Part shown: positions 1 through 45,797 of the stretch, in pieces
Layout of the letters: every line of letters begins with the position of its first letter
Position numbering within the stretch: position 1 is the first letter of the stretch
Assembly (NCBI RefSeq): GCF_000310225.1
Contig: NZ_AMXF01000008.1
Location: 1 to 45,797 of the forward strand
Source of the DNA: Thauera phenylacetica B4P
Lineage (GTDB): Bacteria; Pseudomonadota; Gammaproteobacteria; Burkholderiales; Rhodocyclaceae
Direction: 5' to 3'
DNA length: 45,797 nt
Program-made: the position numbers and the translations under genes
The notes under the pieces: generated by a model
Database searches by the model: none
Told to the model about the DNA's origin: nothing
Seen by the model: the letters and a program-made list of their open reading frames with translations, nothing else

Positions 1-554
1 CGGCGCCGCGCGGTCGGCGGGTCCGCGACCCACACCGCGCCCAGCGGCTCGATCACCTGCGCGATCGCCGCGCGCACCCGCGTGTCGCGCTCGGCGAACA
101 CCATCCCGAGCGCGAGGCCCGGGAAATCGTCCCGCAGCCCCTGGAACGCATCCGCGGCCGGCGACCACCCGCAGCGCCGCAGCAGATCCGCCGCGATCGC
201 CGCCGGGTGCTCGAGCAGAGCGCCGCTCGTGTCGTCGCGCCGGCCCACCACCTGCACCGCGAGCTCGGCCTCGGGCGCGCGCGTCACGCGCACGGTCGAG
301 ATCGCGCGGCCGGTCTCGTCCAGTCGCTGCACCAGCTGCCAGCCGTCGAGCGCCTTGCCCGCGGCGCGCACCGCCTCCACAGCCACCACGGGATGATCGG
401 CCACCAGCCACTCCAACCCCGCCTCATCCAGCGGCACCGGGGCCAGCGTCACGCGGCCATACACCCACGGCAGCACCCGCGAGGCCGCATCCGCGCGGTA
501 TTTCGGCAGATCCGCCGCCACGCGCAGCGGCAGCACGTCAGACAGCAGTCGCAT
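1..554 (-). CDS. Distal tail protein of a B3/D3112-like tail (3' end outside window)
   Basis: The frame is open from ATG at 554 to the window edge and gives about 185 residues beginning MRLLSDVLPLRVAADLPKYR. Its ribosome binding site (GGAGGG) lies inside the end of the upstream gene, about 10 nt before the ATG. It is the last visible member of the leftward tail operon, downstream of the tape measure. Codon third positions are almost all G/C, as in its neighbours. I recognise no catalytic motif. Position suggests a tail-tip or baseplate-hub component, which is inference. Confidence 0.75.
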   Translation of the reverse strand, partial: MRLLSDVLPLRVAADLPKYRADAASRVLPWVYGRVTLAPVPLDEAGLEWLVADHPVVAVEAVRAAGKALDGWQLVQRLDETGRAISTVRVTRAPEAELAVQVVGRRDDTSGALLEHPAAIAADLLRRCGWSPAADAFQGLRDDFPGLALGMVFAERDTRVRAAIAQVIEPLGAVWVADPPTARR

Positions 555-560
555 CACCGC

Positions 561-824
561 TCAGCCCTCCAGCGACAGCGTCGCCACGTCGGCCAGCGTC
601 ACCGCCTGAACCGAGCCCACGAACACCGCTACCCCATCCACCAGCAGCTGCGCCCGCGCCCGCAGCGGCGGCACCGCCAGCCGCGCGGCCGCCTCGCCGC
701 GCGCGTTGTCCAGCACCACGGCCACGCTCGGCACCTCGCCGTTCAGCGCAGCGCGCTCGGCGCCGGTCTCAAGCACATCGAGCACCACCGGCGGCACCGT
801 CTCGATTCGCAGCTGCGCCCTCAC
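561..824 (-). CDS. Small tail protein
   Basis: 87 residues starting at a GTG whose GTGA overlaps the stop of the 1152-aa gene upstream, so translation is probably coupled. The protein (starts VRAQLRIETVPPVVLDVLE, ends in LATLSLEG-like strands) looks all-beta and has no signal peptide or membrane segment. It sits between two tail genes on the same strand, as the equivalent small proteins do in B3/D3112-like tail modules. A structural role is inferred from position only. Confidence 0.72.
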   Translation of the reverse strand: MRAQLRIETVPPVVLDVLETGAERAALNGEVPSVAVVLDNARGEAAARLAVPPLRARAQLLVDGVAVFVGSVQAVTLADVATLSLEG

Positions 825-3800
825 GCCAGGACCGCCCTGAACGGGAGCTCCACCGACACCATCGGCTCGGCCACGCCCTCGGCCTGCCAGCCCATGTGCT
901 CGGTCAGCACGATCTCGTCCGCATCGACCACCGCGATCGCCGCGCGCGCCGGCACCCGCACGTCGGGCACGATGCACACCGGCTCCATGCCCTGCTCTGC
1001 CGAGTGATCCACCAGCGCCAGCAGCGCGTCGACGTTGGCCCCGATCAGCGCGCCGCCCTGGTCGAGCTCCCAGCGCCACGCCCCGCCCGTGCCGCGGCCG
1101 CGGTACAGCGCCGCCGGGTTGATGCCATGGCCGCGCGCCAGGCCGTACTGCCTGCGCATCGTCAGATCCGACGCCCCCACGCTCGGCTGCCAACCCACGC
1201 CGGCCCACAGCCAGCCGATCGACCCGCCCGCGCCGGCACCCGTTACCACGACCCGCAGATAGCGCGCCGCGGTACCGGCCGGCAGCACCGCCAGCACCGC
1301 CGATGCATGCCACGCCGGCGTCGCCGTCCATTCGCCGACCGCTGCCACGCCGCCCGAGATCGTCACAGCGCAGCCGGCCGGCAGCGTGTGCAGCCCTAGC
1401 AGCACCGCATCCACGTCGTGCACCGCCAGCAGATCCACGTCGATCGTCACCGCATCTCCGGACCACGCAAAGCCCTGGCCGATGCGCGGCTGGCGCATCC
1501 TGCTCGTCCCGTACGTCGCCACCGCCTTGTAGCTCGCCGAGTCGCCGGCCACAAAGCTCGGCGCCGCGCCCGATACCGCCGCCAGGTTCAGCCCATCGCC
1601 CAGCGCGTGGGTCACCCCGAAAATATCGCCCACCGTCCAGGCCCCACCGTCACGCCGCCAGCGCAGCGACCCGCCCTCGATCGACACGTCGATCGCATCG
1701 CCCGGCTCGAACGGGATCCCCCCCGGCGCCAGCGATGCGGTCACCGGCCCGGCCACGTACTGCGCCGGGGCGGCCGGGCTGAACGACCAATCCGGCAGGG
1801 CGCCCGACACCGTCCCGCGCACCGTCCACGTCTGCGTCGGATCTCCGGGCGCGCCCCCGACGAAAGGCGCGTTGCTCGCCGCCACCACGGGGATCACGAT
1901 CTTGTCGCCCTGCTTGTAGCCCGCGAGCCCGGTCCCGCGGATCGTGATCGTGAACTTGTCGCCGTCCTTGAGGCGGTGCTCGCAGGCCGTAACGATGCCG
2001 AACCCGAACTCCTGGCTCGATGCCGGGGTGCCGTCACACCCCAGCACCGACGCCACGTACGGCTGATTCGTGAATGCGGGGAGATACTCGCCGGACTCGT
2101 CCACCCACCAATGGGTAGCGTCCGGAACATCACGCCAGCAGCTGCCCCCGCTCGCTGCGCTGCTGGCGTTAGATTTTGGGACGATGCCCGCCAACGCACG
2201 CACGTGGTCCATCAGCGAGCCGACGAGCCGCGGCCACGAATCGTCGCCGGTCCATGCATAGATCCTCGTGCGCCCTTCGGCCAGCTCCCAGACTGCCGTG
2301 CCGTCCGTGATGTCGCCGGCCTCCGTCGGCCATGTCGGCTCCGTCGTGCCCGTCGCGCCGGCCGTCTTGACCACATAGAAATAGCCCGTACCGGGATCGA
2401 TCTTGTCGCCGAGCGCCACCGCCTGCGATGCCTTCCAGTAGTACGGCTGCGCCTCGTACGAGATCGATGGCGTCGTGCTGTCCACCCACGGGCCGGATCC
2501 CACCCAGTTCGGCTCGGTTGCCCCCAGCGACTCCGGCGGCGAGCTGGAGTCATAGGCGTACGGCACCCCCAGGATCCGATACAGCCGCCCCGTTTTCGTC
2601 GACGAGCGGATATAGCGCAGCGAGATCGACGACTCAGACGAGGACGGCTGGATCGTCCGGATCGACAGCCCGGGCAGGTACTGCGGGGCGCTGATCGGCG
2701 CCCCGCCCAGCAGTTCGTAGCGGTCCAGATCGGTCTGCAGACCAGCCCAGTACGCATCCCACTGAGCCAGAGCACCCGCGTCCTCGTAGATCTCCGACAG
2801 ACAGCTCGCCAGCGCGCGCACAGTCTGATCTGCGATCTCGATATCCGTCCGATCCGAGAACACGCGATCGGCCTCGCTCGTGCTCTGCTTGATCCCTGTA
2901 TTGGTCTCGACGAACCCAGCCCGCCACGCATACAACTGCACCAGCCGCGTCTGATACGCCGCATCGAGTGCCATACCTGTACCTCCCACATCCAGCCCCA
3001 GGCATGCGCCCGAGAGGTTAAGCGCCGGCAAGTCGTCGCACACGCAATCGGCCGGCGGGCGCTTGCGGTACGTGTACGTGATGCTCTTGTCCTTCGCCGC
3101 CGCACCCAGCATCAGCGGCTTGAAGCACAACCCTGGGAGTCCCTCGTCCTCCTCTCGCGCGACGAGGCTCACCACGCTGCTGATGCGCGCGCCCTCCGCA
3201 TTGCTCGTAGGGAGCGGAATGCGGAACCGCACTGGACCACTCGTATACAGATCACCGGCCACCGCGGCGGGCAGCTCGCCCGACACCCCGCCGCGCACCG
3301 ACCACAGCCCGGCCCCCTGGCCCGCATACGTCAGCGTCAGGTTCTCCGTCGGCGCCGTCGGCGCCACCTCCACCACCTCCACCACGCCGCCCGTCGCCGG
3401 CAGCGCATGCGCATCGGTGCGCAGCGGGATATCCGTCACCGCCATGCCACCCGGCGCCGTATCGCGTGCCACCAGGCCGCGCACCCGCGCCAGCGCGCTG
3501 CGCGCCTCCACCTGGCTCAAGAAGTCGTAGATCGTCACCGCCGCATACACCTCGGTGCTCACGCCATCCGTCAGCGACAGCGCGTAGTCGCCCGCGACCT
3601 GGAGCAGCCGCACATCCGCCGGAATCTCGTAGGCCGTCGCCGGATCCAGCCGATACACGAACCGGCCGCCCTCCCACGTCTTCCACGCCCGATGCACCGC
3701 CGGAAAGCCCTCGAACTGCACCCGCAGCGCCGCATCCGGGATGCCCGCGTCCGTCGCCGCCGGCTGGCCCCAGTCCCACTGCGGCCCCTCCAGGCTGTCC

Positions 3801-4279
3801 GTTCCGGCCGCAATCGGCTCGAGCGTCGCGTACTGCATCGGCGTCAGCGTCAGATTGCGCGTCACCGACAGCGACAGCGCGTTGCCCGCCGCGCCGGTGG
3901 CCCGCGCCACAAGCGCCGCCCCGTAGAATTCCAGCGCCGCGGGCACGGGCTCCGTGCCCGCGTCGAGCAGCGCAAAGGTCAGCGACTCCGGCACCGCCGA
4001 CACATCGAGCGCGTCGATCGACAGCACCCCATTGCCCACGCCCCGAATCACCGGCGCCGACGGCATCAGCGCCCCGCCCAAGCCCGACACCACCTCCACA
4101 TCCACCACCGTATCCGCCGCGCCCGTATAGCTCCCGCTCACCACCAGCCGGCCGCCGCCCTGGCGCGACTGCGCCACCAGGCGCACGTCGTCGCTGGCGC
4201 GCTGTGCGCTCGCCGTCAGCGTCGCGGCCGACACGCGGTTGTCCTTGTTCGAGAGGATCCGGTTCACCGAGATCGACAT
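821..4279 (-). CDS. Large tail protein downstream of tape measure (1152 aa)
   Basis: Begins MSISVNRILSNKDNRVSAAT immediately after the tape-measure stop (TAA at 4282-4280). The N-terminal third is beta-rich and reads like a repeated jelly-roll or Ig-like structural protein. The middle (about residues 400-650) is helical and contains a Cys cluster (CVCDDLP and SGACLG). The C-terminal third is again beta-rich. Only siphovirus-like transposable phages carry a protein of this kind at this place, so I take it as a distal tail or tail-tip protein. I see no peptidase or glycosidase motif. The long Arg/His-rich frame on the other strand is a shadow. Confidence 0.8.
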   Translation of the reverse strand: MSISVNRILSNKDNRVSAATLTASAQRASDDVRLVAQSRQGGGRLVVSGSYTGAADTVVDVEVVSGLGGALMPSAPVIRGVGNGVLSIDALDVSAVPESLTFALLDAGTEPVPAALEFYGAALVARATGAAGNALSLSVTRNLTLTPMQYATLEPIAAGTDSLEGPQWDWGQPAATDAGIPDAALRVQFEGFPAVHRAWKTWEGGRFVYRLDPATAYEIPADVRLLQVAGDYALSLTDGVSTEVYAAVTIYDFLSQVEARSALARVRGLVARDTAPGGMAVTDIPLRTDAHALPATGGVVEVVEVAPTAPTENLTLTYAGQGAGLWSVRGGVSGELPAAVAGDLYTSGPVRFRIPLPTSNAEGARISSVVSLVAREEDEGLPGLCFKPLMLGAAAKDKSITYTYRKRPPADCVCDDLPALNLSGACLGLDVGGTGMALDAAYQTRLVQLYAWRAGFVETNTGIKQSTSEADRVFSDRTDIEIADQTVRALASCLSEIYEDAGALAQWDAYWAGLQTDLDRYELLGGAPISAPQYLPGLSIRTIQPSSSESSISLRYIRSSTKTGRLYRILGVPYAYDSSSPPESLGATEPNWVGSGPWVDSTTPSISYEAQPYYWKASQAVALGDKIDPGTGYFYVVKTAGATGTTEPTWPTEAGDITDGTAVWELAEGRTRIYAWTGDDSWPRLVGSLMDHVRALAGIVPKSNASSAASGGSCWRDVPDATHWWVDESGEYLPAFTNQPYVASVLGCDGTPASSQEFGFGIVTACEHRLKDGDKFTITIRGTGLAGYKQGDKIVIPVVAASNAPFVGGAPGDPTQTWTVRGTVSGALPDWSFSPAAPAQYVAGPVTASLAPGGIPFEPGDAIDVSIEGGSLRWRRDGGAWTVGDIFGVTHALGDGLNLAAVSGAAPSFVAGDSASYKAVATYGTSRMRQPRIGQGFAWSGDAVTIDVDLLAVHDVDAVLLGLHTLPAGCAVTISGGVAAVGEWTATPAWHASAVLAVLPAGTAARYLRVVVTGAGAGGSIGWLWAGVGWQPSVGASDLTMRRQYGLARGHGINPAALYRGRGTGGAWRWELDQGGALIGANVDALLALVDHSAEQGMEPVCIVPDVRVPARAAIAVVDADEIVLTEHMGWQAEGVAEPMVSVELPFRAVLA

Positions 4280-7200
4280 TTACAGCGCCCCTTTCCTTTG
4301 CAGATCCGTGATCACCGGCCCGAGCTGGCGGGCGAAAGCCTCCAGGCTCGCCCGGTCGCCTGAGAAGATGCCCGAGCCCGGCAGATTGATGTTGAGTGTG
4401 GTTTGCTTGGCACCGAAGGTTTGCGACGGCGCCGCCGCCTGCACCCCCGCGCCAGCCGCCGAGCCGCTCGAGGTCGCCCCCGCGCCGCCCATACCCGCCG
4501 TCGACGCCGCATTGCTGCGGTTGCGCCGCTCCGCGCGGTAGATCTGATCGATCAGCCCAAGTTGCTCCTGCAGCAAATTGATTTCGCGCTGCAGCCGCTC
4601 CACCTCGCCCGCATCCTTTCGCAGCTCGGCCCGGCGCAGATCCAGCCGCGTCAGCTCGATCGTGCGCAGCACCTCGGCCTGGTCGCGCGACTGGCGCGCG
4701 CTGGCGATCTGCTCCTCGGTCCCGTTCAGCTCCAGCAGCCGCAGGCGCAGCTGCTCCACGCCCTCGGCCGCGTTGCTGCTGAACTCCTGCTGCCTGGCGT
4801 CCAGGCGCTCCATCTCTTCGATGTAGAGCCGTGCCGCCGCACGCGCACCGTCGATTGCCCCCGCGCTCGCGCGGAACGAGTTCGCCTGGTCGAGCGCGCT
4901 GTTGTAGACCGCCGACGCCACCCGCTTCGCCTCATCCGCATAGCGGCTCTGCGCCGTCGTCGCATCCACCAGCGACACCGTCACCGACTTCACCGCCGCG
5001 TTCTGCTCGCGCGCGGCCTCCACCATCGACTTGCCGGCATCCTTCGCCGCCTCGCCGAGCTCGCCCGCACTGCCGGCTGCATCCTTCAGCGCCTGGTCGG
5101 CGCCCTTCACGCCGAACGCCGCCTCGGCCATCGTCTGCACGATCACCTTGCCGGTCTTGTCGACCTCCACCGCCAGGCCCAGCGCCGACGCCTGGGCCTT
5201 CAGGGTCGCATCGGCCACGCCGCCATTGGCCGCCACCGCCTGCTCGGCGTAGGCGGTGAACGCGGCCTGGAGCTCCTCCGCCGTCGCCTTGCCCGAGTTC
5301 CGAATCACCTCGAACGCCCGCTTCGCCTCTGTGGCCGCGCGGTCCATCTGCTGCTGCGACGTCACCCCCAGCTTGCGGAAAGCCTCTTCCACCGAGTTGA
5401 TACCAGGTTGCACCTCGTCGGCCTTCTTGCCGATCTTCTCGATTGCCTCCGCAACCTGGTCAGCCGAGAGCTTTCCCTCACGTCCCAGGCGCTCGACATC
5501 CTGGCGCAGCACGGTAAGGGCCGCGGCGGAATCGCCAGCCTCCACCGCAAAGTCGATCGCGCCGATGAGCGCAGCGTTGGTATCGACACCCGCGGCCTTC
5601 AGCTTGTCGAACCCGGCCTCGAGCGTGGCCAGATGCCCAAGAGCCGACTGCGCGCCGCTCGATATCCCGGATGAGAGCTGCGCAAAGTCCTGCCCGGTGG
5701 CGGCAATGCTCGCGCGCAACGCCCCGTCCATTGCGGCCGCCAGCGCCTCGACATCGCGCTGAGACTCTCCGAACGCGGCTTGGGCGGTGATCATGAACTG
5801 GTTCAGCTGCGCACCGTCGAGCTTGGCAAGTGCCTGCTGCCACGCGGCCCCCATCTCGTCGGCGGAGATCTTCCCGGTGTTCTTGAGCTCGACCAGCGCC
5901 TGGCTGAAACCTTGCACGCTCTCGAGCGCGCTGGCGTCGAACCCCTTGCCGACTTCCTGCAGGGCTGCGGCTGCATCCTTCCCCTTGGCCGCGAGCTCGT
6001 CGAACTGCGCGATGAAGAGCGACGCATCGACGGACAGCAGCGCCTCGATCTCGGCACGGCTCATCCGCACGCCGACCTCGAACGCGGCCATCCCTTCGCG
6101 GGCCCGCTTCATCCCGGCCGCCGTCTGCTCGGCCGAGAACTCGCTCGCAATGCCGAACTCCTTGGCGCCCTGGATGGCCATCTGCGCGCCCGCGTAGTAC
6201 TTGCGGGCGCCGTCCAGGCGCTCGAAGTACGCCGTGCGCTCGGCCTCGGACAGGCGCGCGACCTCGCCCGCCGTCAGCACCACCGCATTGCGGTAGGCTT
6301 CGTTCTGGTAGGCGAGCGTCTGACCGTTGGCGATCATGCCGCGCGTGGCCTCGCGCATGGTCTGCTCGGCGCGCCGCATCGCATCGCCCGCCTCGCCCCA
6401 GCTCGCGACGGTTTCGCCGATGGCCTTACCCACCGTGGTCAGCACTTCGTAGCCGACCACCGCAAGGGCGATCTTCACCGTCCCTGGTAATGCGGCCAGG
6501 CCGGCGCGCAGCCCGCCCACCCCCTTGGTGGCCGCCAGGGCTTCGGCGCCAAACTTGGTCACCTGTGGGATCAGCTTGGCGGCAAACACCGCCAGCCCCA
6601 CTTCGCCGGCCACGACAGCCAGCTTGGCAATGTCGTCGAGGTTGTTGGCGACACCCTCCAAGGCACGCGCCACGGTGGCGGAAGCCCCGTTCGCCTGGTC
6701 GAGCTCGCCGATGAACTGCGTCCAGTTCGTCGACAGGTTGGTGAGCGAGCGGCCAATGGTCAGCGGAAGTTTGGCGAACTCCGCGTCGATGGTGCGCGCC
6801 TGCGACTGCAATGCCGAGATCACCACCTCGCTGGTGAGCTTGCCTTGCTCGGCCATTGCGCGCAGGGCGCCGATCGGCACGCCCAGTCCGTCGGCCAGCG
6901 CCTTTGCCAGGCGTGGCGATTGCTCCATCACCGAATTGAACTCGTCGCCACGCAGCGTGCCCGACTGCAGGCCCTGGATCAGCTGTGTGAGGGCGGCGTC
7001 CGCGCTGGCCGCCGACGCGCCCGAGACCTGGTTGGCCTTGTTGATGGACTCGGTCAGGCGGAGAACGCCTTCTTGCGTCAGGCCCACCTCCTCGCCGGCA
7101 CGCGCGAGTGCGCCGACCAGGCCGGTGGTGCTCTCGAGCCCCGAGTATGTCGCCCGGGCGAGCTCGGCGGTCTGGGCCAGGGTGAGGTTGAACCCCGCCT

Positions 7201-8221
7201 GGCTGCTGTTGACCAGGTCGATGCGGGCGCCGAGGTTGGCGTACTCGTCCGCAGTGCGCCCCAGGTCGATTGCGGTCTGCAGGCCGAGCTGCGCCCCCGC
7301 GAACTGCAGCAGGCGCGACTGCACGGTCGAGAGCTGCTCGGAGATCGAGCGCACCCCCTTTGCCGCCTGCGAAAACCCCTTTTCCGTCTGTGCGCCTGCC
7401 GCCTGGGCAGTGCTGCCTACGCTTGCCAGGCGAGCGCGCAACTCCCCGGCGCGCTGCGCCGCCTGCTGCGCACTGCCCGCCAGGCGCACCTGGGCGCCGG
7501 CCAGATCGGTCGATGCGATGCCCGCGCTGGCCAGCGCCTGGCGGGTGTTGTGCAGCGCCAGGCGCTGCGCCTCGTAGGCCGTCTTGGCGCGGCCGGCCTC
7601 GTGGCGGTTCTGCTCGAACGCGCGCTGCGCCTTGTCGGCCGCACTCCCGGCTTCCTTGAGTGCTTGCGCCGTTGGTCGGTAATCGCCGGCGAGCGTGCGC
7701 ACGGCCTGCCCGACGGTCGCGCTCTCCTTGCGCAGCTCCGCAAGCCGTGTCCGCGCCTCGCGGATCTGGCCGGCGTACTCGGCGGTGTCGGCGCCGCTCG
7801 CCTTCGAAGCAGCGCGCAGGGACTTGAGCTCGGCCGCGGCGGCGGCCACCGACACCTTCAGCTCGTCGTGACGCGTGCGGGCTTCGCCGAGCGCCGCTGC
7901 GGCCTCGCGCTCGGCCGTAGTGGCTGCAGCGAGCGTCGCCTGCTTGGCCCGTAGCTCCTGGGCCGCGGCGCGCGTGGCCGCCTGTGCGGTCTGCAGCGCC
8001 TCGGCGTAGGCCACCGTCTCGCGCTTGGCCTCGGCAAACGCGCCGACCAAGCGCTCCTTCGCGGCCAGGCCGTCGATCTCCTCGGCCAGGCGCTGAAACT
8101 CGGGCGCCGCATCGCCCGCCCCCTCGCCCAGGCCGGCCACCTCGCGCGACAGCGCCGCCAGCTTGCCATCGCCGGCGGTGTCCACTTTAATGACGACGTT
8201 GGTTTCGATCGGGTTCGCCAT
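4280..8221 (-). CDS. Tail tape measure protein
   Basis: 1313 residues, long, Ala/Glu/Lys-rich and strongly coiled-coil in the first 300 and last 300 residues. The region around residues 290-520 fits the phage tape-measure domain (SIDLG/RTADEYANLGARI, then LTQEGVLRLTESINKANQ and GTLRGDEFNSVMEQSPRLAK). It sets tail length and is expelled during DNA ejection. A hydrophobic stretch near residues 540-590 may insert in the host membrane. The start ATG at 8221 overlaps the start of an antisense gene at 8220. Upstream lies the tail tube gene. The frameshifted chaperone pair that usually intervenes is not visible. Confidence 0.93.
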   Translation of the reverse strand: MANPIETNVVIKVDTAGDGKLAALSREVAGLGEGAGDAAPEFQRLAEEIDGLAAKERLVGAFAEAKRETVAYAEALQTAQAATRAAAQELRAKQATLAAATTAEREAAAALGEARTRHDELKVSVAAAAAELKSLRAASKASGADTAEYAGQIREARTRLAELRKESATVGQAVRTLAGDYRPTAQALKEAGSAADKAQRAFEQNRHEAGRAKTAYEAQRLALHNTRQALASAGIASTDLAGAQVRLAGSAQQAAQRAGELRARLASVGSTAQAAGAQTEKGFSQAAKGVRSISEQLSTVQSRLLQFAGAQLGLQTAIDLGRTADEYANLGARIDLVNSSQAGFNLTLAQTAELARATYSGLESTTGLVGALARAGEEVGLTQEGVLRLTESINKANQVSGASAASADAALTQLIQGLQSGTLRGDEFNSVMEQSPRLAKALADGLGVPIGALRAMAEQGKLTSEVVISALQSQARTIDAEFAKLPLTIGRSLTNLSTNWTQFIGELDQANGASATVARALEGVANNLDDIAKLAVVAGEVGLAVFAAKLIPQVTKFGAEALAATKGVGGLRAGLAALPGTVKIALAVVGYEVLTTVGKAIGETVASWGEAGDAMRRAEQTMREATRGMIANGQTLAYQNEAYRNAVVLTAGEVARLSEAERTAYFERLDGARKYYAGAQMAIQGAKEFGIASEFSAEQTAAGMKRAREGMAAFEVGVRMSRAEIEALLSVDASLFIAQFDELAAKGKDAAAALQEVGKGFDASALESVQGFSQALVELKNTGKISADEMGAAWQQALAKLDGAQLNQFMITAQAAFGESQRDVEALAAAMDGALRASIAATGQDFAQLSSGISSGAQSALGHLATLEAGFDKLKAAGVDTNAALIGAIDFAVEAGDSAAALTVLRQDVERLGREGKLSADQVAEAIEKIGKKADEVQPGINSVEEAFRKLGVTSQQQMDRAATEAKRAFEVIRNSGKATAEELQAAFTAYAEQAVAANGGVADATLKAQASALGLAVEVDKTGKVIVQTMAEAAFGVKGADQALKDAAGSAGELGEAAKDAGKSMVEAAREQNAAVKSVTVSLVDATTAQSRYADEAKRVASAVYNSALDQANSFRASAGAIDGARAAARLYIEEMERLDARQQEFSSNAAEGVEQLRLRLLELNGTEEQIASARQSRDQAEVLRTIELTRLDLRRAELRKDAGEVERLQREINLLQEQLGLIDQIYRAERRNRSNAASTAGMGGAGATSSGSAAGAGVQAAAPSQTFGAKQTTLNINLPGSGIFSGDRASLEAFARQLGPVITDLQRKGAL
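8163..8191 (+). promoter_or_regulatory. Sigma70-like promoter inside tape-measure gene, antisense
   Basis: TTGCCA (8163-8168) and TTTAAT (8186-8191) are separated by exactly 17 nt. Each hexamer matches the consensus at 5 of 6 positions. It points right, against the tail operon, and its expected start site lies about 20 nt before the ATG at 8220. Found by eye. Transcription is not demonstrated. Confidence 0.5.
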
Positions 8222-8375
8222 GACGCGCTTATCTCTTCAATGCTTCGCCCTGGCCTTGCTGCTGTTCCTGGTCAGCCTGGGCTGTGCGGGCTGGGCCATC
8301 ACCGGCGCCTTGCTGGCGCTCGGCCTGGGCGTCGTGCTGGCCGTGCTGGACCTGATCGGCCAGGCCATGTCGTAA
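8220..8375 (+). CDS. 51-aa membrane protein antisense to tail operon
   Basis: Starts MTRLSLQCFALALLLFLVSL and consists of two closely spaced hydrophobic segments (about residues 8-27 and 29-48), so it is probably an inner-membrane hairpin. After codon 7 nearly every third position is G or C while second positions are mixed, the pattern of a real gene in this genome. It runs opposite to the tail genes, its ATG overlaps the tape-measure ATG, and a near-consensus promoter lies 30 nt upstream. A GC-rich hairpin follows the stop. The Shine-Dalgarno is poor. It could be a moron (exclusion or holin-like protein). No family recognised. Confidence 0.6.
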   Translation: MTRLSLQCFALALLLFLVSLGCAGWAITGALLALGLGVVLAVLDLIGQAMS

Positions 8376-8398
8376 GCCCCGCCTAGCGCTGCCGGGGC
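8376..8398 (+). terminator. GC-rich hairpin after the 51-aa membrane gene
   Basis: GCCCCG at 8376-8381 pairs with CGGGGC at 8393-8398 around an 11-nt loop, directly after the TAA of the small rightward gene. There is no T-run, so it is at best a weak or factor-assisted terminator. It could act on either strand between the tail tube and tape-measure genes. Confidence 0.35.
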
Positions 8399-8459
8399 AT
8401 CGACACAGCCTTGCCGGTGTGGGCGCCCGCCTGGATCACGAGCGCCCTGCGAGGCTGGA

Positions 8460-9242
8460 TCAGATCAAGCTGATCCGCATGAAGCCGCCGTAGTCGGCGT
8501 CGGACTGCATCTCGCTCACGAAGAGCGCCTCGCCGCTCAGTTCCAGCGACGCCTCGTCGTCGCCGAGCCACGAGAAATCGCCCCCCATCGCAAGACTCAC
8601 GCGCGGGATCACGATGCGTGCCCGCTGGCCGTCGTCGTTGACGCCATTGAAGATCACCCCGCGCTCCACGTTCGTCGTCGCGAATGCGGCGATGTTGGTG
8701 TATTCGCCGTAGCTGTAATCGACCTTGACCGGCTCGACGTGGGCGGCGGGGTGCGCGATCAGGCGGCAGCGGGCGTGCTTCGCGTCCTCGATCGCATAGT
8801 GCGTATCGAGGACGTACACGAGCGGGGTCACCGCAGTGCTGTCCTCGATCACGACGTTGGTCACGTCGGGGTGGCGCAGCGTGAAGTAGTCGCCGACGGC
8901 GAGCTGGGGCAGGACTTCGGAGGTCACCGTGCCCGCGGCCTGCAGCACGGCGTCGCCATAGAAGGCGGCGGCGAGGGTGCGGCCCGAGAACTGCACCATG
9001 GAGAGCGAGACGGAAAGACTCTTGCCCGTGGTGCGCTCCTTCAGGGTCAGGCGCTGGCCCGAGCAGCTCTCCGCGATCCGCGCCTTCTCGACCGACAGCG
9101 ACGTGGTGAGCGACGAGGTGCCGCAGCCGATGCGGTACAGATCCACGAGATAGCCCATGTCGGGCGTGCCATTGATCGGGTCGTAGCGACCGATCATTAC
9201 CGGCCCTTGCCCGTCCCAAATGATCGGGGTGTTCTGGTTCAT
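8460..9242 (-). CDS. Major tail tube protein
   Basis: 260 residues (MNQNTPIIWDGQGPVMIGRY...), beta-rich, with Cys-containing VDLYRIGCGTSSL near residue 40 and a C-terminal GGFMRISLI. Size, position directly upstream of the tape measure, and beta content fit the tube subunit of a long non-contractile tail. No sheath gene accompanies it, unlike Mu or BcepMu. It starts 3 nt after the small gene upstream. Assignment rests on position and composition rather than a signature motif. Confidence 0.7.
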   Translation of the reverse strand: MNQNTPIIWDGQGPVMIGRYDPINGTPDMGYLVDLYRIGCGTSSLTTSLSVEKARIAESCSGQRLTLKERTTGKSLSVSLSMVQFSGRTLAAAFYGDAVLQAAGTVTSEVLPQLAVGDYFTLRHPDVTNVVIEDSTAVTPLVYVLDTHYAIEDAKHARCRLIAHPAAHVEPVKVDYSYGEYTNIAAFATTNVERGVIFNGVNDDGQRARIVIPRVSLAMGGDFSWLGDDEASLELSGEALFVSEMQSDADYGGFMRISLI

Positions 9243-9245
9243 GCG

Positions 9246-9428
9246 TTACTCCTTGGCTTTCGGGGGTTTCGCCGGGGCTTCATCGCCCGCGGCAGGCGGG
9301 GGGGCGGGCATGGCCACGCCAATGCCGATCAGCCAGTCGGCCTGCGGCGCCGGCATCGTCAGCTCGGCGCCGGCGGGGTACTTGCGGCCCGCATGGGTAT
9401 GGGCCGACTTCAGTTTGATCCGCGTCAT
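9246..9428 (-). CDS. Small Mu gp38-position protein (60 aa)
   Basis: MTRIKLKSAHTHAGRKYPAG, then a hydrophobic DWLIGIGVAMPAP and a Pro/Ala/Lys-rich tail ending KPPKAKE. It lies between gp37-like and tail tube genes, where Mu carries its small gp38. The ATG at 9428 follows GGAGACC on the coding strand. Function unknown. It could be a head-tail connection accessory protein. The longer frame upstream of this ATG (to 9500) lacks a better start. Confidence 0.6.
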   Translation of the reverse strand: MTRIKLKSAHTHAGRKYPAGAELTMPAPQADWLIGIGVAMPAPPPAAGDEAPAKPPKAKE

Positions 9429-9526
9429 CTCGGGGTCTCCATGGTTGCGGTCGGGGGGTGTTGCTAGGCATCGCGCCGCTGCGGCGCGGCCGGCATGCAT
9501 TCAGGTCGGCGCTCAGCGTTTCATCG

Positions 9527-9988
9527 TTACGGCTCTCCTGTGCAGGCCGCACGCACTCGCATCGGCGCGCGCCATCCCAGCGGGAAGTAGCCGAACCCCG
9601 CGCGATAGCCGGCGGCCGGCGCCCCATCCAGGCTCAGCGGCTTGTAGCCGCGCAGGTCCGGCCGCCATCCGCCCAGGGCGCCGATCACCGCCCCCATCAA
9701 CGGGCCCGCATCGGCCCGCACGGCCTCGTTGGTGGACAGCGTGCTCACGTTGCGCACGGCGATCACGGTGAGCCAGAGCTGATCCAGCTCCTCCCATCCG
9801 CTCGCGGGCGCGCGGCCCGGGCGGTAGTCGCGGTACAACACATGCACCGCCGGGGTGAGCTGGGTGCCCTCGGTCAGCCCCGCCAGGTCGCGCGCCGCCA
9901 GCACATGCACGTGCGCCGGCAGCGCGGCGCGCAGGCGGTCGAGCAACAGCGGCTCGAGCGCCATGAAGTCGATCGGCTCGGCGGCCAT
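9527..9988 (-). CDS. Mu gp37-like head-tail protein (DUF1834 type)
   Basis: 153 residues (MAAEPIDFMALEPLLLDRLR...). The pattern of N-terminal amphipathic helix, TPAVHVLYRDYRPGR and C-terminal GYFPLGWRAPMRV resembles Mu gp37/DUF1834 proteins, which act at the head-tail junction or tail terminus. I chose ATG 9988. The frame stays open to 10129, but its first codons (MNPFI) are simply the late-promoter dyad read as protein and the stretch between is not coding-like. It follows the gp36-like domain gene, as in Mu. Confidence 0.72.
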   Translation of the reverse strand: MAAEPIDFMALEPLLLDRLRAALPAHVHVLAARDLAGLTEGTQLTPAVHVLYRDYRPGRAPASGWEELDQLWLTVIAVRNVSTLSTNEAVRADAGPLMGAVIGALGGWRPDLRGYKPLSLDGAPAAGYRAGFGYFPLGWRAPMRVRAACTGEP

Positions 9989-10079
9989 CAGCAGCAACCC
10001 GTGGCAGCAGGAGGGGTGAAACGAAGGGAGAGAGCGCGGGCCAGCATGGGATCGGTCGCAGGTCGCGGGCAGTGGATGT

Positions 10080-10130
10080 GCCGCGATCTTCGTCCTCATG
10101 CGCCCGGAGCGCCAAATGAAGGGGTTCATT
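10080..10130 (-). promoter_or_regulatory. Late promoter site, third copy (Mu P-type position)
   Basis: The dyad AATGAA-CCCC-TTCATT (coding strand) occupies 10130-10115 and is followed by TTGGCGCTCC, matching the sites before the protease and endolysin. A weak -10 candidate (GAAGAT) lies 23 nt further on, the same spacing as GATCAT at the endolysin site. It would drive the gp37, tail tube and tape-measure genes. It lies in the 234-nt gap between gp36 and gp37, just after a strong hairpin, as expected for a new transcription unit. Confidence 0.6.
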
Positions 10131-10182
10131 GTCGGCAGAGGCGGCCGATCAGATTGCGCGGAGCATGGCGGCGCGCGGGGAT

Positions 10183-10215
10183 GCTCGATCGAGCGTGCCG
10201 GCCGGGGGGCCGGCA
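10183..10215 (-). terminator. Hairpin pair closing the capsid-gp36 transcript
   Basis: An 8-bp perfect stem (TGCCGGCC 10196-10203, GGCCGGCA 10208-10215, loop GGGG) begins 8 nt after the gp36 stop in the leftward direction. It is followed by the 12-nt palindrome GCTCGATCGAGC (10183-10194). There is no U-tract. Placement before the third late promoter site suggests a transcript boundary. Confidence 0.4.
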
Positions 10216-10222
10216 GAAGGGA

Positions 10223-11860
10223 TCAGAAGCCGCGCAGGGCGTCGTCTGTGATCTGGCGCGGGGCGAAGAAGTCGTACACCTCGGCGCTGCCCGACTGGGC
10301 ATCGGCGGCGATCAATTCGCCGGGCGAACCGCCCCAGGGGCACGCGAGCTGCAGGGTGCCGCTGGCAAGGTCGTCCAGCGTGGCCCGGGCCTGTTTGTAG
10401 CGACGCACCACCTCGTTCTCGGGGGCTGCGTCGTCGTACAGGAAATAGCGTGCGATGTCGCACGTCAGGCGGGTGAGCTGGGGCGGCGCCACAACAGACG
10501 GCTCGGTCGCAGGGGGCACCGGCGGGCGTACGCACCCCGCCAAGGGCAGACGGTAGATGCGCCCGATCGCGCTGTCGACCTCCATCTGCGCATCGTGGAT
10601 CGCGATCTGCACGCGCGTGGTGTCGATCGTGCTCGGCGGGCGGTGCAGCGTGTCGGTGAGCTGCACCAGTTCGGTCTGCCCGAAGCGGGTGACCATGTCG
10701 GCGAGGGTGGCGTATTTCATGGGGTAGTCATCCAATTCGACGCCGGAGGCCTCACCGACGATCAGGGCGAGGAAGGCGGCGAAGGCGGCGCCGGGGGCGG
10801 TGCCAGCTGGATCGGCGGCGGTCTCCCCGGTCGCCGTTCCAGTGATCCAGGCCAGGACGGTCTGCCAGGCATGCGCCGGCACGCTCGCTGCGCCGCTTGC
10901 TGCGCCTGCGGCGAGGCCGGCGAGCGCGACGACGGTGGCGCCCGGCGCCGCCGCGCCGAGCCCCACGGCTGTCGCACCGGGCAACAGGCTTGCGCCAAGC
11001 GAAAGCGCGGACCCGCTGGCCGCTGCGGCCCCCGCGGCGGCGCCGGAGATGAGACCGACCGCCGATGCGAGCACTGCACCTGCGGGCGCAGCCCCGCCCG
11101 TCGCCACCCCTGGGGCAATCGACGCTGCAGCGACAATGATCGCGCCGGGCGCATCGATGCCCCCGCCGGCCGTGACGGCGCCGGGAATCAGCGTGACGGC
11201 CTGCGTAACGACGTGCCCATTGGAGACTGCGGATCCGGTTGCCGCGCCCGCCACGAGAGCGCCGCCAACAAAAACAGTTGCGCCGGAGCAGGCGGCCTGT
11301 CCGGCGGCGGCGCTCGGCACAAGCGCTGCCGCAGCGATCAGCGTAGCGCCGCCGCCGGATGCCGCGCCTGCTGCATGCCCCGGTATCAGTTCGGCCGCGA
11401 CAGAGAGCGTCTTCCCATCGGCGGCCCCTGCCGCGGCCGGTGCACCGGCCACGGCCAGCGATACCGCACACGACGCAAAGGCCCCTGCAATCGCAGCCGC
11501 ACCCGAGGCCGCACCGGGGGAAAGGACAGACGCGCACGCAATGGTGGCGCCGAATGCCGTGGCGGCGCTGCCGGCATTCGTCGTCCACGCCGCCGTAACC
11601 GGCCCCACAGTCGTGCTGCCGTCGTCCCACACTGCGTAGGACACATACGCCGTGTCTGCAGTCAGCCCGGTCGCATCGGGGTCGAACTGGTACGTCGAGC
11701 CGCTGCTGGGGTCCGTGTCGGCGTCGTGATAGACGATCGTGCCGCCTGCGCCAGCGGTCCAGCCGGAGTTCGTGCCGATGTCGGCTCTCGCCCAAGTCGG
11801 GGCCGATGCGGGAACGCCCTCACCGGTGTCGCGCTGGATGACGAGGTAGAACGTTGCCAT
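10223..11860 (-). CDS. Ala/Gly-repeat protein fused to Mu gp36-like domain (DUF1320)
   Basis: 545 residues. Residues 1-100 form a beta-rich FN3-like head (TGLTADTAYVSYAVWDDGS). Residues about 107-340 hold roughly ten 22-24-residue repeats of the type GA-hydrophobic-ASLIPGAASG. Residues 381-545 begin MKYATLADMVTRFGQTELVQ and match the Mu gp36/DUF1320 head-completion protein, normally a separate gene of about 140-165 aa. There is no stop between the parts. An internal ATG at 10720 would give the ordinary gp36 alone, but its ribosome binding site (GGATGA) is weak. So this is either a true fusion or a restart. Confidence 0.75.
   Translation of the reverse strand: MATFYLVIQRDTGEGVPASAPTWARADIGTNSGWTAGAGGTIVYHDADTDPSSGSTYQFDPDATGLTADTAYVSYAVWDDGSTTVGPVTAAWTTNAGSAATAFGATIACASVLSPGAASGAAAIAGAFASCAVSLAVAGAPAAAGAADGKTLSVAAELIPGHAAGAASGGGATLIAAAALVPSAAAGQAACSGATVFVGGALVAGAATGSAVSNGHVVTQAVTLIPGAVTAGGGIDAPGAIIVAAASIAPGVATGGAAPAGAVLASAVGLISGAAAGAAAASGSALSLGASLLPGATAVGLGAAAPGATVVALAGLAAGAASGAASVPAHAWQTVLAWITGTATGETAADPAGTAPGAAFAAFLALIVGEASGVELDDYPMKYATLADMVTRFGQTELVQLTDTLHRPPSTIDTTRVQIAIHDAQMEVDSAIGRIYRLPLAGCVRPPVPPATEPSVVAPPQLTRLTCDIARYFLYDDAAPENEVVRRYKQARATLDDLASGTLQLACPWGGSPGELIAADAQSGSAEVYDFFAPRQITDDALRGF
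10840..11542 (-). repeat. Tandem Ala/Gly-rich 22-24-aa repeats
   Basis: Protein-level tandem repeats within the gp36 fusion protein, about ten units, each with a small-residue GA start, a hydrophobic strand, then LIPGAASG- or LVPSAAAG-type turns. The DNA copies have diverged, so this is not a recent slippage array. Such repeats may form a beta-solenoid or a flexible decoration. Confidence 0.6.
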
Positions 11861-11864
11861 GCCG

Positions 11865-12716
11865 TCACCTCGTCACGGATAGCGTTGCACGCGCGGTCGT
11901 CTGCGTGATGGCGCTCATGGTCAGGCTGTTGAGCGTGATGGCGCCGCTGGGCAGGCTGTAAATGCGAACGGGGTCGGCGCGGAAGAGTTGCCAGGGATTT
12001 GCGGATATTGCCGCGACTTCGGCATCACTGAGTGCTCTGTCCCATGCCACCACAAGGGAAAAAGGGGTAGCCAGACCGGACTCATACGCCGAACCCAGCC
12101 GCCCTATCACGACTTCCTGCGCCGGGTCATACCAGTTACCGACACTCGTGCCGGATTGCGTGCTCGACAGGACTTGCCCGTCTCTATACAGCCGACCGAT
12201 GGCACCAGACATGCGCGCCGCAAATACATGCCACTCCCCATCGACTACATTTCCAGATGTGCTGGTGCAGAACGGGATAGACGATCCGTCAAAAGCAAAA
12301 ACCTCAATTTTTCCTGATGCCCCGGACGCGGAAATTCCATACGAGTTGAATAAGAACCCGCACTGTTTATTCGGGCTTACCCTCCGCTGGCTAAACGCGG
12401 GGGTATACGCCACGTTGTAGCTCGGGGCAGGCCTCGCGAGGGCGAGCACGGTCCAATCCCCTCCTGACAGCGGTTTCGGAACCCCGCTGCCGAATGTAAT
12501 CCCGCGCATTGTTGCCGTCGTGACTGAAACCCCGTACTGACCCGCCCCGAGTACGACCCCATCCTCAAGAGTCGCGAGCGCCCCTTTTGCCAAATCTCTA
12601 TCGAGAGACGGGGCGTATATGAGCCCAGCCCTGGACACGTACGTGCTTGACTGGTCTAGCTGCACCCGCCCCTGCGGCTGGGCGTAGTGACGGCGCGGGA
12701 CGATGATCACGGACAC
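11865..12716 (-). CDS. LamG/concanavalin-like lectin-fold phage protein
   Basis: 283 residues from a GTG start. The centre shows the LamG-type pattern SGGDWTVLALARP, then GEWHVFAARMSGAIGRLYRDG and EVVIGRLGS, ending in ALSDAEVAAISANPWQLFRA. That combination is common in phage particle proteins with a carbohydrate-binding sandwich fold. It probably decorates the virion or binds a surface glycan. The interior (about 11950-12680) is visibly less GC-rich than the flanks and has less biased third positions, suggesting recent acquisition. It lies 3 nt after the upstream gene. Confidence 0.72.
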   Translation of the reverse strand: MSVIIVPRRHYAQPQGRVQLDQSSTYVSRAGLIYAPSLDRDLAKGALATLEDGVVLGAGQYGVSVTTATMRGITFGSGVPKPLSGGDWTVLALARPAPSYNVAYTPAFSQRRVSPNKQCGFLFNSYGISASGASGKIEVFAFDGSSIPFCTSTSGNVVDGEWHVFAARMSGAIGRLYRDGQVLSSTQSGTSVGNWYDPAQEVVIGRLGSAYESGLATPFSLVVAWDRALSDAEVAAISANPWQLFRADPVRIYSLPSGAITLNSLTMSAITQTTARATLSVTR

Positions 12717-12719
12717 GTC

Positions 12720-13097
12720 TTACACCGTGTAGGTAGAGGCGATGGCCTCCACCGTCACGGCCTGCCCTGTGTTGCCAGCGAACTCGACTTCCAGGTGCCG
12801 CACCTCCGGGCCGAACTGGAAGCTCTGCTCGGTGATCGCGCTGTTTGTCGTGCCGCCGCCGAAGCGCCAGATGGTTTTCCAGTCAGCGCCAGCGCTGGCC
12901 GCAGTTGGCAGCGTGTCGGCGTGCGAAATCAGCACGCGCCCTTCGCACTGCGCAGTGGGGCCGGTCGCGCCGTTGATGATTCTGATCGTCACGATGCCGC
13001 CATAAACTGCCGAGAGGTCGATCGTTCCGCGCGTGGTTGCGCCTGCCGCATTGGATGCGCTGGCGATGATTGTGGTGCCGTTTTTCGTGAGCGCCAT
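12720..13097 (-). CDS. Small beta-rich structural protein
   Basis: 125 residues (MALTKNGTTIIASASNAAGA...VEAIASTYTV). Alternating beta strands, Gly/Thr-rich, no signal peptide or membrane segment. It sits immediately before the lectin-fold gene, so the two may form one decoration unit. No family recognised. Confidence 0.65.
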   Translation of the reverse strand: MALTKNGTTIIASASNAAGATTRGTIDLSAVYGGIVTIRIINGATGPTAQCEGRVLISHADTLPTAASAGADWKTIWRFGGGTTNSAITEQSFQFGPEVRHLEVEFAGNTGQAVTVEAIASTYTV

Positions 13098-13099
13098 TG

Positions 13100-13513
13100 T
13101 TATACCCTCAGTGAGCCGTCATCGTCGTAGACCGCAACGCGCACGGCGTACTCATCGACCGGATCGGCCTCCTTCGCGCGGGCAATCAGCGCGTCGAGCT
13201 GGGCTTGTGTGAGCAGTTCGCCCGTGACCAGCGGTTGCAGCATCCCGGCCTGTGCGACGACATCCAGGCGCAGTCGGCCCTGGTCGAGCAGCGGCTTGAC
13301 GTGGCGGTAGTCGGGCGAGGCATAGAGCGTGTCGAGCACTGGATTTGCGTCGGCGAGGCCGAGCACTTCGATGATCGTGCCGACGCCGATTTCGGTGTGT
13401 TTCCAGCGGGTGCGGCCAGCGGACAGCGCGGCGGCGATGGCCACGGTATCGGGCACCAACGCCTGCAGTTCGGGGTCCGCCGCAATTGCGGCGCGGATTT
13501 CGTCAGCCGTCAT
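13100..13513 (-). CDS. Phage head-region protein of unknown function (137 aa)
   Basis: Starts MTADEIRAAIAADPELQALV with ATGA overlap onto the stop of the papain-like gene upstream. It is mostly helical. The segment ELQALVPDTVAIAAALSAGR and the C-terminal LLTQAQLDALIARA suggest a helical bundle. Related proteins occur next to capsid-completion genes in Mu-like prophages, but I cannot assign a role. Confidence 0.65.
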   Translation of the reverse strand: MTADEIRAAIAADPELQALVPDTVAIAAALSAGRTRWKHTEIGVGTIIEVLGLADANPVLDTLYASPDYRHVKPLLDQGRLRLDVVAQAGMLQPLVTGELLTQAQLDALIARAKEADPVDEYAVRVAVYDDDGSLRV

Positions 13514-13941
13514 TTTGCATTCCTCATTTCAACGTAATCCACAAGCGCCCCAGGGCTCATCCCCCGCGCCGTCGATTCCGGCAATCCAAGCATCAGCGCG
13601 CACAGTTCGGAGCACAGCAGGCCGGGATCATCGATGGGCAGGCGCAGCACATGTTGCGCGATCAGGTCGCAGTAGCCGTAGGGCTGGCCGTTGTACCGCT
13701 CGAACATCCGCAGCGCAGCCTCGTCGTCACGCCACGTGATCGGGATGACACGCCAGTGCGGCCTGTCCAAGTCGATAACCTTCTTCCGCACCCCCCCATC
13801 CCGCAGGCTGCTGCTGTAGCACATGCCGTCGATGACCACCTCGACGTGCGAGTACCGGCTGCGGGTCCAAAAACAAATAAGCCGCCCGCCGATGTCCATC
13901 GCGCGGTGCGGCTTGTAGAGCGCCAACTGCACGCCGGCCAT
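13510..13941 (-). CDS. Permuted papain-like (YiiX/NlpC-P60 type) enzyme
   Basis: 143 residues. An N-terminal strand-rich part contains SRYSHVEVV (candidate catalytic His32), and the C-terminal part contains PGLLCSELCALMLG (candidate catalytic Cys110, Glu112). This His-first, Cys-last order is that of circularly permuted NlpC/P60 (YiiX-like) amidases or thioesterases. It could act as a virion-associated cell-wall enzyme or modify lipid-linked substrates. The ATG at 13941 was chosen over upstream Mets because coding bias begins there. It lies 4 nt after the upstream gene. Confidence 0.65.
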   Translation of the reverse strand: MAGVQLALYKPHRAMDIGGRLICFWTRSRYSHVEVVIDGMCYSSSLRDGGVRKKVIDLDRPHWRVIPITWRDDEAALRMFERYNGQPYGYCDLIAQHVLRLPIDDPGLLCSELCALMLGLPESTARGMSPGALVDYVEMRNAK

Positions 13942-13945
13942 GGCG

Positions 13946-14365
13946 TCAGTTCTGCTTGCGGTAGGTCGATGCTTCCAGCGCAAAGGCGGCCGCAGTGCTG
14001 GCGACATCGGCGCCAAAGTCATTCACCGCCACCAGCTCGTCGGCCGTCGCCGCGCCGCCGCGCGCCTTGTAGTACACCGCGTAGCGCGCGGTGATGGTGG
14101 CGTTGGCCCACGTCGCGCCGCCGAGCGAGATGTCGACACGGTCGTTTGCGGCGTCGACCGCGCCTACTGCCACGACGACTGCGGCACCGCCGGCGGTGTA
14201 ACCGGCACCGACGACTTCGTTGGTGACGTCGCTGCGCTTGGCCCAGGTGTCCTTGTTGGGTGCGGCAGCCGCGGTGAGCAGCATGACCTTGAAGTTGTCG
14301 GTGTCGTAGTCGATGGCGCCGGTCGCTTCGTCGCGGACGGCGCTGTTGAAGATGAAGCTGGGCAT
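13946..14365 (-). CDS. Phage structural protein (139 aa)
   Basis: Starts MPSFIFNSAVRDEATGAIDY and reads as a beta-rich particle protein (TDNFKVMLLTA, then GATWANATITARYAVYYKA). This pattern is common in short phage proteins encoded near the capsid. It lies between the cement-like protein and the papain-like enzyme, in the same leftward operon. Decoration or head-tail role inferred from position. Confidence 0.65.
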   Translation of the reverse strand: MPSFIFNSAVRDEATGAIDYDTDNFKVMLLTAAAAPNKDTWAKRSDVTNEVVGAGYTAGGAAVVVAVGAVDAANDRVDISLGGATWANATITARYAVYYKARGGAATADELVAVNDFGADVASTAAAFALEASTYRKQN

Positions 14366-14387
14366 GTCGGCTCCTCGGGGCTACGCG

Positions 14388-14753
14388 TTACGCGTGCAGG
14401 TGGCGGTACAACACCACCTCGATCATCTGCCCGGCCGCGGTAGCAGCCTCGAGCGCCTTGCCGCAGTGGTCGGTGTTGCTGCCCACGGCCGCCTTGCCGC
14501 TGCCGTCGGCCGCGGGCTTGACGAAGGCGTGGGCGGCGATCGGGGCGCTGGCCTCGACCAGCGCGCTGTAGCCGGTGATCACCGACACCGTGCTGCCGAT
14601 GGCGGCGGCGTGCTCGCTCACCCCCATCGAATCGGCCGAGGTGCCGCCGGCGGCGGTGGCGTGCGCGCCGCCGAAGCCGACGAAGCGGGCTTTCTCGATC
14701 GCGGCGGTGGCCACCACGGTGGCGGCGTGTTGCTTGTCGTACTGGCGTCCCAT
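14388..14753 (-). CDS. Capsid cement/decoration-like protein (DUF2190 type)
   Basis: 121 residues, all-beta, Gly/Ala-rich, with the recurrent motif of an early hydrophobic loop (GSTVSVITGYSALVEASAPI) and late GKALEAATAAGQMIEVVL. This resembles DUF2190 capsid-stabilising trimers. It lies two genes downstream of the major capsid protein, the usual place. The match is by pattern recognition only. Confidence 0.62.
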   Translation of the reverse strand: MGRQYDKQHAATVVATAAIEKARFVGFGGAHATAAGGTSADSMGVSEHAAAIGSTVSVITGYSALVEASAPIAAHAFVKPAADGSGKAAVGSNTDHCGKALEAATAAGQMIEVVLYRHLHA

Positions 14754-14776
14754 GGCGGGCTCCTAAGTGGTGGCGG

Positions 14777-15124
14777 TCAGGTCTTCTTCTTGCCGGCAGC
14801 GGGCACGGCGGGTTCCGCCGCGGCGTCCGTCGCAGGGGCCGCGGCAAGCTCGGCCGCGGCCCCCGAGCCTTCGTCGGCGGAGGTGTGGGTGCCGGGGATT
14901 GCGCCCCCGGCTGCGCCCGCCTCATTGCTGCCGGCGGCTTCGCTCACGAAAGAGTTCGGTTCGGCAATGCGCTTCTCGACCGCGCCCAGGCTCACGAGCT
15001 CGTCGAGCACGGTCAGCGGCAGCGCGTCGGGCAGCGTCTCGCCCGGCTGGAAGTTGACGCGCACGCCGTCGAGCAGCAGCGCGACGCCGGCGACGCACAC
15101 ATGGGCGATCAGGTTCTGGCTCAT
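14777..15124 (-). CDS. Post-capsid small protein (115 aa)
   Basis: MSQNLIAHVCVAGVALLLDG, a compact 60-residue N-terminal domain (LPLTVLDELVSLGAVEKRIA), then an Ala/Gly/Glu-rich disordered tail ending in GKKKT. Such short domain-plus-tail proteins directly follow the capsid gene in many Mu-like phages. Function unknown. It sits 11 nt after the capsid stop. Confidence 0.65.
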   Translation of the reverse strand: MSQNLIAHVCVAGVALLLDGVRVNFQPGETLPDALPLTVLDELVSLGAVEKRIAEPNSFVSEAAGSNEAGAAGGAIPGTHTSADEGSGAAAELAAAPATDAAAEPAVPAAGKKKT

Positions 15125-15135
15125 GTGCTCGCGCC

Positions 15136-16098
15136 TCACTTCGGGTTCTGAAACAGGAAGGCGGCGGTGTTGTACGCCACGTTCGGGCGGCGCTCGTAGG
15201 TGGCGCCATACACCCAGCTCTTGAGGCCGGCCTCGTAGTACGGCGTCTCGGCGAAGGGGTGGCCCTCGAGCACGTTGGTGAAGGCAAAGCCGGGCTCGGC
15301 CAGGCTGATGTCGCTGGTGCCTGCGCCGCCGATGCGCGGCACGTAGGCCAGCACCGCGTTGTTGCCCCACACGTCCTGCCCGGTGTCGGTGTCGTCGATC
15401 CACACCGCATCGCCGACGTGGATCTCCTCGAGGTTCAAGATGTTCTTGAGCTGCTCGTTGGTGGCCGGACCCATCTGGCTGTCGGGCAGGTAGGTGCGCA
15501 CCTGCTCGTTGAAGCGCAGCGCGTTCCAGCCGTCCGCGCTCAGCGTGAGCGTGTTCGGGCGCTTGCCGATCTTCTTGCGGATGATCTCGCTGGCGGCGGT
15601 GATGTCGGTCACCGGCGTGCCGGTCGAGGCGCTCCACTTGGTGCCGGCGGCCAGCGCCAGGGTGTGGCCCGCGGCATAGGTGCCCACGGTGGTGGCCAGC
15701 GTGGCCACCTCGAGCTCGTAGTCCAGACCGAGGATGTCGTTGGCCGTGGTCATGGCGATGCGGCTGATGTCGAGGTTGGCGCCCACGTTGAGCCGGCGCG
15801 CCTCGTCGGCCTCGCGGATCAGCTCGCGCGGAATCGGCACCTCGACCGAGTACTGGTCGACCGAGTAGGTCTTGTCCTGGTACTTGATGTTCACGCGCTT
15901 GGTCACGGTGCCCGGCGCACGGCGCAGGCTGTAGCGGCGGAAGCGCTCATCGCCCATCTGCGCCAGCGTCACCGCCGACAGGCTCTGCGGCAGGCGCGGC
16001 ATGAGGCGCTCGGCCACGTAGCTGCCCTGGCCCATGCCGAGCAGCAGGTTGGTGAGGATGGGGTTCTGCTTCAGCCGGATCTCGGCGGGGGTCATCAT
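15136..16098 (-). CDS. Major capsid protein
   Basis: 320 residues starting MMTPAEIRLKQNPILTNLLL, directly downstream of the protease/scaffold gene. The central part (VDQYSVEVPIPRELIREADE, then DLEVATL-like helix and GTPVTDITAASEIIRKKIGK) has the elongated helix and beta features of a major capsid subunit. The C-terminal half has the DDTDTGQDVWGNNAVLAYVP strand set common to this class. It is preceded by AAGGA 8 nt before the ATG. Being cut by its upstream protease would fit the Mu I/T arrangement. Confidence 0.85.
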   Translation of the reverse strand: MMTPAEIRLKQNPILTNLLLGMGQGSYVAERLMPRLPQSLSAVTLAQMGDERFRRYSLRRAPGTVTKRVNIKYQDKTYSVDQYSVEVPIPRELIREADEARRLNVGANLDISRIAMTTANDILGLDYELEVATLATTVGTYAAGHTLALAAGTKWSASTGTPVTDITAASEIIRKKIGKRPNTLTLSADGWNALRFNEQVRTYLPDSQMGPATNEQLKNILNLEEIHVGDAVWIDDTDTGQDVWGNNAVLAYVPRIGGAGTSDISLAEPGFAFTNVLEGHPFAETPYYEAGLKSWVYGATYERRPNVAYNTAAFLFQNPK

Positions 16099-16126
16099 GG
16101 CGGCGGCGTCCTTCTATATAGGGGGG

Positions 16127-16636
16127 TCAGGCGGTGAAGCTGGCGACGGCGGAGACCGCCTCGGCGTAGCTCACCTTGTGCTGCGCGGCGTAGGCGCGGG
16201 CGCGGGAGTCGATCTCGGCATCGGACAGGCCCTGGGCGCTGCCGGCGGTGGGCGCGGCGGTGCCGGGCGCGAACTCGCCGAAGCTCACCACCGGCTGGGC
16301 CGCGGCGAGCAGGCCCTTGAGCCATTCGGCCGGGGGCACTTCCTTGGTGGCGCCGCCCTCGGCGAACTTCACCGGCTGAGCGTCGGCCAGGGTTTCGAGC
16401 ACGGCCACCGCGGCGTCCTTGTCCTTGGGCAGCAGCCGGCCGGCCTTGACCTGGTCGTCGGCAAACGACACGAAGCCGGCATGGCGGTCGCGGCGCGCCT
16501 GTTCGGCGAACTGCGCCAGTTGCGCCTTGGCGGCGGCGGCCTCGGCCTCGGCCGCGGTCTTGGCGTCGAGGGCGGCCTTGGCGTCGGCTTCGGCCTTGGC
16601 GGCGCGGTCCTGCGCGTCCTTGATTTCCTGCGTCAT
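16127..16636 (-). CDS. Internal in-frame scaffold protein (Mu Z-type)
   Basis: ATG at 16636 (MTQEIKDAQDRAAKAEADAK) is preceded by AGGAG with 6-nt spacing, the best ribosome binding site in this gene, and begins exactly at the coiled-coil scaffold half of the protease. Mu makes its scaffold Z from an internal start of gene I in the same way. The product would be 169 aa. Confidence 0.6.
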   Translation of the reverse strand: MTQEIKDAQDRAAKAEADAKAALDAKTAAEAEAAAAKAQLAQFAEQARRDRHAGFVSFADDQVKAGRLLPKDKDAAVAVLETLADAQPVKFAEGGATKEVPPAEWLKGLLAAAQPVVSFGEFAPGTAAPTAGSAQGLSDAEIDSRARAYAAQHKVSYAEAVSAVASFTA

Positions 16637-17137
16637 GGATTGCTCCTGGTGGGGGGGATGGGGTGGATTGGCGGCCGGCCCCGGCTCGCCCTCGGAAAAG
16701 CTCACGGTGCCGGCGTCGTCGTCGGCAAAGTCCTTGAGCCCGGCAATGGCCGGCGGCTGCGCGCCCAGAAAGGCGACGTGCCGCAGGTACCACTGGCCGG
16801 GCTTGGGGTTGTTGGGGTGCTGCGGGGGGTAGAACGAGGCCGACCGCTTCTTGAAGCGGCCGGCGGCCACCATTTCGGCGAACTGCGGCTCGACCTGGTG
16901 CGCATCGACGACCAGGCGGCCGGCGGCGTTGCGCGCCACGCGCTTCACCCAGCCGTAGGCCGGGAGGTTGTGCGCGGGGTGGCCGACGGTGAGCGGCGCT
17001 TCGCGCACGGCCGGGTCGTAGGCCTCGACCATGCCGGCCACGTCGGCGTCGGAGAATTCATGCACCGCGCCCGCGTCGTCGATGTGCCGACCGGGGCGGA
17101 AGATCTCGATGGAGGGAGGAAGCTGTGCGGTAGCCAT
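16127..17137 (-). CDS. Phage protease with C-terminal scaffold (Mu I-type)
   Basis: 336 residues. The N-terminal half (PPSIEIFRPGRHIDDAG, then APLTVGHPAHNLPAYGWVKR and QVEPQFAEMVAAGRFKKRSA) matches Mu gpI maturation proteases. The C-terminal half is an Ala/Glu/Lys coiled coil of scaffold type. I use ATG 17137. A GTG at 17146 is in frame. An internal ATG at 16636 with its own SD probably gives the scaffold alone. The late-type dyad lies 37 nt upstream, overlapping the stop of the previous gene. In Mu and B3-like phages this gene follows G, but here G is 22 kb away on the other strand. Confidence 0.88.
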   Translation of the reverse strand: MATAQLPPSIEIFRPGRHIDDAGAVHEFSDADVAGMVEAYDPAVREAPLTVGHPAHNLPAYGWVKRVARNAAGRLVVDAHQVEPQFAEMVAAGRFKKRSASFYPPQHPNNPKPGQWYLRHVAFLGAQPPAIAGLKDFADDDAGTVSFSEGEPGPAANPPHPPHQEQSMTQEIKDAQDRAAKAEADAKAALDAKTAAEAEAAAAKAQLAQFAEQARRDRHAGFVSFADDQVKAGRLLPKDKDAAVAVLETLADAQPVKFAEGGATKEVPPAEWLKGLLAAAQPVVSFGEFAPGTAAPTAGSAQGLSDAEIDSRARAYAAQHKVSYAEAVSAVASFTA

Positions 17138-17149
17138 GCCCCGCACTGT

Positions 17150-17189
17150 GTCCGCGCGGGGATGGGGGCGCTAAATGAAGCGCTTCATT
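17150..17189 (-). promoter_or_regulatory. Late promoter site before protease (Mu PI position)
   Basis: A perfect 16-bp palindrome AATGAAGC/GCTTCATT (17174-17189) is followed leftward by TTAGCGCCCC. The same element stands before the endolysin (31945-31960) and gp37 (10115-10130). It overlaps the TGA of the small regulator gene. The -10 is weak (CACAGT at 17150-17145), as expected of an activator-dependent promoter. The centre here is GCGC rather than the GGGG/CCCC of the other two copies. Confidence 0.6.
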
Positions 17190-17478
17190 GCTTTCCGGCC
17201 GGCAGCGGGTACCGGCCGAAGTGCATGCGCACATACAGCGCGCACACCAGGGTGCCCAGGGCGAGCACCGACTCAGTGTACGCGTTTTGCGGGGTCACCC
17301 CGAGCGCGCGGCCGAGCTCGGCCAGCGTGCAGTGGGCGTCCAGGTGCTTCGACAGGATCACCCCGATGCGGTAGCGGGTGCTCCAGTTGGCGGGCGCCCC
17401 GGGGCGCAGGCGAGCGAACAGCGACAGCAGTTCGGTGAGGTCGGGCGCATCGGCCGCGTTCGATTTCACCGCGGCCAC
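17185..17478 (-). CDS. Sigma-region-4-like HTH regulator, candidate late activator
   Basis: 97 residues from GTG 17478 (a second GTG at 17469 has a better-spaced AGGGG). Residues 50-75 (CTLAELGRALGVTPQNAYTE) read like the helix-turn-helix of sigma-70 region 4.2. The rest is a short helical domain. It is the last early-operon gene, after Mor, in the place Mu uses for its late activator C, yet it does not resemble the Mor/C fold. I infer a role in late promoter activation. Its stop codon lies inside the late palindrome. Confidence 0.65.
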   Translation of the reverse strand: MAAVKSNAADAPDLTELLSLFARLRPGAPANWSTRYRIGVILSKHLDAHCTLAELGRALGVTPQNAYTESVLALGTLVCALYVRMHFGRYPLPAGKQ

Positions 17479-17485
17479 CCCTGCG

Positions 17486-17499
17486 CCTTTTTATAAAAG
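17486..17499 (-). promoter_or_regulatory. Candidate middle promoter -10 (TATAAA)
   Basis: The only A/T-rich patch in the 97-nt gap between mor and the next gene reads TTTTATAAAAAGG on the coding strand. In Mu, Mor activates a middle promoter at this place. The patch lies very close to GTG 17478, so the downstream GTG 17469 would suit it better. A GC-rich hairpin (17535-17552) lies further upstream. Confidence 0.3.
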
Positions 17500-17575
17500 C
17501 CCCTGGCGCCACGAACGCCCTCGCGCGCAGGCATCCGGGGCGGCAGCGCCCCGCAAACGGCACGGCGGGCCGATT

Positions 17576-18013
17576 TCACGATCTGCCCTCGGCAACGCCG
17601 CCTGCGTCCAGCCCGGGCAGTTTGCCCTGCCGGCGCTCGAACTCCTCCCGACCGCGGCGCTCGACGATGGAGTACACGTGGCGCTCGGTCACCCCGAAGG
17701 CCTGCGCCAGGGCGCGGTGGTTGTGCCCGGTGAAGCGCGCCAGGATCTGGCGGTCGCGCAGGCTCAGCTCGTAGCCCTGGCCCTTGGCCAGATAGAACTG
17801 GCTGCCGCCGAGCTCGGCGCGCAGCCCTTCGGCCAGCTCGAGCGCGAGGTGAGCATGCGCCGTGGCCTCACCAGGCAGGCGGTCGCGCAGCGACAGGTAC
17901 AGGCACTCGGCGATGCGCGCCCAGTTCTCCGGGTAGGCCGGGTCCAGCAGCGCAGCGAGCGGGGCCAGCTCGTCGACCGTGGCGCGGGCCAGGCGACTCG
18001 GCTCGGCGCTCAT
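17576..18013 (-). CDS. mor: Mor-family transcription activator
   Basis: 145 residues. Residues 60-80 (AEGLRAELGGSQFYLAKGQG) and 88-118 (DRQILARFTGHNHRALAQAFGVTERHVYSI) match the Mor/C family: a dimerisation strand with the Y-x-AKG turn, then an HTH. Mor switches Mu from early to middle/late transcription. The gene follows gemA by 1 nt, as in Mu-like early operons. The C-terminal 25 residues look disordered. Confidence 0.88.
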   Translation of the reverse strand: MSAEPSRLARATVDELAPLAALLDPAYPENWARIAECLYLSLRDRLPGEATAHAHLALELAEGLRAELGGSQFYLAKGQGYELSLRDRQILARFTGHNHRALAQAFGVTERHVYSIVERRGREEFERRQGKLPGLDAGGVAEGRS

Positions 18014-18014
18014 G

Positions 18015-18449
18015 TCAGCGGGCCTCCCATTGCTTGAGGGACTCGATCAGGGTGTGCTCCTGTGCCGGGGTGAGCCATTCCAGGCGTTGCACCTGGTTGT
18101 CGGTCTGCCCGGCGATCCAGCCCAGCAGGCCCGCCATGCGGCGGTTGCGCACCTTGCCCTGGTCGGCCAGCGTCTGCCACAGCGCCCACATCTTCTTTTG
18201 CCGGGGCGAAAGCGGCTTTTGACGCGCACCGCCCGCCCGCGGCCAGCCCGAATCGTGGAAGTGCTCGACGACGGCGTGCAGCTCGGCCGCGCTGCAGTCC
18301 TTGCTGCTGGTCTTGCCGGCGGCAAAGCGCGCCAGCGTAAGGCGGTAGGTGTCGTCATCCAGGCCCAGGTCGCGCTTGGCCGTGTGGATCTGGCGGATCA
18401 GCTGGGCGTGCTGCGCCGCCCGGGCGGCAGTCAGGGTTGCCGAAACCAT
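18015..18449 (-). CDS. gemA: GemA-like protein (Mu gp16/DUF1018)
   Basis: 144 residues. The N-terminal LIRQIHTAKRDLGLDDDTYR and the C-terminal AGLLGWIAGQTDNQVQRLEWLTP are typical of GemA/gp16 proteins, which alter host gene expression and DNA supercoiling in Mu. I chose ATG 18449 because GGAGG precedes it by 7 nt. A TTG at 18455 would overlap the upstream stop. Confidence 0.88.
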   Translation of the reverse strand: MVSATLTAARAAQHAQLIRQIHTAKRDLGLDDDTYRLTLARFAAGKTSSKDCSAAELHAVVEHFHDSGWPRAGGARQKPLSPRQKKMWALWQTLADQGKVRNRRMAGLLGWIAGQTDNQVQRLEWLTPAQEHTLIESLKQWEAR

Positions 18450-18451
18450 GA

Positions 18452-19144
18452 TCAACCCTCCAGCATGAGATTGGAGGTGGTCGCTACGCCTGCATGCAAC
18501 CGGGCTCCACGCCCGGACAGGCGCCCCGCGACCAACGCAGCTTCGTCCTTTGCCGACAAGTTCCGACCGGCGTTCCGGTCAGCCACATCCAGCTCGCCAA
18601 GACTGGGGTGGTGCAGTTGCATGTGCGCGTCGATAGCGCTCTTTGCGCCCTCCGGAGGCGTTGGTGCGGCGACATTGGCACACGCCGCATACACCCAGCT
18701 CTCGCTGAATAGGTCGGCGCGGCGAGTCTTGTTCGACTTCTTGATCCGCTTGAGTGTCGTCGCGATGAACTCGCCTCGCGCCTTGAGCGCCTGACGCAAC
18801 AGGACCTCGAACGAATAGGCGGCGATCTCGTTGGCGGGGGCTACGCCAACGAAGAGCCAGTGCGCAACGTCCCAGCAAGACCTGATGAAGATGAGTTTGC
18901 AGCCAAAGGCGCGAGCAACTCGCCCGGCAAGATCACTCTCCCACTTCGCGGGTCGAGCGACTGCGCCGCTCTTCGCCTTCGATTCACCGACGCCGGCAGC
19001 GAGCATCTCAACGCTGCTGACCTGATGCATCTCCATCAGCTTCTGCGCTTGCCGTAGTGCAGCCGCTGCCTCGTGCTCACTGCCGGACTTGGCCAGATCC
19101 ATGCACTTGCGAATCTTGGCGAGGATGTCGTCACGTTTGTCCAT
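18452..19144 (-). CDS. DUF2786-domain early protein
   Basis: 230 residues. Residues 5-45 (ILAKIRKCMDLAKSGSEHEA...QKLMEMH) match DUF2786, a small helical domain common in phage early operons. The rest contains a SFEVLLRQALKARGEFI helix and a basic KRIKKSNKTRRADLF segment that may contact nucleic acid. It overlaps the upstream gene by 14 nt. The gene is less GC-rich than its neighbours. No enzymatic motif seen. Confidence 0.75.
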   Translation of the reverse strand: MDKRDDILAKIRKCMDLAKSGSEHEAAAALRQAQKLMEMHQVSSVEMLAAGVGESKAKSGAVARPAKWESDLAGRVARAFGCKLIFIRSCWDVAHWLFVGVAPANEIAAYSFEVLLRQALKARGEFIATTLKRIKKSNKTRRADLFSESWVYAACANVAAPTPPEGAKSAIDAHMQLHHPSLGELDVADRNAGRNLSAKDEAALVAGRLSGRGARLHAGVATTSNLMLEG

Positions 19145-19361
19145 ACTTCACCTCCAATTCGATAGGCATGATGTGGAAATGGGTGGTGTCGCCGCCGCGG
19201 GCGATCTGTGTTGCGCGGTGCGTGCCCGGCGGCCACAGCTTGTCCATCAGGCGCTCGACGGCGACCTGCGGGCTGTTCGTGCTGCTTGCCCGCGTTTTCC
19301 CAATGCGGCAGTTGTACGCGTTGTAGCGATGGCGTACCGCCACTTCGATCGGGTAGGTCAT
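19131..19361 (-). CDS. Small early protein (76 aa)
   Basis: MTYPIEVAVRHRYNAYNCRI...PIELEVKYGQT, basic and strand-rich, starting 1 nt after the DUF3164 stop and overlapping the DUF2786 start by 14 nt. Proteins of this kind occur beside DUF3164 in Mu-like early operons. Function unknown. Confidence 0.65.
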   Translation of the reverse strand: MTYPIEVAVRHRYNAYNCRIGKTRASSTNSPQVAVERLMDKLWPPGTHRATQIARGGDTTHFHIMPIELEVKYGQT

Positions 19362-19362
19362 G

Positions 19363-20019
19363 TCACACCGCCGCCAGGTCGAGCGCGATCGCGCGGTACT
19401 GGTCCGAGTCGCCGATGCGCTGGTACACGCGCACATAGGTGGCTGTGCCGGTGCTCTGGATGCTGTCGCGGATGGCCTCCATGGCGCGTTGCCATTCGGC
19501 GTCGTCGATCTCGAGGCGCAGCAGCTCGAGCACCGCGGTGGTCTTGATCTGGCCCTTGGTGTCGGTGCGGAAGGCGCGATCGACCAGGGCGCGGATGTGC
19601 GGGTTCGCGCCTTCGCTCCAGCGCTCGATGCAGCCGTTGATGAGCACCTTGGCGGCTTCGAGCTCTTCGGTGAAGGCGATGCGCTCGGCCACCTGGCGCA
19701 CCACCTTGTACTGGCCATCGTAGGTGCTGATCTGCACGTTGCCTTTCTTGCCGCCGAGGTTCACCTCGTACTTTTCGCCGGCGATGCGCACCAGGTCGGC
19801 CACGTCGCCCAGGGCGCGGGCCTTGAATTCGCGCAGGCGCTGGTTGAGGGCGACCGCCTCGACGGCGATCTCGCGCGCGACCTGGTCGCGCAGCAGGTCC
19901 TGTTCGCGCACCTGGTCGATCGGCACCAGGTGGTTGGCGGCGTTGCGCATGTAGCCGGCGGGGGCGTCGTCATGCGCCGAGGTTGCGCGGGTGGCGCTGG
20001 GGGTGTTCGGGGTGGTCAT
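19363..20019 (-). CDS. DUF3164 family early protein
   Basis: 218 residues. The family signature is clear: YMRNAANHLVPIDQVREQDL, NLGGKKGNVQISTYDGQYKV, then IRALVDRAFRTDTKGQIKTT and VLELLRLEIDDAEWQRAMEA. DUF3164 proteins are conserved in Mu-like early operons near gemA. Their function is not established. The start overlaps the end of the upstream gene by 50 nt. GGA before ATG 20019 supports it, but ATG 19950 is possible. Confidence 0.85.
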   Translation of the reverse strand: MTTPNTPSATRATSAHDDAPAGYMRNAANHLVPIDQVREQDLLRDQVAREIAVEAVALNQRLREFKARALGDVADLVRIAGEKYEVNLGGKKGNVQISTYDGQYKVVRQVAERIAFTEELEAAKVLINGCIERWSEGANPHIRALVDRAFRTDTKGQIKTTAVLELLRLEIDDAEWQRAMEAIRDSIQSTGTATYVRVYQRIGDSDQYRAIALDLAAV

Positions 20020-20395
20020 GGTCGTGTCCTGTCATGCGGGTGGAAAGCTGTTGCATCAGTGCGGCAAGGCGGGCGCGGTTGGCGGCGCGCTCTTCGGCCG
20101 TCATCGGCGGGGGCGGCAGCGCGGTGGGCGGTGCGCGGATGGGCAGCGCATCGAGCAGCTGGCGCGGCGCCGGCCAGGTGGTGCATTGCGCGTACAGCGT
20201 GCGGAAGGCGGCCTGCAGGCGGGGCGCGTCCTGCGCTTCGGCCCAGCTCGCGGCCCGCACGGCCAGCGCCGCCAGCCAGATGTCGAGGGTGAGCGTGACC
20301 GCGTCCTCGCCCGGTGCACCGGGCAGGCGCAGGGCGACCAGGCCCTGCAGGCCGCGGGCCACCTCGCGCTCGATCCAGCGGGCGATCTCAGCCAC
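19970..20395 (-). CDS. Early protein with Pro-rich centre (141 aa)
   Basis: Starts MAEIARWIEREVARGLQGLV, a helical N-terminal domain, then TWPAPRQLLDALPIRAPPTA and a basic helix (AEERAANRARLAALMQQLST). The WPAPRQ-type motif recurs in helper proteins of Mu-like replication operons. It overlaps neighbours at both ends, so coupled translation is likely. Role unknown. Confidence 0.68.
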   Translation of the reverse strand: MAEIARWIEREVARGLQGLVALRLPGAPGEDAVTLTLDIWLAALAVRAASWAEAQDAPRLQAAFRTLYAQCTTWPAPRQLLDALPIRAPPTALPPPPMTAEERAANRARLAALMQQLSTRMTGHDHDHPEHPQRHPRNLGA

Positions 20396-20885
20396 GGGCG
20401 CGGTCCTCCAGGGCGGCGATGGCGCCCAGGGTGCGCGAGGGCTGCGCGGGGCGCGCCGTGGGCAGGTTGGCGGCCCCCTGGGTGGGCTGAGGCGCCGCGG
20501 CCACGGTGGCCGGGCGCCAGCCGCTGATCACCTCGTACAGCCAGCCATGGGAGGTGAGCGGAAGCTTGAGGCGACCCGCGTCGCGCGCCTCGAGCGCCTG
20601 GCCGATGGCCCAGATCCAGGCCTCGGGCGGCGCTGGCCAGGTGGCGCCGGCACGCTCGATGCGCTGGGCCTGCAGGTCGGGCACGATCTCGCGCAGCAGC
20701 TTGGCGACGCGGTCCAGGCTCAGCTCACGCCGCGCCGGCCGGAACAGGCCGATGTAGCGCGTGACCGCCGCACCCAGCGCCCCCGAGAGCTGGAAGACCA
20801 GGGCGAGCGCCTCGCGCGCGCCCTCGTGCGACATCAGCGCGTCCAGGCTCATCACGGCGCCGCAGTTGGGGCAGCGGGTTTTCAT
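20388..20885 (-). CDS. Zinc-finger early protein (165 aa)
   Basis: The N-terminus MKTRCPNCGAVMSLDALMSH has one CxxC knuckle and a downstream His. The middle (PARRELSLDRVAKLLREIVP) is helical. The C-terminus is Pro/Ala-rich. ATGA overlap with the upstream gene. It is likely to bind DNA or a replication partner. I do not recognise the family name. Confidence 0.7.
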   Translation of the reverse strand: MKTRCPNCGAVMSLDALMSHEGAREALALVFQLSGALGAAVTRYIGLFRPARRELSLDRVAKLLREIVPDLQAQRIERAGATWPAPPEAWIWAIGQALEARDAGRLKLPLTSHGWLYEVISGWRPATVAAAPQPTQGAANLPTARPAQPSRTLGAIAALEDRARG

Positions 20886-21823
20886 GCGGCAACCTCGCTG
20901 GCCCGCACGCGGCCCAGGCCGTCGAGCAGGCGGGCCAGGCGGGCCACGTCGGCGGGCGCGATCTGCAGCAGGTCGTCGCCGTCGTAGATCGACAGGCCAC
21001 CGTCGTCCCACAAGGCAAAGTGGATCTGCACACGCGGCGCCTCGGCCACCTGGGCCGCGGCGGCACCGATATCGATGTCGTCGGCGGGCTCCATGCCGCC
21101 GAGGGCATCGGCGATGGCGGCCAGGCCGGCGACGACGTTGGCTGCCGGCACGGCGGGCGGTGTCGTGGCGGCAGGCACCTCGACCCTTTCGGCGGGGACG
21201 ACGGATTCGTCGATCGCTGCTGCTGGGTCGTACAAACGGTTCGCGCGCTCGCCGGCCAGGCAGCCCCGGGCTACGCGCAGGCCGCCCAGCATCTCCTCGA
21301 CCAGATAGCCCACCCCTTGGGAGCTCAGACCCAGCTCACGCGCCACCTCGGCGTAGGTGAGCCCTTGCGCGATCGGGCGGCCGCGAACGAGCTCGGCGAT
21401 GCGGTCGCGACGGTCTTTTCCGGAGGTGCGGCGGCAGGGCTTGTTGCTCATGATGTTCTCCTCGATTGCGCGCCGGGCGGCCGGCGACTGTGGGAAGCGG
21501 CGCGGGGTTTCGGTGCGATGCACCGCGAAGCCGCCGCGGACGTTGAGGTCTCGCCAGCTGTGGTGTGCGACGGGCAGCCCGGTCGGCCAGATGGCCAGCC
21601 AGGGGGCCGGATCGGCGCCGCGCTGGATGTGCGCGGTATTGATGGCGCATCCGCGCCGCAACTGCTCGAGCGCCGCCCAGAAGTGCCGTTCGTCGCCGCC
21701 GAGCTGGGCGGCGATGTCGGCCGCCCGGGCCGGGCGCTTGCTGTTGTTGGGCGCGATCGCGGCGAGGATGCGGTCGGCGAGTGCGGCGGCGGCGGCCGGC
21801 GCGGCGGATGCGAGCGAGGTCAT
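20882..21823 (-). CDS. Two-domain HTH early protein, possibly a gene fusion
   Basis: 313 residues. Residues 1-124 contain one winged-helix-like unit (ADIAAQLGGDERHFWAALEQ) and WLAIWPTGLP. Residues 125-313 contain another HTH (LTYAEVARELGLSSQGVGYL) and a C-terminal VQIHFALWDDGGLSIYDGDD strand set. An internal ATG (Met125, 21451) has a strong GAGGAG 7 nt before it, so a separate 189-aa product is likely. It is ATGA-coupled to the gene upstream. Confidence 0.7.
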   Translation of the reverse strand: MTSLASAAPAAAAALADRILAAIAPNNSKRPARAADIAAQLGGDERHFWAALEQLRRGCAINTAHIQRGADPAPWLAIWPTGLPVAHHSWRDLNVRGGFAVHRTETPRRFPQSPAARRAIEENIMSNKPCRRTSGKDRRDRIAELVRGRPIAQGLTYAEVARELGLSSQGVGYLVEEMLGGLRVARGCLAGERANRLYDPAAAIDESVVPAERVEVPAATTPPAVPAANVVAGLAAIADALGGMEPADDIDIGAAAAQVAEAPRVQIHFALWDDGGLSIYDGDDLLQIAPADVARLARLLDGLGRVRASEVAA

Positions 21824-22044
21824 GGCCCGAGCGCCTCCCCCAGCTGCACGGTCAGCGCCAGCGCGGCAGCCTCGCTCAGGCGCAGGTGGCCGATGCGGCG
21901 CGGAGTGCTGCAGCCGCTGACCAGTTGCACTACCAGGCTGATGTCGCCGTTGTCGAGCTCGCCGGCGGTGACGGCGACGCGGGCGCCGCGGGCGCCGCGG
22001 TCGGCGATGTTGAGCGCGGTCTCGATCTCATGCTGGGTCGCCAT
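21820..22044 (-). CDS. Small early protein after MuB (74 aa)
   Basis: MATQHEIETALNIADRGARG...ALTVQLGEALGP. The two short halves suggest a compact alpha/beta fold. It starts 2 nt after the MuB stop and ends in ATGA overlap with the next gene. No family recognised. Confidence 0.65.
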   Translation of the reverse strand: MATQHEIETALNIADRGARGARVAVTAGELDNGDISLVVQLVSGCSTPRRIGHLRLSEAAALALTVQLGEALGP

Positions 22045-22046
22045 GG

Positions 22047-23279
22047 TCAGCACCCCGCGATCACGTCGGCGGTCACGCGCGGCATGGCCACCGCGGCTGC
22101 GGCGTTCATGGCGCGCACCACCAGGTTGTTGCACAACAGCGGGTAGCAGATGCTGCGCGCCTCGGCCGGGCTGCCGCCACGCGGGCGGTGCACCAGGCGC
22201 ACGCGGATGGCGTCGATCGCGGCCTCGTCGAGCACGCTGTCGATCGGCGTGCCGACGCGGGCGAACTTGTGCGCCAGGTAGGGGCGCAGATCGTCGTCGA
22301 GCGGCAGCATTTCGCGACGCTCGCAGCGCTGCACGATCTCGCGCACGTCGCCGAGCTTGTCGCTGAGCGTGTTGTCGAGCTCGGGCTGGCCGATCAGCAC
22401 CACGCCGAGCAGGCGGCGCAGGCCGACCTTGAGCTCCATGTAGCCCTTGAGGGCGCGCAGCGTGCTCACCGGCAGGCGGTGCGCCTCTTCGATCACCAGC
22501 AGGTTGTTGTAGCCGGCCTGCTGGCTGGCGGCGAGCAGGTCGCGCACGCGCTTGCTGCGCGCCTGGGTCGAGCTCGGGATGCTGCCCGAGGGGTCGAACT
22601 CGCGGATGATGGCCTCGGACACCTGCCCGGCCCACATCGGTTTGCCGCTGCGCTCGGTCTTTTCCATCTCCATCACGTAGGGCTTGATCACCACCACCGG
22701 GCGGTTCTCGATGCGGATGCGCTCCTCGAGCTCTTCGCGCAGGGTGGTCTTGCCGCTGCCCGATTCGCCCACGAGGGCCAGAAAGCCCTGGTTGAGCGCG
22801 CAGTCCATCAGCGCGGCACGGGTGCGGCGGGTGGCGGCGCTGGCGAAGACGTCGTCGAGCGCGCGCACGTCATCCACGAAGGGGCTGCGCGGCAGGCCGA
22901 AGTGCGCGCATGCATCCGGGGTCAGGTGTTTGTTGCGAAGTAACATTTGCTCGTCCTCGTCGTGCGGATCAGGTGAGTCGGTGGGTTCGGGGTGTTCCAG
23001 GGCCTCGGCCGCGCCGGCGGCGCCACCCTTGCGCGACCGGGGCCCGTGTTCGAATGCGCTTTCCACTTGCGCCGGCGTGGCGCCCGCGGCGGCAAGCGCC
23101 TGCTCGATGGCGGTGCGCAGCGCGCGGCGGCGGGCGCTGTTGCGCGGCCACATTCCGTGGTTGGCCAGTTGCGCCACGGTGGCCGGGCTGACTTCGGCGG
23201 CGCGCGCCAGCTCGCTCTGGTTGGTGCCCAATTGCAGCAGCAGCAGTTTCAGGTTCAGCACAGGATCTCCAGGGTTCAT
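22047..23279 (-). CDS. MuB-like transposition ATPase
   Basis: 410 residues. The N-terminal HTH (NQSELARAAEVSPATVAQLA, residues 20-39) is followed by a linker and an AAA+ core with Walker A GESGSGKT (171-178) and Walker B LLVIEEAH (260-267), in the MuB/ExeA style. MuB binds DNA non-specifically, selects targets and activates MuA. Start ATG 23279 overlaps the transposase stop (ATGA). The frame extends further upstream but coding begins here. Confidence 0.92.
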   Translation of the reverse strand: MNPGDPVLNLKLLLLQLGTNQSELARAAEVSPATVAQLANHGMWPRNSARRRALRTAIEQALAAAGATPAQVESAFEHGPRSRKGGAAGAAEALEHPEPTDSPDPHDEDEQMLLRNKHLTPDACAHFGLPRSPFVDDVRALDDVFASAATRRTRAALMDCALNQGFLALVGESGSGKTTLREELEERIRIENRPVVVIKPYVMEMEKTERSGKPMWAGQVSEAIIREFDPSGSIPSSTQARSKRVRDLLAASQQAGYNNLLVIEEAHRLPVSTLRALKGYMELKVGLRRLLGVVLIGQPELDNTLSDKLGDVREIVQRCERREMLPLDDDLRPYLAHKFARVGTPIDSVLDEAAIDAIRVRLVHRPRGGSPAEARSICYPLLCNNLVVRAMNAAAAVAMPRVTADVIAGC

Positions 23280-25012
23280 TGCCCACCCACCACGCGCAGA
23301 CCGCGGCGCACGGTGAGCCGGTGCTTCAGTTGCTCGATGTCGGTTTCGGGCACGCCGTCCGGGTACCACTCGGCGATGCGGGCGTGGGTGTCGGCGGTGG
23401 GCGTGACCCCCATGCGGCTCAGTGCTTGCAATGCCTGGAATGCGGTCAGGCGCACAATCGGCACGACACTGGCCGTGCGCACCTGGGGCACCAGCTCGGT
23501 ACCGCGGCGCGGCAGCAGCACCACGTCCGGCACGTCATCCAGGTGCTTGTACGGGTCCAGCGTGCCGCCAAAGGGCGTTTGCTTGGCGCGGCGCGCAGCC
23601 TTGGCCTCGGCCTCGCTGGCCGCACCAGTGGCCAGCGCCTCCACGCGCTTGCGCCCGGCATCGGCCGCGGTGCTCGGCATGGCCTTGTATTCGTGCCTGA
23701 TGTGGGCGGCATCCGCGAAAAAGCCGTTATCGTCACGCTCAACCTTCGGGATCTCGATCAGCACTTCCTGGCCGTCCTCGCGGTCGACCACAAACGCCGC
23801 CTCCGGCCGCAGCGGGTTCCAGGTGATGTCGAGCCTCTCGCCCACCATCACATTGGGCACGTCGCGCACCGACCACAGCGCGCCATCGAACTGCACCTGC
23901 AGGAACTGATTCACCGCGCGGGTTTCGGGCTCACTGGACAGCAGCTGGCGCGCCAGCGACACGTCGACCACGCGCAAGACATCCGCGCGGATCTCCATCC
24001 ACTTCGCCCAGCGCGTGACCTCGGTGCGCGAATGCACTCGGGTACTGTTGAACCAGCGCATCCAGCGCATGGCCTGCTCGTTGATCCACGCAATGCTCGG
24101 CACGTGGGTGAGCTTGAAGCCACTCTCGAAGTCGCATTCGACGATGTTCTGTGCGCCTTCCACCTGCCCCTTGGCGCGCGGGTTGCCCACGGCGTTGATG
24201 ATCTGCTCGATCTGCAACGCCCGCAGCAGGCGCCGGAAGGCGGGGGTGATGCCCACCCCGGGGTCCATCATCAGCGCCAGCGGCGCACCGTACATCTGGT
24301 GGCCGGGGCGCTCGGCCATCGCCGCCAGCAGCGCCTCGGCCATGCTGGCGATGCTCTCGCCGCCCGCCACGTAGTGCACAAAAATGCTGCCCGAGCAATG
24401 GTCGGTGATCACCCACCGGGTCAGGCGCTGGCGCTTGATCTTCTCGAAGTTGCCCGGCTTGTTTTTGTAGAACTCCGCCGGGCTCATGTCGGCCACGCCC
24501 CCTTCGGGCACGTAGAACAGCGTGCTGATCGAGGCGTCGATCTGCCACACCTCGTTCGGGTGCTCGGTACGCATCGGCGTGGCCGGCGCCGGCCGGCGCA
24601 ACTGCTCGGGATGCAGCCGGTAGCGGCGCAGCGCGCGTGCCACGGCCGAGGCCGACAGCGGGCTGAGCACACCGTCCGCGTCCACCACCTCGGCCCGCAC
24701 GCGGCCATCACCGCGGACGATCTCCAGCACCTTGGGCAGGCTCAAAATCTTCTTGTCGTTGGCGCGGTAGCCCTCCATCATCACCGCGCTGATGATCTCG
24801 GCTTCTTTCAGTGTCAGCGTGCACTGGCCCGCATCCACACGGCGCTTGCGTTCGGGTTGCACGACCACCTCCTTGAGTTTGCGGTGCAGGGTCGCCTTGG
24901 ACATGCGCAGGCGGCGGCAGGCGTCATCCATCACCGCCCCCTTGCCGCCATAGCCGGCCCGCTGCAGGCGGGCCTGCAGGTCGAGCAGGGCTTCGATCAT
25001 TGCGGGTCCCAT
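23276..25012 (-). CDS. DDE transposase (MuA-like, rve core)
   Basis: 578 residues. An N-terminal HTH (DACRRLRMSKATLHRKLKEV, residues 30-50) is followed by the catalytic core: Asp159 in VWQIDAS, Asp250 in LMMDPGVG and Glu285 in KGQVEGAQ, a D,D-34-E triad. A C-terminal beta-barrel region (VMVGERLDITWNPLRPEAAF) follows. It cuts the phage ends and joins them to target DNA in integration and replicative transposition. This type is found in BcepMu/B3-like phages. AAGGGG precedes ATG 25012. Operon position after the small regulators is standard. Confidence 0.93.
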   Translation of the reverse strand: MGPAMIEALLDLQARLQRAGYGGKGAVMDDACRRLRMSKATLHRKLKEVVVQPERKRRVDAGQCTLTLKEAEIISAVMMEGYRANDKKILSLPKVLEIVRGDGRVRAEVVDADGVLSPLSASAVARALRRYRLHPEQLRRPAPATPMRTEHPNEVWQIDASISTLFYVPEGGVADMSPAEFYKNKPGNFEKIKRQRLTRWVITDHCSGSIFVHYVAGGESIASMAEALLAAMAERPGHQMYGAPLALMMDPGVGITPAFRRLLRALQIEQIINAVGNPRAKGQVEGAQNIVECDFESGFKLTHVPSIAWINEQAMRWMRWFNSTRVHSRTEVTRWAKWMEIRADVLRVVDVSLARQLLSSEPETRAVNQFLQVQFDGALWSVRDVPNVMVGERLDITWNPLRPEAAFVVDREDGQEVLIEIPKVERDDNGFFADAAHIRHEYKAMPSTAADAGRKRVEALATGAASEAEAKAARRAKQTPFGGTLDPYKHLDDVPDVVLLPRRGTELVPQVRTASVVPIVRLTAFQALQALSRMGVTPTADTHARIAEWYPDGVPETDIEQLKHRLTVRRGLRVVGGQ

Positions 25013-25026
25013 GGCGCGCCCCTTGT

Positions 25027-25971
25027 CTACTCAGCCTCGGGGGCTGCCGTGTTGCCCGGCCAGCTCATCCACTCGGGGGTGCCGTCGCCTTCGATGTCGC
25101 GCAGGTTGAAGGCCTCGCGCAGCTCATTGAGCGCGCGCTGCAGCTCGCCCACATGACCTGCCATCAGGTGCCGGCAATCGCCGCCGCCATGCTCCACATA
25201 GTGCTGGGCCAGCGCCGTGAAAGCCGAATTCACCGAGGTGCGCAGCTTGTTCAGTGTCTCGGTCACCATTCCGGCGGTTTCCTTCGCCAGCTCGGCCAGC
25301 ACCGCGTCGGGCGGCTGCCGCCTGATGCGCACGCCCGCCTCGCGCAGGCGCTCGATCTCGACGGTCTTCTCGGCGGAGATTTCTTCGGTGGCCTTGAGCT
25401 CGTGGCGCAGTTCGCGCAGCTTGGCGCGCAGTTCCTTGACCGACATCGCGGCCACATCGTCGAGCGTGAGTTCGCCGGTCTGGCCGGTGAGCTCGAGTTC
25501 CTCGACCTGGCTGTCATCGAGCACCAAGAGTTCAAACAGCTTTGTCTGGCTGCCGGCCGCTTTCAAAAGCGGCGTTGACGCCGCATTTGAGAATTTCCGC
25601 GCGGACGACATGAACCGCTGCGCGACCCTCGCGTCAATGCCAAGTACGTCCAGCCGCGCGGCAAACTGCCCGTGATCGCAGGCCTCTTTCAGGACCACGA
25701 GCCCGCGCCCCACTTCCAGGCAAGCTTCGACCGAGCGCCGCATGTTGGCGCTGATGTCGCGCTGGATCAGGTCCGGGTCGGTGCAGTCGGCGGGCAGTTG
25801 GTAGCCCACCTGCAGCGCTACGGCACGGACATGCTGTTCGGCCTCGACGTTGCGCACGGCGAGCTCGCGCACTTGCTCTCGCATCACTGCGAGCCCGTTG
25901 CTTGCCGATTCCGATTCATCCTCGACGTCGACAATGTCGGGCACGGCGAGGGGTTTGCGTCCTGCGGTCAT
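25027..25971 (-). CDS. DUF3102-like early protein
   Basis: 314 residues from ATG 25971 (GGGAG about 10 nt before it). Residues 75-130 (VEACLEVGRGLVVLKEACDH, then FAARLDVLGIDARVAQRFMS) match the DUF3102 region. A long coiled coil follows (ELRAKLRELRHELKATEEIS). The gene lies directly upstream of the transposase. ParB-like or replication-linked roles have been suggested for such proteins, but I see no direct evidence. Confidence 0.75.
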   Translation of the reverse strand: MTAGRKPLAVPDIVDVEDESESASNGLAVMREQVRELAVRNVEAEQHVRAVALQVGYQLPADCTDPDLIQRDISANMRRSVEACLEVGRGLVVLKEACDHGQFAARLDVLGIDARVAQRFMSSARKFSNAASTPLLKAAGSQTKLFELLVLDDSQVEELELTGQTGELTLDDVAAMSVKELRAKLRELRHELKATEEISAEKTVEIERLREAGVRIRRQPPDAVLAELAKETAGMVTETLNKLRTSVNSAFTALAQHYVEHGGGDCRHLMAGHVGELQRALNELREAFNLRDIEGDGTPEWMSWPGNTAAPEAE

Positions 25972-25997
25972 TTTTTCTGGCTCCCTGGATAGGTGAT

Positions 25998-26315
25998 TCA
26001 GTAATCGCTGTTGCGGTGAATGGCAGCCTTGGCTTCGGCCAGGCGGGTCTCGGCGCGGCCGATGGCGGCATAGACCTTCACGGCCTGCTGCGGCAGGCGG
26101 GCGGTGAGGCGCCACAGGCCGGTGTCCTCGTCCTTCTCGGCGACGCCGGCGGTGCGCAGGTTGTCGAGATCGCGCGTCATCACGCCGGGCGAGCAGCCCA
26201 CGGCCTTGGCCAGGGCGCCGGCGGCGTAGCCGTTGACCACGTCGCCGAAGAGCACCACGAGCAGGCGCAGCAGGCGCTGCTGCGCGGCGTTGGTGTAGTC
26301 GGTGTTGCGGCTCAT
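25998..26315 (-). CDS. Winged-helix early regulator (105 aa)
   Basis: MSRNTDYTNAAQQRLLRLLV, then AAGALAKAVGCSPGVMTRDL as recognition helix pair and EKDEDTGLWRLTARLPQQAV as the wing. The fold resembles IclR/MarR-type winged helices. It is ATGA-coupled to the gene upstream. It probably modulates early transcription or end-binding by the transposase. Target unknown. Confidence 0.72.
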   Translation of the reverse strand: MSRNTDYTNAAQQRLLRLLVVLFGDVVNGYAAGALAKAVGCSPGVMTRDLDNLRTAGVAEKDEDTGLWRLTARLPQQAVKVYAAIGRAETRLAEAKAAIHRNSDY

Positions 26316-26641
26316 GCGTCCCTCCGCGCGGCGGGGCTGTCGAAGAGGTGGCGCTCGCGCAGCACGTCCTGCAGGGCCTGCAGGGCGGCCTGGGTGGTGT
26401 CGCGCAGATCGATCACCTTCCCGAGCGCGTCAGCCACGCCGGCGGCGTCGAGCACGGCCTCGAGCGTCCAGCTGGTGGTGTTGACCATGGTCTGCTGGGC
26501 GCCGACCAGGTGGTGAGCGGTAAGCCAGTCGATGCGCCCGGCGCGCAGCAGGTCGGCGGCGATGCGGGCGTCCTGGAGGCAGGTCTGCATGCGCAGACGG
26601 GCCTGGTCGACAACGAGGTCGGCGGGGATGAAGGTGCTCAT
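26312..26641 (-). CDS. Small helical early protein (109 aa)
   Basis: MSTFIPADLVVDQARLRMQT...RERHLFDSPAARRDA, helical throughout, starting 2 nt after the HTH gene. The FIPADLVVDQARLRMQTCLQ opening is shared by hypothetical proteins of Mu-like early operons. Function unknown. Confidence 0.66.
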   Translation of the reverse strand: MSTFIPADLVVDQARLRMQTCLQDARIAADLLRAGRIDWLTAHHLVGAQQTMVNTTSWTLEAVLDAAGVADALGKVIDLRDTTQAALQALQDVLRERHLFDSPAARRDA

Positions 26642-26643
26642 GG

Positions 26644-27105
26644 TCAGAACTCCAGTTCGGGTTGGTCGGCCTTCTCGACGTTGGCGCGGTGCCAGGCGAG
26701 CGATTCAAGGCCGGTGGTGAGCCGCCCCAGGGTGCTGTCGCGGTCGAGCGAGCCGCGCAGGTAGTCGAGCAGCGCGCCGATGGCGTCATTGACGGTGGCC
26801 TGCAGGGCATGCACGTCCTCGGCGCTGGCGGTGCGCCCGGTGGGGATGGCGACCACCACCGCGCCCTCGCGGCTGGCGAGGTAGCGCACCACGTGGACGG
26901 CGCCTGTGAGGTGCTGCCAGGCGATGAGCGCGCGCACCGGCATCGTGTCGGTCTCGATCCACTTGTAGAGGGTGGCGGGCGTCGTACCGAGCAGCTCGGC
27001 CAGGCGCTCGACGTTGAGGCGGCGGTGCTTGAGCGCACTCAGCTTGTCCGCTTCGAACGCGGCGCGCAGCGAGCTGGGGACGGGGGAAGAATGGCGGCGG
27101 GTCAT
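26644..27105 (-). CDS. HTH early protein
   Basis: 153 residues from ATG 27105. The HTH is at residues 33-55 (VERLAELLGTTPATLYKWIE), followed by TMPVRALIAWQHLTGAVHVV and a helical C-terminus. The frame continues upstream to 27198 but coding bias starts at 27105. It is the first gene left of the antisense zinc-finger gene. Likely a DNA-binding regulator of the early operon. Confidence 0.72.
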   Translation of the reverse strand: MTRRHSSPVPSSLRAAFEADKLSALKHRRLNVERLAELLGTTPATLYKWIETDTMPVRALIAWQHLTGAVHVVRYLASREGAVVVAIPTGRTASAEDVHALQATVNDAIGALLDYLRGSLDRDSTLGRLTTGLESLAWHRANVEKADQPELEF

Positions 27106-27155
27106 TGGAAGGGCTCGATCGGGGGCGGGTCGAAACAAACAGGGGCTTGGAAGGG

Positions 27156-27183
27156 CTGAAACGCGGCTACGGCCGCCTAGAAT
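27156..27183 (+). promoter_or_regulatory. Promoter of zinc-finger moron 1
   Basis: CTGAAA (27156-27161), 16-nt spacer, TAGAAT (27178-27183), pointing right. The leader then carries GGGAG and CACGG before ATGGA. The promoter before the second zinc-ribbon gene (27821-27847) has the same order and nearly the same spacings. Confidence 0.45.
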
Positions 27184-27213
27184 TCGCCCATCGGTCACGA
27201 CGGGAGAACACGG

Positions 27214-27810
27214 TCATGGATATGCAATACCGCTGCCCTTTCTGTGGGCATGAGTTCCGGGTGCGGGTGCCGGGGGCACGGCCTGGAGCGGCAGCAGACG
27301 GATCGCGCGATTTGCCCCGGCGCGGCTGCCCGACGTGCGGGCGGGCAACGGCGCCGGCCGCGTGGCTGGATGCGCGGCTCGAATGCCCGGATGGGTACTG
27401 GCACGCCTTCTTCGAGCGATGGCCCCGGTGTCGGGTGGCGCCGATCTGCTCGGCTCACGACGCCTACGCAAAGGACTGTGAGCGCGGGGTGCTGATGCCG
27501 AAGTGCCTGGCGTCCATCCATCTGGAAACACAAACACTGCTGGCGGCGCTTCCGCCGGCTGCACAAAGACCAGCGCCCCCACCTGGGCAAAAGGCACGCG
27601 GTAGCGGCGGCCCTCGAATGTGATCGCGAGATCGGCACCCACGCGCCGCTGCTGGGGGACGAGCACGGCGCCACGGAGGGCAACCAGGTGGCCCGGCGTG
27701 CCGCCGACGGGATAGCGCTTGCCCTGCACCTGCACGGTGAGATCGGCGGCGATCCTGCGTTGCTGGCCTTCCCAGCCGGCGGGGAGATCGGGAATGAATA
27801 CGGTGAGCAT
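27214..27810 (-). CDS. Early protein with duplicated beta motif; C-terminus overprints zinc-finger gene
   Basis: The leftward frame starts MLTVFIPDLPAGWEGQQRRI. It contains two similar units, RRIAADLTVQVQGKRYPV and RRVGADLAITFEGRRYRV. Coding bias is good to about 27545, roughly 88 residues, then disappears, although no stop occurs until the TGA at 27214, which overlaps the ATG of the rightward zinc-finger gene. The last 110 residues are therefore antisense translation of that gene. An ATG at 27831 is an alternative start. Function unknown. Confidence 0.55.
   Translation of the reverse strand: MLTVFIPDLPAGWEGQQRRIAADLTVQVQGKRYPVGGTPGHLVALRGAVLVPQQRRVGADLAITFEGRRYRVPFAQVGALVFVQPAEAPPAVFVFPDGWTPGTSASAPRAHSPLRRRREPSRSAPPDTGAIARRRRASTHPGIRAAHPATRPAPLPARTSGSRAGANRAIRLLPLQAVPPAPAPGTHAHRKGSGIAYP
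27216..27623 (+). CDS. Zinc-finger moron 1, antisense in early operon
   Basis: 135 residues. MDMQYRCPFCGHEFRVRVPG and CPTCGRATAPAAW provide two CxxC knuckles about 30 residues apart. Further Cys residues (ECPDGYW, RCRVAPICSAHDAY, DCERGVLMPKC) suggest a second metal site. Third-position GC is high up to about 27555 and then falls where the frame overlaps the convergent gene. A GGGAG ribosome site and a TAGAAT promoter precede it. It is transcribed against the early operon. Function unknown; DNA/RNA-binding or Com-like roles are possible. Confidence 0.6.
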   Translation: MDMQYRCPFCGHEFRVRVPGARPGAAADGSRDLPRRGCPTCGRATAPAAWLDARLECPDGYWHAFFERWPRCRVAPICSAHDAYAKDCERGVLMPKCLASIHLETQTLLAALPPAAQRPAPPPGQKARGSGGPRM

Positions 27811-27820
27811 TTTTTCTGCC

Positions 27821-27847
27821 TTGAAAATCATTTGCCCGTCGTAGAAT
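27821..27847 (+). promoter_or_regulatory. Promoter of zinc-ribbon moron 2
   Basis: TTGAAA (27821-27826) and TAGAAT (27842-27847), each 5 of 6 to consensus, 15-nt spacer. GGGAG and CACGG then precede ATGGAC at 27878. Distance from -10 to ATG is about 30 nt, as for the promoter at 27156-27183. Confidence 0.45.
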
Positions 27848-27901
27848 CGAGGGCGCGATGAAGAAAGGGAGCCACGGATGGACGGGTCATAGATCGGCGG
27901 C

Positions 27902-28288
27902 TTGCTGCTACACGAGCGCGACCGCCAGAAAGCGGCGACCATCCACATCGAGTTCACGGAAAAGCTCATCGAAGCGCAGGCCCAGCTTTTGCAGGTGCTC
28001 GGTGCCGTCGCCGAGCAGCAGCGGCAGGTTCCCGTCCTTGAGCAGCGCATACGCGAGCTGGAGGCTGGCCGTGCCGAGAAAGAGCGTTATGAGCTGGCCG
28101 TACTGGGCGTCGGCGGGGAGTTCTTTGCGTATCGCCTGCGTCGCGCCGGAGAACTGCTGGAGCGCGCCGACGAGGTGCCCCACTTCGTCTGCCAGCCGTG
28201 CTTCGAGACGGGCAACAAGGTCGTGCTGTGCGGCAACGGGGACGGCTACTGGTGGTGCCCCGTGTGCAGGCATGGCGGGGGAAGCTGA
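27902..28288 (+). CDS. Zinc-ribbon coiled-coil protein, moron 2 (amber at codon 5 of upstream start)
   Basis: About 128 residues if started at TTG 27902. It opens with a helical, coiled-coil part (EFTEKLIEAQAQLLQVLGAV) and ends with a zinc ribbon, FVCQPCFETGNKVVLC...WWCPVC. The natural start looks to be ATG 27878, which has GGGAG 7 nt before it and is in the same frame, but its fifth codon (27890-27892) is TAG. So the gene is dead, re-initiates at a weak start, or is suppressed. Position-specific GC favours this strand over the antisense frame. It runs against the early operon. Similar coil-plus-ribbon proteins occur in other phages; function unknown. Confidence 0.6.
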   Translation: MLLHERDRQKAATIHIEFTEKLIEAQAQLLQVLGAVAEQQRQVPVLEQRIRELEAGRAEKERYELAVLGVGGEFFAYRLRRAGELLERADEVPHFVCQPCFETGNKVVLCGNGDGYWWCPVCRHGGGS

Positions 28289-28297
28289 ATGGGTGGT

Positions 28298-28322
28298 CAT
28301 GGCGGGCCTCATGCGGCGAGCA
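28298..28322. repeat. 25-bp direct repeat, copy 1 (rha end)
   Basis: 25 identical bases are shared with 28840-28864, ending in GCGGCGAGCA on the + strand. On the coding strand it encodes the final LLAA-stop of rha and an overlapping ATG-RPAM start. Confidence 0.7.
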
Positions 28323-28854
28323 AGCCGAGCCGGCGGGCGGCGCGGCGGTGGTAGGTGATGGCGGCGGGCGACTTGCCCAGGGGCGCGGCGATGTCGGCGC
28401 GGGAGTAGCCGGCCTCGGTGCACTCGACCACCGGGCGCAACATCGGACGCACTTGGTCGAGCGCGGCAGCGAAACGCTCGGTCTTGGCGCGCAGCTCGGC
28501 CTCAATGGCGTTGAAGGCCTGGAGGAAGGCGATCTGCCAGGCCATCGCCTCGGCGCCGGTGAAGCGCATGGCGAGGAAGGCGAAGCCGTCGTGCGTGAGG
28601 CGGTATTCGGGTTGAGGTTTGTTCTGCTCGTTGAGGTAGGAGGACGGCGCAAAATTGCGCCGTCCGAACTCCGGATCGGGCAGCGCGGCAAGCAGGTTAT
28701 TGATGGCCTTGAGCACATCCTTGTGCTGCTTGCCGAAGCGCTCGGCTACGGCGCGGGACGTGGTGAAGGGCTGGCCGTCGGTCGAGAGGAACAGCACCTC
28801 GCGGGCGGCGAGCGGGTTGGGCAGGTGGAGGGCGAGTTGCATGGCGGGCCTCAT
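28309..28854 (-). CDS. rha: Rha family regulatory protein
   Basis: 181 residues. The N-terminal part (FTTSRAVAERFGKQHKDVLK, then SSYLNEQNKPQPEYRLTHDG and FAFLAMRFTGAEAMAWQIAF) is the Rha/pRha domain, known from phages whose growth depends on IHF state. The C-terminal part has an HTH (YSRADIAAPLGKSPAAITYH). The start ATGA overlaps the Ner-like stop. An ATG at 28842 is an alternative. It probably regulates early phage genes. Confidence 0.88.
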   Translation of the reverse strand: MRPAMQLALHLPNPLAAREVLFLSTDGQPFTTSRAVAERFGKQHKDVLKAINNLLAALPDPEFGRRNFAPSSYLNEQNKPQPEYRLTHDGFAFLAMRFTGAEAMAWQIAFLQAFNAIEAELRAKTERFAAALDQVRPMLRPVVECTEAGYSRADIAAPLGKSPAAITYHRRAARRLGLLAA

Positions 28855-28864
28855 GCGGCGAGCA
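28840..28864. repeat. 25-bp direct repeat, copy 2 (ner/rha junction)
   Basis: Identical to 28298-28322. Here it covers the end of the Ner-like gene (LLAA-stop) and the start of rha (MRPAM). Confidence 0.7.
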
Positions 28865-29042
28865 GTTCGGACTGCTTGATGCCGGCACGCACAAGGATTT
28901 CGTGCGCGCGGCCGAAGTTGCCCTTCTCGACGCCGTTCAGCGCCCGATAGACGGCCTCGGGCGGAAAGCCGTTTTCTTCCGCCCACTGGCGGATGGTTTT
29001 GCCCTGCCGGCGCAGCAGGGCCTTGAATTGCGCGGTGGTCAT
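28851..29042 (-). CDS. Ner/Cro-like DNA-binding protein
   Basis: 63 residues, an HTH protein: KTIRQWAEENGFPPEAVYRA then LNGVEKGNFGRAHEILVRAG. It is the first leftward gene, facing the repressor across the early control region. In Mu, Ner occupies this place and shuts down early and repressor transcription. The fold resembles phage-associated Cro-type HTH proteins. Confidence 0.82.
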   Translation of the reverse strand: MTTAQFKALLRRQGKTIRQWAEENGFPPEAVYRALNGVEKGNFGRAHEILVRAGIKQSELLAA

Positions 29043-29115
29043 GATTGGCCTCGTGAGTGTGTTGAGGGGGGCAGCGTCCGGGATGCTTGGCGGCGAATTC
29101 GGCGCTGTTTGTGTG

Positions 29116-29148
29116 CTTATATTGTTGCACGAACGTGCAATGTGTCAA
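29116..29148 (-). promoter_or_regulatory. Early leftward promoter (PE)
   Basis: On the lower strand a perfect -35 TTGACA (29148-29143) is followed by AATATAAG, with TATAAG at 29121-29116. The spacer is 21 nt, longer than ideal. Repressor operator 1 fills this spacer, so repressor binding would block the polymerase. Confidence 0.5.
29125..29140. promoter_or_regulatory. Repressor operator 1
   Basis: TTGCACG-AA-CGTGCAA, a perfect 7-bp inverted repeat around AA. It agrees with operator 2 at 13 of 16 positions and lies 33 bp from it, about three helical turns. Confidence 0.55.
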
Positions 29149-29157
29149 CAGGAGAAA

Positions 29158-29173
29158 CTGCATGAACATGCAA
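29158..29173. promoter_or_regulatory. Repressor operator 2, overlapping the repressor start codon
   Basis: CTGCATG-AA-CATGCAA, with arms TGCATG/CATGCA. It covers the repressor ATG (29162), so bound repressor would also limit its own transcription. Confidence 0.5.
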
Positions 29174-29650
29174 TTTCATGAGCGCCTAGCTGAAGAGCGT
29201 GAAAGGCTGGGCTTGACGCAAGAGGAAATGGCGAAGGCCGGCGGCGTCGCGAAGCGGACCTACTGCAACTATGAAAACGGCGACAGGGAGCCCCCGTCGT
29301 CATTTTTGGGGAGGCTCAAAGAGGTCGGAGTCGACGTCGGATATCTACTGCTGGGGGTCCGCCAGTTCGATTCTTTGGGTATCGACGCCAGCGAAGAGCG
29401 CCTCTTGAGCCTCTACCGATCCCTCTCCGCGGAGGACAAGTTGGCACTTGAGGCCGTGGCGCTCATGTACTCGCAGCCCGATCTGGCTTCTGTCCTTGTG
29501 GAAGGCGCGAAGAAGATTGAGGCCCAACTTGGCGCGCTCAAGCCGTCGAACCAAGTCATCAATGCCCCAGTGACAAACGTCGCCGGCCGGGACGTGAAGC
29601 ACGTAACGCTGGGCAAGGTGAAGCAGGGAAAGAACGGAAAGATCGGATGA
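29162..29650 (+). CDS. CI-like phage repressor
   Basis: 162 residues from ATG 29162 (AGGAG 7 nt before). The HTH at residues 18-40 (LTQEEMAKAGGVAKRTYCNY) is Cro/CI type. There is no S24 peptidase Ser/Lys dyad, so RecA-triggered self-cleavage is unlikely. The C-terminal 33 residues contain NQVINAPVTNVAGRDVKHVT, a strand motif also found at the start of the next protein. It starts between the two operators and diverges from Ner. It maintains lysogeny by blocking the early promoter (inference). Confidence 0.82.
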   Translation: MNMQFHERLAEERERLGLTQEEMAKAGGVAKRTYCNYENGDREPPSSFLGRLKEVGVDVGYLLLGVRQFDSLGIDASEERLLSLYRSLSAEDKLALEAVALMYSQPDLASVLVEGAKKIEAQLGALKPSNQVINAPVTNVAGRDVKHVTLGKVKQGKNGKIG

Positions 29651-29832
29651 ATCAGGAGTTCAACGGCGCTGTGGGGCTGGCCGCCGGGCGCGACGTGATC
29701 GTGCTGCAGGTGCCCGGGCAACTGAGCGAAGACGAGTGTGAGCTGGTGCGCGCCTACCGCGCCGCACCGGACGAGGGGCGCCAGATGCTGCGCCAGGTGG
29801 CGCGGGCGATGGTCGAGGCGCATCGGAGGTAG
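29647..29832 (+). CDS. Small GRDV-motif protein (61 aa)
   Basis: Starts MNQEFNGAVGLAAGRDVIVL, aligning with the repressor C-terminus (N,Q,N,V,A,G,R,D,V conserved). The rest is a helical LSEDECELVRAYRAAPDEGR and RQMLRQVARAMVEAHRR. ATGA overlap with the repressor suggests coupling and matched expression. It could pair with the repressor through the shared strand. Confidence 0.65.
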   Translation: MNQEFNGAVGLAAGRDVIVLQVPGQLSEDECELVRAYRAAPDEGRQMLRQVARAMVEAHRR

Positions 29833-29834
29833 CG

Positions 29835-30884
29835 ATGCATTCGACCACTGCGTCGGCAGCCTGCTTAATGCCTGGGCAATGGGAACGGCTGCTGTTGGAG
29901 ACGGCGGATTTCCCGCGGCGGCTGAGTGTCAGCTATGCGTCCGACTTACGTCATCTCATACAAAGGCGCCTCGAGCACGAGCTGGCCTTGATGGGGCATC
30001 AGGTACGACCGGCACCGTCTAGGCTGCTACGCAAGAACGCGACGATATTCAGTTTCGCGCCGTTCACTGACCCGAACGGGAATGTGCATGACGCGGAGTT
30101 TTGCTTTCGCTACGGGACCGACGATTACTCGTTCAGCTCGCTGAACTACCGCTACGACTATGGATCGTGCAGGCATCCGGCGCGGTTCGTCGCCGTCCCA
30201 CCGCTGTTGCTTGGCAATTTCGGTCTTGTCATTTCAAGTGCAACATCCCCTTCGATTGTTCACCCACCGCCGGAGATCACCCTGGCAGGAATAGCCGAGG
30301 TCAAAAGCGGTGCGACGGGCCGTGTCATCGTTTGGCTCGGCGCCCGCTACAACGCGCAGCGCTGCTGTTCCTGGGTCGTTTCCGAACTAGAGGGGATTGA
30401 ACTTGACGATCCGATAGCAGGCCCAGACAAGCCGCTCACGTATGTCTACGCGAGCGAATTTTCCCGGCAGTTTGCAGGCGCGCGCCATGCCCTCTCCGAG
30501 GAAGACGAGCGGGAATTACGCCAGCGGATGGGGTATCCAGAAAAGGGCAAGCCGATCCGAGAGCAGATCCTCTACGAATCGGTGTGCGCGATATTTGGGG
30601 GTGCTAACGTGACTCGCCGTTATCGAGGACGCGAGTTGCTGGGACTCGAGATCGACGTATGGGTGCCCGCTTTGCAACTGGGCTTCGAGTACCAGGGGCA
30701 ACAACACGATGACCGGCTGCCTCACTGGCAAACAGAGGACGACTTCAACAACCAGAAGCATCGAGACGCAAGGAAGGTGGCGCTGGCAAGGCGACTCGGC
30801 ATCAGGCTGCTTCACGTCGGACCGCGTGATGAACTCCACCGCGAAGCGATTTTGATCAAACTGAGGCGCCTCGGCCTGATATAG
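29835..30884 (+). CDS. PD-(D/E)XK-like nuclease-domain protein in the immunity region
   Basis: 349 residues. The last 85 have the pattern of restriction-endonuclease-like folds: GLEIDVWVPALQLGFEYQGQ (Asp274, Glu285, Gln287), HxD, then NQKHRDARKVALARRLGI and a final strand RLLHVG. The N-terminal 230 residues are unfamiliar (YGTDDYSFSSLNYRYDYGSC). GGAGG precedes ATG 29835. Lower GC than the late genes. Sitting just after the repressor, it is probably made in the lysogen. An anti-phage or DNA-processing role is inference. Confidence 0.68.
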   Translation: MHSTTASAACLMPGQWERLLLETADFPRRLSVSYASDLRHLIQRRLEHELALMGHQVRPAPSRLLRKNATIFSFAPFTDPNGNVHDAEFCFRYGTDDYSFSSLNYRYDYGSCRHPARFVAVPPLLLGNFGLVISSATSPSIVHPPPEITLAGIAEVKSGATGRVIVWLGARYNAQRCCSWVVSELEGIELDDPIAGPDKPLTYVYASEFSRQFAGARHALSEEDERELRQRMGYPEKGKPIREQILYESVCAIFGGANVTRRYRGRELLGLEIDVWVPALQLGFEYQGQQHDDRLPHWQTEDDFNNQKHRDARKVALARRLGIRLLHVGPRDELHREAILIKLRRLGLI

Positions 30885-31051
30885 GACGATCTCAGATAAG
30901 GTTGACGCATCGCTTTACGCCGCGCGGCCAGTAGCCCGGCAAGAGTATTCCTTGGTGACGTGTTCGAAGCTGTTACGGCGGACCGAATCTGCGTAACCTC
31001 CCGTACGAAGACCGCCAGCTGTCCGAGCTGACGCGCAAGGCGATTGAAAAA

Positions 31052-31267
31052 ATGGACTCCCGCAGCCTCGCCATCACCATCCTTGGAATCGCCGTCGTGG
31101 CCGGTTGCGTAGCGATCGGCAAGACATGGATTTCCGAACGCCAGGAGGCGAAGAAAGTCGATCAGACCGTCGAGCTTTCGAGGCAGGAGACCGAGCGGCT
31201 CAGGATCTTTTCGCAGGCTGTTCGGCGGCAGCCAGCCCTTGTCGAGCAAGAACTGACGCCCGACTGA
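31052..31267 (+). CDS. Single-TM coiled-coil protein (possibly 5'-damaged)
   Basis: 71 residues: MDSRSLAITILGIAVVAGCV (one membrane segment, residues 5-24), then a charged coil (ERQEAKKVDQTVELSRQETE). The same frame upstream reads NLPYEDRQLSELTRKAIEK back to a stop at 30956, with no start codon. A second frame beginning GTG 30960 reads VFEAVTADRI. The N-terminus was therefore probably lost by a frameshift near 30985. Function unknown. Confidence 0.5.
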   Translation: MDSRSLAITILGIAVVAGCVAIGKTWISERQEAKKVDQTVELSRQETERLRIFSQAVRRQPALVEQELTPD

Positions 31268-31329
31268 AGCGTCTCGGTGTTGAACGAGAGTTGGTGGAAA
31301 GCAGACAGATCCCCGTATAAGCTGAAGGC

Positions 31330-31926
31330 ATGAAGATCAAGCTCAACCCGGCGGGACGTGTTTCTCAAGCGAGCCTCATGCTGCTCGGGGCGCTCGCGGG
31401 GTGGGCTGTTTTTCTCTGGTCGCCTTATCACCTGATCGGGGCGGTTTCGAAGACGTCCGCTGTTTTCATCGGCACGGTGTGGGTGACGGTGATGGCCTTT
31501 GCCCTCAAAGTTGCGGATGTGACCGAGGCGCCGAACCTTTCGCCGGAAGAGCACAGGGAACTCGAGGCGAAGGCGCGCAAGGCCGTGAAGACCGTGTGGC
31601 TGTACGCCGCGGGCAATGTGCTGGCTGCGATCCTGGTCCTCGTGCCCTCGGTGCTTGTCGAGGGGAAGATGCCGGCCTATGCGTTCGCTGTCGCAATGGC
31701 GGGCGCTGCCGTGGGGTTTTCGACCCACTCGGTTTTGGCGCACGCGTATTGGCAGGAGGAGCTAAGGCGCTTCCGCTCCTCGCTCCGGGAGCGCGAGCGC
31801 GTCGCCAAGGCAGAAGAGGCACTTGCCGCGTCGATTAAGCACTCTGGAATCGGTGAAGATGTCCAGTGTCAGATTGCATCGAAGAACAGGTCTATCGGGT
31901 GGCCGGCGACTGGATCGAAGCATTGA
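31330..31926 (+). CDS. Four-TM membrane protein of the immunity region
   Basis: 198 residues. Hydrophobic segments lie at about 14-34, 39-60, 88-108 and 114-133, followed by a charged cytoplasmic coil (WQEELRRFRSSLRERERVAK). No transporter signature. The ribosome site is weak (GAAGG very close to ATG), and a TATAAG lies 14 nt upstream. The gene is less GC-rich than the late genes. A superinfection-exclusion role would fit the position, but is not shown. Confidence 0.6.
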   Translation: MKIKLNPAGRVSQASLMLLGALAGWAVFLWSPYHLIGAVSKTSAVFIGTVWVTVMAFALKVADVTEAPNLSPEEHRELEAKARKAVKTVWLYAAGNVLAAILVLVPSVLVEGKMPAYAFAVAMAGAAVGFSTHSVLAHAYWQEELRRFRSSLRERERVAKAEEALAASIKHSGIGEDVQCQIASKNRSIGWPATGSKH

Positions 31927-31944
31927 TCATGCTCTCCGGTCAGC

Positions 31945-31989
31945 ATTGAACCCCTTCATTTAGCCCCACCCCCACACGCCCTCGATCAT
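31945..31989 (+). promoter_or_regulatory. Late promoter site before endolysin (Mu Plys position)
   Basis: ATTGAACCCCTTCATT (31945-31960) differs from a perfect dyad at one base and is followed by TAGCCCCACC. A candidate -10, GATCAT, lies at 31984-31989. Same element and orientation to the downstream genes as at 17174 and 10115. Confidence 0.6.
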
Positions 31990-31997
31990 GAGGGCGT
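31976..31997 (+). terminator. Hairpin in the endolysin leader
   Basis: ACGCCCTC (31976-31983) and GAGGGCGT (31990-31997) form a perfect 8-bp stem with loop GATCAT, followed by TGTCATTTT. It could end transcription coming from the immunity genes. The loop coincides with the proposed -10 of the late promoter. Confidence 0.4.
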
Positions 31998-32012
31998 TGT
32001 CATTTTCAGGGG

Positions 32013-32786
32013 GTGGGCGCCGTGGAGATTCTGCCGGACAGTGCACTGCACTGGCCAATCATCTGGCCGGGCGTGGTCGAGGTTGCGCGCAGCGAGGGCT
32101 GTCGGTTGCGGGCGTACCGCGACATCGCAGGGGTGTGGACCATCGGCTGGGGCGAGACGGAAAACGTTCGCCCCGGCGATGTGATGACCCAGGACGAGGC
32201 CGATCGGCTGCTTTGCAGCCGGCTGGGCGAGTTTGCGCAGAACGTGGAGGCGTTGCTGGCCCGCCCTGCGACGCCGCACCAGCTCGCGGCCATGGTGAGC
32301 CTGGCCTACAACGTGGGCCTGGCGGGCTTTGCGCGCTCGAGCGTGCTGCGCGCCCACAACGCCGGCAATGCGCTGGCGGCGGCGCGGGCCTTCGGGCTGT
32401 GGAACAAGGCGCGCGTGCGGGGTGTGCTGGAAGAGGTGCGCGGGCTGACCGCGCGGCGTGCGCGCGAGGCGGCGCTGTACCTGAGCCGTGACAGTTCGTA
32501 TCACCCGCCGCTGGATGCGCTGCCCGATGCGGCAGCGGGTGCGATGGCAGACATGCCGGCGGCCGAGCCCGAGTCGCGCATGGCGGCGAGCCCGATCGCG
32601 CAGTCGGGGGCGGTGTCGATGGCGACGGGGGCGATTGCGATGGCCTCGGCGACATCCGCCGATGTGCGCGCGGTGGCTACGGGCCTGGGCATCGATCCTT
32701 TGCTGGTGGTGGCGGCCGTGGCGCTGATCGTAGGCGCCGTGGTGCTGTGGAATCGCTACCGGCAGCGGAACGAGGGCTGGGCATGA
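32013..32786 (+). CDS. Endolysin, GH24 lysozyme with C-terminal membrane anchor
   Basis: 257 residues from GTG 32013 (GTG 32022 possible). The GH24 triad Glu28-8-Asp37-5-Thr43 lies in RSEGCRLRAYRDIAGVWTIG. HQLAAMVSLAYNVGLAGFAR follows. The last 60 residues are an Ala/Met-rich linker, then a membrane segment LLVVAAVALIVGAVVLW. It degrades peptidoglycan. The C-terminal anchor is unusual; SAR endolysins carry theirs at the N-terminus. It is the first gene of the rightward late operon. No separate holin is visible next to it. Confidence 0.88.
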   Translation: MGAVEILPDSALHWPIIWPGVVEVARSEGCRLRAYRDIAGVWTIGWGETENVRPGDVMTQDEADRLLCSRLGEFAQNVEALLARPATPHQLAAMVSLAYNVGLAGFARSSVLRAHNAGNALAAARAFGLWNKARVRGVLEEVRGLTARRAREAALYLSRDSSYHPPLDALPDAAAGAMADMPAAEPESRMAASPIAQSGAVSMATGAIAMASATSADVRAVATGLGIDPLLVVAAVALIVGAVVLWNRYRQRNEGWA

Positions 32787-33307
32787 TCGGCAAGTACTTC
32801 GACGGGGCGCTTGCCTTGGCGATGGGCGCGGCGCTGCTGGTGGTGCTGACCGTGGTGGGCTGGATGAGCTACCAGGCCGGCGCGGCGAGCGGCGCACGCG
32901 CGGCCGCTGCCGAGCGCGAGCGCACCCTGCAGGCCGAACAGGCGGCGACCCGCGAGGCGCTCGAGCGCCTGCAGGCGGCGCAGACGCGCGGCGACACGCT
33001 GAGCCGCCAACTGGCCGCCGCGATCCGCGAGACGGGGCGGCTGCGCAAGGAGCGAGACGATGCGATTTCCCGCACGACCACTGGCCGTGTGTGCCTGGAC
33101 GAGCCTGCTTTGCGGGTGCTCGACGGCGCCCCCGGCCTCGATGCCGATTTGCCCGACGCCGCCGGCGGCGCTGCTCGAGCGGATGCCGGACACGTTGCCA
33201 CCGATACCCACGTCGCCCGCTGGGCGCTCGATGCCGGCGGGCGGTACGACGAGTGCCGGCGCCGGCTCGATGCGTTGATCGGCTGGCATGAGGAGGGGCC
33301 TCGATGA
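32783..33307 (+). CDS. Rz-like inner-membrane spanin
   Basis: 174 residues: N-terminal membrane segment (ALAMGAALLVVLTVVGWMSY), long periplasmic coiled coil (AAAERERTLQAEQAATREAL), and Cys near the C-terminal half (CLDEPAL, YDECRRRL). ATGA overlap with the endolysin. It bridges to the Rz1 lipoprotein embedded in its 3' part and disrupts the outer membrane at lysis. Confidence 0.85.
   Translation: MIGKYFDGALALAMGAALLVVLTVVGWMSYQAGAASGARAAAAERERTLQAEQAATREALERLQAAQTRGDTLSRQLAAAIRETGRLRKERDDAISRTTTGRVCLDEPALRVLDGAPGLDADLPDAAGGAARADAGHVATDTHVARWALDAGGRYDECRRRLDALIGWHEEGPR
33060..33278 (+). CDS. Rz1-like outer-membrane spanin lipoprotein
   Basis: 72 residues encoded out of frame inside Rz. The signal ends in the lipobox LLCGC, leaving a Cys-anchored Pro-rich mature part (STAPPASMPICPTPPAALLE). 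GGAGCGA precedes ATG 33060. Nested Rz/Rz1 is the classic arrangement. Confidence 0.8.
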   Translation: MRFPARPLAVCAWTSLLCGCSTAPPASMPICPTPPAALLERMPDTLPPIPTSPAGRSMPAGGTTSAGAGSMR

Positions 33308-33606
33308 ACATCGAGCAGCTGAACTTCGGCTTCGGGACGATGCAATGGGTGGTGATCGGGGTGATCGGCATCTATTCGTGGCTGATCGGCCGCCAGGCGG
33401 CGAGCGCCAAGGAGCTGCTGGAGCTGCGCACGCGCATCACCACGCTGGAGGCGGAGATGCGCGCGGTGCCGAGCCACAACCAGCTCAACGAGCTGATGGG
33501 CCGGCTGGAGCGGCTGGACGCCAAGCTCGAGGGGGTGACCGACAGCATGCAGCCGCTGGCGCGCAGCCTGGACCGCATCAACGATTACCTGCTGCAGCAC
33601 AAGTGA
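33304..33606 (+). CDS. Mu gp25-like DUF2730 protein
   Basis: 100 residues: membrane segment GTMQWVVIGVIGIYSWLIG, then a coiled coil (LLELRTRITTLEAEMRAVPS, MGRLERLDAKLEGVTD). This matches DUF2730, found between lysis and terminase genes in Mu-like phages. ATGA overlap with Rz. Function unknown. Confidence 0.82.
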   Translation: MNIEQLNFGFGTMQWVVIGVIGIYSWLIGRQAASAKELLELRTRITTLEAEMRAVPSHNQLNELMGRLERLDAKLEGVTDSMQPLARSLDRINDYLLQHK

Positions 33607-33613
33607 GGCGCCG

Positions 33614-33904
33614 ATGAGCTATTCCGACTTTCTTCGCCGTGACATGCGCCTGGTGATCCTGCGCATCCTGTGCGAGCTGCCGAGTTACCGGGGCAACAGC
33701 TCGGTGATCGCGAACCTGCTGCACCAGCTCGGGCATTCGTGGACGCGCGACCAGGTGAAGGCCGAGCTGCGCTGGCTGGCCGAGGTGGGCACGCTCGCCG
33801 TGGACGAGGCCGGGTCGGTGCTGGTGGCGACGCTGGCCGAACGCGGGCAGGACGCGGCCGAGGGGCGAGTGACGATCGACGGCATTGCGCGGCCGAGGGC
33901 TTGA
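33614..33904 (+). CDS. Mu gp26-like winged-helix protein
   Basis: 96 residues: MSYSDFLRRDMRLVILRILC, then SSVIANLLHQLGHSWTRDQV and LRWLAEVGTLAVDEAGSVLV, an ArsR-like winged helix. It lies directly before the small terminase as in Mu. It probably assists terminase or DNA recognition. Confidence 0.82.
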   Translation: MSYSDFLRRDMRLVILRILCELPSYRGNSSVIANLLHQLGHSWTRDQVKAELRWLAEVGTLAVDEAGSVLVATLAERGQDAAEGRVTIDGIARPRA

Positions 33905-33906
33905 CC

Positions 33907-34473
33907 GTGGGCCGCAAGTCTTCCGTGGATAAGCAGTCGCCGGGCGTGCGCGCGCACATCCTGCGCCGGCTGCGCGAGAACCGCCTGACGCTCGACGAGC
34001 TGATCGCGGACCTGCACGCGACCTTTCCGGCCGCCGCAGCCAGCGGCGAGCTGCCCAGCCGCAGCGCGCTGCATCGGTTCGGCCAGGGCGTGCAGGAGAT
34101 CGTGGCGCACGAGCGCGAAATGGCGGCCGCGGCCGAAGCGCTGGTGGCGGAGCTGGGCGAGGAGTTCGACGCCAAGAGCGGCGCGCTGCTGGCCCAGGCA
34201 GTGACGACGCTGGCGAGCAAGACGGCGATGAACGCGATCCAGTCCGACCAGACGCTGGAGATCGGCGACGTGCTCGACCTGGCGCGTGCGGCGAAGGCTG
34301 CGCAGGAGGCGCGCAGCCTGAACCTGCGCGAGCGCCAGGCGGTGGCGAAGTCGGCGCGCGAGAAGCTGCTCGAGGAGCAGGACGCGAACCTTCAAGCCGA
34401 GGCGAAAGCCCAGGGCATGGACGAAGCGCAGGTCGACTTCTGGCGCAGGAAGGTGTTGGGGATCCGCGCGTGA
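33907..34473 (+). CDS. Terminase small subunit (Mu gp27/DUF3486)
   Basis: 188 residues from GTG 33907 (TTG 33901 possible). RRLRENRLTLDELIADLHAT and PSRSALHRFGQG form the DNA-binding half. The C-terminal half is helical and charged, ending FWRRKVLGI. DUF3486 proteins bind pac DNA and recruit the large subunit. The large terminase follows with a 4-nt overlap. Confidence 0.88.
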   Translation: MGRKSSVDKQSPGVRAHILRRLRENRLTLDELIADLHATFPAAAASGELPSRSALHRFGQGVQEIVAHEREMAAAAEALVAELGEEFDAKSGALLAQAVTTLASKTAMNAIQSDQTLEIGDVLDLARAAKAAQEARSLNLRERQAVAKSAREKLLEEQDANLQAEAKAQGMDEAQVDFWRRKVLGIRA

Positions 34474-36083
34474 ACGAACTGAGACCGCGCGCCGACACGG
34501 TACGCATTGTCGAGTGGGAAGAACTGCCGGAGTCGGTGAAGCAGATTCCAGCCGATATGAACCCGCTGGCCGATGGCGTACTGATGAAGCACCAGGCCGA
34601 ATGGTGCGCCATAGAGGCGTCATTGAAAGCGGCATCGAAGGGGCGCAGAACGGGCATCACCTTTGCTGAGGCTCTTGATGACACATTGACCGCGAGCAGC
34701 CGCAAGAGCGCGGGCGGCGACAACGTCTACTACATCCCGGACGCGAAAGAAAAGGGGTTGGAATTCATCGGGTATTGCGCGCACTTCGCACGGGTGATCG
34801 CCGAGGCGCAGTCCATGGGTATCTCGAGGATCGAAGAGTTCCTCTTCGAGGACCAACGGGACGATGGCTCGACGCAGATGATCAGCGCCTTTCGCATTCG
34901 GTTCTCGTCCGGCTTTTCGATTGTCGCCCTATCGTCCCGGCCCGCTTCAATTCGGGGCCTGCAGGGGATCGTGGTCATCGACGAAGCCGCGTTCCACCAG
35001 AACGTTCAGGCGGTGCTGGATGCCGCGACTGCGCTGCTGATCTGGGGCGGCAAGATCCGAGTGATCTCGACTCATAACGGCCGTAGCAACCCTTTCAACC
35101 AACTATGCCAGGACATCGAGAAAGGTCGGTACGGGAGCGACGCCAAAGTCTATACGGCTACGTTTGATGATGCAGTACGAAATGGGCTGTACGAGCGGGT
35201 GTGCATGATGAGGGGATGGTCGCCGTCGCCGGAAGCGAAGAAGGCGTGGTACGCCAAGATCCGCCACGCCTATGGCCCTCGGCAGGCGGCGATGCGAGAG
35301 GAACTGGATGCGATCCCTCGCGACGGCGGAGGCGTTGCAATCCCCGGGGTCTGGATCGACCGCGCGATGAAGGGGGATCGCCCCGTGCTTCGTCTGACGC
35401 TCGACGACGATTTCGTGCGCAAGACCGAGTTCGAGCGCGACCTGGTGGCTGCGATGTGGGTCAAGGTATTCATGAAGCCGTTGATTGCGCGTCTGGACCC
35501 GAACCTGCAAACGGTGTTCGGCATGGACTTCGCGCGCCATCGCAACTTCACCGTGATCACGCCGGCACAGATCACGCAGTCTCTGAGCCGCTTCGTGCCG
35601 TTCGTGATCGAACTACACAACGTTCCGTCGCGACAGCAGGAGCGGATTCTCTGGGCACTTATTGAGCTGCTTGGACCGATGTTCCGTGGTGGGGCGATGG
35701 ATGCGACCGGCCCCGGGCTGACGCTTGCCGAGTACACGGCCGATCGTTACGGCCACGACTGCATCCACCAGGTTGTACTCAACGTGAAGTGGTACGCCGA
35801 GTACATGCCGAAGATGGTGCAGCGTTTCGAGGACGATGACTACGACCTCCCCCGCGACGCGAACGTCGAAGAGGACCTGCGGGCCATTGAGAACGTCGAC
35901 GGCATCCCTCGCGTCCTTCCCGTCAATACAAAGGACCTGAAAGAGCCGGAGCTCTATCGGCATGGAGACTTTGCCGTTTCTCTCGTGCTCACCGAGTACG
36001 CGGCGTTGAACATGGCCGCTCCCATTGAAGTCACGAGCGACGGCCCGCGCGGCGCCGACATCCAAGGATTCCTGCATGGCTAA
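34470..36083 (+). CDS. Terminase large subunit (Mu gp28)
   Basis: 537 residues from GTG 34470. The ATPase half has a deviant Walker A (SKGRRTGITFAEA, residues 57-69) and Walker B GIVVIDEAAF. The nuclease half has FGMDFARHRN and a later GAMDATGPG acidic pair. It translocates DNA into the prohead and makes headful cuts. The gene shows lower GC and less third-position bias than flanking genes, hinting at a separate history. Overlaps the portal gene start. Confidence 0.92.
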   Translation: MNELRPRADTVRIVEWEELPESVKQIPADMNPLADGVLMKHQAEWCAIEASLKAASKGRRTGITFAEALDDTLTASSRKSAGGDNVYYIPDAKEKGLEFIGYCAHFARVIAEAQSMGISRIEEFLFEDQRDDGSTQMISAFRIRFSSGFSIVALSSRPASIRGLQGIVVIDEAAFHQNVQAVLDAATALLIWGGKIRVISTHNGRSNPFNQLCQDIEKGRYGSDAKVYTATFDDAVRNGLYERVCMMRGWSPSPEAKKAWYAKIRHAYGPRQAAMREELDAIPRDGGGVAIPGVWIDRAMKGDRPVLRLTLDDDFVRKTEFERDLVAAMWVKVFMKPLIARLDPNLQTVFGMDFARHRNFTVITPAQITQSLSRFVPFVIELHNVPSRQQERILWALIELLGPMFRGGAMDATGPGLTLAEYTADRYGHDCIHQVVLNVKWYAEYMPKMVQRFEDDDYDLPRDANVEEDLRAIENVDGIPRVLPVNTKDLKEPELYRHGDFAVSLVLTEYAALNMAAPIEVTSDGPRGADIQGFLHG

Positions 36084-37644
36084 GAAAACGACGCGACTTC
36101 CCGCGCCCGAGCTGGGCACCGAAGTCGCCAACCGGCTACGTGATCCGTTCGAGAGCACGTACATGGGCGTGCTGCAGACGAACGATCCGCTGCTGCTGGA
36201 GAAGGGCGACCCGAACGGCGAGCTGTACCGCGACCTGAAGCGCGACGGGAAAGTCTTCGAGGGGTTGCAGAAGCGCCAGTTGGCGCTGATCTCGCGCCCA
36301 TGGCAGGTGGAGCCGGTGGAGGACGGCGAGGCCGGTACAGCCTCCGCGGAGGTGGTGACCGATATCCTGAAGCGCTGTGCGTTCGACCAGGTGTGCCGTG
36401 ACTTGATGGACGCGCTGCTGCGCGGCTTTGCGGTGAGCGAGATCGTGTGGGCAGTGCGCGACGGGAGGATCGTGCCCGAGCGGGTGGTGAAGCGGGCGCA
36501 GCGCCGCTTCCGGTTCGTCCAGCAGGACGAGAACGCGCCACCCGAGCTGCGCCTGCTGACGCGCGAGAACATGCTGACCGGCGTGCAGCTCAAGGACCGC
36601 AAGTTCATCGTGCATCGGGTCAATCCCGAGGACGACAACCCTTACGGAACGGGGCTGGGCCTGCAGCTGTACTGGCCGGTTTTCTTCAAGCGCAAGGGCA
36701 TCATCGCCTGGAACAAGCTCAACGACCGCTTCGGCAGCCCCACGCCGTGGGGCAAGTACCCGCGCAATGCCGGCCCGAAGGAGAAGGGCACGCTGTTCGA
36801 TGCGCTGCGCGCGATCAGCAACGATGGCGTGGTGATGACACCCGAGGGCATGCAGATCGAGCTGCTCGAGAGCAAGCTGACGGGGTCGGTGTCGACGCAG
36901 GAATCGCTGTGCAACTACATGGACGACTGGATCGCTGGCGTGCTGCTCGGGCAGGAGCCGCGCACGAGCGGTGGCGGCGCGTTGGCCGCGGCGAGCAAGG
37001 AGCGTACAGCGGTGCGCCTCGACCTGGTGCAGGCCGACAGCGATCTTTTGAGCGATACGCTCAACAGCACCTTGATCCGCTGGATCTGCGAGTACAACGG
37101 GCTGGCACCGTGCCTGGTGTATCGCGTGATCGCCGAGGAGGAAGACCTGAAGGCGAGCAGCGAGACGGACAAGAACGTGTCGGAGATGGGCTTCGAGCTC
37201 AACCTGGACGCGGTGCGGGCGAAGTACGGAGAGGGCTGGGAGAAGAAGGCGCCGACGCCCGTACAACCGCCTGTTCTGCCGGGGCAGCGCCCCGCAGCCG
37301 TTCCTGTTGTCGACAACGCGGAATCTGATGGCGAAGTACAGGAATCTGTAGCCGAGACACAGAAAGGGGCGACGGCGAGCTTTGCCGAGCCCGGCGGGCG
37401 CGATGCGATCGACGATGCCGTGGATGAAGCGCTGGGCGAATGGGAGGAGGTCATCACGCCGATCACCGACCCAGTGCTTGCCGCGATCGCCGACGCCGCA
37501 GCCGCCGGCGAGACCGCCGAGCAGGTGCTGCAGCGCATCAGCGCGTTGCTCGCCGCCGAAAACGCCCCCGACGCGGGCCCGCTCGCCGAGCGCCTCGCGC
37601 AACTGGCCGGCGCGGCGCGTCTGGCGGCAAATGCGGGAGGGTGA
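36076..37644 (+). CDS. Portal protein (Mu gp29/DUF935)
   Basis: 522 residues. DUF935 hallmarks are YRDLKRDGKVFEGLQKRQLA, RGFAVSEIVWAV, ISNDGVVMTPEGMQIELLES and the C-terminal GEWEEVITPITDPVLAAIAD. Forms the dodecameric portal ring. ATG 36076 overlaps the terminase end. Pro/Val-rich linker near residue 400 precedes the C-terminal domain. Confidence 0.92.
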   Translation: MAKKTTRLPAPELGTEVANRLRDPFESTYMGVLQTNDPLLLEKGDPNGELYRDLKRDGKVFEGLQKRQLALISRPWQVEPVEDGEAGTASAEVVTDILKRCAFDQVCRDLMDALLRGFAVSEIVWAVRDGRIVPERVVKRAQRRFRFVQQDENAPPELRLLTRENMLTGVQLKDRKFIVHRVNPEDDNPYGTGLGLQLYWPVFFKRKGIIAWNKLNDRFGSPTPWGKYPRNAGPKEKGTLFDALRAISNDGVVMTPEGMQIELLESKLTGSVSTQESLCNYMDDWIAGVLLGQEPRTSGGGALAAASKERTAVRLDLVQADSDLLSDTLNSTLIRWICEYNGLAPCLVYRVIAEEEDLKASSETDKNVSEMGFELNLDAVRAKYGEGWEKKAPTPVQPPVLPGQRPAAVPVVDNAESDGEVQESVAETQKGATASFAEPGGRDAIDDAVDEALGEWEEVITPITDPVLAAIADAAAAGETAEQVLQRISALLAAENAPDAGPLAERLAQLAGAARLAANAGG

Positions 37645-37649
37645 ACGTT

Positions 37650-37892
37650 ATGAGACAGGTCACTGAGCGGGACTTCCGTATGCCGGAGTTTCGGGATGCC
37701 GACCCCGATGACTACGAGTTTCGTGAAGACGGCAAGATCGTGCGGAAAGATCGTTGGGAAATGGGCATCCGCCGCATCCGAACAGCCCTTGGGGACACTC
37801 GAAGAGAGTTCGAGATCGATGACGTCATACAGGCCGTAAAGGCGCTGGTTGCGGCACAACCTCCACTTCCCGATGAGGGGGGTGATGAATGA
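37650..37892 (+). CDS. Small acidic phage protein (80 aa)
   Basis: MRQVTERDFRMPEFRDADPD, then DYEFREDGKIVRKDRWEMGI and a helical end. GGGAGG precedes the ATG by 9 nt. Similar short proteins are inserted between portal and F genes in Mu-like prophages. No known function. ATGA overlap with F. Confidence 0.72.
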   Translation: MRQVTERDFRMPEFRDADPDDYEFREDGKIVRKDRWEMGIRRIRTALGDTRREFEIDDVIQAVKALVAAQPPLPDEGGDE

Positions 37893-38668
37893 CGCCCGCA
37901 GAGTTCGCCCAGGTCTTCAAGCTCACGCCCCAAGAGGCGATCGCCTATCTGCAGGCGCGCGATCTGCTCACGACCACCGATGACTGGTACGAGCTGTGGC
38001 AGGACGAACATGCGGCCCAGTTCACTGTGTCGCGCCTGGCTCGAGCGGACCTGCTCAAGACGATTCGCGATGCGATCACCCGATCGGTCGATGGCGAGTT
38101 GTCCCGCCGGGACTGGATGCGCGACATCAAGCGGGCACTGGTCGATGCGGGCTGGTGGGGCGAGAAGACGATCACCGGCAAGGACGGTGAGCAGCGCACC
38201 ACCACCTTCGATGCCCGCCGCCTCAAGCTGATCTACGACACCAACACCCGCACTGCCTACGCCGCAGGCCAATGGGAGCGCATCCAGCGCACCAAGACGG
38301 CCTTCCCCTACCTGCGCTACATCACGATGGGCGACGAAAAGGTGCGCGCCTCACATCGCTCGCTCCACAACCTGGTGCTCCCGGTCGATGACCCGTTCTG
38401 GGACTACTACCTGCCGCCCAACGGTTGGCGCTGTCGGTGTCGGGTGGTGGCGGTCTCGCAGCGAGACTACGAGCGGGGGATGGCGCCTGACGGATCGAAG
38501 CTGAAGAAGGCGGCCCCTGATGTCCAGATGCGCGAGTGGGTGGACCGACGCACCGGCGAGATCCGCCAGGTCCCGATCGGCGTAGACCCCGGCTTTGGCT
38601 ACAACGCCGGCAAGGCGGCAGCCCGTGCAGCTGCACTCGCCGACCTGATCCGCTCGAAGACGAGATAG
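37889..38668 (+). CDS. Minor head protein (Mu F/SPP1 gp7 type)
   Basis: 259 residues. LKLIYDTNTRTAYAAGQWER, then YLRYITMGDEKVRASHRSLH and YLPPNGWRCRCRVVAVSQRD are the MuF signature, with His and paired Cys. Acts at head assembly and may enter the cell with DNA. The C-terminus has no toxin domain. Confidence 0.92.
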   Translation: MTPAEFAQVFKLTPQEAIAYLQARDLLTTTDDWYELWQDEHAAQFTVSRLARADLLKTIRDAITRSVDGELSRRDWMRDIKRALVDAGWWGEKTITGKDGEQRTTTFDARRLKLIYDTNTRTAYAAGQWERIQRTKTAFPYLRYITMGDEKVRASHRSLHNLVLPVDDPFWDYYLPPNGWRCRCRVVAVSQRDYERGMAPDGSKLKKAAPDVQMREWVDRRTGEIRQVPIGVDPGFGYNAGKAAARAAALADLIRSKTR

Positions 38669-38676
38669 GAGACACC

Positions 38677-38835
38677 ATGCACGCGCCCACCCAAAACGAA
38701 ATCTACGAAGTACTCAATCAGTGCATGGAGGCCTTCGACGCCGGCTCACGCTGGCCCGGCGCGACCTTCGAGCAGGGCGTCGAAGCTGCAGTCCGCTGGA
38801 TGCTGGGCGAAGGTGACAACCCGATGGAGGATTGA
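38677..38835 (+). CDS. Small protein between F and G (52 aa)
   Basis: MHAPTQNEIYEVLNQCMEAF, acidic and helical, from ATG 38677 with AGGAG 6 nt before. It is too short for most calls, but the ribosome site and bias are good. Ends 4 nt before gpG. Function unknown. Confidence 0.65.
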   Translation: MHAPTQNEIYEVLNQCMEAFDAGSRWPGATFEQGVEAAVRWMLGEGDNPMED

Positions 38836-38839
38836 ACGC

Positions 38840-39283
38840 ATGCCCCTCACGATCACCGCCGACACCAAGTTCATCACCGACTACCTCGACCAGGTCGGCA
38901 AGCGCATCGACGATCCCGCGCCACTTCTGGACCAGATTGGCATGCTGATGGAGACCCGCATCAGCAACCGCTTCGAAACCATGACCGATCCTGGCGGGAA
39001 AAAGTGGACCAAGTGGGCCGAGAGCACCAAGGCGGCCTACCCGGACGACGGGCACGGCCGGCTGCTCGACCGCTACGGCGACATGCTCCGCAGCCTGACC
39101 CACACCGCGGACGCTCGATCGGCGAAAATCGGCTTTGGTTCGGCGACGGCCGCGTACCACGAGTTCGGCACCAAACGCATGCCCCGCCGCGGCCTGCTGT
39201 TCGATGACCCCGAGTCCGCCGATCTCGCCGACGGCGACCGTCAGGCTATCCTCGATCTCGTTTCCGACTACCTGCAGACCTGA
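38840..39283 (+). CDS. Virion morphogenesis protein (Mu gpG)
   Basis: 147 residues: RIDDPAPLLDQIGMLMETRI, GGKKWTKWAESTKAAYPDDG, then ATAAYHEFGTKRMPRRGLLF, the phage virion-morphogenesis/tail-completion signature. Last rightward phage gene. In Mu and B3-like phages the protease gene I follows, but here the prophage end does. Confidence 0.9.
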   Translation: MPLTITADTKFITDYLDQVGKRIDDPAPLLDQIGMLMETRISNRFETMTDPGGKKWTKWAESTKAAYPDDGHGRLLDRYGDMLRSLTHTADARSAKIGFGSATAAYHEFGTKRMPRRGLLFDDPESADLADGDRQAILDLVSDYLQT

Positions 39284-39590
39284 AGCCGCCGGACGTGTAA
39301 ATCTGCAACCCTTTTGAAATTCCGACTCTAATAAATCCCCAAACGTCCCACCAGATCCCAGATTTATCGCGCTCGTCCCCCTGGGAATATCTCACTCGTT
39401 CTTAGAAGGGAGGGTGACCGCTACGCATGATAGCGGCGACGGACGGCGCGCCGGGTTGCGCAAGCAGAATTTGATAAAAAGCAAATGCGAACAATTCGTA
39501 TTTCTGTATCATGGCTCCCTGATCTTCCTGTTCGGGCAAGCCAGCCGTCGCCAGCCAGCCCGGGAACCCGACTTCCTGGAGCTTTCCATC
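39284..39590. other. Prophage right end and host intergenic region
   Basis: 307 nt without a gene. Three RTAAATCYS motifs occur: 39297-39305 and 39331-39338 on the top strand, and 39359-39367 on the lower strand. They are candidate transposase end-binding sites. A CCGCTA/TAGCGG inverted repeat lies at 39418-39436. A Fur-box-like dyad lies at 39483-39503. The exact phage-host joint and 5-bp duplication cannot be fixed from one end. No tRNA seen. Confidence 0.5.
39483..39503 (+). promoter_or_regulatory. Fur-box-like site before TonB receptor
   Basis: AAATGCGAA-CAA-TTCGTATTT, arms complementary at 8 of 9 positions. The 19-bp core matches the common Fur form AATGAGAATNATTCTCATT at 14 of 18 defined bases. 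It lies 88 nt before the receptor start, suggesting iron-responsive repression. Confidence 0.5.
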
Positions 39591-41642
39591 GTGCTTCGTC
39601 TGCGCCCGCTCGCGGTGGCCGTCCTCGGCCTGTCCGCTCTCCCCGTTTCCAGCCTCGTCCATGCCGAGACCTTGCTCGGCGCCCAGACCGTCACCGCCAA
39701 GGGCTACGCCGCCGACACCCTGGAGACGCCGCAGGCGGTCGAGATCCTGCAGGCGCCGGCGGCCGGCGGCACGGTAGCGGGCGGGCTGCTGCGCGGCAAG
39801 CCCGGCCTCGCGGCGCAGTCCGACGGCGCCTGGGGGCAGAACCCGGTGCTGCGCGGGCTCAAGAAGGAGAGCGTGGTGGTGATGGTCGACGGCGTGCGCA
39901 TGAACTCGGCGCAGCCGCAGGGCGCGATCGCCTCCTTCCTCGACCTCGGCCTGCTCGAGCGCGCCGAGGTGGTCAAGGGCCCGGGCTCGGTGCTGTACGG
40001 CAGCGGTGCGATGGGCGGGGTGGTCAACCTGATCACGCCGGACGTGGGCTTCAGCGCCGAGGACGAGCTCGGCGGCCGCATCGGCGCGCGCTTCTCCAGC
40101 GTGGACAAGGGCGTCGCAGGCGCCGCGCTGCTGACGCGCTCGAGCGCGAACAGCGCGCTGGTGCTGGGCGTGGCCGGGCGCGACGTGGATGACTACCGCA
40201 GCCCCGACGGACGCGAGGACCGCACCGGCTACCAGTCCGACACGCTGCTCGCGAAGTACAAGCACAAGCTCACCGAGGACCTGACGCTGCGGGTGAACCT
40301 GCAGCGGCACGAGGACGAGGATGTCTGGTACCCGGGGTCGGCGCGCAGCGGTGCCGGAATTCCCGCACCGCTCGGCACCGCGACCATCCACTCCCCCGAG
40401 CAGCGCCGAGAGCTGTATGAGCTCGGCGTGGACGCGCGCCTGGGCGAGGGCACGCTGGCGGCTGAGGTCTATCGCCAGGAGGTCTTCCGTCAGATTCGCG
40501 CCTTCTCTTCGGCCAAGCAACGCGACTACGTGCGCAACGACGTCACTTTCGTCACCGATGGCGCGAAGGCGAAGTATCTGTTTCCGGTCGGCGATAATCA
40601 CCTGCTGACGGTCGGCGCCGAACTGTGGCGCATGCGTGGGGACCCCGAGCGCTACATCGACAACAATCCCCCGGCCTTCGACAACAACATGCGCAACGAT
40701 CCGTTCAAGAAAGGCGAGATCGAGTCTGCAGGAGTATTCGTGCAGGACGAATTCTCACTCGGGCAGACCCGCTTCGTCGCGGGCGCACGCTTCGATCGCG
40801 TGACGGGAGACGCCGCGCGCAAGGGCATGACGCAGACGACTGGCCTGGAGAAGACCGACAACAACCTGTCGTGGTCGCTCGGCGCGATCCAGCCGCTGAA
40901 CGAGAACCTGAGCGCCTACGCCAACGTCGGTCGCGCCTATCGAGCGCCGGACATGCGTGAGCGCTTCGAGGACTCCGCGCGTGGTGATGGTTATTATCAC
41001 GTGGGCGATCCGCAACTCGATCCGGAGGTGTCGACCAGCTTCGAGCTGGGACTGAAGCAGGGTGGGACGGGCTTGCAATATCAGCTCGCCGCTTTCTATA
41101 CCCGGATCGACGACTACATCGCCGGGCGTGCGACGGGGCTTCCCAACAAGCAGACGGGGCTTCCCGAAAAGATCACCGGGAACCTCGACAAGGTCACCAT
41201 CTACGGCATCGAGGGCAGCGCCAGCCTGCCGGTCGGCGCCTTCATCGCCGACGCCGGCTTCACCTGGCTGCGCGGCAAGAACCATCAGGACGACGAGCCC
41301 CTGTTCCAGATGCCGGCGCCCGAGTTGACCCTGGGCATCGGCCAGCCCGCCGAGCGCGGCTTCTGGTGGCGTGCGCAACTGCGCGCCGTCTCCGAGCAGG
41401 ACCGCATCGCGACCCGCTTCACCAACGGCACGGAAAACGCCACCGCCGGCTTCGTCACCGCCGACGCCGAGTTCGGCTGGCGCTTCGGCAAGGTCGGCGC
41501 CTTCGAGTCCGCCGGCCTCGCCGTGCAGCTTAGCAACCTCGCCGACAAGCGCTACCACGAGCACCAGACCGAGGGCGTCTCGGGCAACGAGCTCGCCGCG
41601 CCTGGCCGCGGCATCGCATTGAGCCTGAACGGGAGCTTCTGA
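39591..41642 (+). CDS. TonB-dependent outer-membrane receptor
   Basis: 683 residues from GTG 39591 (GGAG 9 nt before). Signal peptide MVLRLRPLAVAVLGLSALPV...VHA. A TonB-box-like AQTVTAKG, then a plug domain (VLRGLKKESVVVMVDGVRMN, VVKGPGSVLYGSGAMGGVVN), then a 22-strand barrel ending in terminal Phe (LSLNGSF). It resembles haem/haemoglobin-type or siderophore receptors. The ABC transporter genes follow by 1 nt, so it imports their ligand across the outer membrane. A phage insertion just upstream may have altered its control. Confidence 0.9.
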   Translation: MLRLRPLAVAVLGLSALPVSSLVHAETLLGAQTVTAKGYAADTLETPQAVEILQAPAAGGTVAGGLLRGKPGLAAQSDGAWGQNPVLRGLKKESVVVMVDGVRMNSAQPQGAIASFLDLGLLERAEVVKGPGSVLYGSGAMGGVVNLITPDVGFSAEDELGGRIGARFSSVDKGVAGAALLTRSSANSALVLGVAGRDVDDYRSPDGREDRTGYQSDTLLAKYKHKLTEDLTLRVNLQRHEDEDVWYPGSARSGAGIPAPLGTATIHSPEQRRELYELGVDARLGEGTLAAEVYRQEVFRQIRAFSSAKQRDYVRNDVTFVTDGAKAKYLFPVGDNHLLTVGAELWRMRGDPERYIDNNPPAFDNNMRNDPFKKGEIESAGVFVQDEFSLGQTRFVAGARFDRVTGDAARKGMTQTTGLEKTDNNLSWSLGAIQPLNENLSAYANVGRAYRAPDMRERFEDSARGDGYYHVGDPQLDPEVSTSFELGLKQGGTGLQYQLAAFYTRIDDYIAGRATGLPNKQTGLPEKITGNLDKVTIYGIEGSASLPVGAFIADAGFTWLRGKNHQDDEPLFQMPAPELTLGIGQPAERGFWWRAQLRAVSEQDRIATRFTNGTENATAGFVTADAEFGWRFGKVGAFESAGLAVQLSNLADKRYHEHQTEGVSGNELAAPGRGIALSLNGSF

Positions 41643-41643
41643 C

Positions 41644-42816
41644 ATGCACGACCGCCGCCCCAGCCACGATCACGCGGACCATCATGCGAACCCGCCACGC
41701 GGACTCGTGTTCGTCGATCGCTCGGCCCGCCGCCTCGCATGCGAGGGCCGTCCCGACGTGGGGGCGGGGGCTGCGATCCGGCCGCGCCGCGGCTTCGCCC
41801 TGCCGGCGTGGACGCGCGCGGTCATGCATGTCTGCGTGGTGTGCGCCTTCCTTCTCGTGACCGGCATCGTCCACGCGCAGGCGCCGAAGCTGCCCAAGCT
41901 CACCCTCGCCGGTCCCTCGGCCGCGGTGTCGAATGCGCTGATCCACATGGTCGACTCCGGCGCCCTCAACGACCTCGCCGAGGTGGTCGAGTTCGTGCCC
42001 TGGCGCGACCCCGACCAGCTGCGCGTGATGGCGCTCGACGGTCGCGCCGACGTGCTGGCGATGCCCACCAACGTCGCCGCCAACCTGTACAACCGCGGCG
42101 CGAAGCTGCAGCTCATCAACGTGTCGACCTGGGGCGTGCTGTGGCTGGTGTCGCGCGACCCGGCGCTGAAGTCGCTCGCCGACCTGCGCGGCAAGGAGCT
42201 GGCGATGCCTTTCCGCGGCGACATGCCCGACATCGTGCTGCAGCTGCTCGCCGAGCAGCAGGGGCTGGACGTGAGGAAGGACCTGCAGCTGCGCTACGTC
42301 GCCAGCCCGGTGGACGCGATGCAGCTGCTGGTGATGCGCCGCGTCGACCACGCGCTGCTCGCCGAGCCGGCGGCCTCGATGGCGCTGCGCAAGACCGGGT
42401 CGTTTCCGCTCAGCGTGATCGCGCCCGAGCTGCATCGCAGCGTGGACCTGCAGCAGGAGTGGGGCCGGGTGTTCGCGCGCGCGGCGCGCATCCCGCAGGC
42501 CGGCATCGCCGTCATGGGGGCGCTGCGCGAGCGTCCCGAGCTGGTGGCCCGCATCGAGGCCGAATACGCGCGCTCGCTGGCGTGGTGCAAGGACAACGCC
42601 GAGGCCTGTGGCAAGGCGGTAGCGGCGCGCATCGACCTGCTGAGCCCCGAGGCGGTCACGGATTCGATCGCGGTGAGTCAGCTGGAGGCGGTGTCCGTCG
42701 CGGATGCGCGCGCCGAGCTCGAGTTCATGTTCGGCAAGTTGGTGGCGAAGAACCCGGCCCTGGTCGGCGGCAAGCTGCCGGACGAGGGCTTCTACGCCGG
42801 AGCGACGAAGCCATGA
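41644..42816 (+). CDS. ABC transporter periplasmic substrate-binding protein (NitT/TauT-like)
   Basis: 390 residues from ATG 41644. A His/Arg-rich first 60 residues (MHDRRPSHDHADHH) precede a signal peptide MHVCVVCAFLLVTGIVHAQA, so the true start may be ATG 41824, although that lacks a good ribosome site. The mature part (LTLAGPSAAVSNALIHMVDS, VEFVPWRDPDQLRVMALDGR, VDAMQLLVMRRVDHALLAEP) is the NitT/TauT-type binding fold. Ligand unknown; the Fur-like site hints at iron or haem. Confidence 0.8.
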   Translation: MHDRRPSHDHADHHANPPRGLVFVDRSARRLACEGRPDVGAGAAIRPRRGFALPAWTRAVMHVCVVCAFLLVTGIVHAQAPKLPKLTLAGPSAAVSNALIHMVDSGALNDLAEVVEFVPWRDPDQLRVMALDGRADVLAMPTNVAANLYNRGAKLQLINVSTWGVLWLVSRDPALKSLADLRGKELAMPFRGDMPDIVLQLLAEQQGLDVRKDLQLRYVASPVDAMQLLVMRRVDHALLAEPAASMALRKTGSFPLSVIAPELHRSVDLQQEWGRVFARAARIPQAGIAVMGALRERPELVARIEAEYARSLAWCKDNAEACGKAVAARIDLLSPEAVTDSIAVSQLEAVSVADARAELEFMFGKLVAKNPALVGGKLPDEGFYAGATKP

Positions 42817-43604
42817 TCCTGCTGCGCGCCTGGCTGGCCGGTTTGCCGGCCTACCTGTGGAGTGGCTGGGGCGCGATCGCCAGCCTCTGTCTGCTGCTCG
42901 CCGCCTGGGAGGCGGTGAGCCTCGTTTACGGCCCCCTCGTCATGCCCGACCCGCGCGCGGCCTTCGCCACGCTGTGGGGCCTGATCGACAGCGGCGCGGC
43001 CTGGCCGGAGCTGGCTGCCACCGCACGTCGCGCGCTCAGCGGCTACGCGCTCTCGGTGGTCGCCGGCAGCGTGCTCGGCCTGGTCGCCGGGCTGTCGATG
43101 ACTGCCTCGATGATGTCGCGCCCGCTCGTCACCGTGCTCATGGGCACGCCGCCCATCGCCTGGCTGGTGCTGGCGATGCTGTGGTTCGGCGCGAGCGACG
43201 GCACGCCGGTGTTCACCGTGTTCGTCGCCGCCTTTCCGGTGATCTTCATCGGCGCGCTGCAGGGCACGCGCACGCTCGACAACCAGCTCCACGGCATGGC
43301 CGAGGCCTTCCGCCTGCCGCGCCGCATGATGATCACCGACGTCTATCTGCCGCATGTGGTGTCCTACCTGTTCCCGGCCTGGATCGCCGCGCTCGGCACG
43401 GCGTGGAAGGTGGTGGTGATGGCGGAGCTGCTCGCCACCCAGGACGGTGTGGGCGCGGCGCTCGCGGTGTCGCGCTCGCACCTCGACACGGCCGCCACCA
43501 TGGCCTGGATCGCGGCGGTGGTCGGTCTGCTGCTGGCGGTGGAGTACCTGGTGCTGGAGCCGATCAAGCGTGAGGTCGAGCGCTGGCGGGAGCAGGGCGC
43601 ATGA
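42813..43604 (+). CDS. ABC transporter permease (BPD type)
   Basis: 263 residues, six membrane segments. The EAA-like loop lies around GMAEAFRLPRRMMITDVYLP. ATGA overlap with the binding-protein gene. Belongs to the nitrate/sulfonate/taurine-type permease family. Partner of the ATPase that follows with ATGA overlap. Confidence 0.88.
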   Translation: MILLRAWLAGLPAYLWSGWGAIASLCLLLAAWEAVSLVYGPLVMPDPRAAFATLWGLIDSGAAWPELAATARRALSGYALSVVAGSVLGLVAGLSMTASMMSRPLVTVLMGTPPIAWLVLAMLWFGASDGTPVFTVFVAAFPVIFIGALQGTRTLDNQLHGMAEAFRLPRRMMITDVYLPHVVSYLFPAWIAALGTAWKVVVMAELLATQDGVGAALAVSRSHLDTAATMAWIAAVVGLLLAVEYLVLEPIKREVERWREQGA

Positions 43605-44554
43605 ACACGATCTCGACTGCCGAACTGCGCGTGCACGGTCTCGCCCATGCCTTCGCGCGCGACGAGGTGCTCTCCGGCATCCACTTCCGCGTGCGCGCGG
43701 GCGAGGTCGTGGCCCTGGTCGGGCCCTCGGGCTGCGGCAAGACCACGCTGCTGCACCTGGCCGCCGGCCTGCTGACGGTGCAGGAGGGCAAGGTCGACAA
43801 CGGCTTCGCCTCCACCGCCTTCATGTTCCAGCAGCCGCGCCTGCTGCCGTGGAAGACCGCGCTCGACAACGTCGCGCTCGGGCTCAAGGCGGCCGGCATC
43901 CAGCGCGCCGAGCGCCACTTCCGCGCGCGCGCGCTGGCGCTGCGCCTGGGACTCGCCCACCGCGACCTCGACAAGTTCCCCCACCAGCTCTCGGGCGGCA
44001 TGCAGAGCCGAGTGGCGCTGGCGCGCGCGCTGGTGCTCGCGCCCGAGCTGCTGCTGCTCGACGAGCCGTTCTCGGCGCTCGACGTCGGCCTGAAGGAAGA
44101 GCTCTACCGCCTGCTGCTCGACCACCAGGCCGAGCGCGGCATGGGCGTGCTGATGATCACCCACGACCTCATGGAGGCGGTGCGCCTGTCGGACGCGATC
44201 CTGGTGATGGCGCCCGAGCCGGGCCGCATCGTGTGCCGCTTCGAGCTCGACCGCCCGGCGTCCCGGCGCGACGACGCCTGGGTGTACCGGCACACCGCCG
44301 AGCTGCTGCAGACGCCCGACGTGCGCACGAGCTTCGGCCTGCCGCCGGTGGTGGAGCCCGAACGAGCGACCCGTGCGCAGGGGCAGGAGGCGGTGCGGCA
44401 GCAAGGAGTGCGGCAGGAAGGAGCGGCGCAGGACGGCGCGGGGCAGGAAGGCGCGGCGGGTGCCGGGCGCGCGCAGCCGCTGTCCGGGCTGCGCCTGGTG
44501 AGCCCGGCTACCGGGCTGATTGCGGTGCAGGGCGGCAAGCGTTGCGGGGCATGA
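43601..44554 (+). CDS. ABC transporter ATP-binding protein
   Basis: 317 residues. Walker A GPSGCGKT, Q-loop FMFQQPRLLPW, signature LSGGMQ, Walker B LLLLDEPFSALD, H-loop ITHD. The core ends near residue 245. A Gln/Gly/Ala-rich tail (QEAVRQQGVRQEGAAQDGAG) extends it and looks like low-complexity expansion. ATGA overlaps on both sides. Confidence 0.9.
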   Translation: MNTISTAELRVHGLAHAFARDEVLSGIHFRVRAGEVVALVGPSGCGKTTLLHLAAGLLTVQEGKVDNGFASTAFMFQQPRLLPWKTALDNVALGLKAAGIQRAERHFRARALALRLGLAHRDLDKFPHQLSGGMQSRVALARALVLAPELLLLDEPFSALDVGLKEELYRLLLDHQAERGMGVLMITHDLMEAVRLSDAILVMAPEPGRIVCRFELDRPASRRDDAWVYRHTAELLQTPDVRTSFGLPPVVEPERATRAQGQEAVRQQGVRQEGAAQDGAGQEGAAGAGRAQPLSGLRLVSPATGLIAVQGGKRCGA

Positions 44555-45797
44555 GCATGGGTCAGACGGCGATGCGTACGGCGACCGGGGCAGGGGGGGA
44601 GGGCGCCTCCCAGGGCTGGGGGGCACGCCTGGCAGCGCGACCGCTGTTCATGTGCGGCTTCCGCCCCTTCTTCCTCCTCACCGCGCTCTACGCGGTGCTG
44701 GTGCTGCTCGCCTGGAGCGGCTTCCTCGGCTTCGGCCTGGCGGTGCCGGCGGTCGCGGGCGGGCCCCTTGTGTGGCACGCGCACGAGCTGATGTTCGGCT
44801 TCGGGCTCGCCGCGGTGGCGGGTTTCGTGCTCACCGCGGTGCCGGAGTTCACCGCCACGCCGGCCTTCGCGCCGCGGGTGGTGCTGCGTTTCGTGCTGCT
44901 GTGGCTGGCGGCGCGGGCCGCCTTCTGGTTCTCGGGGGCGCTCGCCGCCGTCGCCGGGGGCTGGCTCGATGGAGCGGACGGGCAGGCCGCGCGATGGCTC
45001 GGCCATCTGCCCGCGGCGCTGCTTGAGATCGGCTTCGCCTGCGCGCTGCTGGCCGCGGTGGCGCCGCGGCTGTGGCGCGACCCGGAGCGGCGCCAGCTCG
45101 GCTTCCTGTGGGGCCTTGCGGCGATGGCGGCGGTCGTGGCGGGCTTCCACCTCGACGTGCTGCGCGGCGAGTATCCGATGCGCTGGGTGCTGGCAGGGCT
45201 GGGCGCGATGATGGCGCTGGTGGTGGTGGCGATGAGCCGGATTTCGATGCGCGTCATGAACGACGCGCTCGACGCCGAGCGCGCGCGCCGCCTGCCCGCG
45301 CGCACCTTGCGCCACGTCGAGGAGGCCGAGCTCGAGCTGCCCGCCTACCGCGCGCGGCCGCCGCGGCGCAACCTGGCGGTCGCGGCGATCGCGGTCTATA
45401 CGGTGGCCGAATTCCTCCTGCCGGGATCGCCGATCACCGGCTGGCTGGGGCTGGGCGCGGCGGCGGCGGTGTTCAACCTGCTCAACGACTGGCACGTCGG
45501 GCGCGCGCTGTTCACGCGCTGGGCCTTCCTGCTGTACGCGGTGTATTGGCTGCTCGCGCTCGGCTATCTGCTGCTCGGCCTCGCCCATCTGGGGGCGCCG
45601 CTGGCGCCGAGCGCCGGGACGCACCTGCTGGCGATCGGCGCGATGGGCCTGTCGATCCTGGCGGTGCTGTGCATCGCCGGGCGCACGCACGCCGGCTATG
45701 CGCTCGACGAGCGCCCCTGGGTGGGCGTGGCGGCGGGCTCGATCGTGCTCGCGGCGGTGCTGCGCGCGGCCGCCGGCCTGCCCGACACGCCCGCGGC
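44551..45797 (+). CDS. NnrS family membrane protein (3' end outside window)
   Basis: The frame is open from ATG 44551 to the edge, about 415 residues. Signature stretches are FMCGFRPFFLLTALYAVLVL, LVWHAHELMFGFGLAAVAGF, TAVPEF and CIAGRTHAGYAL, with conserved His likely to bind haem and copper. About 11-12 membrane segments. NnrS proteins are linked to nitric-oxide response and denitrification. ATGA overlap places it in the transporter operon. Confidence 0.88.
   Translation, partial: MSMGQTAMRTATGAGGEGASQGWGARLAARPLFMCGFRPFFLLTALYAVLVLLAWSGFLGFGLAVPAVAGGPLVWHAHELMFGFGLAAVAGFVLTAVPEFTATPAFAPRVVLRFVLLWLAARAAFWFSGALAAVAGGWLDGADGQAARWLGHLPAALLEIGFACALLAAVAPRLWRDPERRQLGFLWGLAAMAAVVAGFHLDVLRGEYPMRWVLAGLGAMMALVVVAMSRISMRVMNDALDAERARRLPARTLRHVEEAELELPAYRARPPRRNLAVAAIAVYTVAEFLLPGSPITGWLGLGAAAAVFNLLNDWHVGRALFTRWAFLLYAVYWLLALGYLLLGLAHLGAPLAPSAGTHLLAIGAMGLSILAVLCIAGRTHAGYALDERPWVGVAAGSIVLAAVLRAAAGLPDTPA

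Follow-up and report, generated by a model that had tools for sequence, protein, structure and literature searches.

In Mu-type phages the late regulon is controlled by one activator, with sites at the lys, I and P promoters. Pseudomonas phage B3 (NC_006548) has the gene order Mor (at the left end), early genes, repressor, lysis, terminase, portal, F, G, I, capsid and tail. Transposable phages are described, in passages of one report, as strongly constrained in gene order (PMC8705779). Burkholderia phage KS10, which forms plaques and was published in 2008, has a layout near to the one described here, and the portion of its report cited gives the capsid module as divided and the first 17 kb as inverted (PMC2628397). 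Among the matches listed in open-licence PubMed Central, divided head genes are in print for KS10 (PMC2628397) and for Leptospira prophages (PMC8705779).

Results

A complete prophage with two opposed head gene blocks

The window analyzed here is a whole contig of 45,797 bases, one of 681 in the draft assembly of Thauera phenylacetica B4P. Joined with contig C271, which overlaps window positions 1-75, it contains a complete prophage of 40,725 bp, the tail end of which lies outside the window on C271. Gene identities in the window are PHROG or Pfam matches.

1-12716, minus strand: tail module (Pfam), continuing on C271 to the right-type end
4280-8221, minus strand: tape measure (Pfam)
9527-10129, minus strand: tail terminator (Pfam)
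10223-11860, minus strand: Mu gp36-like protein (Pfam)
15136-16098, minus strand: major head protein (phrog_1005)
16127-17146, minus strand: head maturation protease I (phrog_976, E 6.6e-95), with an in-frame ATG at 17137
17576-18013, minus strand: Mor-type late activator (phrog_532), the last early gene, adjoining the protease arm
18015-27198, minus strand: early region, containing the next four genes
22047-23369, minus strand: B
23276-25012, minus strand: A
25998-26315, minus strand: Ner-like gene
26644-27198, minus strand: CII-like gene
32013-33606, plus strand: lysis genes (endolysin, Rz and a phrog_736 protein)
32013-32786, plus strand: endolysin
32747-33307, plus strand: Rz
33670-34473, plus strand: terminase small subunit
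34470-36083, plus strand: terminase large subunit
36025-37644, plus strand: portal
37889-38668, plus strand: F
38813-39283, plus strand: G (phrog_26)
39335-39404, minus strand: left-type phage end, which over the 70 bases compared is homologous to the left end of B3 on its Mor side
39405-39410, no strand: target duplication GAAGGG, with its second copy on C271 just before the tail end
39414-41642, plus strand: host TonB-dependent receptor gene (Pfam), beside the insertion; its true start is probably inside the ORF

The head genes form two opposite-facing blocks that flank the control region. Lysis, terminase, portal, F and G read rightward to 39283, and protease I, capsid and tail read leftward from 17137 beside Mor, which confirms the split late head module of the preliminary description. 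The start of the protease and the end of G are 22.1 kb apart. F and G are the last genes ahead of the left-type end, with 121 bases between the G stop (39283) and the phage end (39404). Flipping the Mor-to-G block of the window gives the gene order of the B3 record, as had been proposed. This gene order is directly established, as are the ends and the target duplication.

The 6-bp duplication GAAGGG flanks the prophage on either side (on C271 and at 39405-39410), and G002, G003, G006 and G009 likewise have 6-base duplications at both ends. A duplication of 6 bp is the footprint of a B3-type transposase, according to part of a published account (PMC8705779). Unlike what is expected of B3-like transposable phages, the termini are not TG-CA at both ends; the right-type end starts TGAAG and the left-type end TAAGAAC. 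The latter is common to the window, G001, G002 and G003, and G006 and G009 have TGAAC. TA ends are reported for some Leptospira prophages in the same partial account (PMC8705779). End comparison pairs the G-side end with the Mor-side left end of B3 and the tail end with the B3 right end. None of 1000 shuffles did as well as this unflipped pairing, while the crossed pairing was equaled by 939 and 961 of 1000. These comparisons indicate that the phage ends kept their place and that only the Mor-to-G block is flipped relative to B3.

When used to scan viral contigs, the TonB receptor found no relative. A link between insertion sites and iron-uptake genes is possible.

Late-promoter-like dyads on both arms

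One dyad occurs at three late-promoter-like places, on both arms.

10112-10130, minus strand: P_P-like dyad before the tail terminator, overlapping the ORF start that is listed at 10129, with an in-frame ATG 30 bases further on
17171-17189, minus strand: P_I-like dyad before protease I, at the inner junction of the flipped block
31945-31963, plus strand: P_lys-like dyad before the endolysin (dyad search)

The search word was derived from the site at 17171, so that match is by construction; the word had no match in 100 shuffles. Three dyads each were directly observed in the window, G001, G002 and G003, and each arm begins at its own late-type promoter site. At the level of sequence, this bears out for Thauera phages the earlier claim that both halves keep such sites. 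A looser scan found two sites in G006 and in G008 and two in G011, both on the minus strand, and none in G009, G010, G016, G017 or B3. Upstream of the protease, a strict form of the dyad is present at 16 of 41 split loci and 6 of 22 contiguous loci, against a control of 1.7-1.8%. Four Thauera phages combine one Mor gene with three dyads at matching places, and several relatives are without the pattern.

The split order in related phages

The preliminary description had raised a lineage with a split late region, to be sought as prophages with G beside the phage end and I beside mor. Early genes beside the protease are widespread. Early genes adjoin the protease in 55 of 86 related protease loci and head genes in 24, with 7 uncalled (a count that includes L089 and duplicate records). 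They do so in independent assemblies labeled Thauera, Acidovorax, Giesbergeria, Roseateles, Diaphorobacter, Rhodoferax, Azonexus and Azoarcus. By coordinate comparison, portal and protease are far apart on opposite strands in 17 of 20 records. The terminase-portal-F arm reaches the left end in G001, G002, G003, G006 and G009, which are all five relatives with both ends located. The split of the head genes is the usual layout of a related phage family and not damage, and the proposed lineage trait is supported.

Protease and portal trees showed one mostly split clade with three contiguous-order lines nested inside. The protease tree has 4 order changes, every one of them required by starred branches, where shuffling gave a mean of about 19; the portal tree has 3. 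The protease tree left out 7 uncalled loci, 8 identical proteins and L006, L008, L014, L042 and L049, viral records taken from their ids and equal match values as copies of the window or of genome records. It included L089 without counting it, as its early-gene match is weak, 7.9 kb off and on the other strand. A careful protease tree including KS10, with L089 and proteins shorter than 200 aa also dropped, gave 4 changes for the split label and 4-5 over bootstraps. In the B tree, the sole change separating contiguous rows has support 33. The three nested lines show that the order can change again; neither they nor the fixed position of the phage ends had been anticipated in the preliminary description.

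Megablast with window positions 15500-40400 matched none of 50,697 phage records. Protein matches in these records (23 for the capsid, with a best row of 34.5%, 62 for the protease and 253 for the portal) were all below 60% identity. No close cultured relative is therefore evident in that collection.

Origin of the split order

We consider it highly probable that the prophage is a complete B3-like transposable phage, that a flipped left arm is the usual layout of its lineage, and that a shared dyad keeps the late blocks together. Relative to B3, everything from the left end to the G|I boundary is inverted, probably by a single inversion; this block comprises Mor, the early genes with B and A, the repressor region, the lysis genes, terminase, portal, F and G. 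As a result, lysis, terminase, portal, F and G read toward the left end, and the early genes and Mor toward protease, capsid and tail. Each late block starts with a separate copy of the dyad (P_lys-, P_I- or P_P-like), which may keep expression together. The single Mor-type activator, coded beside the inner junction, presumably binds all three, and the phage may well be active. The breakpoint of the flip would be an old promoter boundary, with no operon cut. Another possible route is self-transposition, with the left end inserting into the phage's own center; events of this kind are reported for Ab30 in part of a published text (PMC5977238). On this reading the inner junction should retain a left end; the left end adjoins G instead, and the idea was rejected.

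Taken alone, the window is compatible with an inversion confined to the B4P prophage after integration, as its order differs from that of B3 by one flip, and the 681-contig draft would allow an assembly error that fused parts of unrelated phages. However, the Mor-protease neighborhood is common to Thauera L007, L009, L073 and L074 and to many farther relatives, and the G-to-left-end junction to G001 and G002. The same junctions recur in isolates, MAGs and viral contigs that were assembled separately, and both target-duplication copies of the prophage match. Because the same layout is found in independent assemblies and in the five end-located relatives, a private inversion is very unlikely and an assembly error extremely so; both had been entertained in the preliminary description.

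Both orders inside one clade could also reflect an active inversion switch, with both orders within one phage population. Yet the breakpoints share exact words of at most 8 bases inverted and 7 direct, with no longer repeat, near-identical Thauera records all show one order, and no invertase is among the family matches of the scanned ORFs (a subset of all ORFs), making such a switch highly improbable. Recombination, in which the head genes joined a new early block of the other orientation and the order travels with that block, would fit the protease tree, in which the contiguous L027, L037 and L047 nest within split rows. On the B tree, by contrast, the proteins of G016 and G017, which are the records of L027 and L037, group as sisters close to B3 and apart from the main split set. 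However, that placement is weakly supported and the branches are long, and both breakpoints fit a simple flip with the ends in their places. We regard early-block recombination as unlikely.

Candidate satellite elements

The genome of the window also holds a transposase-less mini-element (contig C41, 7,797 bp, duplication ACCAAC), and a complete chromosome, G290, holds another transposase-less element (13,462 bp, duplication CCGAGC). Both have L- and R-type ends like those of the window phage, genes in common and an exact copy of the 12-base core found in the P_I dyad of the window; neither matched A, B, terminase large subunit, portal or capsid. Five related elements carry a permuted copy of protease I, with C-terminal motif copies first and the protease domain last. 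A scan of viral contigs with the N-terminal part of the protease-like protein of C41 gave no relative.

We see an even chance that the split-layout phage is a helper and that the transposase-less elements are an undescribed class of satellites. These would be transposed by the helper's A and B in trans and induced by its late activator. They would affect helper capsid assembly by means of altered versions of I, scaffold and G, whose genes lie on either side of the split. No transposase-less satellites of Mu-like phages appeared among the titles and abstract openings listed from open-licence PubMed Central, and the portion searched of a review of helper-dependent elements (PMC11389934) is without the terms 'transposable phage', 'phage Mu' and 'Mu-like'.

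Discussion

Measured from the left end, the start of protease I falls at 0.55-0.58 of the length in five prophages with the split layout (the window, G002, G003, G006 and G009), at 0.48 in KS10 and at 0.52 in B3. The start is near mid-length, and the flip therefore involves one whole arm up to about the middle. In Mu, a strong central gyrase site aids end pairing and an off-center shift weakens it, according to part of a published report (PMC3820752). This suggests a rule that whole arms can be flipped if promoter boundaries and the center are respected.

B3 shares with the window phage homologous ends, the gene set and a divergent two-arm plan, and its A (41% over 593 aa, E 1e-137) and B (38% over 407 aa, E 3e-82) are similar. 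It differs in that Mor occupies the left end and I comes next after G, a succession that the window lacks. The Leptospira transposable prophages, as described in part of their report (PMC8705779), have head and tail modules in one orientation, with no Mor or C genes found, whereas the window halves are opposed and include Mor.

The preliminary description had allowed that related phages with this order might already be reported, and KS10 (NC_011216) largely is such a phage. Its F, portal, terminase and lysis genes are read toward the left end as far as that end, whereas the genes for A, B, GemA and Mor lead into protease, capsid and tail; Mor to tail likewise runs in one direction in the window. 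However, the KS10 homologue of G, gp34 (21683-22114), sits on the capsid side, whereas the window G (38813-39283) is beside F and the left end. KS10 also has a tail sheath, its A, B and Mor are only weakly similar to those of the window, and its protease falls outside the window's clade, although a joint clade was not rejected (p-AU 0.25). A layout termed unique to KS10 in 2008 has a variant form that is usual in a broad clade of beta-proteobacterial prophages.

Gene layout of the window

The window is one entire contig (C8, 45,797 b) from a 681-contig draft. Family scans placed tail, capsid and protease I genes leftward, with the first start at 17137, and the early genes, B and A, likewise leftward, after Mor. 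Lysis, terminase, portal, F and G run rightward, up to 39283. The preliminary description had called the genes of both arms and seen a split head module; the scans bear out its gene calls, and the split is real and was well read. The terminase large subunit (34470-36083) is only 25% identical to those of G001 and G002, while neighboring genes are at least 90% identical, and is 80% identical to that of G011 (G, L and C numbers denote genome or viral records, single loci or stretches, and contigs of the window's genome, respectively). The difference from G001 and G002 reads as a single-gene swap.

Spread of the split layout

We call a layout split if early genes adjoin protease I, with terminase, portal, F and, where detected, G on the other arm, and contiguous if head genes adjoin it. 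A protease scan returned 86 loci, 67 viral and 19 genomic. Among them are the window's own record, counted as viral, and several apparent copies of genome records. The adjoining gene is an early gene at 55 of the 86, a head gene at 24 and uncallable at 7. Every called locus with at least 47% best-segment identity is split except L027, L037, L038, L047 and L064; the 62% identity of L064 is for the best segment only, and this locus lies far outside the split clade on trees. Portal and protease coordinates in 20 records gave 17 split and 3 contiguous. Gene maps are split in G001, G002, G003, G006, G008, G009, G011, G020 and G191, and in G010 so far as its stretch, which is without the protease, reaches; G016 and G017 are contiguous.

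Other prophages with G at the phage end, which the preliminary description suggested seeking, do occur, as G was found on the left-end side in G001, G002, G006, G008, G010 and G011. Only F was detected there in G003, G009, G020 and G191. Of the two readings offered earlier, an inversion private to this prophage becomes very unlikely, while a lineage with a split late region stands, given the 55 of 86 protease loci that adjoin early genes. The split layout is a lineage trait, the usual order of its lineage. In L076, from a Burkholderiales relative, F and G lie just 2.4-3.7 kb upstream of the protease, on the other strand and with Mor between, which makes it a further layout variant.

Trees of gene order

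The protease tree (68 rows: 44 split, 23 contiguous and the uncounted L089) requires four order changes, each forced by starred branches; the shuffled mean is about 19. A careful protease tree (66 rows: 42 split, 23 contiguous and Burkholderia phage KS10) gave four changes for the split label, and 4-5 across bootstraps, and the portal tree (38 rows) requires three. Contiguous L027, L037 and L047 are nested inside on the protease trees; the portal tree places their records, G016, G017 and G018, likewise. For B (36 rows, with B3, G016 and G017 contiguous) one change is enough, on a branch with support 33 in a tree with long branches. G016 and G017 have sister B proteins, placed outside the main split set. 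A foreign early block in the nested contiguous lines counts here as a lead and no more. Because the trees are unrooted, the direction of order change is read from the outside rows, whose order is contiguous.

Prophage ends and insertion sites

The window agrees closely with G001 and G002 as far as 39404 and diverges beyond. Contig C271 carries the other prophage end, its overlap with the window being the first 75 bases. GAAGGG is present at both junctions, on the window and C271 sides, and the prophage, 40,725 bp long across the two contigs, is complete. Relatives carry the following 6-bp duplications:

G002, GCGTAC
G003, CGCGCA
G006, TCATGC
G009, TCGGGC

G001 did not show a matching 6-bp duplication; its right flank is just 7 bases long.

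The first 60 bases of the G-side end aligned with the left end of Pseudomonas phage B3 (NC_006548; score 28, reached by 0 of 1000 shuffles) and gave no alignment with its right end (939 of 1000 shuffles reach the score). Conversely, the tail-side end aligned with the B3 right end (score 20, 0 of 1000) and not with the left (961 of 1000). In the B3 record, the left end adjoins Mor. The comparison indicates that the phage ends kept their places, and that window and B3 differ by an apparent flip of the whole block from the left end to the G|I boundary. The left-type end starts TA, not TG, in the window, G001, G002 and G003.

The same TonB-receptor gene lies downstream of three near-identical phages in three assemblies: the window (39404), G002 (L116 16392) and G001 (L181 983). 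The window and G002 insertions are less than about 25 bases apart in opposite orientations, with about 370 bases between the G001 insertion and the receptor match. Iron-uptake genes stand beside 5 of the 11 insertion sites inspected (window, G001 and G002, each at the TonB receptor, and G003 and G016). Named by eye, the neighbors are hemP-bfd-bfr-tonB-like with a Fur-box-like site in G003 (L122, about 50690) and a TonB receptor with an STN-like start in G016 (L142), and the G191 flank (L185) reads like cas1/cas2. The G002 flank has, some 280-590 bases off, a repeat that matches at 167 places in the window's own genome, whereas Saltovirus Ab30 has its hotspots 55-61 bases from BIME repeats (PMC5977238).

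Late-promoter-like dyads

With up to three mismatches, the dyad AATGAAGCGCTTCATTTAG matched at three places in the window and in none of 100 shuffles; there are four matches, as the palindrome at 17171 counts on both strands.

10112, dyad before the tail genes
17171-17189, dyad AATGAAGCGCTTCATTTAG before protease I
17576-18013, leftward, Mor (family scan)
31945, opposite strand to the other two dyads, dyad before the endolysin

The dyads agree with the earlier suggestion of late-type promoter sites on both halves. The late activator C of Mu targets the lys, I, P and mom promoters (PMC4461284), so the dyads stand where P_lys, P_I and P_P would be expected. We infer that they are bound by Mor.

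G001, G002 and G003 have three dyads apiece, G006 and G008 two each, and G011 two on one strand; the same scan found none in G009, G010, G016, G017 and B3. Such uneven counts among relatives speak against a simple rule. Among the loci, 16 of 41 split ones and 6 of 22 contiguous ones have a strict dyad within 200 bases upstream of I, compared with 1.7-1.8% of control windows. Its presence in both layouts suggests that a P_I-like site may predate the flip. A second, AT-rich dyad, GCTTTTATAAAAAGG (17486-17500, between Mor and ORF 17185-17478), is single-copy in the window, is retained in L073 and L030, and is perhaps a middle promoter.

Candidate satellites

Tracing of phage ends brought further elements to light.

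L182 85-7881, own genome (contig C41), 7,797 bp, right-type and left-type ends, duplication ACCAAC
L309/L310, G290 (one-contig chromosome), 13,462 bp, duplication CCGAGC

Ends with a duplication were established for these two only; related stretches are L314 (G021), L311 (G275) and L312 (G140). The C41 element has ORFs with matches to G (66% to the window's copy), a terminase-small-subunit N-terminus, head scaffold, the protease family and a Mor-type activator; none matches A, B, terminase large subunit, portal or capsid. The G290 element, whose first 22 bases are those of the window phage left end, additionally carries a DUF5131 gene and codes for a tape measure protein. The protease-like protein is permuted in each of the five related versions compared (C41, G290, G275, G140, G021), with C-terminal-motif copies of protease I first and the protease domain last. 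This protein has matches in 28 of 297 genomes (family draw), running well past the protease domain in five (own, G290, G275, G140, G021).

Mor, scaffold, G and the terminase-small N-terminus are coded in only part of the family, and G275 and G140 gave no Mor match. The exact 12-base core of the window P_I dyad occurs in C41 and G290. It lies immediately ahead of the Mor-like gene in C41, and at some distance upstream of it in G290 and G021; G275 and G140 have looser dyads only, expected by chance about once per 13 kb (control). At E <= 0.001, the window's A matched in its own genome and G140, and not in G290, G021 or G275. Judged by sequence, these transposase-less elements with phage-type ends are candidate satellites of transposable phages. 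A helper phage might move them in trans, and they might in turn act on its heads.

Comparison with known systems

The split layout has printed precedent in a close variant, KS10 (NC_011216). In its record, as in the window, F, portal, terminase and lysis run to the left end, while A, B, GemA and Mor lead into protease, capsid and tail; the KS10 G homologue, however, is on the capsid side. The preliminary description had raised the possibility that related phages with the window's order were already reported, and KS10 bears this out except for the position of G. Its authors describe the division of the capsid module as found in KS10 alone and report plaques (PMC2628397). The KS10 protease is a long branch placed outside the window's clade. 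A joint clade with the window lineage proteases is not rejected (p-AU 0.25), so these layouts may have one origin or two. Leptospira prophages also keep terminase and portal apart from other head genes but, unlike the window, in one orientation (PMC8705779).
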